Below are positions 1 to 64,000 of a DNA stretch of 64,000 nt, one piece after another. The DNA lies in assembly GCA_002205965.3 (NCBI GenBank), contig NADL03000638.1, positions 558,001 through 622,000 of the forward strand. The letters are read 5' to 3'. The notes under the pieces are model-generated. The model was not told the origin of the DNA and ran no database searches. It saw only the letters and a list, made by a program, of their open reading frames with translations. A program made the position numbers and the translations under genes. Each line of letters opens with the position of its first letter. Within the stretch, counting starts at the first letter, position 1. Source of the stretch: Kappaphycus alvarezii (lineage: Eukaryota; Rhodophyta; Florideophyceae; Gigartinales; Solieriaceae).

Positions 1-800
1 GATATCGAGCGTGTATTATGAAGAGTATCGTTTATTTTTGTGCAATACTTGTGGTGTTTTAAGCACACACGAGCAGATCTAGGTAGAAATGAGGTTGAAA
101 CTTTGGTCGAGGATGGCTTGGTTAAGTCGGCCGCTCCAAACCAGCGTTTATATGCAACTGAAGACAGCAACATACTAATTGAAAATGCAGTCTAACAGGA
201 GCGAATTCAAATGTTTTCCAGTAAAACAGCCTGACGGGTTTCGTAAGTAGCGCTTCCCGAATTGTAGTACGCACGAGTGACATACTATGACAAGATGTAA
301 GAAGTACATTGGTTCAGGTGGCATGGAATAGCAAGGAAACTTTTGATTGGTACAGTAATGATATAATATCCCCGTGTGCAACTCGCCCGTAACTATTCCA
401 AGTGTACCAATTGGGTCAAACGCTGTGTTCAGAACTGTAAGGAAAGTGTCATGACAGCAAAGTAGCCCTGTTTGTAAGGTTACCAGTGGTTTGAATCTAC
501 GGTAAAGTAGATGCAGTAAATTCGTGTAAAGCTGTAAGGTATGTGAAGTGAAATACAACAATACTGACGAGGCGGAATGGCGACCGCCATTTGGAAACTT
601 TGGTTCAAATGGTTCTTATCAGATATTGGCGGTATCCGTTGCTTTTGTGGCGTGCCGATGTCGTGGGATAGGGTGGGACCGCCCTTGAACTGAGCTGCGT
701 TCTTCAACGGACTCGTGTGTGGATATCGGTAGCAATCACTGAACCCTTCCATTTGCGCGGTATATTTTGTCGCTTCTCCGCAAAAACAGCGAGAAGCGGA
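1..800. other. No gene recognised
   Basis: Only short open frames occur here on both strands, none with a recognisable motif. The stretch may be the 5' flank of the transposon relic that follows. Confidence 0.4.
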
Positions 801-804
801 AAAA

Positions 805-2530
805 TTGCGCTCAAGTGCACTTCCAGTTGTCATAAAAGCATTTCGAAGGGTTTACTGTGTGCGAAATCGCGATAGTTTGGAGGAAATGAAACCGATTCCA
901 GTACACAAAATGCTACCAATTGAGTTTTGCCAGGAGATATTTGCGTATTACTTCTCTCAACTAGGAAGAAGACCTCCTTCACGGAAATGTGGGGTAGGTG
1001 CGTTATTTTGTACGAAATGATTTCTATATTTAAGAAGGCGAAAGACGGGATTTATTCTTATCGTTTGTTATGGATTGCTGTAACCTCCGAACCGAGAGCA
1101 GATTTGGTTAATACCCCGCCCTAGAGCCGGTATGCTTTGGTCGCAAGGCGTTTATGGTGATATTCATTTGGCTTCTACGACTCAAGGGTTCGTTTTGGAA
1201 CAAGTTTGAGAAGTAGACAGCAAAGAGCCACGGGTAATGTTCCAGAATGGGCAACAGTATTATTTGTATCGAGTTCTTCTCTATGCCGATGATTTCAAGC
1301 CTTTTTCTTCTTTGAAGCCTCAGGGTTCAGCAGGCGGGGTTTACATTCTACGGCTAAATTTTCCACCTTCATGGCGATCTTGAAGGGCTGCAGTTCGACT
1401 ATTGCCGCTTGCCCCAACCGGTGTCAGTTTTAATGAAGTTATTCAAGCCTTTATTGATGATATTGGGAAGATGATCGACGAAGGGGAACCTACGCGTGAC
1501 TCTAATGGTGAAAGTATATGTTTGTTTCTTGATGTTGTTGGATTTATTGCAGATTACGAGGAAGTGTCGAAAGTTACTGATTGCATGGGTCATAACGCCA
1601 ACCTTCCTTGTAGTTACTGCACATTTTCTCACAAAGTTCGTCACAAATCCGCTACTTAGGGACACACCACTAGAATATGCTCCGAGGACTTGGCGCACCT
1701 TCGAACGTGGGCTCGTCATGAAGTCTTGCGGGAAATTGATATCGGTATTGGAGACGCAAATATACTTTGGATTAACCATATATTGGAGGACTCCGATATT
1801 TCCGCACCATTGCGCAAACTTCGAGAAGCTCTCAATCTATGACAGCACCGAATAACCCTGAATGCAAATGGAGAACGTGTTGTAAGTGGTATGGTTGATC
1901 CATGAAGGTCTAATTTCATTGCGCCAGATCATCTGTTAACAGTTTTGGCTAATGATATCATTTTTTTGCTTTCTCTTGCTTCATTCAACTGTGTTGCGGG
2001 CCCGCATAGATGTGATAGTTAATGCAGTGATGAAAGATATTGGCTTGTTTCCTCAATCGGAGATTTGGAAAAACCGTACTAAGTCTTTGAACAGCATGAA
2101 ACTGTACAGTACGTTATTTTTTGTAGCCGCTTGATGCTTCCCAGTGTTACTATTATGAGCGCTGAAGTCACTGAAACTTTTCGGGACTTCTTTGTACCGT
2201 CGAAACACCTGCAACGTCTGATTGCAAAAACATTTCGGTGGTCGGTTAAGCACGTTGATGGAGAGAAACCCGTAAGTTTCATGAGCCCTTACAGTAATAA
2301 ACATCATATCGCAAGTCTGCGAAAGATGGAAAACGATTGCATATGTTCTGTTGACCGATTGAAACGAAAAATGTGCCTCTTAACACTTGATCGGGAAGAG
2401 TCCTCCCGCGTACAGGCGGCCGCCCGTTTATTGGACGAACCAAACTTTAATCCACTTACTGAGCTGTATTCCCATTGCCTGCCTGCATTTGGAAACGTGC
2501 GTAATTTCATGAAGCCACTGTTTTAAAGCG
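805..2530 (+). mobile_element. Relic of a Tnp2-type (CACTA-like) DNA transposon
   Basis: A degenerate transposase on the plus strand. Around 1.28-1.38 kb one frame reads LYADDFKPFS followed by GSAGGVYIL and LNFPPSWR, the layout of the Tnp2 core in which an acidic pair precedes a glycine-rich turn. At 1402-1659 another frame gives a block with FLDVVGFIADY and then GHNANLPCSYC, the Cys/His patch typical of Tnp2-like transposases from fungi, oomycetes and algae. A further open stretch at 2131-2526 keeps the same strand and probably belongs to the C-terminal part, but has no motif I can name. The blocks lie in different frames with stops between them, so the copy is dead or badly assembled. Terminal inverted repeats were not found, so the ends are approximate. 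The family call rests on motif recall, not alignment. Confidence 0.55.
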
Positions 2531-4480
2531 CACACCAACCATTGAAGCGATGCGTTCTGAGGAGCAATAATTTGCGTGCTCACTTTTCTGCGGTTGAAAT
2601 TTTTTTGTCAGGCGACTGGCAAGGTCTTCTTTCCTTTCTTTCTACGATGTGGCTTTTTGGGGACTCACAGAAAAAGGGCAGTGCTTCCCGTGCTATACTT
2701 TGTGTTTTGCTCGGTAGGCCTTTCTCAGAACTGAAAATTAACAATCCGACTCACGCTAACTTTGTGTGAGAGGTGACAGCGCAATTGAATGATTTCTTTT
2801 ACTAACCAAATGTTCTGAACTGTACGCTGATAGGAAGAAAAGTATAGCATATATTTGAGGAGACATGATGTGGCAAGCCAGCAGCAGAATCAACAGAATG
2901 GAGTAAAGTTCCGTTGCAATACTTGGACAGGTGGAAGTAAGCTTGAACATAATACTGGCATCTGTTCAGGAAGTACTGGAAATCCATCGCCCAATACTGA
3001 CTCCGAGCCTTGAAAGGGAAGAAAGAGCAGACAACCGCCTTTCTATTTACAGAAGGGCTCGCATTTTGCGTATCTCTCGCGACCAGAAGTGTTTCGGAGC
3101 CAATTGACATGATAAGATATGTACGAATTGTGTTTTTTGAGCACTTGTCGAATATGGGAAGAAGAGTAATGCACTCACCATTACGCGATTGTAATCGACT
3201 GGGAGGAAGGGGGAGATATAGTGCAGTATTTTGCCGTTATAAAAATTACACAGAAGAGTGATGTGTTTCCGCAGGCTGTCGTGACTCGGCGCAAACTTAG
3301 AAGTGGAGAAATAGAATTATCAACTCCATTATGTGATGACGACCCTGGGTTGCAGTTGGTTGAGCTAAATTACGGCGTCCGCCGGGTTTCGATATACGAT
3401 CTTTGTTCAACCCAATGCAAGGTTGTCAAAGAAGAAAAGAATGTTCAGCACAGCCAGTCGTTGCTAGCGGGCTGTCTAAACGAATTGCAGGTAAGGAGGA
3501 TGGATATCCACCGCGAATGGCGTGATTGTGGCAGTCGCTAGGGATAGTTATAGTATCACAGACTTCAGCTTCTTTTGTTTGTGCCAATGATATCAGTGAA
3601 TATAGAACGTGATCCGACTGGTAAGAGAGGATAAAAGAATTAGTTTCGGAGTATGAAAGTTCTTGGTCTTCGACAACTACATGCGTTAGGTACATACAAA
3701 TAGTTTAGGAAAGAATAATTATCATAGTTGTAATACCGGGATGTAGATTTAGAGTCAGTTACAATAATGCTGATAACCAACGGTAGATATAGACGCAGAT
3801 GATGCACATACTTCGTGGCTTTGAACGTTTAAATGACACATTAGCTGAACCAGGTACTCAATACTGGTTAGTTTGGGTCGTAAACAGCAATTTATCTTTG
3901 AAATTAGCCCCTTCAAAGGCCTATAGCTTTGTTTCTGCGAACGTATACTTTGTCAAAGCTGAAAGTCTTTTCGAACCGCAGTAGAAACCGTCGCTCGAAT
4001 AGCCATCTAAAGTGAATTGAAGGTAACTTCCGGTCCAGCTGGACTTAGTGGATACGGTAATGTTGTTCATGCGAATTGAAGTAGAGGTAATTACATGTTT
4101 TTAGTGGTCGACAATATCTAAGGTTGCCCTTCACAATAAGTTGCGGAAAAGATTGAACTTTTTCAGGTTCACATTTCTCCCGCCAAGTTCTTTAAGACCC
4201 CGAGGCCTATCTAGATCTTTTTGCGTCGAAGAAAATTATTTACTGTGCACTATCTAATGTATATTTCACTCTTATTAGTACGTGACACTCCCTAATGCAC
4301 CTTAATTGGTGATTAACGTATGTATAATACATAAAAGTTTACACATTCGACTCCAAAAGGTAATCCGAATCGGAGTAAGGGCTTCTCTAAACTTAGAATA
4401 GTTGCCTTCTACAACATCTCGCAACTACTACAATTGTCTTTGAAAGAATTTATACTTAATACAAAACGACTTTGCACGGA
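2531..4480. other. No gene recognised
   Basis: Short frames on both strands, none longer than about 106 codons and none with a familiar motif. Some may be the 3' part of the preceding transposon. Confidence 0.4.
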
Positions 4481-4481
4481 A

Positions 4482-5399
4482 TCATACTCCATGCAGTCCC
4501 TTTGGACGGCATAGCCAAGGAACAAAAGCGAGAAAATTATGGATCGAGTCCAGGATATACCAGTGCTTTGTAGTGATTAACAGACGGAAAGAGCAAATTG
4601 ATTGCAATGGTCTGAGTAGAAAACAAGCTAAGCAGAAAACAAGCCGAAGACTACGTTGATTCCCAGTTCGTATAAAGACATGCATAATCGCCGTAAAGGG
4701 AACAGGGTAGCTTTCGTAGTCCATTTCCGTGGTGATATCGGCCGTGGCCAATCAAGTACCGCATGCTGGGGTCGCTTTGAGGCCACACCAATATTTAGGG
4801 TATTTCGGACGGAACAAAAGTTTTCCTAAGAAACGGCAAATCACCATAATCAGGGGCACAGTATAGTTTTCTGGACAACGAATTTTGCACTGTCCCTGAA
4901 TAACTCATTACTTTGCCCGAAGAGGAGGAAATAAGGACACTTTTCCATTGGGATGCGACGCGAGTGGTGCAGAATAATAGTTGTTTCCTTCTAAAGGGCA
5001 CTAACGTCGGGACATAAGTCCACCAAAGGTTAGTCAAATTATTTCGAAATGATAGTCTGGATAGACGCTGGTGTTTGGTGGAATATTGTTTTGGAATATT
5101 TCTACTAGTTTATATGAGCAACTTTGCTCTGAATGAATATTACCATTTTACGTGCGTCGGATAGAATTTGTATTTTTACTTCCTTGGAGTGCCATTGAGT
5201 AGCTTTTGGAGTAAATCTACAGGAAAAAGGATCGCGCAGTTCCTGTCCTTAGTTCATTTCTCGTGTATATTATTAAAAACCTACTTTGTAGTATGGGTAG
5301 TGTCATCGAGGGGGAGTGAGAAAGGGCAGGCACAGTGAACGGGTACAAAAGTCCCCCAGTATGCCATTGCAGTCCCGGTTTTGGTTATTTTAATAGAGC
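4482..5399 (-). other. Unassigned stretch downstream of the Harbinger relic
   Basis: Two minus-strand open frames of 80-89 codons (4482-4751 and 4795-5037) follow the Harbinger relic in the same orientation. Neither has a recognisable domain. They could be the tail or a second ORF of that element, or chance. Confidence 0.3.
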
Positions 5400-6513
5400 G
5401 ATTCACTAGAACGGTCGACTTCGCCTGCGAATGTCCAAAACCGCCTCTCTACCGACGCCTCGATCGAGTAGTAAGGGATGCCTTATATAGCCGTTCGATA
5501 GCTCTAAAATAGTAGATACATTGTACGATAACCACTTTGCTTTGCTTTCATTGTGTCGAGACTGGGGCGCGTCTTCGCAAAGGTTCTGACCCGCGGATAT
5601 ATTTCATCTGAAAGAAAGTAAAACCAATCTATAATCGTGCCACCAATATTCGCCTTTGGCTTTACCGGAGGCCAGTTTCCGAAGCTAATATCATTAAATA
5701 GTGTGCTTTGGTTTAGTATTGACTTGTCATTCTTGGTGCCTGGCACGCCAAACATTAGATGTCAAATTCAAAGCTTTTAATCACAAACAACTTCCATACG
5801 ATTGGTTGGCTTCCCTTCTTTTCCGATAAAATGACTCTTTAGACCAACGAAACAATTGTCTTACTGCCACCCAGAACAATCCACACACCCTAAAACACTA
5901 GGGAAGCCACGTTTCTCGTACTACACTTCGATTAATTGATCACTGACATGTTCGGCCTGCGTAGATACTGTTTTTGAAATGTGTCAATAATCGAACTGCA
6001 AAAGTACTTAAGTGATAACAACAATGTCGTCTCAGTCAAACTAAAGTAATCAGCGAGGGTATCAGCAGCTACTACAGTACTAAGGGTGCCCAACGCACCG
6101 CAAAGTTTTTGATCAGGGCTTGCGCCCTGGTTTCCACAACAGTCCTTGCGTTGGATGGGTAAAGTGTCATAGTTACAAATTGTCGCCCGTATCACTTCAT
6201 AAATGATACGTGAGATGGTAAAGCGGCGTTCGAACTCTTGCGTGTCGAGTATTAATGGTCCTGGTCGATATCGAGAAAAATAGTCCTTGTCGAACCTTTT
6301 AGCCACTTCTTCGCGTTGAATATCGCAATTTACTCTACGTCCTGGACGTGATCCGCCCAAGCGCCTTGTTTCAGTGGGTTGCTGATCGTTGAAAGCACAG
6401 AGGACAGCGACTGCACCAACAATAAGGTCATCCAGCGACGATGTTGAGGAAGAACTCGGCAATGACATGATAGGCTTCGTGGGCGGTTTGTATACCGCCT
6501 TAGGAGATGGCAT
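5400..6513 (-). pseudogene. PIF/Harbinger-type transposase, decayed
   Basis: Starts at an ATG (6511-6513). The first 193 codons carry the N-terminal plan of the plant_tran/Harbinger family: KRFDKDYF, then FERRFTISR, then YDTLPIQRKD.CG..G.SPDQK and FC.SIIDTFQKQYLRRPN. In the next minus-strand frame the catalytic half follows: GFPSVLGCVDCSGW (first Asp), HFIGKEGKPTNRMEVVCD, then WHVFGVPGTKNDKSILN and FLSDEIYP (second Asp). The third acidic position is unclear after 5.5 kb. The family cuts and pastes DNA through a DDE nuclease, normally with a separate Myb-like partner protein, which is not seen here. The break between the halves is a net -1 shift, and there are also stops in the second half, so this copy is a pseudogene. 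No terminal repeats identified. Confidence 0.75.
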
Positions 6514-7000
6514 TTTATCGTGGATGGGTTTCTAAAAAGCTTCCCAAACGAAAACAGTTTTGGGCAGCCAATGAGAAACGTAAATAATTGTCATTTGGTC
6601 TGGATTTTGGAAAGACGAGTGGGTACACTGTTACACTGTAATGTCATCCTAGTGACAACATGCAATTGCATGCCACATTTTCTTAATAGCGGGGAAATTT
6701 TGGGGCGCTTTTCTGATTAGGAATGTAGGACGGCTATTTTCCGAAGGCTAAGGGGACATGTCTACGTATGGTATTGTAGAGTCTGTAAATGAGGCCGAGT
6801 CATGAGGTACGGTAGTACCTCAAAGGGCTGGTGTGAAGCCAGCCGTAAGGCATGCTACGGTGGACGAAACAGTCGCCGCAGCGCTAATATGTAGAATGAC
6901 ACTTGGGGTTACAGTGTAATTGACGGATTACCCTTTGGACCGTGCATTGATGGAATCTGTCAAAATCAGGGATCAACTTCTCGGATGTGTTCATTTCTAT
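6514..7000. other. Intergenic, nothing recognised
   Basis: The only plus-strand open frame (6520-6720) begins at a non-favoured codon and has no motif. Confidence 0.4.
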
Positions 7001-7001
7001 C

Positions 7002-7029
7002 GTACTGTACCGTACAGTACAGTACAGTG
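7002..7029. repeat. (TGTAC)n / (GTACA)n cluster
   Basis: GTAC recurs about every five bases here. The motif is its own reverse complement at each GTAC, so both strands carry the same pattern. It is one of many such clusters in the window. Single copies also occur just upstream of the next ORF, near 7.31 and 7.35 kb. Confidence 0.8.
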
Positions 7030-7377
7030 GACACGTTCCGTACAACAAAGTGGGGGGGGGTGAAATCTTTTCATGTGTTCAAAAACCTGAACCGTACAGG
7101 TATAGTGGTTAAATAGAAGACCGAACATCTCCAGGCGACGGCTGAACCATCACCCACTCCAACAAGGACAAAAGGGGGGACTAGAAGAAAATTCCACCGT
7201 CTAAATACGGGATCCAGACAGCTTGAAAAACTTCTAGTGTAAGCATGGCAACTTACAGACGACGACAACCAAGACAAAGAGAACTCCGGACGGAGTACAT
7301 ACTTTACCGTATTGTACAGTAGAGCAGGAGACAACGCATTTTCAACACTGCACTGTACACGGGGTATCGAAAACAGT

Positions 7378-8505
7378 ATGGTCTGTAAAACGGCAGGCGT
7401 GATAAGTTCCCGCAGCTCACGTCCTCACCTCGTTCGCAGGGGAAAGACTTTTACGCAGGCCTCTACAGCAGCAAAAATTCCCTACCCCCCTCTCCACCTT
7501 CAGCTACCTACCAACCTCAATAGTCTAGCCGAAGACGATGCTTCTCCAAAGACAGAAACTGAAACAACCGATCGCTCCGCGCCAAGTCCGCGCCACCATT
7601 GCCGATCCACCCCCAACCTCCACCCCTCCGCAACCCCTATCTCAACCTTTTCCTCACAAGCAATTCTTCAACAACCACTCTCCCTTGCTGAACTACATCT
7701 TATCTTTTCCCGTCGCATGAGAAACCTCAACTTGCCCGACAACGCACATCTCCTCTTGTCTGAATCGCTTTCCGCCAACCTCACCTCTCTTTTTGCACTC
7801 TTCTTCAAACTGCAAGTGCTCCAAACTCCCCCTGTAACCACCTTGCGCACCTCTCACGGCACCATTTTCCAATCACTTCGTGCCCTCTGCCTATCTCAAC
7901 TTCCACCCTTCCGCCTCCTGTTCCACCCTCTCTTCCGCCTCCTTCCCCCCCTTCATTGGATCACAATTCCCTTCCAGCTATTCGCATCCCCATTTCTGCT
8001 CGACTCGATCTATCAAATCATCAAATCCCGTTTCAGAGACCGTGTCACTCCTACCGCCGTTCGAGATCTCCATCACCTTCGCGATCACATCTCGGAAACC
8101 CTTTCCACCACCCGGGACAACCTCTCCAACTTTATCTCCAAAAAAACTGCCGAACTCCGACATGAAGTAGAAATCAAGCTTCCCCCCACCCTTCATATCC
8201 CTGGACCGCCCCCTCTTCCACCTCGGTCCACATCTTCAAATACCACAGCTGCCACCGATTCCACCACTGATTCCTTTCGGACGCCCATCGCTGGACGCAC
8301 CGAGGCGTTGCGACTCCGTACCCCCGGGAAGCCGAAACCGAGAAGGCTAAGCAGAGGCCTGGGAAGCCTGGCCGACGGCGAAAGTCCCCACTTATCTTTG
8401 TTGCCTACAAGTATTGCAAGAGCTGTCGACGCCGCATCACCCGCTGGATTTGTCGTCAGTGCGCCGGCAGCCGTGCAGGGAAATGAGGAGAGAGTAGAGA
8501 GTTAG
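7378..8505 (+). CDS. Unrecognised 375-residue protein
   Basis: An uninterrupted ORF from ATG 7378 to TAG 8503-8505. The frame is open 22 codons further upstream, but only from a TTG lying in the GTAC-type repeat, so the ATG is preferred. I do not recognise a family. The N-terminal third is rich in Ser, Thr, Pro and basic residues and could be a targeting peptide. The middle (about residues 115-235) is Leu/Phe-rich, with a block reading FRLLFHPLFRLLPP that could associate with a membrane. It is followed by a helical, charged stretch (RDLHHLRDHISETL, then KKTAELRHEVEIKL) and a low-complexity Pro/Thr/Ser and basic tail. Base usage is C-rich, as in the neighbouring island genes. Length and lack of stops argue for a real gene. 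Biased composition could also keep a frame open by chance. Confidence 0.5.
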   Translation: MVCKTAGVISSRSSRPHLVRRGKTFTQASTAAKIPYPPLHLQLPTNLNSLAEDDASPKTETETTDRSAPSPRHHCRSTPNLHPSATPISTFSSQAILQQPLSLAELHLIFSRRMRNLNLPDNAHLLLSESLSANLTSLFALFFKLQVLQTPPVTTLRTSHGTIFQSLRALCLSQLPPFRLLFHPLFRLLPPLHWITIPFQLFASPFLLDSIYQIIKSRFRDRVTPTAVRDLHHLRDHISETLSTTRDNLSNFISKKTAELRHEVEIKLPPTLHIPGPPPLPPRSTSSNTTAATDSTTDSFRTPIAGRTEALRLRTPGKPKPRRLSRGLGSLADGESPHLSLLPTSIARAVDAASPAGFVVSAPAAVQGNEERVES

Positions 8506-8934
8506 ACACCGCGGCGCTCATTTTGTTTGCGGGGAATGAAGACGGTACAGCAGGAATTCAAACAGAGTTTGTAGTAGCAGTCGGGAATTGGTGTTTGTCC
8601 TGCGATGGCGCATTCCCTGCTGTACGGAACTTTTGAATTTCTAATCACGTGTAAACGTTTGAATAGACTTTGGGACTCGCCGAGTCGACAGAGCACATTC
8701 TCGAGGGAGTGCGTAATATCGCTAAGACCTTAGAAAGCATAGCATACGGTATGATACAGTAAGGTTGCGATTCATTTAAAATTCTGTGCTATATCATGAC
8801 TAGAGTGCACTGTAGCCTGGCGGTCAGAGATAGAAGAAACCTTGCGTCGTATTTTCATACGGGTCATTACTTTTTAAGGCGATATGCTCTAACGGGTGTG
8901 AACTTACAGTTGGGAGCCAACTCGGTGGCCCATG
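8506..8934. other. Intergenic, nothing recognised
   Basis: No coherent reading frame or RNA-like structure seen. Confidence 0.4.
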
Positions 8935-9345
8935 TCAGACGCATGCACTGAGACGCGACCAATTATCGTCATAGCAGCAGCGGATCAAATGATGGCGCTG
9001 ACAAGGCGAATAGCCTGCTGGGCTAATGCAAGGTCGTATAAACGCAAACCAGCATCCTCATCCTCAACCACAACTTCTCGCACATCTCCGTCATGCGGGA
9101 CGTCAAACCAGTTGGAGCGGTAACCGGCATTCGCGTCAACGAAGACGGTCTCGTTTGGCTACTGCCCAACGTCCTCTGTGCTGCGCAAGTCCCGCAGCAT
9201 ACTCATCACGTGCGTCCTTCCGACGCATTGCATTGAGTGCATTGGCCGGCAGGAAGAATGTTGGCGTTCATCCAACGCCGCGCGAGTGTCATTTGCGACA
9301 CGTTGTCCCACGACGCCTTTGCTAACGTCGCAACGTTTCGTCATG
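8935..9345 (-). pseudogene. Possible pogo/Tigger-type transposase C-terminal remnant
   Basis: In minus-strand translation one frame gives VATLAKASWDNVSQMTLARRW followed by NANILPAG, which resembles the W..V...T....W..A.IL signature near the C-terminal end of pogo/Tigger (DDE_1) transposases. A second frame further along (about 8940-9110) gives the acidic, coding-looking stretch NWFDVPHDGDVREVVVEDED and then LALAQQAIRLVSAI. The DDE core itself was not found upstream. The assignment rests on one motif and could be wrong. Confidence 0.3.
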
Positions 9346-9370
9346 TGCGAGAGTGGCGCTTCCGCTCCTA

Positions 9371-9420
9371 ATCCTCAACTATGGCAGAATTGGGCAACAC
9401 AAATCCGAATAGTTGAGGAT
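9371..9420. repeat. 12-bp perfect inverted repeat
   Basis: ATCCTCAACTAT at 9371-9382 is repeated as its reverse complement at 9409-9420, with 26 bases between. It could form a stem-loop or be what is left of a small terminal-inverted-repeat element. Confidence 0.6.
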
Positions 9421-9806
9421 GAGAGTGTCGGCCGGGCAGTAACGGGACATGGCATTGTTGGTAGCACTAGTGGGAGGGAAGCACTAACCGAGGTGGCACT
9501 ATATCGTGTCCCACTCTGTAATTTTCTCAAATTGGCTCTTACTGAAACTAAACATCAGCGTAATGTAATTTTTCCCGAACAGCCTAGCTGTGGAAATAAA
9601 TTACAGCACTGTACAGTGGTAATGGCATTAATGTTGTTTTTTGAACTTTGCAATATCTCGAGGTCTGTCAACGCGCGAGAGATCAGTAATTAACGCGTGC
9701 CTCTCAGCGGCCCACCCAGGTCATCATCATCCGATCCTTGGAATCAACGCCTTCCGTGTTAGTTCCATCGGCCGATTGTGCATTCTGCTTACCATTCTGC
9801 TCAGCC
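9421..9806. other. 5' flank of the ChuX/HutX-like gene
   Basis: No TATA-like box stands out. An in-frame TTG at 9738 would lengthen the downstream protein, but the extra residues do not look like part of it. Confidence 0.3.
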
Positions 9807-10417
9807 ATGGCCTTCATCACCACCCCATTCCCACTAGGGAGAGCACCCGCACGTTCCCAATTTTTTCCCTCCACTACGCACATCACGAACCGTATTGGCG
9901 CATCATGCTCATTACATCGCCGTTCTCGTCCCGCCGTGGTGTGCATGGCCGCACCGTCTACCGCCACCGGCGGTCCCGCCCGAAGCACATTGGCGGATAC
10001 ACCACGCAAGGAATTCCTCACCCGGCTCAAACCGCTTGGTAAAGTCCGACTGATTGCCCGCAATGATGCCGCCATCATGGAGTCAATTGCCACCTTCGAT
10101 GGACTCTTCTTTGCTGCCATCCCCTCAGGGGAATACGCAAACATTATCGATATGTCTATTAATTTGGATATGCATCTTTTGTTGTCTGGTATTTCAGGGG
10201 CTAATTTGAGATTGGGGTCAGCCGATCTGCTAGCCGGGCCCCAACTTACGTGATTCGCATTTTGGGTAAGGACCGAAAGAGTGTCGTTTTGAGCGTTTTC
10301 ATGCAGTGGGATAAGGAACCAACAGACATTGCAACTGAGAGGATTGACGCTTGGAAACAGTTGAAGACAGACTATGCCGGGGAGGCGGCTGATGACACCT
10401 TTTTCTTCGACCCGTGA
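9807..10417 (+). CDS. Plastid-targeted ChuX/HutX-like haem-binding-type protein
   Basis: Chosen start is ATG 9807. Residues 1-47 look like a plastid transit peptide: a Phe at position 3, many Ser/Thr/Arg, almost no acidic residues, and a likely cleavage zone near VVCMAA. The mature part carries GKVRLIARNDAAIMESIATF and then DGLFFAAIPSGEYANIID and LDMHLLLSGISG, followed in the next frame by TYVIRILGKDRKSVVLSVFMQWD and a short C-terminal helix. This order (N-term strand, ESI.F.GLY.., Y.N.ID, F.L.L..I, Y.IRFL...G...LS.F..W) is how I remember the cyanobacterial relatives of ChuX/HutX haem-utilisation proteins, so the gene may have come with the plastid. A haem or tetrapyrrole role in the plastid is inferred. 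The frame changes by -1 near 10.21-10.23 kb, best explained by one base missing in the G run at 10214-10217. The gene is convergent with the phosphatase, about 140 bp apart. Confidence 0.6.
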
Positions 10418-10556
10418 TTTCATGATTTATGCGTTGTCGATAACTTTATTGGACGAGGCACCATAGTAAAGCGAAGAACGATGGGAGAGGGAGGTGCCTT
10501 TTAATTTTTTTGCCGCTACGGTTAGTAGATACAACCAAAACTTTTGCCTAACTCGT
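10418..10556. other. Short convergent intergenic gap
   Basis: 139 bases between two gene 3' ends. It presumably holds both 3' UTRs and polyadenylation signals. A T-rich run lies near 10.50 kb. Confidence 0.5.
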
Positions 10557-11909
10557 CTAATTGAACCTCGCAGAACCCTGTACCACGCCATCCTTTGTAA
10601 AAATCCGTACTGCCCCTCTCTTTGTGATTTCTATGGCCTCTGGGCGCCCCCATAAACCTTACTCATCCCAGTGTCAATCCTCCAAACCCTACCCCCAAGC
10701 CGAATTGATCCCTCTGGGCTGCGGTGTGTGGCCTACCACCATCCTCTTGGCGCCTACCATTTTCAAAGTTTCCCTCAACATTCCGCACGCGCTACTCTTT
10801 GTTCCTGTAGTCCCTAAACTCACCTTGGAATAGTCTCTTAACCATACCGGACTAGCACCTCCTCTCAACACCAATGGCAACTTACCCTTGCCCTTCAAAA
10901 ACGAAGACGTTTCCTGATTCAACTGATCCAACATGTCTACGGCCTCATCTTTCCCCCGCCCTCCAAATGTCAAATGTTTTGGCGTCAATCCACCATGGAC
11001 AAACAAATTATCGCCGACAACCACACTAACCTTTGCACGATCGCTCAACTCGCGAGCCAAGGGTCCACCCCTACACACACTCTTCGCCTGGCCCTCATCT
11101 CTGCGGGCAACTGACGTATCTCCCTCACCAAATCTCCGGGAATCGTGCTAACTGCACCACGGCCACCATTCCACCAACCTATTTCGCGTACCTTATCGCT
11201 TTTGGTACGGGGCCCTCAGCGGCCTCTGCAAAGTCCGCAAATCCACCCTTCGTTACATAACGAAAATCGAGACGCGAGTTCATCAACTCGTGATTACCTA
11301 ACAAAATGTGGACGCGACCCCGTGCTTCGGAGCAGTGTCTTGTAAGTGAAAAAGCAATTTGTAGATGTCACGCTCTCGGTTGCCGCGATCCATTTGATCG
11401 CCAACCTGGATGAGATGGGCAGAACCGCCTATCCAATTGTCTTCTGCATCGATTAAGCCGGCAAAAGAAGGGCGGAGCGCATGGCTTCGAGATCTCCATG
11501 GACATCGCCGAGGGCTATAAGTCGAGGGGGGCCGGGTAACGAAGGGGAGAAGATGGAGGGGGCGTGGAACTGGGGAAGTAAGTTCATCGAGGAGGGCGGT
11601 GACTGGGTTTGGCTTGGAAAATGAACGGGCGAAGGACGGGGGGATGAGGACTTGGAAAATAGACAGCAACCAGTTGGGCGGGGGATGTGAGGGTGATGGA
11701 GGAGACTGGGGGGGCGGATATGGCAGAGCGGCGGTGGAGGTGGCAAAAAGGGAAGGGGAAGTGGTTGGGTGAAGGGAAGCGGAGTTGAGGTAGGCATTTT
11801 TCCGCCGGCGGTATAAAGCTCGTTGGAAGTCGAAGGGAGATGAATACGGTGAAGACAAATGTGCGACGGTACGATTCATGCGGTGAAGGGAAGTCGCCCA
11901 CTGCAGCAT
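10557..11909 (-). CDS. Shewanella-like protein phosphatase (metallophosphoesterase)
   Basis: The minus strand carries all the metal-binding blocks of a calcineurin-like phosphatase in order: GDVHGD (11492-11509), GDQMDRG (11382-11402), GNHE (11287-11298), FVHGGL (10986-11003) and VVGHT (10725-10739). Between them run stretches typical of the plastid SLP1 type: LIDAEDNWIGGSA, then LMNSRLDFRYVTKGGF, GGPLARELSDR, VVGDNLFVHGG, GINSA and WRIDTGMS. The family removes phosphate from proteins using two metal ions, and the plant SLP1 acts in chloroplasts. The Ser/Pro/Arg-rich N terminus fits a transit peptide; ATG 11909 and 11879 are both possible starts. The blocks lie in changing frames. All six junctions between recognised blocks are -1 shifts, no catalytic residue is lost and no stop is needed inside a block, so missing bases in the assembly are more likely than decay. 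End set at the TAG after SARFN. Confidence 0.75.
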
Positions 11910-12016
11910 GAAAGAGCAGTTCAAGAAAAGCTGTGATCCGTGAAATTGAGTAATTTTTTGGAAATGTCGAACATTTTTGCATTAACAGAGACATTTCTTT
12001 CTTCCAGGGAGATAAA
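11910..12016. other. Gap between phosphatase gene and LINE relic
   Basis: Holds the phosphatase promoter region in principle. No clear motif seen. Confidence 0.3.
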
Positions 12017-15000
12017 TTGTACCACTCGCAATCCTCTGTCACTGTTCCTTCGCCATCCCCAATCATCTCTCACTGCATTCCCTTGCCGCTGCCCAATCCC
12101 TCTAACCCACGCCGCAAGCCAAATTCGCCCGCCTCTCCAACCTCTTCTGCGCTTAGAGGTACAAGCAATACTTCATCGAAGTGCTGCGGTCCTCCATCTC
12201 GTATGTTACGGCCCGCTATCCAGAGCTCGCCACGCCCGCCAAACCCGCCAACCCGCCTCTTCCAAACCCTCTCCTCCATCCCCTCCCCAAAACCCTGGTC
12301 CTGCCAAACGTCTCTGACCTTCAGGACCTGAACCAGATTCCCAGATGGAGGAAGCTTTGCCCCCAAGGCCTTCGATCTTGGAATAATGGTTGCCCCTCCG
12401 CTGAACCTACCCAACGATGTCCCCCCCCTCCATTGTCTTTGCTCTCCCCGTCCCCACCCTGCCCTATCTCCGGAACTCCCTCCGACTTCCTTCCCATTCC
12501 CCAGTGTCCAATCCCTGCAGCCGTCTCGCTGAGGCTCGCTCTACACAGGCGCGCACTGGCCACTCCACAAGCTCATGGCTCTCGCTAAATCGGTTCCACG
12601 CAAGAATAGCCGAGGGGAACCCCGAAACCGTCATCGCCCAAGCCTGCTCGCCTCCCTTAAGCGCAGGATCCGCCTAACACAACAGGGGCAGTGGTACCGT
12701 CTCCTTGACGAAGCTGGTGACGCCTAAGGCACAGTTCTCCACCGCAAAGCAGTCCCTACCCGCTCCCCACAAGACCCCTGCAAGCGGACGTTGCTCAACG
12801 GCTCCCCACACAAAGCCGCCCAAACCCTCACTGCCGCGGCCACACCAGTCCCGCCCACCGTGGCATCTACAGACGGGCTCTGCTCCCCCATTCCACACCG
12901 TCCCACTCTGTCAACCGAGCCGAAACAGGTGCCTTGCCCCGCCGTACAAGTTTATCGAGGCGGAAGTCCGCCGCCAGCTGCCACGAATCCCCTACCACAG
13001 CAGTCCTGGTGCAGATGGACTTCACCCCTGCATACTCAAAGCTATAGTGCATGCGCCGGCGGCGCTGAGCCCTCGAATTCGGCCCTCAAGTGGTTCACCG
13101 CATTTATCAACACCTGGTCGATGGAAACTGTCCTAAGGAGACTAGCGCGTAGCTCGCTAGTCCTACCCTCTTGGACCTGTCGAAAGATCTATGCTACTGC
13201 ATTCTCTGTCCGATCGCCATTGGCCTTGCCATCCGTCGACATGTTGGGCACCTGGTAATGAAGCGAATTCGGAACGGACAAAAGTTGGCCAACTATCTGC
13301 AGCCTCATCAACTCTGCGTAGGTGTGTCGTGTCGTGTGCTACGTAAGCCATTGTGCATGCCGCTGGGGCTCGCATCTGCGATCTGCAGGACAATGACCCC
13401 GCCCACATCCTCATTCAGTTTGATGCCCGAAACGTTCCGAAATTCTTTCTCAGGCTATCTGCCGTATCACCGCGGCTGCATATTGGGTCCACGTCCTCTA
13501 CGGGGCTCCTTCCCGCCTCTTCTTCGACTGGCACCTCATATGAGTCGAACTGGCACGCAACAGGGCGACCCCGTCGGCATGTTGCTGTTCGCTATTGCAC
13601 TCCACTCCTTGTGCAAGGCCTGGAATCCAATTTCCCCGCCTTCCCTTTGCACACATGGCACGCGGATAATGGGACTCTCATTGTTTCCGTCCCACATGCA
13701 TGGGCCGTTCTCCAGTATCTGCGCCTGAACAGCCCGAACCTCGGCTTCCATGTCAACCTTGTTCCCCACAAAACATCGGCCTGGTGGCCCTCTCTCTCAT
13801 CTCACCCCCTCCTACATGACCTGCCATGCGACGTCCTCTCTTCGAATGCTATCACGGTTCTTGCTAGCCCGATGTGCACCTCGAATGCATGCAGTTCCAT
13901 GGCCACCAAAGCCCTACAGAAGGCAGAGTCAATCTGGACATCCCTCTCCTCCATGAACGAGCTTCAGATCTCTTACCATATTTTCCGGTTCTGTGCCTCC
14001 TCGTGTCTGGTTACGTACTTGCTCCGCTCAACCCGGCCGCACATTACCTCACCACTTGCTAGAGCTTTTGAAAAGGGGCTGCGAAGGGTTTTCGAGTAAG
14101 TTCACCGGAAGATGTCCGACATCGCATGGCTTCAAGCTACGCCGCCTTTCCGCCATGGGGGCCTCGGCCTCACGCCATGAACTCCCATCAAAATCATGGG
14201 GTACACAGTCTCAAATGTTACAAACATGCCCCTCATTCGATGATTTCCGCTCACAGCCCCGCACATACGCATATCGCAATGCTTCAGGGCACACCCTATT
14301 TCACCCTGGCCATGAGTTTGGACCTCCCTGCAGAACTTATACTAGAGACAGTCTTATCGCTCTCCCATCACCTCAACCACAACGCCGCCTGTTCACTCCA
14401 GGGAGAAATCACCCATCACTTGCACCTCTCCCGCCTCGCCGTGCTACACTCATTGGTCTCTACCGCCTCTTCTCCACACCTTTTTTCTCGTCTGGGCTCT
14501 ACTGCCTCCTCCACGGCTTCCGCCCCTTACCAACACTCCGCTGCCTTCCACCGACCTGCGGGGAGATATGGCGCATGATGGGCGACCTTCGCTTAGGCAA
14601 CCCAATATTGTGCGGCCTCCAGCGCTGCCCGACCTGCCTTTAAGGTAACTGTACTGTTCCCCCTCTCCTCGACACCATGGGCCATTACGCAGCAACTTAC
14701 AAAGGTGGTGTGGGTGCAGCGCGCCGCCACAACCGTCTTCGAGATATTGTATACCACGAACTTACAGGCCCGTCCATTTCCATCATCGTCCTTCAGGAGC
14801 GGGTCTTCGCCGCTGAGCTCCACAATAGCCCAGCCGAGCGGCGCGCACTTGACCTCTTCATCGACGACCCTTTTTTCGCGCCCACCGCTCAGGGACTAGA
14901 TGTAACGATAGTCCGCTCTCACTCCGCTCCATCTCGCAACTGGGCAGGTGGAGGTCTTTCGGCACTTACCTTGGTTGCACAGCGGGAGCGGAAATTCTGC

Positions 15001-15310
15001 GAGATACATGTTACGATGGCGCTAAATATGGCTACGATGTGGCCACTCTTTTACACTGTAATGACGCCGTTGCAGCTGAACCTCCTATGATCCCGAGAGG
15101 TTGCTGCAACTAAGGGAGCCCGGGAAGCGCGAGCTGCCGCCAATGCGCCGTCGTTCTGCCGCCAATGCGGCAGAACGACGGAAACTGAGGGACTCTGCGA
15201 CGAAAATCGCCGCCATTCCTGGCCATGCTTCACCTGGACGCCCGCTTCTCGGCTGGCAGTTTGTCCCGCTAGCCTTTGATTCCCTGGGATGCTCATCGGA
15301 GACCACATCC
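12017..15310 (+). mobile_element. Decayed LINE with RT and restriction-like nuclease remains
   Basis: Plus-strand pieces of one non-LTR retrotransposon polyprotein. Order: a Pro/Ser-rich N-terminal part (12.0-12.6 kb); RFHARIAEGNPETVIAQA; RT entry block FIEAEVRRQLPRIP..SPGADGLHPCILK (12.95 kb); ALKWFTAFINT; PIAIGLAIRRHVG (13.2 kb); ILIQFDARN (13.41 kb); GTQQGDPVGMLLFAIALHSLC (13.55 kb); a catalytic-strand block WHADNGTLIVSVPHA in place of the usual YADDG (13.65 kb); FHVNLVPHKTSAWWPS; then at 14.6-14.95 kb a CPTC...GHYAATYKGG.GAARRHN zinc block and a LDVTIVRS block like the restriction-like endonuclease. The frame changes at least six times and stops interrupt it. It belongs to a different lineage from the 57-61 kb LINE but has the same domain order. 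5' end uncertain; it lies close to the phosphatase start. Confidence 0.65.
15148..15181. repeat. Perfect 15-bp hairpin in the LINE 3' region
   Basis: CCGTCGTTCTGCCGC (15148-15162) is followed by the four-base loop CAAT and its exact reverse complement (15167-15181). A 14-base direct repeat (15134-15147 and 15157-15170) overlaps the left arm and loop, so the hairpin may have arisen by a template-switch copy. Confidence 0.8.
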
Positions 15311-15639
15311 AAGGTGGTTGACAAGTAATGCATGCGGCCGCTACCGCAGCACGTACCGAAAACTCTTATGCGAAAGTATCCTCTCGGCTTTATCAAAAGC
15401 TCAGCTATGCCATTTGGTCCACGTGTGCAGCTTCAGCGATTGGTCGTAGCCTGCAACATGCAGAAGTTTGCCTCCCGCTCGTGGGAAAATGGGGGGTGAT
15501 TTAATATTTGAAAGATTTGGTCGGTCGTGGCAAGACCATAGGTCGCTGTCAACAAAAGCCAATAAAATGAGCGCCTAGAGCACTCACGAGGTGGCACTAT
15601 ATAGACGTATCACTTAGCAGCTCCCGTTTGGAGGAAAGC
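15311..15639. other. Junction between LINE and Copia fossil
   Basis: No gene recognised. A GAGGTGGCACTATAT string near 15.59 kb also occurs near 9.49 kb, a short shared repeat of unknown origin. Confidence 0.4.
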
Positions 15640-17760
15640 AGACTTAACATCAATCTTAACTAAGGTCTATTTGAATATGACATAGAGCGACAGTAGAATA
15701 CATATTTCAAGAGGAGGGCAACGCTTTAAGTCAGTTCGTAGATGCTCCTTCTCTCCGTCCTTATTTCCGTGCAATGCAATCCTAGCTTTGCACATTAAAG
15801 AGTTATCATCCAATTGCTTGATTTTGTACATCACATGGCTGGTGATAATGTTGGACACTTTCGGAATGTCCGAAACATGAATTTCCTTGACTTATTGCAT
15901 GAACCCATCTTGTTCTTTCTGATAGGCATTCTGCAAGGTCATTTACTGTAGTGTCACCCATCAGCGACGACTTATCCCGCATAACGTATTAGCATCGTGG
16001 ATGTAACCGACTACATCTTCCATGTATTAAAATAACCCAAAATTCCCCATTCTGCATAACGATGGAAGGTAGTCCTTGTGTTTTGGCTGAGAAAAAATTC
16101 TTTGTGTCGAAACTTCTCAAAGTAAACTTTTGTCGGCTCTTTTTCTTTAGATGTCAATTCAGAACCAGGAGAAATATGTACTTCAATTTCTTCTAACTAA
16201 TCATTGCGTTGTTCATCAGCATTGGGGTCATCCATGGGCCCATGTGTAAATATTTCTAAGATTTCAGCTTCTCCATAGCAGTGGTACCCTGAATCGGAGG
16301 CTCTGGTTTCGTGGGTTTAGTAAATGAACAATTTGGTTCCGATTGAAAAGTTCCATATAATGTATTTGGGATGGCAGACGGTTTAGCACTATCTTGATTG
16401 CACTTGATGAAATAATCGAATGAGGTAAGATTTGATCAGTGTTATCAAAAAATACTCAGTACACCAGAGGATGGGTCTGGAAGGATAAGGGCGTTCCCAG
16501 TTAAATGTTCGATTATACATATCTGTCACATTCTTACCAATTGCCCAATGCGATGAATCTTGAATTACTAGGTGTCTGATAATCACGGGAGTATTGTTAG
16601 ACGTGGTAGCACTAATAAAGACAGAGCCAAGCAACAGCCTCGAGCAGCTGGCATGTGTTACAAAGCCATATTGCCAGTTTGGCCTATCTGCCACTGATTC
16701 GGGAAGCGATTCATATGTTCCATCAAAAGAGATAAAAGCGAGCTGTGCTATGAGCTTAAGCTCTAATTCTCCAATTCTACTGAATGGAGCACCTTCGTCT
16801 GGCTACGGGCCAAGGAAATCTGAGAATTTCAGTGACTTCTCTGATTAAACGAGATAGAGTTAAGATGTTTCTTTTTCTCACCATACTTCCATCATCTTTA
16901 GCATTTTCATCTTTGTCGAAATTATTTTTCGGTATAAATTGCCTTCATTATCATGATCTGAGGCCCAGTGGCCAACTTTTGAGCAAAGCTTACATACTAA
17001 CGGCACTTTCAACTCGGCCAATTGCTCAGGTGATAATTTCTTCTGTTTCTGTTGCGATTGCTTTTCATGTAAGAGTTAGTGACACCTAAGGAAGTAGTTT
17101 CGATGCTGCACGCTTCTTTCGGTCTATCACACTGCCAAATGACTCCAGCTACAGACTCATATGACACACTCTTTAAACAAGTGTAAGTGTCAGCATCAAT
17201 CCCACCCTCTTGCTGTCTTGGAGAAGTAGCAGCTATGACATGCACCCTTTATTGATATCAACGTCTGTATTGGCCAAAAAAAACAAACTTTACAATACAT
17301 GTTGGTAATTCGGCTTCACTATATATTGAGTTAAGTTTGGATGCTTGTGCTTCAAAACGTAACTCAAAGTTTTTGAAGAATTCAGTAGATCCTCTCTTTG
17401 TTTTTAGCACTTACTGAAGCATGCTATACACGTCATTGAATAAAACGAGAGGGTCACGCTTGAACACGGCCTTGAAGATATCTTCAAGTACTTCTGATGA
17501 TTGAATAGTAGCATTCGGGATCTTTCTCGATAGGTCAAGAGCTCGTCTATACAATTGTGACTGCAACATTATGCCTTGCAAGTCACATGGTATCTTTTTG
17601 CTGTTATCAAGCCGCAATTTGTCGTGGAATGCTTTCCACGGCGTCACGGTAGGGTTCTTGGTCCCTTTCCCATCTGTCCACCGAATTTTCTGATGTCTCA
17701 TGTGAACTTGGGGCAACTGGGCAGGTCTAGGCCCATAACGACAAAGAAATCAAAGGCTGT
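15640..17760 (-). mobile_element. Ty1/Copia-type retrotransposon fossil
   Basis: Minus-strand parts in family order: a gag-like segment (17.4-17.7 kb), a zinc-knuckle-like stretch CKLCSKVGHWASDH (about 16.95 kb), a protease-like region (16.4-16.7 kb, HLVIQDSSHWAIGKN), and a Copia reverse-transcriptase segment (15667-15858, SHVMYKIKQLDDNSL then KARIALHGNKDGEKEHLRTD). The element is clearly broken, with many breaks, and no LTR pair was found. It appears old. Confidence 0.65.
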
Positions 17761-18115
17761 TAGGTTTTTTGCTCTCTTATGTACGCAATATGGGCTTCGT
17801 AGGCTGATCAAATTGAAAATGGTTTTATTTTTTATCAGTGTTGAGTTCAATAAGTGCTCTTAAGTACATAAAATTTGGACATCAAGGCCCTCGGGAGTCA
17901 TGTTGCAATTATTGCAACAATGGGAGATTATTTACATAAAATAGCGTGGGGAGACAAAATTAAATCATTTCACTTGCATTTAAGTTTGTCGGGAGTACAT
18001 TTTGTATTAGATAGAGATTCAGTTATCAACTGAAAGCATCTCAGAGGTCAAATCTGTCCTACCCATTCTCTTCTCGGAAAACGTTTGAACCCAGGGGTTG
18101 ATCGCAAGCACGATA
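17761..18115. other. Spacer between two Copia pieces
   Basis: No coding block recognised. It may include element termini. Confidence 0.3.
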
Positions 18116-18568
18116 CTAGAGCTCGTTTAGATCTATTGGTAACAGACCGGAAAATAGCTTGAGTTGTAGGACCTGACAAAGTGGGCTGTCTGGTTGCGGG
18201 AACGGGTCAGCTATGTTGAGACGTCCTGGAATCCAAACCTTCCGTTCTATATTCTTAGTCTCAAACTCATGGCGTATCTGGCTCAAATCAGCACGAATTA
18301 ATTTGTCTCTGGGCTCCCTGTACTTCAAAAGCGAGTCATAGAGTTCTTTCAAGTCGAAAATAGTTATAACGTATAGCTTCATACCAAGAAGCCCATTGTA
18401 TGCATGTACCAATATTTTTCGTTCACCAAATGCATAGCCAGCGGCAAGTTTCACTACCACAACAATATACTTAATGAGTCTCTTAGATTTTTGCAAGACC
18501 CAATCGAGCACCTGAAAAGCAGAATTTTCTGCAAGGTCGCCGATGAGAAGGCCTGATATGAAACCCAA
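18116..18568 (-). mobile_element. Copia-type RNase H fossil fragment
   Basis: The open minus-strand segment ends with IRADLSQIRHEFETKNIE, then WIPGRLNIADPFPQPDSPLCQ, matching the Copia RNase H C terminus. It lies upstream of the gag part of the neighbouring Copia fossil in transcription order, so it is the tail of a separate copy rather than part of the same one. Fragmentary and old. Confidence 0.65.
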
Positions 18569-20583
18569 TTAGGCGGAGTCCGAAATCTTTCCTGTATCAG
18601 ATAATAATGACTGCTGCGAAGCTGCGGAAGTGTAGAGAGTGAAAAAGGGGACGACGAGATCGTGGAATTCCAGCAACTTTTTTCATCGTAACATTGCAGA
18701 GAGAACTTAAAATTGAATAATTTTTTTGTGAAGCCCGTTTAATTTTGTCCGTTACGCACTATACAGAGACGACGCCAAAAATCTACTTGTCCTCTAGAAA
18801 TAAACCCTCTGATTATCTCCATTGGAAACTCCGGCAATACGCGTTCTTACTAAAAGATGATCCCCTTCTCGTTGGGTTCTCGAATCTACTTAGCTCGAAA
18901 TTAGCAAGTCGCCACACTGAGTGACTAAAAAAGTCAAGAAAGGCCAAAAGCAACATTTTGAAATGCCTTGGCCCTTCTGTACTCCCACATATTCGAAGAG
19001 TTGTCGATGACGAAGAAAGACAGCTAAGAATTTAAGGAATAAATCGCTTGATTCCGCATAACTTTTCAGCTCAAATGATTTATTATCTTAAACAAAAGCT
19101 CGAAAATCCTATCTTTGACGAGAAAAGCGTCGGAAGAAACATGTTTCTAGTTCCTTGGGATTCTGTGACGAACTTGTAACCTACGCAGAAAAACTTTCGG
19201 ACAGGGAAAAGGTGAGTAAGCTCATCTGCTCTTTACCATAATCTTTTGCTCCCACCGAAACGGTCAACGTATTCTCAAAATATACCGCATTTGAAGAATT
19301 TTAAAGTGTCTTTTCCTCCAAATTAAAGCGAAATGCTAATCCGAGCAACCCACTCCAATTTGATGAGCCTTCCACAAATGTTGGAAACGGAAAGCAAGTT
19401 AAATTCCCAGAAATTCAATGAGGGCAAATACTCACATCAGTAGGTTTAATGTACATAGCGAATGGACATCAAGCCCAGCAGGCCGCCGTAGAATACGCTG
19501 GTACTAAGAAAATTGCCGTGTCACTATTGAGGTAAGCCTGAAAATTTTATCTGTGTATGCAGAATTAAGAGAGATTATGAACGACTTGGACGTGTCCTGA
19601 AGCCGAATGGCGGAGGATATCGCCGAAGTGGCCCATATAGCCTTCAAAATCTGGATCCCATCCACAGTCGATAATAAATAGACTACCAAAACTATGAGCA
19701 GCCGAAATGTTTTGGCAAAGGTGAAACTCCCGAAGTGATAGCTCTCGGAAATAGCACCTTCTAGAGGGCCGCATACATGAAATTATTACTCAGTATTGCA
19801 TATCATTTTCCTTTGCTAGTACGTCATTAAATCATAAATTCAGTTAGATCCGAGCCATTTGGTGTCCCACTCATGACTTTTGCAATACCAAGAGACCCAA
19901 ATATCTTCCACGCCCGGGTTTATCAATACATCCGACAGCAGGACATAACTTATACTGCAAAGGCTGGAGCGAAACTTAGTTAACACCTATTTTCTGCATT
20001 TATCGCAACTTAAGTTATTGTAAAGACACTCAAGTGGCTGTTACCTGCAACGAACCTGGCCAACCCTCTTTTAAGCGAATTATCGTCCAGAGACCTTCCT
20101 TATTGTCATTTCAAGAGTACCGTGATCTGCAATCTGATTTTAGCAGCAATTAGAAACTTCACCGTGGAGGCTCTGCGATCTACTCACACCCCATTATGAT
20201 GTGTTTTTCGCTCCCAGTACGCTCATAAAAATAAGGGATAAGACAGGAAAATTCCTGTCACGAATTTTTATCTATTTGTAGCTCCATCTCATCCGCGACT
20301 GTCCAGAACGCAATTGATCCACTGAAAGTATTATCAATAAAGAGTTGATTGGAAGCGCTTTCAATCAATCACCGAATTGTGAACTAGAGCGCCCTTCCGA
20401 CCAGGACAAGTTTCATACCCCTGTGGACCGAAACGAGTAGCACCTATAAATCTCCCTCACTCATCAGCTGCAGCACCAACTAGATCCGAACTGAAATTAG
20501 TTCTACGCGTACTAACATGAAATTAAACATAACTGAAAGACGTACGCCATCGCTATGAGGAGCTCTTACATAATCTTAACTTC
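18569..20583. other. Probable decayed repeat DNA, unassigned
   Basis: Plus-strand translation near 18.8 kb gives SDYLHWKLRQYAFLLKDDP, faintly gag-like. Nothing else is recognisable, and no open frame exceeds about 70 codons. Most likely old retroelement debris. Confidence 0.35.
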
Positions 20584-20826
20584 TGTTGCAACTCGCGGAA
20601 TAAAACTCGCTTGCACGCTCCGGAAGATGATGGGCACAATGGCTCTGACTCCCTGTCGGGACCTCAGGCCTGGCCTGTTCTCGGAAAGCTGTTTTAAGCT
20701 TTCCCTTTCAATTCTCACGTCCTTTCGACAATCCAATTAAAAGCCTACACTAAACTGACACTAATTCCAATTATCCGGTCTTTGATCTAGTTGTACGTCA
20801 CTGCCAAGAAGCTGTACTTCATAACA
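20584..20826 (-). repeat. Gypsy fossil LTR (3' LTR in the element's orientation)
   Basis: 243 bases, TG...CA ends, about 85% identical by eye to the copy at 24308-24551. Confidence 0.85.
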
Positions 20827-23800
20827 CGGCCTTATGAAGTTAATATAGCTTTCTGTAAGTTCATTCAACCAAGGCAAAGGTTCTGCGGCCTTCTGACTTC
20901 AACCCGCTCTGACTAGCAGTAGCAAGGAAGTCCTTCAATAACCCAGGTAGATCCTTGTATGCCCTGTCTAATGGCTCCCATGTCTAATCCGTTGTATCTG
21001 GAAATCCATGCCACTCTAACAAGATCTACATTTGTCCATTCTGATTGCGGATCCCTTGCAACACCTTTACGTTCTGATATGTATTCTCTGAGTGCTGGGC
21101 ATACTCAAGCAATTGAGAGTCGACAACCTCGTCGTCAAGCTCTGTGCGATACAGAATGATGTCATGGGCATGCACATGCTCCACTCTTCCACCAAAAAAG
21201 TGTCTTACCTCATACACCCAGTGGCGCGTCGATCCCACAATCTGCTACAGACCCCTCCATCTGAGTCCTTGCTTCTCTGCCTTGCGCACGAGCACATAGT
21301 CACCCAAATTGAACGCCGCATGCCTCACATTAGTACGCGCGTTTTATTTGAAGATTTCATGCCTAAGTCTCGCCGAAACTTTCTGATTAGTACCCGATGC
21401 ATCTCCTCGAATGCTTTCTGTGTTCGGTCAACCTCAACTATCTAAGCAGCTCTCAATTCTGATAAAGAAGGAACTTCATTTACTTCTCAGTAGGCAACGC
21501 CTGCAACAACGGCCTTTTCGGCCTGGGTCCTGTAAAAACCTCCAATGGTGAGCGATAAACACCAGTAGTACCAGGGCGTAGTACCAAGCGTTTCAACAGA
21601 GCTTGATTTAGTATGCTCTGTACACATTCAGTCACTGCCCGCCTATCCTTTGCTGACAGCCTGAGCTTATGCAGTACTGTGAGGCAAGCTCGCTTGATTC
21701 CTCGTATTATCCGCTCCAAAGACCCGTTTGCTCACGGCGAGTAGGCAGTCGTGAAGTGATGACTATTTTTCAGCTCTGAAGGAATCAGGTCAAACAGCTC
21801 ATTCTGGAAATGTGTACCCTGGTCCGACACTATGTACTCCATGGCTTCAAACGTTGCTATCAAGGTGCACAATGCAACAGCGGCCGCCTCGCTTGTTGCT
21901 CCAACAGTCGGCCATAACCAGGGAAACGAGCTCAAATCTTCACGTATAAGCAACACATACGAAAGATTACTGACAATCTCAACCATATACAGGTACTCAA
22001 AGTGAATCACTTCATTATTTTTCTCCCCATTTAATGCTGATCCGAGTGGACGTGGTACAACCTCTCTTGACCTTGCTACTAAGCAGTGCAGGCAATCTCG
22101 TACGAAGTCGCGAACGTCAGAATTCATGCCATTCCACTTGAAGTTTTCACGGAAAATGATCTCCGTAGTATTAGTACCTCTATTTCTTACATTCCCACAG
22201 TGCGAAAGTATCAAAACCTTTAACTTTAGCTCAGTCGCGACAGCCAGAATCCAGACCGGGACTCCATCACGCAGCAAATCATCCTCCCCTTTCTTCAGAT
22301 GAGCCGAGGCGTTGTGGTTTTCTTGCACCTGGCGAATCACATCAACGCCGGGCCATTTTATTTCGTCGGTCGTTGGCGTTGTCTGCAGATCTGCCTGCAC
22401 TAGACTGAATATCTTCCAGGAACTCAATCCGTTCTTCCGATATCCCCTTGTCCACCGAGTTGGTATTTAAGCGAATACGTTCTCTTCCCCCAGGATGTGC
22501 TCGATATTATACTCGAACTTAGACAATAAAACCACCCAACGCTGCACTTTAGCATTGACATGCTGTCCTAGGGTTAGTTGTGGCGCGATTGGCGCAAATA
22601 CAAAAAGGAGGTTACGGTGTTCGGTAAACACGTAAACACGGTTCTCATGCATAAACAATTAGTCCAGCTTGTCGAACGATTTCACTATCGCAAAACTCTC
22701 CCGCTCCTACGTACTCCAATTGCATTGGGACCCCTTGAAGGTACCGCCAAGGAGCGCCAATGGCTCGTTCTGCTGCTCCAGAAACGGCCTCCGGAACGTC
22801 TCTTGATTAGCTCGAGTCACAAGCCCAGACTGAAAGTTGTCAGATGCATCAGTAAAGATGCAAACGACATTACCCTTTAGCGGGTATGACAAACAAACTG
22901 TCTTGCAGAGACTGTCTTGTATGATCTCGAACGCATGGGATTATTCTCGGCCCCGAGACAGGATTCTTAATGATGTACCGTTAATAGCACGCTTCTTGCG
23001 CCTACCTGCCTTTGTGTAGGCAGCCTCGACTACCTTAGTTAGAGGGGCTATGCGTCTGTCTAAATCAGGAATTGCCGTAGCCATCCAACTACAACAATCA
23101 ATAAAGTCGCGAAGCTCGTCAGCCGTGCGGGGCTCGTGCATGTCACGCAAGCACTCCACCTTCGCTGGATCCATGGTGTAGCTGTTACCATTTAAAAAAC
23201 CCTGCCACACCACTTAATCTCACACGCATGGCTCTTCTTGGCCGATACAAACAGACCGTATTCAGTGCATATTTAGGAAAAAGGGCGCAAAAAACAGAAG
23301 CAACGTCTTCTCATCCTTAGCGTGCAGATTAAATTCATCAATCTATGACTTGATATTTCGGCGTAGTTCCTTGAACACCGGCTCGACTGTAGGCTGAAAA
23401 TGGACAGCTGCGTTGGTTAGTCCCAGTATAATCCGTTTAGACGAGCAATTTAAGTATGGTCACACTACACCACTCGCTGTGTACAAATCTGGATGCAGCG
23501 GTAGCTGCCAGTAACCATGTACAAAATCGATAACAGCAAACAACGAATACCTGCAAAATAATGAGCCTCGGATGCAAGATGTGGCATCGGCCACGATTGC
23601 TTGATTGTTGCTGCATTAACTGGTCTTAAATCGATAGTACACCGAAACTTGGCCTTTGAATCCACGTTTGGTACCAAAAGCGGTGCTGCTTCCCGGCCGG
23701 CGTGGGGATTGGGGACAATGCTTCCCAACTCCACTAGCTTTGCGGTATACTCATTTAGAAAGGCTCTCTGCGTCGCGGGGTATCTGCGCGCTTTGGCCTT

Positions 23801-24307
23801 TACCGGTCGTTTCTCCGGATCTAGCTTGATCCGCATGGGCGGCAACCGGGCTGGGTCGGCTTTCCCCAGTCTTAATCGAAAATCGACTGGAACTCCTGAA
23901 GGAGCTCCGCAAGCTCGATACGTGTAAGGTCGTTCCCCTCGAGCTTGAAACTGGCCCCTTCTGTCACACATTCACGCAGCTGTTTCTCTGTAATGTCCTT
24001 AACGGAACTGGCTTTTATCCAATCAGCTGTCAAAAATATCTGCAGCAGTGAGTTGTCGATAAATACCTTTTGGGAAGTCGGCGTAACGTTTACTCCAGGC
24101 TGACGGTTCTTCTCGGCTATCTGCTCCTCCTAAAGGTCACTCTGCCTCTGGTATGCAGTGAAATACCTGGTAGCTACTTCCATCAGACGCAGTGCTTTTA
24201 GATTGGTTGGAATCCTTTGGCGAACCGTGCTCTCGTTAAGCCTGCTACCCCTCTCCGTGATGTCGGTTTGACGTTGATCGCGGTCAGTTTACGGATTCAC
24301 TAATTAC

Positions 24308-24551
24308 TGTTGCAACTCGCGGAACAACCTCGCTTGCGCGATCCGGACGATGTTGGCCACAATGGATCTGACTCCCGGTCGGGATCTCAGTTCTGGCCTT
24401 TACTCAAAAAGCTGTTTTTAAAGCTTTCTCTTTCATTTCTTATGTTCTTTCGAGGATCCAATTAAAGGCCTACACTGAAATGACATTAATTCCAATTATC
24501 CGGCCTTCGATATAGTTGTACGTCACTGTCAAGAAGCTGTAAATCACAACA
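24308..24551 (-). repeat. Gypsy fossil LTR (5' LTR in the element's orientation)
   Basis: 244 bases, same ends as its partner at 20584-20826. Confidence 0.85.
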
Positions 24552-27500
24552 CTTCCCATTATACAACTTTTCTCGACGAATGCGGGCGATATAACCCTAT
24601 CACGCTGCAATCAATGGATTGCCTATACCCGTGTATACTACCTGTCCCGCCAGTACTATTGCATCCGAGGGCTCCAGATTGTTATCAGATTCGAAGGTAA
24701 TGTAAGCACAACTGAAATTCTCCGCCTTTTGATTAGTTATCAGACGGGTTACACTTCCCAGACATTCCTACTTGAACTACAAGGAAATCATCATTTTGGA
24801 TTATGTGCCGATGATTTTTGGGCTTGTCACCCAAATCAGGCTTTGTACTGTAACATACAAGAATTCCAAACAGGTTAAGGCCAACGTACTCAATCTGAGC
24901 ATTTCTCTCCCCTTCTTGCTCAAATTCAGACATATTTACCATGAATGCGACAACATGAACTAATTCCTGTACTCTTTAGACGAGCTGGCGAAAATGTACC
25001 ACAAAATGGGCCGTAATTAACTAAACTAACTCTTATAAAGTCATATCCTACATATCTGCATTTTTGAGACAGCAGCTTTGCATGATGTTGGCATGCAAGA
25101 GCACCTCTTCCATTACACCATGCTCATGAATTCTCATTGGCCTACGTTTCCCGTAAATTAATTACTTAATCCTGCTGATAACTCCAACTATAAGTCTCTA
25201 TGCAAGTTTCTCACTGAGATGGTGCGCGACGAGGATGATCGGCGATTTGCCGAAAGCATTTAAAAGGATCTCGACATTACTGTGGCCAAAGGAGGCGTAT
25301 GGGTAGCTGACGCATCCCACGCCCCACAGGCTATAGTATTATTGAAAACTTCATTTTTATGCATCAAGAGCTTCAGCATGAATCCCGGGTGCTTCAAAGA
25401 TAGCCTGATTTTAATTGGACAAAACTATAAGTACCACCACAGTTTGAAAATTCTCGAATATTCTAGTTCATATGAGTTGCAGGGTCATACTTGCAGTGCA
25501 GAAACATTTTTCAACATTTATTTCTATATATCCTATAAAAAAAGCCTCTCATCGATCTGAAAGGGACAACTGTGACTTATTTACATCACCACTGTGCAAA
25601 GCCGAACTTGGTCCTACTTACTAATTCAAAATAGAACTGCTCCACTACGTTCTGGTCTATTCCAGCCGTTGCTTCTTCGTAGCGTAACATTGCGTCTTTC
25701 AAGTCAAACCTTGCATTATATCCGATATCTTTAACCCCTGCTTCCTCTATCAAACCTAAGCTGAACTTACTGGCTACCTTGCTGGTCTCGAAAGCGACGA
25801 ATTACCAAACGCTATTACCCGCGGATACTAAACCGAAGAGGCTTAAGTAAAGAAAGCGTTCGTCTTGAGAAAGAGACATAACCCTCTTCTGTGATTCCTC
25901 GGCTAGTTTGGAAACAATGACGCAGACAGTTTCGTTCTGAGTCCAGTAGAGAAAATTCTCAAGTGAACTTTACCTAAAATATCTATTGAGCGCAAACATT
26001 TTCGAACTAGACGAGTCAAATTGCTTTTCAATGCCAAAAAAGCATTTCCCGAAAGTTTCTGCGATAAATTAAAGGGTTTTCCGGATCCGGAGGGAGTGAA
26101 TATCGCGCAATAATATTTTTCCTGGGCAATAAAATCCTATATCGCAAAGACATCTAGGACAGTCGTCTGCATTATACTACTTTGGATCTTTATTACTTGT
26201 GATTGTAAGTCTTCGCGTTAATTTTTAAGAGAACAACAAAGACAATACGCGACAATTCGCCATATGCGACAGTCTAGTTTAATGTCACGGAAACTTTCAT
26301 ATTGCGCTTTAAGAACGCTCTTAGTTTCAAAAAATAACCATTTGCAGGCTTACTGTGTCTTTCTCTTCACTCCCGATGAGACAAATTAAATTTTCATACA
26401 TATATTCGTGTCAGAATTCGTGTCTCCCATCGGTGAAGCGACAGGAGGAGAGAATACTCGCCTATATTAGAAACTACTTTTTTAAGAATTTCATTCCTTT
26501 CATTGTTTGTAGATCTATAATATGTGGTTCTCTGTAACATTTATATTTTATTTTATCTGTTAAAATTTATTTTACTTACTTTTAAGCTTTTTATAATAAT
26601 TCATTAGAAAAAATACGTACGGATTTAAAAAAAAAGCATAAATTTAAACACGCTTCTTTAAAATATTAATTTGAATTTACGGCCATACCTAAGCACAGAC
26701 TACGAGAGCATTCTCAATTTAATCACGGAATAGAATCGTTTTAGCGAATTACATCTGATGAGCTAAATTGCCTTAATTCGACGCTCTTATAAGTAAAATA
26801 AGTTTTTTAATGTTTTCTGGCGTGTTAAAAGCAAGAGGCTGCCAAAAAGTGCGTTCAGAGCAATTGAAACGCCATTCAGATTGAAATACAGTTCAAAAGT
26901 TACAGTTCATCATTTAACAGTGGACTTGAAAGAAGCCTCATCAATACTGGTTACGGGTATCGCAAAGATGAACCGATGAAAATAAAACACTACATAGGAA
27001 AGTTAAAACCTAATACCCGAGTATATTCAAGTATTGGGTTCATTAAATTTATGCATTTAGAGCATTTTCCGATTTTATTTAGATATCTGCAACGAAAGCA
27101 CACCCCAGCTCCTCCTTTTCTTCGTATTATCGTCAATATACATGATAAAACTCCTCAATCGTTTACATTTCTCAGCCTGATTGTAAGAACAATTTTGAAT
27201 ATTTACTACAAGCAATACTCAATATTAATTCAATTTCACATGGGTTAAATTCTCAATATTAAGTCTTCTTGTTCTTACATTAATTATTGAATAACTTATT
27301 TAAAGTTACATCTATTACTATTATAGTTTGGTAATACATTAAAATCCTATCTCCAAAATCAGGAACTCATCACTATAATTATCGATTCATAAACGCCTTT
27401 CTCTTCTGCAATTTAGTTGACCCTCACTAAAAATATAAACATACGGTCTAATTCAACACCTAACACACTGGCTCTATCCCTATGCATCTACACGTATTGA

Positions 27501-30500
27501 AGCCCTTGAGATATTATCATATATTGTTTCGAACGAGAAGCAGAGTTACAGACATTTCATGCCCGCTACAACGATCTTGAAAGCACTGAAGATCATTCTT
27601 TATCTCAATATTTGATATTTTCGCGACAAGAGAAGCTCAAAAACGTTAATCAGATGTCAAATTTCGACGCTTGAGATTAAATTCGTAACTTGGCTCAAAA
27701 TCAGCTTGTAGGGCCAAAGTTCAAGAGAATGAGCCAAAACTTTAAGTAGTTTCTCAGTATTCTTACCTTTCAATCACTTAAAGAAGTAAACGAATCCCTT
27801 TTTACGTTTTTTAAAATACTTCAGGACAACAGAAAGATCAATTGCAATACAACAACATGATATGCCAAAATTTTCATCCTCCCAACAAACTAACCGATCC
27901 AGTGGAGACATAAATGAAGGGAGTTTTTAATTGAAAGCATAATATCTGCATGTTTAATGTTTAGATTATTTTTCTATCGAAGGTGGAGCCCCTTGTCCTT
28001 AAAACCAATTACTCTGGGCCTACTTTTTGCATATAAATATTTCACCGAAATATAAGCTCCTAAAAGACAGTTTTATGAGAAGATTAGAATTGAGAGGTAA
28101 ATTGCTGAAATTGATATGCTTTGTGGAGTTTATCATAACTATTTTGGTGTATTAACTGATAAGTGAGATCATGTGCAATACAGTAGACCGATAAATTTCG
28201 TTTAAGAATCCTCGTACTGGAAATGTCACTCTTAAGAAGATGATATGAACAAAAAAAATTACGTCTGGCCGCATTATCTTTGAAAGCTTTTCTGGAAGTG
28301 TCTTCTCACTATGGGAGATGATTAGCAGTATCCGGTGCTGAATGAAGTACCTCTATGATCTTTTCAATCTTACTTACACTGACCTGTCAAACACTCATAT
28401 TGAAATGAACGCTCCTTGTCAGTACGAAATTGTTCATTTTGGGCTGTTTAAGATGCGCTTGTATTCGGTTGACGAGGATAGCGCCAAAATTTTTCATATT
28501 AGACAGGAATGCCACCCTAAAAAGCAGTTCCGGAGAATTTAATTTCTGTTTCGTGGTTTTTAATTTAACAGCAGAGAATATGCGTCTGATCAGTATTTTT
28601 GGTTAAATTTAAATGACTTTTTAAAAAGGAAATATATACCCCTGAATATAAAGTGAGAGAACGAAGTAATATCCCCGAAGTTTCATATCGATTCTTTCTT
28701 ATTCGAAGATATATGATTAAAGAAATCCAGTACTAATTGAGATATTGCCTACCCTATGGTCAAAAGACCTGTTGAATCCAATTTTGTATTACTTTACATG
28801 TATATATTACTATTCGATGATCTATACCTTTATTTTCGTTAAATTACTATAACACAACATTAGAGAATGAAAATATTGTTTTGTTTCATCCAGTCGAAAC
28901 TGCGAAGAAAGCGTTTCCAGGATAAATTCATTATTTTTGTTGAACTGCTCTTTTGATTTACATAATTTCATATTGAATGCTTTTTTTCTTTTTGAGTCTA
29001 CTTTTCTATATTCTATCTACAATAATGTGCTATTCTATTTATTTTCAGGAAAGCTCGTTAGGTTTATTAAAGACAGAGACTGTACGACTTTCCGCAGGAT
29101 TATACAATTAAGTTTTGAAGGAACTAGATAATGTATCTGCTGTGTTCTTAGCTCAGTATCTACCAAATTTGACTTCGAAGTGAAATGGGCAACCAACAAT
29201 GCCATCTTAATATGCCGATATCGTTTACACTAAGTGGAAAGGTCTTCCTTTTTCGTGTTCTCCGTAATTATTCCCTCTTTTCACCCTGAATATTCTTTGA
29301 TCTTCAGGGAATTCCAGAATTAAATCTTTTTGCTTTCTAATTTTGAAAATGAGCCCACTTTGTACTAGTTTTGCGCAGTTTGAAACCATAACCCTAGAAG
29401 TTATAGCTGACATATATTTTCATTCCGATTTATTTTGAGCATTAGAGGAACTATTCAATAAAAGCTGAGATGAGCTCGCCTTACCACAGAGAAAATCTGG
29501 CCCCCCGGGTCTAGAGTAGAACAAGAATCGCGACCTGCCCCGCATAAGCTCCCTCCCCGTAACAGCTCGATCCGACCCCAGCTGTCAAAACTGAAAACAC
29601 CTCGATCCTTTTTATCTTGCTAAGCTTATAGTATGACAGCCAAAAAATCTTTTCTCCGAGCTTCAAAACAAATCAAACCTACAATTGGTAATTATAAATC
29701 TTTACTCTGGATCAATCGAAGCGTACCAACGCCGACAAATTACAACGCGAAAGCCATCCTTTCGGTTTACTCTTGAGTGTAACATTCAGGATCTGGATGT
29801 GAGCCCTCGGAATCAAAAAGGTTTCAGATTCAATTTCGGTATGTGAAATGCGCTGCTTTCCGTCAGTAGTGGATCTGGCGCGCCCTCTGCGCAAAAATTG
29901 CTCCAAGAAATCCTTTATATGGAAAACTGAACCTCTAGTGTCTGCAGAAATGGTTCTCGTAAACTTCAGTCACTTGATAAACATCGTAGCCGTCTCTATC
30001 CTTAAGCCTATTTGCTTACAGCGGGAATTTTTAAGCCTCCTGAATCCTCGGTTCAGGTGGTCGAGTTTTCTTCCAGCCCATTTCTGGCTTGAGTGGGCAA
30101 TTGGTTCAGCCATTGTCCAGAGTCGTCCGTCTAGCAGAACCCGAAGTGCTGTATAGTGGGGACTTGCCAACAAACAATAATGCTTCATTCTTCCTTCTTC
30201 TTGATAAACATAAATCCGTATTTTGAACAAAAAGAACGCATTTTTGAGAGCTATCTGCCACTCAAAACAAATAACATAGAAACTACTTTATGGTAATGTT
30301 GAAACATAGTTAAGAGATTAATTAGAATTTGATCTTGATCAAGGTAGACCTGAATCTAGTTCAAAGTAAATAGGATGTATGCTTACGAAAAATTAAAAAT
30401 TAATTTTCAAAATTTGAAATTTTGAAAGGAATTTAAAATAATAAAGCATTTGGATTTTAAAAAGGGTATTTTCCACATAAGTAACGAGAACGGAGGGAAA

Positions 30501-33500
30501 AGTTGTAACGAAACTCTTGAGAGGAGACAGAATTAAGGACGAATAATTAATCACACACAAAAATGCCAAAATGATTGAAATTTTAAACAACGCTAGTCGA
30601 TACTTGTAATAATTGAATTAAACGATGCTTTAGGTGTATTTAAAATACTTAAAATAGCTTGAAAAGGCACTGATAAGCACAGTTATCGCTAGGAAGAATC
30701 TTTCACCAGGGATAACCTCAAAGTCCCATACCTCTTCGGATTTCCTATCTTCATGCTCTTCTTACCATAAATATTTCGAAACACTTTCGCTACATGTAGC
30801 ATCATTCCACTTCTTGTCTGACTTTTTTTTTCTTTGTTCTTCTCAAATCCGTTGTTATAAACAACTTTTTTTATTAAACGTTCTACATAATAGTGAAAAT
30901 TGTAGTATGTTTGAAGAATGATACCGACTGTAGTTCTTTTGAGGCTTCAGTAGTTTTTAGAGTATAAATTGCTTTCAACCCCTCCTTTTCGATCCAATAT
31001 TCAACACTTTTATTCTCTACCAACTCAATACTTTCATTACCCATGGTCAACAAATGTTTTATCACATCGAAAAGTTACGGATGAACCGCATCAAAAACTT
31101 TGTTAAATTTGAACCCGTGGACGGTATGTTTCGTAGGGTTGCGAAAAATAGGGCCAAATATTGTCGAAATAACACCAATCAATGGCTGAAAAACTGTCTA
31201 GAGAATACCTTTATGATAATGGATGTGCTCCCGAGAGCCCCGTTAAAGCCGAATATCGTGTATTTTTGGCTTTTCATGGAACTTAATACTGAAAACTTTA
31301 TAATAAAGATTAATTCCTTTTTTATTAATTTAGAAATATAAACTCTATTCATGGCAGTCATGAAGTCAACTGATAAACATGATGAAGGTGAGCCAATTTC
31401 TGTTCCTGAGTAATTATTTTCGTTCTCTTGAAATAAAATTTTCATCAAACAATCACCTAAACTTTGGTTACTCTGATACACTTGGTCAACTCTGAACAAA
31501 TTTACAGAATAATATAAATCTGAAAGCCTACCAAGCTCAGGATAAATCTCCTTGCTTTTCAACTGCATTAAAAGATAGTTCAAAACGACAACTTAAAAAA
31601 TACGTGATGATTCAAGCGTTAAGACCAATCATTAGCCCAAATGTTCCAATTCTGTAAAAAAAATTCGAGGTATATGTCTTAATGGTGTTGCTTATTAGTT
31701 ATGAGTTGGTAAACTATAAGCGAAATGGTACCGAAAGCTGTTTCAATCAAACTGAAGTGAAATGTTGTATTAATCCCTATCAAATTTGATGAAGTAATAT
31801 TTCTCAGCAATAGTAAAGTTCAAATTCACTTTCAGATATGAGATGGAGCTTTAAACCTTTTTTGGTAATTTTGACGCCCATATTCTATACAATCATTGCT
31901 TTAGAAGTTATGTAAAGGTTTAATTAACTTAGATGTAAATGTTTAAAATTTTCTTTGCTCACAGACACTTGATTTTCCTGTGCTGATCACAGGAAATCAT
32001 GTCCTTCTCTATTTTTTATGAACTTATTATTGGTAATTTTTCATAAAATCTCAATTGGAGCTGGTTCATATTCTTTTCTTCCACCTTTTAGCTTCAAATG
32101 TATTCATTATGATCAAATGAGTAAGAATTAAGAACGCCAAACTTGAGAAACATGAATTGATCACGAAAATATCTACAAAATCTAAAATAATAAGTCTAAA
32201 ACCGAATAAAATGCTATTAAATATATCAATAGCATTCTACTCCTTTCAAATCTGGTCTTCTTTCGGAACGAAATATAAAATTTGGGGTGAAATAATATAA
32301 TTGGGGGAATTTGGAAGTATTCTAATATTTTTAAGATGAAATTGATCACGTCTACGCTGCTGGAAGTGCGAAATGTTGGGCAAGTCATCACTCTAGAACG
32401 ACAAATAATTTTCATTAAAGGTCCATATCAATTTCAGAATGCATACATGCCGCGTTGAGCACAATGGCCGCGTCAGCGTGCCTTGGGGTTAACATCCCGC
32501 TCGAATGCTTTCATAAGTCTCCATAATTCAAACGGTCACATTCCGCGCGACATCAGCTAACACTGCACACGCCTCTGGATTCTATTCTCCGAGGGAAAAT
32601 ATTTTCTCTTCTTTTTTGATCATATCGGTGTGCAAATTTTGAATTGGGTTTACTGTGACTAAACTTTCCATTACCTCGATTTTCAAATCCGCAATTTTGT
32701 AGTACTTTCCCAACTCCAAGTAAATATTTATTTCGAACTAATCAGAGCGCAATGACTCGAGGAATAAAGCCTGCATCATATTCAAACAGTAACAATCGGA
32801 CAGTCGAAGTGCACATCGACACATTGTAAGAAAATTTATGTCCAATATGAAAATATTAACTGTTATATTTCCGTTGCTTAATAAAAAGAGGCCTTTTATT
32901 TGATATTTCTCAGGGGAGAGATGATGCATGAGCCCTATATGGAAATCGAAAGGTCGGTTGAGTGTGCACTTTTCGGTGATTGAGCATAACCGCGGTGTAT
33001 TGTAGAACAAACGCCGAGATACGTGTCACAAGAATCCGGAATTCAGAGCAAGGGTGTCTCCGTCGACGATCAGCTGAACATTTACTGGGTCATGGAGAGC
33101 CTTAAGACCGTTGAGCAGAATTCTGGATGTACATCGATGGAGATGGGTAGAAGGTCAATACATTCGTCACGACATGGTATGGCACTTGGCCTAAGTCATT
33201 CAATAAGATTAAAGTCTTCTATATGGGCTTGTTTCCATTCACTCCATATCTGCTTCAATCAATACGTTGGGTGTAAGTCGAACTGAACCTCAAATACCCT
33301 CCCAGAATCACCACTTGGCTTTATTACAGGGACAAAAATCTCAGTGTCCCCTCGAAGCAGAGCATTGGGAAAATATTTTCTGCAGAGCCTCTGCGCCTTT
33401 CAGTTGTGCTATTTTTATCACGAATATTTATAGCTTCTTGCATCGAACTCCTTACGTTAACTCGTTTTCGCCGAAATTAATTCTCCCAACCTCATTTCTC

Positions 33501-33690
33501 CCAATAATCTCCTTCGTCGCATTTTTTTACGTTACGTTCAGATTATAATCTCTATGATACCTCGTGCTATATGTTAGCTCCAACTTTCAAACCCCACCAC
33601 CAGTTCTGGTCATTCGACAGTCCACTCATAGCTTCGCTGCTTAATTGGCAAGTACCTGTCCTGCATCTACATTTACATGTCTAATCGTTT
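24552..33690. other. AT-rich gene-poor tract
   Basis: About 9 kb with clearly higher A+T than the flanks and no open frame above about 134 codons. A minus-strand stretch at 29225-29413 faintly resembles a Copia protease region, and plus-strand 27.5-27.9 kb reads gag-like in places (FHARYNDLESTEDHSLSQYL), but neither is firm. The GTAC motif common elsewhere is nearly absent. Best read as a graveyard of very old repeats. Confidence 0.45.
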
Positions 33691-36600
33691 GATGAGGGCG
33701 TGGAAGGCGTTATTGTTTCGCGCGCAACTTTGGCAGTATGATGCGTCGAGGGAAGGAAGAAGTGAAGGATGAAGTAGCTGGCCAGAGAGCGATGGGACTG
33801 GGATCTATGGACGAAGAGGTTCCGCTGGCTATTTAGTAGGTAACGTAGCGTTTTCTTTCTGGGCTGCGCTATCCCTAGAGGGTCAGTAAATAACCGGGAA
33901 TTTTCTAGACTATGGTAACCAACACTCGTTCCAAAACGTCCAGAAGCCACGCATATGGGTGGAGGGTAGAATTGGGATTGCAGTACGGTTCGAAGTGCAT
34001 TTGAGCGCAGTCTTTTTGTCCCTCTTCACCCCTATGTGTCTTCCCCTCCCCAAAAATTCTCTCTTTACTGTAATTATCTCCTCTGCTCCGTCCTGGAACC
34101 ACGTTCCCAAGCATCGCCGATCTCTGCTCGTTGATATCCTACCTCTCATCTAACCGACGCGCTTTATCCTTCAGTGGGAACAGCACTACTCTGTCTCCAC
34201 AGCACAACACGGGGTAACTACAGCTCCAAACACTATTCTTCCCTAGATCGCGTGTGTCTTATCCCCTACGGCATCCCGATCTTTTCACTTGGCTATTTCA
34301 CCAGTCGTGATCCTCCCGTAGTATCGGCTCGGTCTGGGCAGGTGGGTTAATCGTAGATGGAGCTGAAAAAGTAAATAGCGAACGAATCGACTGTGGATAG
34401 TGCGCTGCGGCTACGGATGCAGTCACTCTCGGGTAGGGTTCCTGTGGGATCACGGAGGGTGGAATGGCGTAGTAAGAGTCTGTTGACGTCCTTTGTATCT
34501 TCTAGTAACAATTTTCTATCCAATAGAGAGATAAAATTCGGCCTCCGAATAAATAGCAGCCTAGCTGAACTATTCTGGCCTCTATTATGTCGTATTGAAC
34601 TCTGTAAGCTGACGGCTAGACAGGGCGAGAATTTTTTCGTAACTTTCCTAGGCGGGAGTTCCTACAAACTATCGAAAGAAGAAAGTTAGACCGTATATTT
34701 TAAGCCTGCCGTGGAGTTCGCGACAGCCTGGAGGCGATCCATAGACAGAAGCTTGATCGCTCGAATCTTTCGTAATATTCGATCAGTACTTCAATCACGT
34801 GTATGCATTCAGATTAAATCCAGAGTTCTTTAGAAGTCTCTTTCTTTTTAATTGCGTACCTTGATGTACTCTTCCTGGGTTAAGTCATCTACAGCAAGTC
34901 AGTTCCCGATTATTCTATCTACCAAGTTGTAACGAAATTCTTTGGACATAATCGCTTCGAACATTGGTTATTATATCAAACACTACTTCATCACAGTGAT
35001 AACAAAGACCTCTTGGGTGGATGATTCCAGAATATTATAGACCTTTTTTGTGAAAAAGATCACAAAACTTTATTCTCTTGAGTCATTGCCCACATAAGCC
35101 GACCAAAATAGCCTGAAGTCAATTTCACCAGACCATGGCGGCGTCATACTTTTCTAACACGAAGATAATCTTGTTAACTGAATAGATCAGCGAAAGAATA
35201 GAATACGGACCGTTGGACTCAGACCCGGACTGGATTATCTCCACAGCATGGCTCTCAACGGGAGTAATTTGCCGAAGAAGCTGAGGTTTATTATTATTTT
35301 GCCCGTCCCAACTGAGAAGGGACTCCATATTCTATCCTTCTCTATAAGACGGAGTGGAACCCCTCTTGTGCTCAAAAGATTAATTTGAAGCAATTGACGA
35401 TTAATCACAGACGCTTCATCTCTTGGAAATAGACGCATGGTATCTTAAGCACTCCAGTGAAAAGAAGGAGGTCAATGTAACCATTTCCCGGTGGTCTTCT
35501 CCGCACGCCTCTCATTACTTCCTCTGTGACCGCTTGGTTACCTTCAACGAATGGAGAGACCATTCTATGCTTGCATCCGTGGCGCAAGGCGTTGTTCTAT
35601 TTCTTGGAACCGAGCGAAGCGCTTGTTCCTGAAAGCGGCGAGAAAATTATTCAAGAGCGCCAGGAAACTGCGGTGCACCCTTGATCTATCAGGGGGTTCA
35701 GCTACCTTGGGGAGCTAATTCGCTCTATTCCGTCTGTTTCATTCTCTTTGGAACCGCAGCGGGAGTTGGAAGGAAGTACGGTTACTAGGGAGATTGTGAA
35801 CGACTTTCATTTCGAGTATGTTTCTCAGCTGCACCTTCAATCAGTGACTTCTGTGGTTTATATCCTCCTAGTTCACTCCATCTACGGACTCAAGCATGCT
35901 GTTTGCCTTGAACTCAGGACCTAGAACCCGCTTTGGTAGATTGAGCCGAGATTTTAGCAATACACTTTTGTCAGGGATCTCTCAGTATCTGTTCCTTTGG
36001 AGAGACCCCTCCTGATTACGAGAGGATTTAAATTGTGCGAAGGGCGACGTTGGTTGGTGAAGAAGAAGCTGTGACGGCAGCTCGGAAGGACCGAAAGAGG
36101 CATCATCGTACACAGCCCAGAGCTCTTATCAGCGCGATAGGGGTGAGCCGGGACCTTGTGGAGGCCCCAATACCACTCAGAAGCTACAATTTGGCATTTA
36201 ATCCATAATCATTCCTTCAATCCGTTACCCATCGCTCCTAGGGCGGAGAAGTAGATATGAGTAAATGAGATGATATTATTTCATGCCATACCCTGTTCTT
36301 CTTAGTTCTGTTGATGCCAATAGTAGTCCTTATGGGCGTAGTAATTGCTTAAACGTCGAGCGGAGATGTCTTATCTATAAAATATCCCATGGGGGGAGCG
36401 CAGGATATGGCGAGGGTGCAATGCTCGCACCACCTCGCATCGGCCAAAATATTTTGAATGGAGGGCTGGCCACTTGGTTTCTTGAAAGGCCTCTCCACGC
36501 ACCAATAGGTTATTATCTCCCATAGCAAACTGTTGACCCGGTGGGGCACCCTTTCTGGCCTTCTCCGCCACAAGGCTCTTTCTCCGCGATGGACCACTAT

Positions 36601-37900
36601 AGCTTGAATCTCGACCTATCGTTTCCAGCGTCCTGCGACTGCAGGGGAGACATTAAATCACTACCCTGCATATGTATTTTTACTCTATATTGAAGCGCAG
36701 ATGGGGCTTCTAAACTCGTCCCAAGGTGTCAACTGTACCCGAACACATATTTAAGGAGTGTCTCAGCTCAATCCGAGCCATCGCGGATAACCATCCCAGT
36801 CCTAAATTCAGTGTGCGAACAGACCTCTCCGCCATTTAATTTTAAATCGACGCGTACGCCGTAACGGTACGCCTCTTAGTACCATGCTTCTCCATGCGCG
36901 GAGGCCTTGAAGCATATCCTGTTTTCACTGATGATCTCTCGATGTGGGTCAAATGGAAGGACTACTTCTTTTTAAAAAATATATTTTAACGGTAGGCACT
37001 GTTGCGTCCTACACGGGCATGGCTATTGACCAACCGGTGAAGTTTTTGACACAAATTACGATGTATCTGAGACCGTCCCTGGAGCGCTGCAAAAACCCCC
37101 GCAAAATCAAAAAAAATCGAAATAGTCCTCGCTGTGGCGCTCCACATCGGTGTCTGCTTTGGAAGTCCACTCATCCTATGGCATGAGACAAATTAGCGAA
37201 AATACTCGTGAGTATCGGAGTTCATCCTGGGACACCAGAATCGTTCCTGCACAAACTTGGTAGTAGTTAGAGCTTCTCAATAGATCTTTAGTGCAATTTC
37301 TATTCACACACGTATACACTTCTTTATATACGATTCAAATGCGGATAAAAACGAATAATGAAAGTGCTTACATGAGAACCAGACATGCCCTGTAGGAAGT
37401 TGTAATTACAATATGAAATATTTGCCGTACATGACAGAGCAAATCATAAAATGATTCAGTAACTCTGCAAAGCGTAAGATCCTGTCGTGGGTGTAATGTT
37501 TTTTCGTAAATAACTATGCCATCTCGTAATATATCAGTATAGAACTTAAACTCCCAAATTAATACTCCGATTAACTCCCAACGTCGGTCGCTGGCAAACT
37601 AAATGTGCCCGTGCTGACCAAGGAAGGCAGCTTTTACGAAAATGAGTCCCCTATCCTATGGTATTTACCTAAGAAATAGCGACAAACAAGTTACTATAAA
37701 TACTTTTAAAGTAGTTATCCATTCTGCGCCAAAATTATACTCCCAAAACGATGCCACCCAGTTACAAATGAGTAAAATTTAGAAAGCCTCGCAGTCGACC
37801 CCTTCCAAAATTAAAAGAAAAAAGGTTGTGGCAGGCTTGGCGAACTGAATGCACTACCAAATCGTAACAGTAAACAGAAGCTGAAGTTTCGGTTACGTTC
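33691..37900. other. Unassigned mixed-composition DNA
   Basis: G+C rises again but no ORF carries a recognisable motif. Open frames of 60-98 codons occur on both strands without continuity. No tRNA or rRNA was recognised by eye. Confidence 0.4.
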
Positions 37901-37950
37901 TCTTCGCGCCAATTTCAAGAGACGCAAACATTCTTAAAGGGAAATACAAA

Positions 37951-38551
37951 ATGGCAGCTGAAGTCAACGTTGACGAACTATACAACCCAGAACCAAAAAA
38001 TGGCTTCCAATGTACCCAGCGCATCGAATGTGCTAAGTATCATGGCGGAAAAAAGGGTGGAGAGGGAGCAAAATTTGGGCTACTTCGCGGTCGACTCGCA
38101 GGAAACAGAGTCGGAGTCCGAGCCGAGGAAAGCGATTCTCCAGTTTTGGACACATTTCTAGAGAAGGGGGTACTGATGCTGCAATTGAGATGACAAACTT
38201 TTCTGTCTTTGAATTTGATGCAGTTTGGAATTTGCTAGAGCCGAAAAATGGACGCAACTGAAAAGGAGGGAGAGGTCGAAAGCCGGAACACAAGCCAAAG
38301 GACGTCTTTTTCATGACGTTGGCAACACTCAAGGATGGAGGGAGGTGGGATTTTCTTTGCAAAATGTTCGATTTGAAGGGTCCTACGTTCGAAAGAATGG
38401 TACTTGGCTTTGTTGATTGCATTACGAAGCGTCTGTATGACATTGGAGTAGTGAAAGTGGCAGTTTTTTTGCTTCCGTGTTGCGGATTTCAAGAAGCAAT
38501 TCCGAATAGTTTCTTCCGTCTGCGTACATATTCGGGTCCTGTCGTGTGAGG
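37951..38551 (+). pseudogene. N-terminal fragment of a DDE_Tnp_4 (Harbinger-like) transposase
   Basis: From about 38175 one frame reads IEMTNFSVFEFDAVWNLLEP, then GGRGRKPEHKPKDVFFMTL, then LKDGGRWDFLCKMFDLKGPTFERMV. This is the N-terminal helix-turn-helix region seen in oomycete and algal DDE_Tnp_4 transposases (the usual run is FW.L.EP....GRG.K....DVFF..L..LKHGG.W..L...F...GPTFER). A TGA at 38259-38261 stands where Trp is usual. The match ends after about 90 residues, before any catalytic Asp, so the copy is 3'-truncated. A basic/acidic leader in other frames begins near ATG 37951. A different lineage from the relic at 5.4-6.5 kb. Confidence 0.6.
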
Positions 38552-38625
38552 CTGTCCTGATTCGAAACAGCTTGACAAGACATGCCTGGCATGCCATCGT
38601 TGCGGATGCAGTGACACCAGAACGG

Positions 38626-38821
38626 ACTGTACTGTACTGTATTACAGTATGTTTGCACGTGCTTCGTCGGGTGATTGGTGGTTGCTGGTAACGCCGAGAA
38701 GGTACTGTACTGTTCACGCAGCATTACAGGACTGCCTTGAAGATTTTCCCGATTCTTTCTGTAATGAACATACAGTATGTCAATAGGATTCTACTTTACT
38801 GTACTGTACATAAAGTTTAGA
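38626..38821. repeat. (TGTAC)n clusters after the transposase fragment
   Basis: Three clusters (about 38.63, 38.70 and 38.80 kb) of GTAC/CTGTAC repeats lie within 200 bases, directly downstream of the truncation point of the transposase fragment. Confidence 0.75.
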
Positions 38822-40355
38822 CATGGACAACGCGCAAATGTGTGTTGTCAAATGTGTGGGCGACGCGTCTTGCGTTCCACACCAACGATGAGTTTGTGGA
38901 AGCTGTATTTTTTTCAGATTCCTCCGTTCAACCGGCGGGCTCATCAAATACATCTCCGCTCGGCAAACCTGACGTCATGCAGGCTGACTTTATGTGTCGC
39001 GCCATCTACATGCAAACACCTCTGTCCCATTCAAAATACCCAGCCTCTCCTCTTGCCTTGCCTCTTACATTCACTCGTCTGCTACCTCTACCCTCAGTTA
39101 ACCGCCTCCATCGTATTGGCTATGCTACGCCAACCGGATCCTCCGCCTCGACGCTTTTCCCCTCACCAGGCAAATTTTGACCCTTTCTGGTTTTATTGTT
39201 CTCCTGTCCTCTTTTCTGCTTGCTTGTCCCTCACACGCACGCATTCACCCTCCCCAATTCCACTTCCCAATGCCAAGCCTCATGAAAAAATAAAAGCACT
39301 CACATGTTTTCGGTATCATTTTCGCTCCGCTTTAACCCCATTGCAGCAATTCTCCACCATCAACTGCACCGTCGAACCGCCTCATAACCCGTTGCGCCAC
39401 AAATTCAGAAGCAATGAAATGCATTCATTCATGACAATGCCAGCATTGTTGGCATAACAACTATAGAAAACAACCTCCACCTTTTAAACTGTCTACGCAC
39501 CACACTCAAATCAAGGTGAAAAAAATCATGCGAGATTCTCCCATATTTACCGTATCCCGACAGACATCCCATGCGCAAGAACCGTGGCTAAACATCAACC
39601 TGTCGGAATTAATGGAGAGGAACAAAACTTCCATTCATGACACCGCCAGATCATCTCTTGGGCGTCACATCAAAAAAGTAGTCATATGCTCCCCTGCACC
39701 TACTCCCAAGGTCTGCATCATCATGACGTTATTTCGAGTGAGCCTTTTGAATGCCGGTGTTGAGGTGCTTGCCTGGAACCCGTTTTTTCCTTCCTTACGC
39801 CCGACGTATGTTAATTAACGGCGGTCCATAACGCTTCTTCCCAATCGCGCCAACCGCGTTCAAACTAGTCACTACATGCACTTGCATCCCGACCAGCTCT
39901 CACCAGCCGAACCCCTCCCGACTCGGTGCTCAGAATCTCAGTGCCGCACTTGCGCGTCCTCACTCGTGTCACGATCTCAGGCTGCACGCTTTGTACTGTA
40001 CTGTTGCATTCAATCCCCATGTTGACGCACTCACCTCACTAATCAACCACTGGTCAAGCATTTTCTTACCCGCTTACAAGCCTACCCATTACTACCGCGT
40101 GTACAACCTCCATGCTTCCGTTCGTCGTTTCTTGCTTGCTTTACACGCTCTGTTACACTGACTCAAACCACTGGCGCTTTTCACCATCATCTCACTCTAC
40201 GCACTAAACCTATGCAATCCTACCCATCCAGGAGAACAAAACAAACTTCCTTCAACCCACCTCTGCAAAGTGTCAGGCAACGCAACAAAAAGACAAAACA
40301 TTATATGGTAACAAACAAACAAACACAAACACGTACACAAACACGTTCCACGAGC
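38822..40355 (+). other. Unassigned C-rich stretch with discontinuous open frames
   Basis: Plus-strand open frames at 38777-39457, 39516-39818 and around 39.84-40.19 kb (for example VDALTSLINHWSSIFLPAYKP, then LHASVRRFLLALHAL) look partly coding but share no frame and no known motif. They may be remains of a host gene or an element. A GTACTGTACTG copy lies near 40.0 kb. The last 200 bases before the kinase stop are A/C-rich and are probably its 3' UTR. Confidence 0.3.
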
Positions 40356-42158
40356 TCAAACCTCCAATCTACCCATAGAAAACTCCCCGAATCCGTCCGC
40401 ACTCAAACTATTCGCTCCATACACAGCCATTCCTACCGGCGCGGCTGGAGCCATCGGCACTGCTCCAAACTCTCCATCCTCTAGATCATCCGTCCTTAGC
40501 ACATCCCCTTTCATATCTCGGCTACAATTTGGCACCCTAGCCCTCCCTCTCGTCGAGAATTGCGCAAGCTGTAAGCTCAATGGTTCCGTGGCAGCATCGT
40601 ACTGCATCCGCCGCCTCTCCCGCGCATCACCCACTGCCTGATTGGGCATGGAACTGGCTGTCACATCACTCTCATCTACCAACCACCTGTGCTCTAACGC
40701 TTGTGACGCAGTAAGTCGCGATGCCGGGCTGGGATCCAGCAATCCTCTCACGAGTGCTTTCGCATCCCCGGATATCCCCTTCCACTCTTTGTCCGGGAAC
40801 TTCACGCCCGCTCTCAATCTCCTCATGAACTTTTCGTCCGTATCTCCATAAAATGGAAACTTTCCAGCTAGCATCACATATAGCACGACTCCGCACGCCC
40901 ACAAATCCACTGGCTTGGAGTATGCAACATTATTTGCAATTTCCGGGGCGAGATAGTACGCTGTGCCACATTGCGAACGCATCACTCGATCTGACCCATC
41001 GTCGGAGCGTCCGACAAACTTGGACAGTCCGAAGTCCGTCAATTTCACCCTTAACGGCCAACTCTGGTTCACACACAGAATATTCTCCGGTTTCACATCC
41101 CTATGCACGATACCACGGGAATGTAAGTACTGCACTGCTTGCAAAACCTCACGGATCACTTGCTTTGAATTTTTCTCGGACAAGTGATCATTTTCTGTGA
41201 TCATATCCAGCAGTTCACCTCCCGCCAAATACTCCATCACCACATACGTCTCCCTAGCCGAGTCAAAGATATCGTAAATCTGCACTACGTTTTGATGATT
41301 TAGCATCCCCAAGACCGCGAGCTCGCGATCAATCAGCTTTGCATGCTCCGTATTGGACCTCTCCAGTACTTTCACGGCGCACAGCTCGTTCCTCAGCTTA
41401 TCTCTAGCAAGGAACACCTCAGAATAAGCACCTCTTCCAATCAGCTTTCCAAAATCGTAAAAGTCCGTCACACTTCCCGACACCGCCTGCAATGCCTTAA
41501 TCCACTTTTCATGAAGCTCATCCGTCGGTGCATAAAAGCTCGAAAAAGTCTTATTCATCTTGAAAACAATTTGCCGTTCCTGACCAGACGAGACCTTACT
41601 TCCCCTGACATTAACCATCCATGTTGGCTTGGAAGTCTCGCTGCGCGCGTTGCTCAGGATACTGCCATTCAATTCAAAAAAGCGGTCAATCCTCGAACCC
41701 AAACGCCTGCCCTTCTTCGACAACCACCCTGACACGCGTACATTAGAGTTAGAATATCTTAGCGGTGGTGCATCGGTAGAATTGACACTGTTCGACATGC
41801 CATCCTGAAAATTGGCTGCACGAGCCCCAAAAACTTCCCTCCTTCGACGCCCCCATTTGAAGACATCTTCGTCAGGACGGCGGGGAATATGAGAGTGCGG
41901 GTCTGCGGCACGTCGGGCTGCGGAACCGGCCAAAATTCCTTTCAGACCCATGGAGAGACCGATACGAGAACGGGACCCATCGATGGGTGGATGACGGTGT
42001 TCTTCACGATCACGTTGCTTGTTACTGTGATTCTTCTCGACGGGATCTGGGTCATGGGCGTGCACCGGTGAGTAGTTAGGGTTGTGATGATGGTTTTGCG
42101 AGTGGTTGAGGGCGGCGTTGCTACGACGGTTGAACAACTGAGTTTTGCCGCGTCGCAT
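40356..42158 (-). CDS. PH-domain Ser/Thr protein kinase, CaMK-like
   Basis: A single uninterrupted 600-codon ORF starting at a true ATG (42158), with no sign of introns. Residues 1-140 are basic and His/Asn-rich, without a domain. A pleckstrin-homology-like domain spans about 142-228 (VSGWLSKKGRRLGSRIDRFF to HEKWIKALQAV). The kinase domain spans about 233-494: Gly loop GRGAYSEVFLA (241-251), Lys263 in AVKVLE, Glu279, HRDVKPEN (352-359), DFGLSK (375-380), CGTAYYLAPE (397-406), DLWACGVVLYVMLAG (418-432) and the closing Arg of SRLTASQALEHRWL. All catalytic residues are present, so it should be active. Activation-loop and subdomain style is CaMK-group. The PH part suggests recruitment to phosphoinositide membranes. 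The C-terminal 100 residues are low-complexity. Substrates are unknown. Possible relatives are PKD-like or protist PH kinases. Confidence 0.9.
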   Translation of the reverse strand: MRRGKTQLFNRRSNAALNHSQNHHHNPNYSPVHAHDPDPVEKNHSNKQRDREEHRHPPIDGSRSRIGLSMGLKGILAGSAARRAADPHSHIPRRPDEDVFKWGRRRREVFGARAANFQDGMSNSVNSTDAPPLRYSNSNVRVSGWLSKKGRRLGSRIDRFFELNGSILSNARSETSKPTWMVNVRGSKVSSGQERQIVFKMNKTFSSFYAPTDELHEKWIKALQAVSGSVTDFYDFGKLIGRGAYSEVFLARDKLRNELCAVKVLERSNTEHAKLIDRELAVLGMLNHQNVVQIYDIFDSARETYVVMEYLAGGELLDMITENDHLSEKNSKQVIREVLQAVQYLHSRGIVHRDVKPENILCVNQSWPLRVKLTDFGLSKFVGRSDDGSDRVMRSQCGTAYYLAPEIANNVAYSKPVDLWACGVVLYVMLAGKFPFYGDTDEKFMRRLRAGVKFPDKEWKGISGDAKALVRGLLDPSPASRLTASQALEHRWLVDESDVTASSMPNQAVGDARERRRMQYDAATEPLSLQLAQFSTRGRARVPNCSRDMKGDVLRTDDLEDGEFGAVPMAPAAPVGMAVYGANSLSADGFGEFSMGRLEV

Positions 42159-43010
42159 GGCGATAAGTTGTGGGGACGAGGTAACCGATTGGACGTCCTA
42201 GTGGGAAAGAATGAAGACGGAATAAAGAGGTACGCAAGGAAGCAAAGAAAATTGGTTAATATTGAGGGAAAATGTAGGGATAGGGAGTTGAGAAAGGTGA
42301 GAGTGGAGTGTTTGACGTTTTAGTGGACGAAATGTGAGCTGCAGAAGAGTGGGCAGGAGGGAGGGGGCGTTGGTGCGAAAGGAAGGGTGTTGAGCGGAAC
42401 AGGGAACGGGGGAGTGTGGTGGAGAGTGGGGACTGCGAGACCAGGGTGGAAGGCGATTGGAGGGGTTTGAGGTGGAAGTTGCGAGAGAAAATGGGGACGG
42501 GGAAAGGTTGTTCAAAGGCGGGCGGAGATGAAAGCGAGGAATGAATATTGAATATTAATATTATGTGTAAGGATGGATGTGGTGAGATATGCGGCGAATG
42601 GGGAGGTGTAGCGAGAGGTGCTAGAAAGGTTGAAAAGCGTTAGGGCGGCGGGTTGAGGAAAGGGAGTACGGTTGAAGTTTTAAGTGTAGTGTGGTGTAGG
42701 TAGGGGCAGAGGTGGCGTGTGCGAACGAGATGGTTGGACGGGGACAGGGGAGGCAGGAACGAAGGAGAAATGAGGACTTATTTGGTGAGTAGCGACAAAG
42801 GGGCTATGCCAATATGGTGGTTGTGCGGGGGTGGATATGGAAGCGGGTGGGCGGGGGGAATGGATGAGGGTCAGTGATGTCAAAGGAGATAGATAAAAGG
42901 CGGGCGTTGGTGGGTATCACAAGATTTGTTCTGATGTAGATTGGTACCGAAGAAATGTGGTAGGGGGTGAGGCAAAGTTGGACGCGGGTGGGCAGAGGGC
43001 ACAACAGGGG
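42159..43010. other. Purine-biased tract upstream of the kinase
   Basis: From about 42.33 to 43.01 kb the plus strand is strongly G+A rich, so the kinase's sense strand is C+T rich. It probably covers the 5' UTR and core promoter. The open frames seen here come from this bias and look non-coding. No TATA box was picked out. Confidence 0.5.
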
Positions 43011-43141
43011 GTTTACGCTTGGTGATCAAACTACTGTATTATCAAGGCCTGGCCGCACTGAAAAGAAAAGCCCATCATTGTGCCCGTGCCGCAGGGCTAT
43101 GGAACCAAATTTTGCGTCTCGCGCCCTTTTCAGCACACATT

Positions 43142-43153
43142 CCCCCCCCCCCC
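43142..43153. repeat. 12-base poly-C run
   Basis: An unbroken C run followed by A and five more C, then a C/T/A-rich stretch. Simple repeat. Confidence 0.9.
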
Positions 43154-44100
43154 ACCCCCTCATCTATACTACTTACTACCGTGCTGTTTACTGTACTGAA
43201 CCGCCTACAAATCCCGTCCCCTCACCTATCCAGTATAGTTACATTTCTCAATCACCGTAAGCATTTCATTACCCTTACTTACTTAAATTATAAAATATTT
43301 CTAATGGAAAAATTCTATCATGCTTTCTGGCCCCACAAAGTTTGTATTTGTTGAATATTTTTTAAACAATCTATCCCAACCCGGTTATGATATATTATCC
43401 TTCGCAGCGGCAAAATTGTGTCAGTTAATTTTTTAAACTTCTTTTGTTCTCACAATATTGAAGCAATTATCAGCGAATTCATTAACGCTTACATTAATAT
43501 TCAAAAACATTACCAAATCGAGTAGTATTGTGCAGAGTATTTTTATATAATATAATGCATAGCACTGCATACTTCCTACATGCAGTATATTACCCGTCAA
43601 AGCGACTTACGACTCCTTTGCCACACACTCACCTGCCCTACTGTAGAAAGGTCCCAGGACCACTGGTAATGGTGGTCCATCACAACAATGGCAGCTATGG
43701 CCTAATCCATTTGCAACGCACCATTTTCAACCCCAAATCGAATCCCTCCCCTCGGAGCTGTCGAATAAGGACCTCCTCCAACATGACCAGCCATTTTTCT
43801 AGCACATTTTCGAACTCATTTCTTTTGTACCAATAACTACGCTCCAAGTGGTTCTTATTTCAGGATTTAATTTGAAATTTCATTTTTGAATGGAGTCTGA
43901 CTCAACCCTAGGCATAACTGAAACACAGAACAGTCCGTCTCCAACGGAACAGGTGGGGGCCAAATATCTTTCAATTTCAACTGACTCTTTTAAGTTTCAC
44001 AAACCTGCAACAAGTCACTAATGCAGAGCCAAGGGCCCCTACCAGAGACACTCTCGCTCAAAAGTTCCTCTAAAAATGTTTTTGACACTGAGAATTTCCA
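43154..44100. other. Intergenic, nothing recognised
   Basis: AT-rich from 43.26 to 43.56 kb, then mixed. No open frame with a motif. Confidence 0.4.
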
Positions 44101-44105
44101 AATGG

Positions 44106-44540
44106 TACAGTGTACTGTACAGTTCTCTCCAATGAGAGCTGCGTATGGTAATACAAAATTTATCGTGTATCACTTTGTTTTATTCATTAGTATCACTTTG
44201 TTTTATTCATTAATAAATATAAACAACTCAAAAGTGGGTGTAAAAAATAAACCCGCAGATTCCTTTTTTGAAGGGCTGCCCCTGGAAGAGTACCTTTCGA
44301 ACTCACAAAAAAACCGCCCTGTCCTTTATCTGAAATGCCTAACCTAGTGTACCATGGTGTCATACAATCCACTACTGTACATGTACTGCATTGTACAGTT
44401 AAGCACGCAAGACACAACACCCTTTCGGAAACCTCTCGCCGCTGTTGTACACGGCTGTGTACGACTGAAGTTCAGTACAGTTTGTACAGTACTGTAGTGT
44501 ACCGTAGAGAACCAATTTTGCGCTTAAAATACTGTACCAG
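44106..44540. repeat. Dense GTAC-motif region
   Basis: Clusters near 44.11, 44.38-44.40, 44.47-44.51 and 44.53 kb contain overlapping copies of TACTGTA, TGTACAG and GTACTG in both orientations. Confidence 0.75.
44167..44212. repeat. Exact 23-bp tandem duplication
   Basis: Bases 44167-44189 are repeated without change at 44190-44212 (unit begins GTATCACTTTG). A recent slippage or end-joining duplication, or an assembly artefact. Confidence 0.9.
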
Positions 44541-46010
44541 TGTCACTGCACTGCAATGCTAGTGTACACTGCTGTGCAGCAATCGTTGGAAAAGACCAAG
44601 TCACCCTTCACATCTTCAGTTTGGCGCACTTTCTTCTGCAGTTCCCGCAAAGTGTTCCTGGTCCCCACCCCGAACTCCTGCCAAACCAGACGAAACAAGC
44701 ACACCCTATTCTGACGTTTTCCTTACACTGTCACTTGTAAAAAACTGCCATGCAAAATGACACTCCCGCCCACATCAAGGTACTAGCAAGTCTCGCATGC
44801 CCAGCAAAGCGCTTGCTCGCCAGCAAATTATACAGTACGCTTTCCAATTGCCCTCCAAACGGCCAAAACGCCGTCAACCTACAATACCCCTCACCTTACC
44901 ACTGCACTGCATTGTGCCACCCTCCAGTCGCCCTTTGCCCTGCGTCCACAGGCAATCCCGCGTCTCCGCGTCCGTACCGCCCATCCCAAATCTACGAATC
45001 CGCGCCATCAATCGCTCGTGTAAAGCATCTCCCCTGTGGTTTACGAAAGGCAATCAAGTCTTCATAAATGATGCCGTCTACGTAGACTGCCACTTGTCTT
45101 GACAGCCCATTGTTGCTTCCCCACCCGTTCCGACAATGGCTGCGCAACACGTTTCAGGATGCAGCTGTTCTGTACCGCACTGCACCTTATCAGTATTGTG
45201 CAGTGTACTGGCCAAGTACTGTACTGTGCATTACTGTGCTGTACTACGGTACAGTGTGTCCAACAAAGTGCCGCACAAACCTTCCGTAGAGAAATACCCT
45301 CGTTTCTGTTCTGACCACTTGTTGCTCCGCTCTCGTATGACAACCGCGATGTATAGTATTTCTTTCCCTACGGGTTTATACCGTGAGATATGTCCTCCGG
45401 TTGAGAGGATCCAAACAACAAAGGAATTTTTTCTTTGAAATTTCAACCAATGAATATTTTGCACCAATTTCAGCTTACCTACACCCACATACAGTACTGT
45501 TCAACTAAACTAGCCGTGCCCTCCGTTTTGAAACAAGTGAGTTTTTACGTATTTTTTTCAAAAGAAAGAAAACATCTAGGTGATACTGAGTTGAGCAACT
45601 ATACAGTATAGCAAAGGTAACATGAATTATTTCAATAGATTCACCATCTTTGTAACGTTGCGAATGTAAACAAGGTCATCATTTGAAACTGACAAGGACA
45701 TTATTATCCTACAGTATGTTGCTCTAGCTGCCGACTGCTTGCAATCCTGACGTTCTATGCTGTAAACTGGACTGTACTCCGTTCAAATCCGCCTCGGCAT
45801 ACGTGGATTAGGATCACCTGTAATGTGCCGTGGTAGCCTACCGGAACAAAGAGAAGTGACTTGGCGCAAATTAAGTGGTTACTTGGCTACTACTGTGCTG
45901 TAGTACAGTAATGCTTAGCTACATGTACCGTGGGTGGTTGGAGGTACGGCATTTACAGTACTCTAGTACTGTACTGTACTGTACAAAAGGCGCTTTGAGT
46001 ACTCTGACCA
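44541..46010. repeat. Intergenic DNA with scattered GTAC motifs
   Basis: No gene recognised. Motif clusters occur near 45.20-45.26, 45.49 and 45.89-45.98 kb, the last reading GTACTGTACTGTACTGTAC. Open frames of about 100 codons on both strands have no known motif and include the repeat itself. Confidence 0.6.
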
Positions 46011-46055
46011 CATCTTCCATACATTAAAATAACCCAAGAATTCCCCCTTTCAGCA
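46011..46055. mobile_element. Short repeat shared with the Copia fossil
   Basis: About 45 bases (CATCTTCCAT..ATTAAAATAACCCA..AATTCCCC) match 16011-16056 inside the Copia fossil with only a few differences. In minus-strand translation the 16-kb copy reads EWGILGYF. This is probably a tiny Copia-derived remnant. Confidence 0.5.
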
Positions 46056-47600
46056 CTCTGTAATGTTGCAATACTCCGGCAATTTCCTAGGTCTACGGCG
46101 GTGTACACGGTCGCATGCAATCCGCTGTTCTCTTGAGATCACTAGGCTACGAGTCTTTGTGCGGGCGACAGTCTGCCGTCGGATCTAGTCCACACTGACC
46201 ATCATTTTCCCACACTTCTTCTGTCCCCCACCGCTGCGAGAAATACCACAAGACTGCACTTCTTGGCTATTTTGTGGATATTATTGCTAACCTCTTGCAC
46301 TCTTTGCAACATGACTGGCTTTTGCTTGTCGCTAACCCTCCTAAACTTGCCAAAAGATTATTCAAACTTCCAACGCTCTCTCTGCCTTTCGCATGTTATA
46401 TTTTTGGAATGAAAATCTACAACATGATTGGGCAGAAGCTCGAGTGCTGTACAGTACAGCACGTTCTTGTTTACAACCCGGTTCTCTTTTCTGTTTTGTT
46501 CCGTTCTGGTCCTACTGTGCTACTGTACTGTGCTGTACCGTACCGTACAGTATACACGACCTGCTACACTACAGTACCTACTACTGTAGAGTATTTGTAC
46601 AATGGCTCGGTATCCTCCCTTTAGTTGATAAAAACGTTACTTGTTGTCAAGAATGGAAGGCCGAAACCATTTGATGCGGTGAACGTTTATTTGAGTTGCG
46701 GTACTGTATCATGTACTTGGTACAGTACACGCTGTAGTACAGTACTTGTGCTCAGTGTAGAACAGATCATCTTTTTTCTTTGATCTTACTGTAGCATTAT
46801 CGAGAGATCAAAGACCACTTACGAGGTCACTAGGGTACTGTACACTTGTTGAGAAAATAAAATATTTTCCAATCAAATAAAATTTCATAAACTTTCAAAA
46901 GAGTTTCTCTTGTGTCCACAAGAGTTGCAGAAGTCAAAAAGTTACTGTAATGCCACCTTTCCGCCAAAATTGCAATAAATCCCAATCAAAACAATCATCC
47001 ATCATCGATACTATACCTAATTGATTAGATTAGATTTAAATAATTCCAATCAAATTAGCTATTCAATAACTTTTCAAGTCTTACCAGTTTATTGATATGT
47101 TTTGTACCATGCAGTACAAAATTCCAGCCGTTGATCAACTATCCAACCACTGCCATAGTCCTGTTGACTGGCCTCAGTTTTTACCGTCCTGTACTGCACT
47201 GCGCTGTGCTGTACTTGCAAGATCCACGCCACTTGATCTAAGTCGAAGCCTCTCGAGTACTGTGTGTCGTGTTTTCCCACTTCTACTGGCTGCTGTTGTA
47301 AGACCGTACAATCAGCCTTAGTATCAACGGCAAAGATAGGGAGGATAGAGGAATAAAATTTTACTGTGCCAGGCGAGAAGGGCCGACGCTGTGGCGTGCG
47401 CAGAGCTACGGATTCTGCGGAATCAGACGTAGCGAAAAATTCTCGAATATGGTCCCCTCTTTCTTTTCTTCTTTCACGTCGGCCTGGGAGGAGCTGAGCT
47501 CGTATATATTTGTACATGCAAAGGTGTGCAAGACTGCGTTTGAAACGTATTGTGACTAATACATTACAGTGTAATTGACATTGTGGCGCTATACCGGAAG
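46056..47600. repeat. Intergenic DNA with GTAC clusters
   Basis: Clusters near 46.45, 46.52-46.59, 46.69-46.75, 46.84 and 47.19-47.21 kb. An AT-rich block at 46.85-47.09 kb separates two of them. The 186-codon minus-strand frame at 47089-47649 runs through the repeat and has no recognisable domain, so it is not called as a gene. Confidence 0.6.
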
Positions 47601-49428
47601 TTTTTGAAATTACTGCGCCAGAGCCACAATTCAACTCATGCGACTCCACTCTCTGTCCTGAGAAGCGTTACCGAGCAACCAAGCAAGTCCACCATTCACG
47701 TCTGCCCTACCCTCCTCAGTCTCTCTTCTCTTCCCCAAGATTACCCACACCGGATGTTCCAGGAAACACCACTCTGTCTCTCCTGCAGACCAATTGCAAA
47801 GAAAGAAAGAGAACACGCACCCACCCAGCCGCACCATGTTTTTGTCAGCAACTGCTCTATACATATGTACATGTACGTATCGAGAGGCTTCTATCGCCTG
47901 GCCCCTTTGATTCTCGTAACATGCTCTTTTTCCGACCGTACTCATTCTTCCTCAACTTGCACGGCAGAGAATTCCCTTCACGCCGCTCTACTCGCGATAG
48001 AATAAATCTTCACAAAATTCTTAGACCCAAGATACTCATTGAAGTAAAGTTTCTCTCAACTCTTGTATTCTCAAAAATCAAAAACGCAATTCATACTCTA
48101 GGATAAATCCGGCTCCTTCACTGCACAAATTATCCACCCTCATACACATCGAATCCAGAAAAGACTCCTTCCATGTTTCCCAACAACACCCTGTTCTATT
48201 CTTACCCCACTCCGGAGTCCATTTCCACTTCACCCACTTCCTTCCCTGCTCCGCTTCCCTTCCCCACGTCATTCCGCCTAAATTGCCCTATACTTTGATA
48301 CCCTTCCAATTCCAACCCATCAATTTCAATGACAAACATACTGGAATGATAAAAATTAAATTAGTGCCACTCAACATCCCTTCTCGTCATGTCCCACATG
48401 TTGCCACAACTTTGGACATAATAGCCAGAGTTTTCTCCCCAGCATCTCATCATCAAAAACAGGAAAAAAAAGAACACGCATTTAATGACCAAACCGACTT
48501 CAAGCTCTTGAGACCAACTAAAATTCATTTTGAATTTCCACCTCCGCAAATAAAAGCAACCTCTCCACCAATGCCACTCAACTTGCCATTTTTCACTCTG
48601 TCCATCATTTCAAATACCACACTACCTCATTCTACCGCACCACTCCGCGTCCTGCCCGCATTTAACATATCAATAAGGAAATGCCGGTCAACCAAATCAA
48701 CAAACAAAGAAACTCTTTTATTACAGGTTCACTAAACCGAGCAGGGTCACTCACGCATCAGGTCATGCGAGAGACAGGGCACGGCGAGCTACGGCATGGG
48801 CCGTGAGCTGGAGAACGAGGTCAGGTTCGACGTATGTTGAGTTGAGGATGCCAAATCTCCTGTCCTCGAACTTACGCTTTCTTCGCGTTCATCTGGAGCT
48901 AGTGAACATTCCCAGTACTGATGCTATTGGAGGTGAGGATACGCTAGCCTCGACTGTGGAATATGCGTGTCGCCCTCATACGATAGGTCTTCCTTCCTCA
49001 ATTCAACTCAACTTACTAGCTCAATCATCCTCCCACTTACATAAACAGAGGGCCAATTTTTTTGTTTTCTGGAATTTTATACTGAATGCATTAAACTTCT
49101 TTCTTTTTTCATGCGAATGATTCGAATTCATTATTCCCCACACATTGCAACGTAGATTTGAGACTGTAGAATCATGTAAGGACTGGTAGGGCCCCCGATA
49201 TATCTCTTGAGTGATGTACTGTAAAGACGACTTCCTTGGCTTTTTAGTAGTTTGTAGTACTGTCCTACATTGTGGTCCGTTTTCAACGTTTTCCTCCTCC
49301 CTGAGCGCTGGGAACTACTACCCGGGGTAACATTAGGAGCCCTCACTATTTATCCTCTGTGCGGCTAATACAAACTCCTTAGATATTGTTAAAACGTTCA
49401 CATGCCAATGCTACCTGTAGTTGCCAAG
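47601..49428. other. Unassigned, low-G plus strand
   Basis: Plus strand poor in G and rich in C/T/A between 47.63 and 48.73 kb. This keeps a 150-codon frame open at 48283-48735 without any known motif. Could be a UTR or a fast-evolving gene. Confidence 0.3.
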
Positions 49429-49468
49429 TACTGTAACGGTGCAATGGCTACTGTAACGGTGCAATGGC
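49429..49468. repeat. Exact 20-bp tandem duplication
   Basis: A 20-base unit beginning TACTGTAACGG occurs twice head to tail. Each copy starts with a half GTAC-type motif. Confidence 0.9.
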
Positions 49469-52400
49469 ACCGCAATGGTGTGGTGAACATTTATTTATTC
49501 TCCTGACTAAAAGCCGCCGAGAGGGCTATGTTGTCAATGGTGAACTTGTGTTCAATCCTTCTGTGGACTTCAAGCGACGCAATTTCACAAGTGGCCCAGC
49601 GGAAATAATCATTCAATTGCAGCGCCGTATATTCATTCCATTGGACTGCCCTTTTTAGTACTGAGCGTCCCAGGCTATCTCACTTGTCCTCGAAAGCCTA
49701 TCAAGGGTACCAATGAAGAGCTGAAAATTAGTTAGGTCTGTTCAAACAGTTTATTGTTCGAATTTCATATTTTTATTTCTCATTTTCTAGTGCTATGCCT
49801 CAGCCTTTCCGAAGTGCCCCTTGCCTAACCCAATATCCACAATTTAGTTCCATAATCTTTCTGGGCAACTTTATTTTCCACACTCGAAGCAAGAAAAGGA
49901 AATGCGCAATATACAATGTTTAACGATGGATATTCGATAAGAGATAGCCATTACTTGAAAAAAGTATTCCATTTGATTTACGTTAGTAAAACATATTCAT
50001 AGCATTTTTGCTTCTAGCAGGGCTTTATTTAATAAAAAGAGCCCAGGAGCTGTACTGAAGTACCACCTGTACTCCTGCAAGGGGGCCTGCTTGGGATAAT
50101 GGGGTGGTTAGCTTAAAATTTTCCCGATAACAGCAATCGCAGACGGAACGTTTTGGTTAGTTTGCTGCGAGTGGAACATAGGGTGAAATTCCCATTAGCC
50201 TTTGGCGGTGGCGGAGAAAACACTCCTGCAAGTACAGACGTGCTCGGACGTCGTTCCACAGATTCGAGAGGAGGGCAATGCCGTTGAGATGCTGTAACAG
50301 GGGAGTGACACTCAGGCATCAAGAGTCTACATGGAAGGAGGCCTTTATCAAGACAATCTGTCATGTAACCAGGACTCGATTTAATCAAACTGCCGAAATG
50401 AATGTCGTTTTATTCTTACAACTTCGTTTTTGGGTCGCTTCCATCAAAATTCACTCTATGTCCTATAATATTTGGGGAGCATTGCTTACGCTCATATCCG
50501 TCGAACACGCCTCCACTTAGCCAGTTGCTACGTGCCCTCTGCACACTCCTGAAAAGATCCGCGACAAAGACTTCTATCGTTTCTTGCAGACGTTTGAATC
50601 TATAGGGAAGAATACAGTAGAGCCTGGAGATGTCTCCAAAATCTGCATGAATATATCTATCGTTGTTGTGCAATAATATAAAAGAGCAAACTCAGGAAGC
50701 AAACTGAGCCCCATAACCAGTCATAATTCTGGATATGTGATCACTCAAATCGTGTGTAGAGGGAGAGCGATGCTTCTTTGCCAGAAAACTTCACTTTACT
50801 TTTATTGCTTTGGTTGCTAGTGATGGCTACGCTATGCTCTGTTTACCCTTTCTCCTCAATATATGCTTAGCTCCTTACAATTTTTTTGAAGGGCGGTGTA
50901 AAAGGGATCGAAAACCTGAGACTAGCACAGTCTGTAATTAACGAGTAAAGAAATGAGGATATAAGGGATTGCTCTTTGCTTTCAAGAGATGTACATATGT
51001 ACTTCAAAGTCCTTTACTTGACAATATATTATGACTAACGTCAAGGAAACAAAAAATTGTCATTTGTACAGTATTCTCCGGCCACACCTGATTACAGTTG
51101 ATGTCAACTGTCAATACTTTTCAAGTTGACCAAGCGGTTGTTCTTTCGAGTCACAAAGAAAAGCCACCCTTTGCCACCCACCGCTAAATCAAAACTGGCT
51201 TCATGGTCTTGACAGCACAAAGCAAAGTTTCCGCACTGAAATTGCATATGGCATCTTCCAGGGCAATGACTGATCCAACAGATCTGCTGACCATAGAGAG
51301 TATACGAGAAGACGGGAACATACTATGCCTAAATAGAACAAAACGAACTTCTGGCTTCAGCAGTTGAAGTTTAGATCACAATGATCTGGCTAGAAAATGA
51401 TGCTGTAACATTAAAACACATGTTCCCATTGTCAGGAATTCGTGATATAACTTCCGTGATTGCAAAACAAGCACATAAACTTCTTATGGCGTTAAAGAAT
51501 TGACCATTCACAGCCAAGAAAACTTTACTGCTAGTCCTAGAATGGATTCCAACACTTGAAGTGGGTTTTCGGTGCAACTCACGGTCAAACCCACGACAAT
51601 GGCCACCAACCCTCGATAAAATTCCAGAGACCACCGGAGAGCTTGCTAACGAACTTGCAACTGGCACTGAATATTTGCAATTTGTAGGCCGTTGAGGGAA
51701 GAATGGTAATGTCCTTTTTCAGAAGAAAGAAAGAAGTTTAATGCGTTCAGTATCTACTACGAATAAGGCTTTGAGGAGGATGATGTGCATGAGCATCAGA
51801 TATTAGTCTGGTTCTCGTCTAATTCTAAAGTGAACAGTTGTAATGGGATGCATTGCAGTTTGCAAGAGAAAAAATACAACTGACTTCTTTTTGCGCTCCA
51901 AATCCTCACCATGGGCATGATATTGGTACTGTATAGATATGAGAAGGCAAAATGTTTTCTTACTATGATACTGGGACGTTGAAGCGCAGGACCTGAGCGC
52001 CGGTGATTAGTTGGAGCCAACAATGGCAGTCGTCTGGCAAAGATTGTATAGCATAGCTTGACAGAGAGAGTCACTACCGAAGCTAGTACCGGAATATGCA
52101 AGGTAGTAATGATAGCCTATCCTCTTCTATAACCAGAACTGTATCTGGTTTCTCGATGATCAGTTTTTCAGGATACCTGGTAGCCCCTCCGCACTTTCCC
52201 GTGGACTGCAGAGGCTCAGCGCAGGTCGCGGAGGGGATTGACAAAACTGACAGCCGTTTGTACTAGGCTGAAAGCTATTCTTCCGGAAACCTTTGCACCA
52301 CATCAACCTCATTTGCCCTTTCTGAGCTGCAAAAATGAGGTGGTTCTCTGCGAAGGGAGCATACTTTGGGAGACTTTCAAACTTTTAATCCGTGTCGGCT

Positions 52401-52570
52401 TCTAAAGGGTAACCTTGTGCAGTTCTGCAGCTTTTTTGAATTTTTAGGACGAGAAAGTTTTCGTCCGTTGCGTTAACAAGATGCGAATATACAGCAGAAA
52501 TCTTGTTCAATAACAGGTGGCCAAGTTTCCTGTTCACAAGAAATAACTGCAGTACTGTATTGCCAGGTCC
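49469..52570. other. No gene recognised
   Basis: Open frames up to about 100 codons on both strands, none recognisable. A GTACTG copy sits at about 52.55 kb, immediately before the LINE fragment. Confidence 0.4.
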
Positions 52571-52774
52571 CTACTGATCCCAGAGCCAATATCCGCTCTT
52601 GGCGGGTGGCACCCCGACGCATTCGCGGTGCTGATGGACGTGGTTAGGCACGTCGCCTTGCGAGCCATGGAGACCTTCGGGCGGGTGCAATCCGTCCTTA
52701 TGCAAAGACAAGCTGCGGCGACGGTTTCGTCCAACGCAGCATTTCTTACGGCTGGTCTTACACCAGAATTATGA
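52571..52774 (+). mobile_element. 5'-truncated LINE: C-terminal 67 codons
   Basis: One frame reads IPEPISALGGWHPDAFAVLM then ALRAMETFGRVQSVLMQRQAAATVSSNAAFL to a TGA. It matches the extreme C terminus of the minus-strand LINE next door (SPLGDWHPDACAVLNDVARN then ALETYGKVRGVLMQRHAAAAVMSNAACLMAGL) and, less closely, that of the 57-61 kb LINE. 5' truncation is usual for LINE insertions. Confidence 0.75.
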
Positions 52775-53627
52775 GATAGTCCCGCCTGACTCTGTCTCCT
52801 CTTCAGACCCTCAATTGCACAGGCCTGCGCTCCCCTCTCGGGAAATGGCCGTTTTACATCTCTTATCAGTAAAACACCCCAAATTTCCCCCCGTGTACTG
52901 CATTGTAGTCTAATACTTCCTCTTTTCGGCAAACTTTAAAGAAAACTAGAAGCGCAGAGGGCGATATGTTTCTTCGTTGATAGATACTTCTATACTCCAA
53001 GCTACATTTGAAAAGGGCCATGCCATCGTCGCAGTATGCTGAGACCGTAAATCAATGATAATCCGCTAACTATCCAATAAAATCACTCTTACTTGTAGCG
53101 CAGACCAATTGGCGAATATGTTAAGAAAGCTGAATTGATAATAGGAGACGGAAAACGTCGCGGCAAACTCGATCGATTTAGAGTTTGTTCACAACGCCAA
53201 GCTGCGACCGCTATCCAGACTACTTAAACAGGCATCTTTGCATTGCAAATTCTGAGCCCACTGCGACCGGGCACGCGTCGCCAAATCTCCATTGGTACAC
53301 TTCTGACAGGGTCTAATCGATGACTCAAGAGGAGCAGGGATTTCGATGGCAAGGGATTTGCTATTGATTCGCTACAGGCATCAATCGCAATGTTTAGGAG
53401 CTCTGAAGCGGGACTGGTTCCCTACTTTAGACAACCTCAAGATCTAATCTCTACAACATCTGCATGCTGCGCTGTAAAGTAATTGTGCTCTGACTGCGAA
53501 ATGCTTCCCTCCGGTTCTCGGCAGTTGCAACCTGAAACCAGTTTCGACTTTCGAAAAGCAGTGCCTACAAGGGAAAGGTTTGGGTGCTTTACGCTAGGAA
53601 GATATATCCGATCTATCTCACAGTTTT
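52775..53627. other. Spacer between two tail-to-tail LINE copies
   Basis: Probably the two 3' UTRs and old flanking DNA. No poly-A tail seen. Confidence 0.4.
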
Positions 53628-56530
53628 CTAGACAACCGCAATCGACTCAAAAAGGTATGCCGATACAGCGATGGGGGAGAAACTAAGCTCCCTAAAGGTT
53701 ACCTCCAGGCCAGCCATCAAGCAGGCCGCATTGGACATGACGGCTGCTGCAGCGTGCCTTTGCATCAAAACCCCCCGAACCTTTCCGTACGTCTCCAATG
53801 CCCTCACGGCCACATTCCTTGCCACGTCATTTAGCACTGCACATGCATCCGGGTGCCAATCTCCAAGAGGGGAGATTGGCACAGGCACGAGCCTACCTCT
53901 GCTGGAGGTCGCGATAAAAGATTGATATCTTCTCTGCTTTGCATTTCGCGCGGCATTCAGATAGGGCATCGGGTTGAAGGCCCTCACTCTCCTGTAGGAA
54001 GGAGCGAGGAAATTCACGAAGGTAACATCAAAGAAGTCGGTCCCTCCGCTGCTTCCCATTGTCTGGATATCGGGTCTCGTGCGGTGGAGACCATGGCGTG
54101 GCTCTACGACAGGATGACGAGCAGCTCTTGCGAGGCCTTCTGCGAGAAGGGTTACTCGGCGATCATGTCGGTTGATCCTGTGGGCTCCATGCAAGCAATG
54201 CATGAGATGATCGCCATGTACATCGAGTGTTTCCGGGCAATTCCTTCTCGGGCATGGCGTGCCAGGGTGAAAAAGTGGGACTTAACTGTAGTATTGAAGC
54301 CACACCAAGAATTCTCGAGGTTCAATGCTTGACTGGAGTCCGGGGCATGGGGGACAATGCACCTATTCCTTAGCTCCCGGGAGGGCCATATATGCGCGAA
54401 ACGCCTGCCTCCTGGAATCCCCAACAGGAATTCGTTCTTGCACTGCCTCATGGATTGCGTCCGTCAACGTCTTTTGCAATGGTGTTTTTTGCGAGCAAAT
54501 TACACTGAACGGGATAATCCTAGACTGCAGGCAAGAGGTCGACCACCTCCGATGGGAGTCTGCAGCTGCTTCGTATGTTCCCAGCTCCCTAATAGGAGCT
54601 GGGAGCAAGGTCTTCCAAAGCTTGCTAGATGATGAGCTAGAAGCCAAGAATGCCGCGGCCGCGATGGCGATGTTGTTCGCGGAAGTGAGCCAGACCCCAA
54701 GAGATGGTTTTTTCGTGTCCTTTGGTTTGACCGGCACCTGGAGTTCTCGGAATACTTCCGAGTCCAGAACTCCCCCTGCGAATTTTCGGACACAGTCCTC
54801 CATCATCCTGTCGAACTGTTCCGCTCCTTCTCCGGTGCAAGACGGGGAACTACACGCAACAAATAGCCTACTTTGCGAACGCCAAAACAGTTACGCAGTG
54901 GTTGGAATGCTACTTGCCTATTCTCAAGGTCAACAATGATCTCGGGGAACGGTCTGAGGGATAAGAGATGGTTCGTAAAGAACCGTGTGGTGTATTCCTT
55001 AGTACCGACGGGGGCGTTTAGGACAGAAGTACCCTCGCTGTACTCTTGCTTAATCCCGTCAAGGTAGAGACTCTGTACTGACACTGGAGGGGCTCTAGGC
55101 CACAAGACGTGCACTTCGGCAGCGACAAGTGCAGTCCTCGGCTTTCAGCATCCACGGAGCGAAGTTCTTCGATCACTTTGACAAGTTGGTCGTGGCGCCC
55201 GATAATGTACCTGTCATCGTGGTACCATAGTTGAAGTAACAACTTTGCCAAATCTCTGTCTTCCTCTTCCTCTGAACTGGAGAGTTCTTGTATTTTGAGG
55301 AAAATAAGGTGCAGCACCAAGTCGAAGAGGAGGCCCCCGAGGTTGTCTCCCTGTTGGGTCCGGCAGATGCTTCTTATGATGTGACTGCCTATCCACAGGA
55401 ATGCGGGCTAGTTTGCGTAGCAGTATGAGACCCAAGGCTGTAACTCTGGGAGTAGCTGTCTCACCGCGGTCAGAAAAGCGGGTCTGCTGCACATATTAAA
55501 AGCGTTCTTGAGATCGGCGGTCAACAGCCCATACGCTGGATCACTTCCGTACTCGTGAACGACTCTTCGGATTCCGTGCACGACTGTGTCGGTACCCAAC
55601 TTTGTGGCGATACCCACTTGGAGGGGATGGAAGTAGTGTGCCGCCTTCTGGGACACTCGCTTCATTTAGCAGCTACCGACCAATCTGCGCAGCGTCTCCC
55701 CACCGCCAACTGGCCTAGGTGACATGTATTTCTTCGCCAACGGGGTTAGTGGAGCACCAGCGATCCAAGGAGCGAGAACGGCTGGTGACTTTCCAGTTGC
55801 TAAAACATTAACAAGTCTCGTAAGAGCTGTCAAAAAGCCGGAAATCCCCGATGAGGATGGACATCTTAGCAATTCTATCAGGGAGCGTGGCTTTAGACCT
55901 TAGCCTCCGGAGAGGATTCTGGTTTAAATGCCCTGATAGCACCGAGGACTTCGTCTTCAGCGATCGGTTGGAAACTGCAGTTGGTAGAAACTGTTCCACT
56001 GACTAGAGATGGTTCATCGGGGGCCTGCTGGGGATTCTTATCGATAAGGGTATCGATAACATCACCGGTAGCTGGTAGAACGCCTCACGAGCGCAAGGCT
56101 TGTGCAGCCTTTCCATACGCACATTCTTTGGCCGGTTTGATCGCCCTTTTGATATTTGACCTGTTGCTGGTCTGAAGTGAAACGAGCTGGTGCCGTGCGG
56201 TTTTTAGGCTGGTCGAGTGCTTGCGCCCATAGTGTTTAAGTGCCCCGCGTTCTATAAATCTATTCGGTCCCTCATTTTGTTCGTAATAGAGTGCCATCGG
56301 TATTCACTGGAGCAGGAATCTGACGAGTGAATGTTCGTAAGCATAACTGCTGGGAACAGAAATGTTTTTGTGAGTGCCTGAGTTGCTCGTGAATTCTCAG
56401 CAAGACAAGCGTTCACTTGTCCATCGACTTTGCATACGTCTCCGCTAAACAACCGCGGAACTTTGTCGGTATACGCGACATGACCGGCGTGTGGGCTGTG
56501 AAGAATTCTTTTAGAGAGGCAGAGACTGTT
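53628..56530 (-). mobile_element. LINE with restriction-like nuclease, degenerate
   Basis: Minus-strand order matches the 57-61 kb LINE: QALTKTFLFPAVMLTN (56.3-56.4 kb), AKECAYGKAAQALRS (56.1 kb), LVNVLATGKSPAVLAPWIAGAPLTPL and GETLRRLVG (55.7-55.8 kb), GLLTADLKNAFN (55.5 kb), LLLQLWYHDDRYIIG, the RT catalytic strand (55.2 kb), SEGTSVLNAPVGTKE and CFGVRKVGYLLRVVP (54.9-55.1 kb), GGVLDSEVFRELQVPV (54.8 kb), a zinc block C..NC...DVHGDHLMHCLHG....RHD (54.2 kb), RPDIQTMGSSGGTDFFDVTF nuclease core (54.05 kb) and GDWHPDA. The frame shifts four times, always -1, and two in-frame stops lie near 54.29 and 54.36 kb, so unlike the other copy this one is truly decayed. The start is probably lost. Confidence 0.8.
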
Positions 56531-56751
56531 CACAAAGATCGGGGTTCTGTGATGCGATGTTGGGCATCTGGTTTGGAGCTATGGGAGCTGGGTCATCTGA
56601 AACCGGTACGGGTGTATTGTAGTCGACCTCCTCCAAAGGTAAATGTTCCAGGACAACCTGATCCATGCAAGCGATTAATAACTGCTCTTCCGCCAACTTT
56701 CCGCGATTAATTACTGCTTTTCCTCTCATTACAAGTACAGAGGACTCCCAA
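56531..56751. other. 5' remains of the minus-strand LINE or flank
   Basis: A minus-strand frame (56511-56729) in the same orientation, without recognisable domains. Confidence 0.3.
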
Positions 56752-56850
56752 CCCTTCCATTACTCACAGTGAACCAACCCAATTTACCAGTAAACCAACC
56801 CAAGCATGCATCCTAAACCAACCCAAAGAAAACCAACCCATTGATTCCCC
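56752..56850. repeat. CCAACCCAA-type degenerate repeat
   Basis: AACCAACCCAA occurs four times in about 90 bases with short variable spacers. Related ACCCAATTTACC strings lie downstream of the LINE at 61.01-61.08 and 61.51-61.55 kb, so the repeat brackets it. Confidence 0.75.
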
Positions 56851-57420
56851 CTTCCCCTCGCCGCCCACGCACGGGTGTGCCACGCTTCTCCCCGCGTCGG
56901 CGTACCGGGTGGCCCCTCTCCTGGATCGGCGCCGCCCCCTTCCCGTTTCACGCCGTTCCCCAACTCTGACCACACTTGTCCGACCTTTACATTTTCTCAC
57001 TTCTTCTCCCTCAATTTCAGCGATTTCTTTGGATATTCACATCTCTTCCTGGACAAGTTCTACTCAGCACCTCCGTAACCCTCCGCTACTCCACAACTTC
57101 CGCGATCAGTGACGCGCCCTGGTCTTCCTCGTCAACGAACCGCACTGCTCAAGGTCTGAACTCCGTTGGCAAGTTCAAAATTTCAAACGGTCACTTTTTC
57201 CCAGTCCTGCATTGCTGGTCATTCACTAGCGCCACGTGGCCACCTGGTATCAAGAGGCCTTGGTGACAATTACAGTATCGGAAAGGGAGGTCTGAAGTGC
57301 ATACCGACCGTACAGGACAGGAAGTCCCGAGGATTGGCATACAGTATTGTAGTAACTCCAATCGCTTAGTAGGGTGCACTGCTTTTAGGGCCTCAGGGAA
57401 GGGAAAATTTGTTACCAAGA
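56851..57420. other. Probable 5' UTR or flank of the LINE
   Basis: C-rich at first, then mixed. A GTAC-type cluster near 57.30-57.35 kb. No recognisable protein. Confidence 0.35.
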
Positions 57421-60400
57421 ATGCCCTCTGCCAGTACAAGTGCAGACGCGGTGGCCCGTCACAGACCAGGTGATCCTCGAACATGGCTATGCCCCAAAGC
57501 ACTTCTTCCGGCGTCCGAGCGCCCCCTACAGCGCCCTCACCACTGTCCCTTGGGTTGTGCATCCATCACGGCGACTACCGTGCATGGGTTGGTTTCACAT
57601 CTCCGCCAAATGCACAAACCCGGCAAGAGCTCCACCAGTAACCACCCCAAGCGCACGCAGGTTCCAAGCCTGCAGGCCTGCTTATCGTCTTATGGATACT
57701 GGTACTGTTATGCGCACAAACGTTACATGAGCTCAACGGTTGGGCGTAAGCTCCAAAATGGCCTTCATTCCTATACATATCGGCCATGCCCGGAGTGCGG
57801 CGACAGGTTCTCAACCCCTCCCCGGTACACTCCGCTCTTACCCACGCAGCTTCGCTCCACTCCTCGAGCACCATCTGCATCTCGTGTACCGAACGAGGTT
57901 ACACCCCTTGTGGCAGCTCCAACCTCAACGAATCCACTCGAACCACAGCCCATCCCGGATGCCACTCCTCCTCCGCCTTTGCCCACCACCGCTCCTCCTC
58001 CGCCTGTGCCCACCACCTCTCCCTCCTTGAACGGCCCTAGGAGACAACCGCTTCCCCCCTTGCACACAATCTGCACTACTCACGTCCCGCTAGCGCAACA
58101 CATACCGCGACGTGAACGTCAGCGGATTTCAAGGGAGCTAGCTCTTGTCCTTGGACAATGCGCGGACGCACCACATGGTTCTCCTCAAGCTGTGGAGGCA
58201 TTCACCAAGTTGTTCCTATTCCCGTCCGCGATCCTTGCCAATCCCAAGCCCTCCACCCTCTCAACCCTCGTTCCGGGCACAGCATCAAATTCCCGTATTT
58301 TTGCTGAACGCATTCAACTGTGGCGTGATGGCCAGTATGAAACTTTGATGCGAAGGGCAAACGCCTTGGCAACGTCCCGCCCGTTGCATAAGGCAACTGA
58401 AGAGGAACAAGCGGAGATCAACAAACGGCGCGCCCTGAGGCTTGCAAAGGAGGGCGCTTACGGCAAGGCAGCGCGAGCGCTGGGATCTTCAGGGATCGCA
58501 TGCCCCTCCGCAGAGGTGGTTTCCATTCTTCGGGAGAAACACCCACAGCGCTCTCCGACTACGGAGTCGTACCAACCCGCTTCCCCTGGCTCGTTGCCGG
58601 CTTGCCCCCACTTAACGCCAGAACTTGTTCTCCGGTGCGTTCGGGGCTTTCCAAGGGGTAGCGCCGCAGGGGATCCGGACTCCGCCCAAACCACCTTGTT
58701 GAGCTTTTACAGGTCCCACCAGTTGTCAATGGTGGACGAAGCTTGCTAGCTGCTCTAACTAGTGTGGTCAACTTGCTAGCCAACGGGAAGGCCCCTGCGG
58801 CTATATCGGCATGGATCGCAGGTGCGCCGCTTACGGCACTCCTAAAACCAGACGGCGGAATCAGGCCGATCGCCGTGGGCGAGACCTTACGTCGCCTGGT
58901 GGGAAGATGTTTGCTGACTCGCATTTCCGAGAAGGCTTCCCAATACTTTCGGCCACTGCAGTTGGGAGTAGCAACGTCAGGAGGATCTGAGGCAGTTGTC
59001 CACGCTGTACGGCGACTTTATGAGGAGCATGGCGAATCGGCAGAGTATGCACTGTTAACCGTTGACCTTCAAAACGCATTCAACCTGGTCAGCCGAAGTG
59101 CGTTTTTGAAGGAGGTCGAGCAGAGGTTCCCAGAGCTCTTACCTTGGGTCAATTACACGTACGCGGTAAACCCGGGTCATCTGTGGTGTGGGGATGATAT
59201 GCTCCGGAGCGTGGTAGGCGTGCAGCAAGGGGATCCCCTGGGTCCACTTTTATTCTCCCTTCTGCTGCAAAAAGTGACGCGGGAACTGAAAACCCGCCTG
59301 GAAAATGTGGGCGACGCCACAGGCAGGCCTTCTGCACTCCTGCAGCTGTGGTACTTGGACGATGGGTACATAGTGGGCACCCACGAAGCCATTCGAACGG
59401 CACTAGAGTTCCTCTCTTCCGTGGAGGTGCGCGCTTTGGGTTTGCACCTCCGCATGGATAAGTGTGCCGTCTGGTGGCCAACCGCTCCCCCCCGTCTGTT
59501 CAGCAGTCCTTCCCAGCCGACCTTCGGCAGGACTATAGTGAAGGGACACAAGTGCTCCGCGCCCCAATCGGATCGGACCTATTCGTGGAGCGGGAGTTCT
59601 CAAAGCATGTCGCTTCGCTGAAGCCTCTCCTCAGCGCTTTGGTAACCCTGGAGGATACTCAAGTAGCTCTCCATCTACTACGGACCTGCTTCGGCGTATG
59701 TCGCATTAACTACCTCCTACGTGTAGTTCCCCCTCATTCTACTGCTAAAGGGGCTGGGGAATTCGATTCCGCTGTTGAGGCTACACTGCGGGAGTTGATG
59801 GGCGGGGTTCTGGACAGCAATACTTTTCGGGAATTGCAACTCCCTGTGGCGCCCTTCGGCCCCCTCAAGCCAACTTTTGGCATTGGGCTTCGCTCTGCGA
59901 AGCTCAGTGCGGCGGCTGCGTTCCTTTCCTCCGTGTCCCTCACGCGTGCCCTTTGCTCCACCCTTCTGGCTGTGCTACCGAACACTGCTCTTCATTCATA
60001 CAAATCCGCAGTTCGGGCGCACGACGACTGGAAGACTCAAGTGGCACCCGAGAATGTGGTCCGTTTCACGGCTATCGACTCAGTGCAGAGGTTTGGGCAG
60101 GGGCAACTCGTCCGCCCAGTTGAGGAAAAGGCCTTTGATGACATGCCGAAGGGAGATGAGAGGACTGTTGCATTCCGAGCCTCGTTGTCAGTGGAGGGTT
60201 GCAAGGACTGGCTGTCATGCCAACCGGCTCCGGGGTTGGGTACCTACATCCCGGACCGCAATTACAAGACGTGGTTGCAGTTCTATTGCAGGGTGCCACT
60301 GTTTCCTCCAGCTTCGAAATGCCACAAAGGGGTATGCACGACCCTCATGGATCAGTATGGTGACCACGCGCTGTGCTGTGCCTATGGATCCACACGCGGG

Positions 60401-60886
60401 TGGCGGCATGACTCCCAGACACGTTTGTTTGCTGCAGATCTCTCCAAAGCTGCCCGACACCCTGTCCTCGAGCCGCCACAACCCGGCCATGCAGTTCGCC
60501 CGGACATCAAGGCGCTTGGAGAGAACGGGGGCACGGACTATTATGACGTAACCGTTATCCATCCCCTGACCCCCGCCCGCCTTCCCTCCCTGGCGCGATG
60601 CCCACTCAAGCCCCTTAACCATGCTCGCCTGGGCAAGGACACTCGCTTTGCCGAGTTAATACGTTCCAAGGGTCCTGGGCATCGCTTCATTGCGCTTCCA
60701 CTCTCCACGTTGGGGGGCTGGCACCCTTCCGCTCGGGACTTCGCCAACCGGGTTGCGACTGGTATTGCCGCACGGGCAGCCATTCCGATTGCTGATGCGC
60801 AGCGAACATTGTTCGCTCGTCACGCGGCGAGACTCGTCCAGAATAACGCCAGTTGTTTGTTGGAAGGAGTTTTGAGCGACACTTAG
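57421..60886 (+). mobile_element. Nearly whole LINE with C2H2 finger, RT and restriction-like nuclease
   Basis: ATG 57421 to TAG 60884-60886, about 1,150 codons. Order: C2H2 finger (CPLGC...HLRQMH, 57.54-57.61 kb); a CPEC..RF pair (57.79 kb); Pro-rich linker; AFTKLFLFPSAILANP (58.2 kb); AKEGAYGKAARALGSSG (58.46 kb); RT blocks GGIRPIAVGETLRRLVGR, LTVDLQNAFN, VQQGDPLGPLLFSLLL (59.22 kb) and LWYLDDGYIVG with both catalytic Asp (59.36 kb); thumb; zinc block C....C...DQYGDHALCC.....RHD (60.31-60.42 kb); nuclease core RPDIKALGENGGTDYYDVTV (60.50-60.56 kb); GGWHPSA near the end. The single-ORF plan resembles R2/NeSL-type LINEs, which nick the target with this nuclease and copy their RNA onto the cut. 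Only two -1 frame jumps interrupt it, at a T run (58705-58708) and a seven-C run (59487-59493), with no nonsense codons, so the real copy may be intact. Confidence 0.85.
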
Positions 60887-61081
60887 GCCGCAACTTGAAA
60901 TTGTGTATACAGTGTATTCCAGAGAACCTCCGTTCTGAGGGTATGTACAGTAAGTGGTTACCTACTTACAGTAGTCCTAGTGTGCGATTGCTCTTAGCCG
61001 GAAAATTAAGTATACCAACCCAATAAAGTAAACCCAATTTACCAACCCATTCAAGTAAACCCAATTTAACCCAATTTACAG
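60887..61081 (+). mobile_element. LINE 3' UTR
   Basis: Begins GCCGCAACTTGAAATTGTG and includes TATGTACAGTAAGTGG, a GTCCTAGT...GCGATTGCTCTTAGC segment and an ACCAACCCAA-rich end. The same segments recur twice further on, which defines them as the element's tail. Confidence 0.65.
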
Positions 61082-61290
61082 TGGCACCCTTCCGCTCGGG
61101 ACTTCGCCAACCGGGTTGCGACTGGCGTTGCCGTCACGCGGCGAGACTCGTCCAGATTAACGCCAGTTGTTTGTTGGAAGTAGCTTTGAGCGACACATAG
61201 GCCGCAACTTCAAATTGTGTATACAGTGTATTCCAGAGAGCCTCCGTTCTGAGGATATGTACAGTAAGTGGTTACCCTATTTACAGTAGT
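61082..61290 (+). mobile_element. Short second copy of the same LINE tail
   Basis: Repeats 60719-60960 (GGCACCCTTCCGCTCGGGAC onward, through the stop codon and into the 3' UTR) with few substitutions and one internal deletion of about 55 bases. It is a 5'-truncated insertion of the same family, or a local duplication. Confidence 0.8.
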
Positions 61291-61465
61291 TTTTTTTTGT
61301 ATGGGGGTTAATTTACTGTGGTAGATTTGTGGGTTGGTATCCAGTAAATTTGTACCGGAGCGTAGATATCGTATCATTGTCAAGCCAATTGCGAAACCGT
61401 ACGATGCGTCGAAAGCTGTGGATGGCACTCCAATCTACCAGAAGGTGGAAGGGAGGCCAGCCGTT

Positions 61466-61556
61466 TACAGTAGTCCTAGTCTGCGATTGCTCTTAGCAGG
61501 AAAATTAATTATACCAACCCATTCAAGTAAACCCAATATAACCCAATTTACCCCCT
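61466..61556 (+). mobile_element. Third copy of the LINE 3' UTR end
   Basis: TACAGTAGTCCTAGT..GCGATTGC followed by the CCAACCCA/ACCCAATTTACC tail matches 60967-61080 closely. Together with 61082-61290 this makes a broken duplicate tail split by about 170 bases of other sequence. Confidence 0.7.
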
Positions 61557-61591
61557 TTTCCTCTCTGATCGGGTGCAAATGACTACACCTC

Positions 61592-62105
61592 CTAAGCAGA
61601 TAGCCAACCGACTGTCTTCGTTGTTATAGTCCGCGATGACCATCCAGTGCCAACAAACAGTCTCTGAAACGCGGATTCGTTAAACGAGTATTCTTTTGTT
61701 GGTGCCAGCAATGTTACCATTGATGGAAAGTCCTGTTTGCAGGCAATTTTAGCTGCCGTGCAAACTTGATTTTTCCAACGGTTAAAGTATGTGATGCCAG
61801 TGGGAAATGGTGACCTTTTATGACTTAAATGCTTTACGAAGGGACCGTACGGCCCCGTCTGGACATATTGGGGTTCAACATAATGCCAGAACTTCGGATT
61901 CATATCCCTGATGCCGAAATTTTATGATCACTATATCGCCCTGTAAAATATGACCGTTCGTTAGTTCGGCGCACGTGGACTCTTGTCAATTCTAAGTTGA
62001 TGAAAAACATGTACACGTTGTCCCCTGCCTGCCCACTGAGTTTGACCGCACGAGGTGGGCTTATACTGGCGCAGTAAACCCTTGAATTTGGGGTTCAAGA
62101 GAGGG
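61592..62105 (-). other. Unrecognised coding-like minus-strand stretch
   Basis: An open frame of 103 codons (61592-61903) reads KFWHYVEPQYVQTGPYGPFV, then FPTGITYFNRWKNQVC and ACKQDFPSMVTLLAPTKEYS. Upstream another frame gives NPKFKGLLRQYKPTSCGQTQW. The composition looks like real protein, perhaps part of a transposon ORF, but I cannot name a family. Confidence 0.35.
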
Positions 62106-62320
62106 TCGAAGGAATCAAAAAAAGGCCCTTTGATCACTACATCGATCAGTAGGGGTTCTATACTCTACCCTGTCTAGCGTCATACGTACTATGCATCTTT
62201 AAGGGTCTACATTCCTCCCTTCGTCTATTCCTAAGTGTAGGCCCTCGTTGAGCTCCATTTGTTGCAGGCTGGAGCCGCTTAGCTTTCCTCGTAGGCCTTT
62301 GTGTATACCTGTCCAAAGGC

Positions 62321-62365
62321 GGTTGTGGTGGAGGTTGCTGTGGTTGCGGTAGAGGTTGCGGTGGA
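62321..62365. repeat. GGTTGYGGTRGA degenerate minisatellite
   Basis: Four imperfect units of 9-12 bases. On the minus strand it would encode a Pro/Gln-rich run. Confidence 0.7.
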
Positions 62366-62828
62366 CCTACACCTTCGTCACCGTTTTCTCCTGCTTCATC
62401 CCTTGCGTCTTCTCTTTCATTCCCGCTAGCACAAGAGCCATTTTCCTCACCATTAGAAAAATTTGTGGAGTTTCCAATACAGTCTGTTAGGCGCAGATTT
62501 TTTTTGCCGCCGTCATCTACAGGCCTATAGTTTACTGTACTACCTCTCCTTGTCCAAATTTGCTTATAGTTCCGGTCCTTCCTCGTCCTCCCTGAACCTC
62601 GCTTATCATTACCGCGGTCCTCTCCAAATTTACTTCCATTTTATCTAGATATTTTTATACTGTATCTACCCCTCTGAATCGATCCTGAATCAAGTTCTTT
62701 TTCCCTTTTTGCTTACCTCCTCCTCCAAATTCGCTTTTTTGAGAAAAAGGGCGCAAATGCACTACTACAAAAATCCCTTGCAGATTTATTTTACCTATTT
62801 CTAATCTATAGAACCTGCCCAAGGAGCC
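62366..62828. other. Promoter-side flank of the acidic-protein gene
   Basis: Pyrimidine-rich with T tracts. No other gene recognised. Confidence 0.3.
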
Positions 62829-62836
62829 TATTTAAA
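62829..62836 (+). promoter_or_regulatory. TATA-like box
   Basis: TATTTAAA 90 bases upstream of the ATG at 62926, followed by a C/T-rich stretch suited to a short 5' UTR. Confidence 0.5.
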
Positions 62837-62925
62837 CCCCTTTATTCCGAGTTTTAAACGTTCCCGATCATTTTGCTCAGCACTCCTCTCCTCCTACACA
62901 CCCTGCTCACCCCTTTTCCAGAAAT

Positions 62926-63458
62926 ATGACATCTATCGCCCCTCTGTCCCTATCTCCAGAAAAACGCCCTTCGTGTCCCATCAATGGCCTTCGTCTCGCC
63001 CTCTACGGGCCAATCGATACCGACGACTACATCCTGTGGCAAACAAAGAAGCAAATCATCGAGTTCGTTAGCCGCCTCTTCATAGAAGAAGAGGCGAGGG
63101 AGGTAAGTGCGAGTGAGACTGAGAAAGAAGAGGAGGATAGCGGGAGTCCTTTGAGGAATGAGTAGCCCCTGAGCTAGTGTACGAGACTCAGGAGAAGAAT
63201 GGGGAGGATGAAGAGGATGAAGAGGATGAAGAGGAGGAAGAGGAAGAGGAGGAGGACGAGGACGACGTGGATGAGGGAACAGAGGGAATGGAAAGTGTTG
63301 GACTAGTGGGGCCTGGACTGGAGAGTATGGAACAGGTGGTGCCGACGATGGAACCGGATGGAGATATCTTTAGTAGTCTAGATATCTCCCAGGAAAATAC
63401 GATTGCATGCATTTTCCAAGGGTTCTTCGTCTCCAAAAATAGTCAGATCAGAATCTGA
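62926..63458 (+). CDS. Small acidic protein, function unknown
   Basis: ATG 62926 follows a C/T-rich leader. The first 79 codons read MTSIAPLSLSPEKRPSCPIN, then LRLALYGPIDTDDYILWQTK and IIEFVSRLFIEEEAREV, a compact folded-looking N terminus. The next part, in the -1 frame from about 63162, is a long Glu/Asp run followed by Gly/Met/Pro-rich sequence and DISQENTIACIFQGFF. The two open parts overlap by only a few bases, so one missing base near 63160-63165 would make them a single protein of about 177 residues. I do not recognise the family. Acidic runs of this kind occur in nuclear and chromatin proteins, but that is only a hint. If no base is missing, the gene is a 79-residue protein ending at TAG 63163-63165. 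Confidence 0.5.
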
Positions 63459-64000
63459 GTACGCGTGGATCTGGCTCTGGTTCTACAAAGGCAATTAAAA
63501 CTATAGAACTACTTTTGCCGTCATCCGCGTCAGTAGCTGTGGGTATGTGAAAGTGACACACTCCTAAGAGAATAGGGCGAGAACATAGATCGAATGATAG
63601 CTTCTTTTGCTTGTAACTAGTGTAACTGACGAGTATTGAAATCCGGATTTCCTTCTAATCCATTAAAATAAATGGATGCCAGTCCCACTACTCCTGAACT
63701 TTGACACTGCCCTGGTCAAAAGTTCTTATCTCTGTCCTGAATGCGGTACTTGAACTACTTTCCTTCCTTCAACGTTATAAAATTTATGTGGACTCATACG
63801 AATAACTGAGGTACTGAAGTTGTCTACTTAAAGGTGGTTATTCAAAAGCATGACTCTCATCTGAATCGGTTCAACTTTGACAGCATATCCCTGCGATCTA
63901 CGAACCACCACTTTGTACAACGAAACGAGTCCTTTATTATTTGTCTCTTTCATATAAGCAACAGAACCGAATGTCTTTGCAATTTTCTATTCAATATTAT
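63459..64000. other. No gene recognised
   Basis: Probably 3' flank of the acidic-protein gene. Mixed composition without a long frame. Confidence 0.4.

Follow-up and report, generated by a model that had tools for sequence, protein, structure and literature searches.

Single-base breaks in the reading frames of a Kappaphycus alvarezii assembly: probable consensus errors in genes and transposable elements

Features of the window

The window (the whole stretch of DNA analysed, 64,000 nucleotides) covers positions 558001–622000 of contig C634 in an assembly of 336.0 Mb and 884 contigs from Kappaphycus alvarezii, which we take to have been built from PacBio long reads. No match to rbcL (PF00016) was found in it. 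Its features are listed in Table 1. The relic near the start of the window presumably belongs to the Harbinger family, and the metallophosphatase-like gene is, we assume, of the Shewanella-like phosphatase type; no Pfam match was found in the latter in the single piece of it that was scanned.

Table 1. Genes and elements of the window with the state of their reading frames
Feature	Position	Strand	Reading frame and remarks
Harbinger-like relic	5100..6531	-	apparent -1 step near 5930 and in-frame stops (frame view only)
ChuX/HutX-like gene	9690..10510	+	one -1 step; PF06228 at 23.4 bits, just below the 25-bit cut-off
Metallophosphatase-like gene	10560..11740	-	six frame steps
12-15 kb LINE, start within the three-copy region	12035..13330	+	window-specific losses and gains
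PH-domain protein kinase	40356..42197	-	613-aa open frame, unbroken in the window
LINE	53706..56156	-	three visible -1 steps
LINE with many near-identical copies	57373..60886	+	-1 steps at the G run 58669-58672, then at the C7 tract 59487-59493
Acidic-protein reading frame	61900..63458	+	one apparent -1 step (frame view only)

A preliminary description of this window had read the direction of the shift wherever neighbouring protein blocks sit in different frames, and had found it to be almost always -1. On the minus-strand LINE, for which four such steps out of four had been counted, every visible step is indeed -1, but piecewise comparison gives three of them rather than four. As a separate observation, A or T runs of ten or more bases are absent throughout the 64 kb, which is at most suggestive as a count from the window alone.

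Copies of the window on two other contigs

Contigs C16 and C9 each carry a further copy, at 97% identity, of the region from 8.9 to 13.4 kb, in which lie the ChuX/HutX-like gene, the phosphatase and the first part of the 12–15 kb LINE. The three contigs (C634, C16 and C9) are collinear and carry both of the window regions that were searched (9700–11900 and 40300–42400). In a three-copy alignment of 8.9–13.4 kb, one-base losses and gains number 18 and 4, respectively, among the changes specific to the window, 25 and 3 among those specific to C16, and 8 and 10 among those specific to C9. The loss bias is thus strong on the window contig and on C16 and absent on C9. On C9 and on another contig, C36, one-base gains, in many cases of G or C, are at least as frequent as losses; these may represent a different mode of error that varies by contig.

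The one step in the ChuX/HutX-like gene is a -1 step, as originally reported: after position 10202, the window is one base shorter than both of the other copies. The loss had been placed in the G run at 10214–10217, but it is at 10202 instead that the copies differ. In the phosphatase, where six of six steps had been read as -1, there are six steps, five of which are -1; the other, after 10695, is a loss of two bases that reads as +1 and is found in the window only. The step just above 11453 is present in the window, C16 and C9, and that at 11208, which lies in a run, is present in the window and C16, while those at 11317, 11087 and 10646 are found in the window only. At 11317, the window has C4 where both other copies have C5, so that the C run at 11318–11321 was correctly named as a site of loss; the C run at 10692–10696 was also named in the right place, with two bases gone from it and not one. 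In the 12–15 kb LINE, compared up to 13.4 kb, the predominance of -1 steps that had been described is matched by five window-specific losses (after 12035, 12075, 12261, 12561 and 12936), but the window also has three extra bases of its own (at 13125, 13229 and 13327).

The 1.8-kb kinase had been singled out as clean, with the remark that any error would then have to be uneven. In the window, the gene is indeed open for 613 aa, and the unevenness is confirmed, but it lies between contigs and not between genes: the copies of this kinase on C16 (99% identical) and C9 (97% identical) are both broken, with longest open stretches of 167 aa and 192 aa, respectively. Two of the kinase losses, at 41301 and 40728, are common to C16 and C9, and both are in runs.

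Losses at columns where copies differ

In the three-copy alignment, 18 of the 25 losses on C16 fall at columns in which the window and C9 carry unlike bases, against a background of 187/4467 columns (4.2%; P = 2.6e-20). For the kinase, the corresponding proportions of single-base losses at differing columns are 3/5 for C16 and 0/5 for C9. None of the 18 window losses or the 8 C9 losses of the three-copy alignment is discordant in this way, as the other two copies agree at each site. For the window, such agreement is expected if its own allele is the one that differs, but it is no proof of this, and the differing-column test says nothing for window or C9 losses.

For the majority of differing sites, C16 shares the base of C9 as far as approximately 12.5 kb and is mostly of the window's type thereafter. 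Six of its losses at differing sites lie within the 12.5–13.0 kb bin (window-equivalent coordinates). Judged from this alignment, the pattern of C16 is as a merged or recombinant haplotype would give.

Losses common to more than one copy, which count against an error, are those at 11208 (window and C16), above 11453 (all three contigs), at 41301 and 40728 in the kinase, and in the gene for CCT gamma (discussed below). The four of these that can be pinned to a site (11208, 41301, 40728 and CCT gamma) are all in runs, and the same run may have been undercalled repeatedly.

The 57–61 kb LINE

Both steps in this element are -1, in agreement with the preliminary description. The window copy was aligned with eight of the best-scoring other matches (n = 9), and more diverged copies were compared as three short pieces. 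The G run at the first break (58669–58672) is one base longer in 6/9 aligned copies, and it has a length of five bases in 70 of 78 copies with exact flanks (43 of these 78 rows gave coordinates only, with lengths derived from the coordinates). This G run is the short run concerned: at the T run 58705–58708, where the loss had been placed, the nine aligned copies agree. Among the singletons in the nine-copy alignment, there are 23 one-base losses and 2 one-base gains. Columns with a loss are also polymorphic by substitution more often than columns overall (5/28 versus 36/3602, P = 6e-6, in these nine near-identical copies).

The C run 59487–59493 does sit at the second frame break, and its length is identical in 9/9 aligned copies. 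Two of three diverged copies (94–95% identity) also have C7, while the third is without the preceding base; over 83 copies with exact flanks, the length is 7 in 54, 8 in 21 and another value in 8. This tract may reflect a run that is in truth longer and was undercalled, genuine variation through slippage, or a genuine change of frame. It is very unlikely, from the sequences compared, that the break is real in the sense that the RT and C-terminal halves of a recently mobile element would lie in different frames, with slippage on the C tract joining them. Undercalling shared by the copies gains in likelihood from the conserved CCT gamma gene, both copies of which step by -1 at the same G run. 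Of the five runs to which losses had originally been assigned, the two C runs in the phosphatase (11318–11321 and 10692–10696) are thus right, and the G run 10214–10217 and the T run 58705–58708 are wrong.

The proteins of the plus-strand and minus-strand LINEs are approximately 35–50% identical, and in both the frame changes after the RT block. The minus-strand element shifts frame within approximately 10 codons of the place that matches the C7 tract (55096–55111 versus 59487–59493).

Direction of frame steps in conserved families

Four conserved families were collected by a profile search of the same genome: PF00118 (CCT/GroEL, 59 rows), PF00012 (HSP70, 29 rows), PF00133 (class I tRNA synthetases, 39 rows) and PF00562 (Rpb2, 18 rows), for a total of at least 145 rows, as the lists are lower bounds. 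These 145 rows gave 78 steps between neighbouring pieces, from which 6 with a shift of 0 and 13 with an excess of more than 30 bases (introns or missing parts) were set aside. Of the 59 usable steps, 47 are -1 and 12 are +1 (P = 5e-6), and in 34 the spacing falls below the profile distance by exactly one base. The count is still 47/59 when nested pieces are omitted, and an earlier count that left out 34 of the 145 rows gave 48/60. Contig C36 is opposite in direction, with 4/5 steps being +1.

The original statement that frame breaks are nearly all -1 is thus partly confirmed: there is a real bias in direction, beyond what chance would give, and it extends across the genome.

CCT and HSP70 genes

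The CCT complex requires eight different subunits. Open copies are present for the alpha, delta, epsilon and eta subunits. Among the matches found, there is no open copy of gamma, zeta or theta (for each of which both copies found are broken) or of beta (for which the single copy found is broken). Two more broken matches, which stand outside this assignment to subunits, lie on the minus strand of C447 and on C770. For seven subunits, the two copies are 92–97% identical, flanks included, and the substitutions between them are distributed 109 : 11 : 2 over codon positions 3 : 1 : 2 (6 of 128 being ambiguous). The even spread over codon positions that is expected of pseudogenes was not found in these seven pairs; because the substitutions are so strongly constrained, these CCT genes are not pseudogenes.

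The missing bases follow the same codon position. In the CCT pairs, 11/12 one-base losses that lie outside runs hit the third codon position; with one HSP70 pair added, the proportion of lone-base losses at this position is 12/14, and with the window phosphatase added it is 14/16 (P = 1.2e-5). Statistically, this share is no different from that of the substitutions (167/208 at position 3, P = 0.75), where the 208 include 2 from a GroEL pair in which a frame could be followed for 7 codons, too few for use. The broken copies of CCT delta and eta have 4 extra bases and 1, respectively, which were scored as gains and not as losses. The HSP70 pair added here, on C497 and C27, is itself less constrained, with substitutions of 62 : 17 : 15 at positions 3 : 1 : 2, and the HSP70 pair on C540 and C813 has zero indels. 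A -1 step common to both copies of CCT gamma lies at a run of six G, and the sequence around it is identical in the two.

In all, diverged copies were seen for seven of the eight CCT subunits, along with four HSP70 pairs (14 loci compared). Uncollapsed haplotypes or homeologues may be present in this assembly, and the haploid genome would then be smaller than 336 Mb.

Cause of the frame breaks

Single bases are absent at sites that differ between copies and in short runs, and this is the case in essential genes, in LINEs and in one bacterial-type gene. On comparisons of the assembled sequence with itself, we regard the frame breaks as consensus errors of the assembly and not as biology, with a probability of roughly 0.94. 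The breaks are most likely not a real feature, and healthy genes would then look broken. That the assembly has systematically lost single bases had already been proposed as the cause in the preliminary description, and this is supported, indirectly, by the losses relative to the sister contigs and by the bias in conserved genes, with runs being only part of it. Long reads from different copies would have been merged into one consensus, with the caller dropping a base where the reads disagree and probably also undercalling some runs. Stretches dominated by one haplotype would remain clean, and for this reason the amount and direction of error would vary by contig.

Plain run-length miscalls in long reads, with no mixing of haplotypes, would account for the enrichment of LINE loss sites in runs of at least three bases (13/27 sites, where such runs make up 639 of 3601 bases) and for the positions of the steps at 11317, 11208, 58669–58672 and in CCT gamma, all of which are in runs. 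However, the other 14/27 LINE losses occurred away from such runs, and miscalls of this type would not predict that losses coincide with differing columns or with codon position 3. Run-length miscalls contribute but are insufficient alone, and as the whole explanation we consider them unlikely.

Neutral decay of pseudogenes and dead elements under a deletion bias is highly improbable. A bias towards small deletions is known from many genomes, and the Harbinger relic does contain in-frame stops, but the same breaks occur in the strongly constrained CCT genes, with four subunits having no open copy among the matches found, and the near-identical LINE copies show the excess of one-base losses over gains described above (23 versus 2). 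That the host bypasses the breaks through programmed frameshifting or through RNA editing that inserts bases is barely credible. Were the sequence correct, essential genes carrying -1 steps would depend on such decoding, and the few break sites common to copies could be fitted to it. Against it, the listed gaps by construction have the base in one copy and not in another (and are not common to all copies), losses fall at third codon positions and at columns in which other copies disagree, and dnaK on the bacterial-type contig C556 has the same kind of break (one case, for which a real mutation is possible).

C556 is most likely bacterial: it carries dnaK, which is broken by a one-base -1 step, as well as an Rpb2_6 match and an MreB piece. 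Bacterial-type genes (dnaK, mreB and groEL) were seen on C556, C571, C569 and C562, which are likely to be bacterial sequence in the assembly.

If the frame breaks are consensus errors, anyone working from this assembly may score essential genes as absent or as pseudogenes and misread its transposons. To spot haplotype-merge errors, the codon-position-3 test and the differing-column test offer an easy route that needs no reads.

Comparison with known cases

An early version of FALCON is described as having merged haplotypes and thereby placed indels at nucleotides differing between them (PMC5632298, which we take to be Korlach et al. 2017). The present assembly was probably made by such merging of haplotypes. 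The two cases are alike in that indels lie at nucleotides differing between haplotypes and genes appear broken; they differ in that the point is made in PMC5632298 as a remark with data not shown, whereas here the coincidence of losses with differing columns and with codon position 3 was counted.

False frameshifts in a collapsed assembly of T. brucei are reported to have been fixed by error correction and phasing (PMC8445201). As would be the case here, the collapsed long-read consensus of a heterozygous eukaryote yielded false frameshifts. The examples described for T. brucei involve repeats of unequal length and nearby variants, whereas in K. alvarezii single disagreeing sites appear to be enough.
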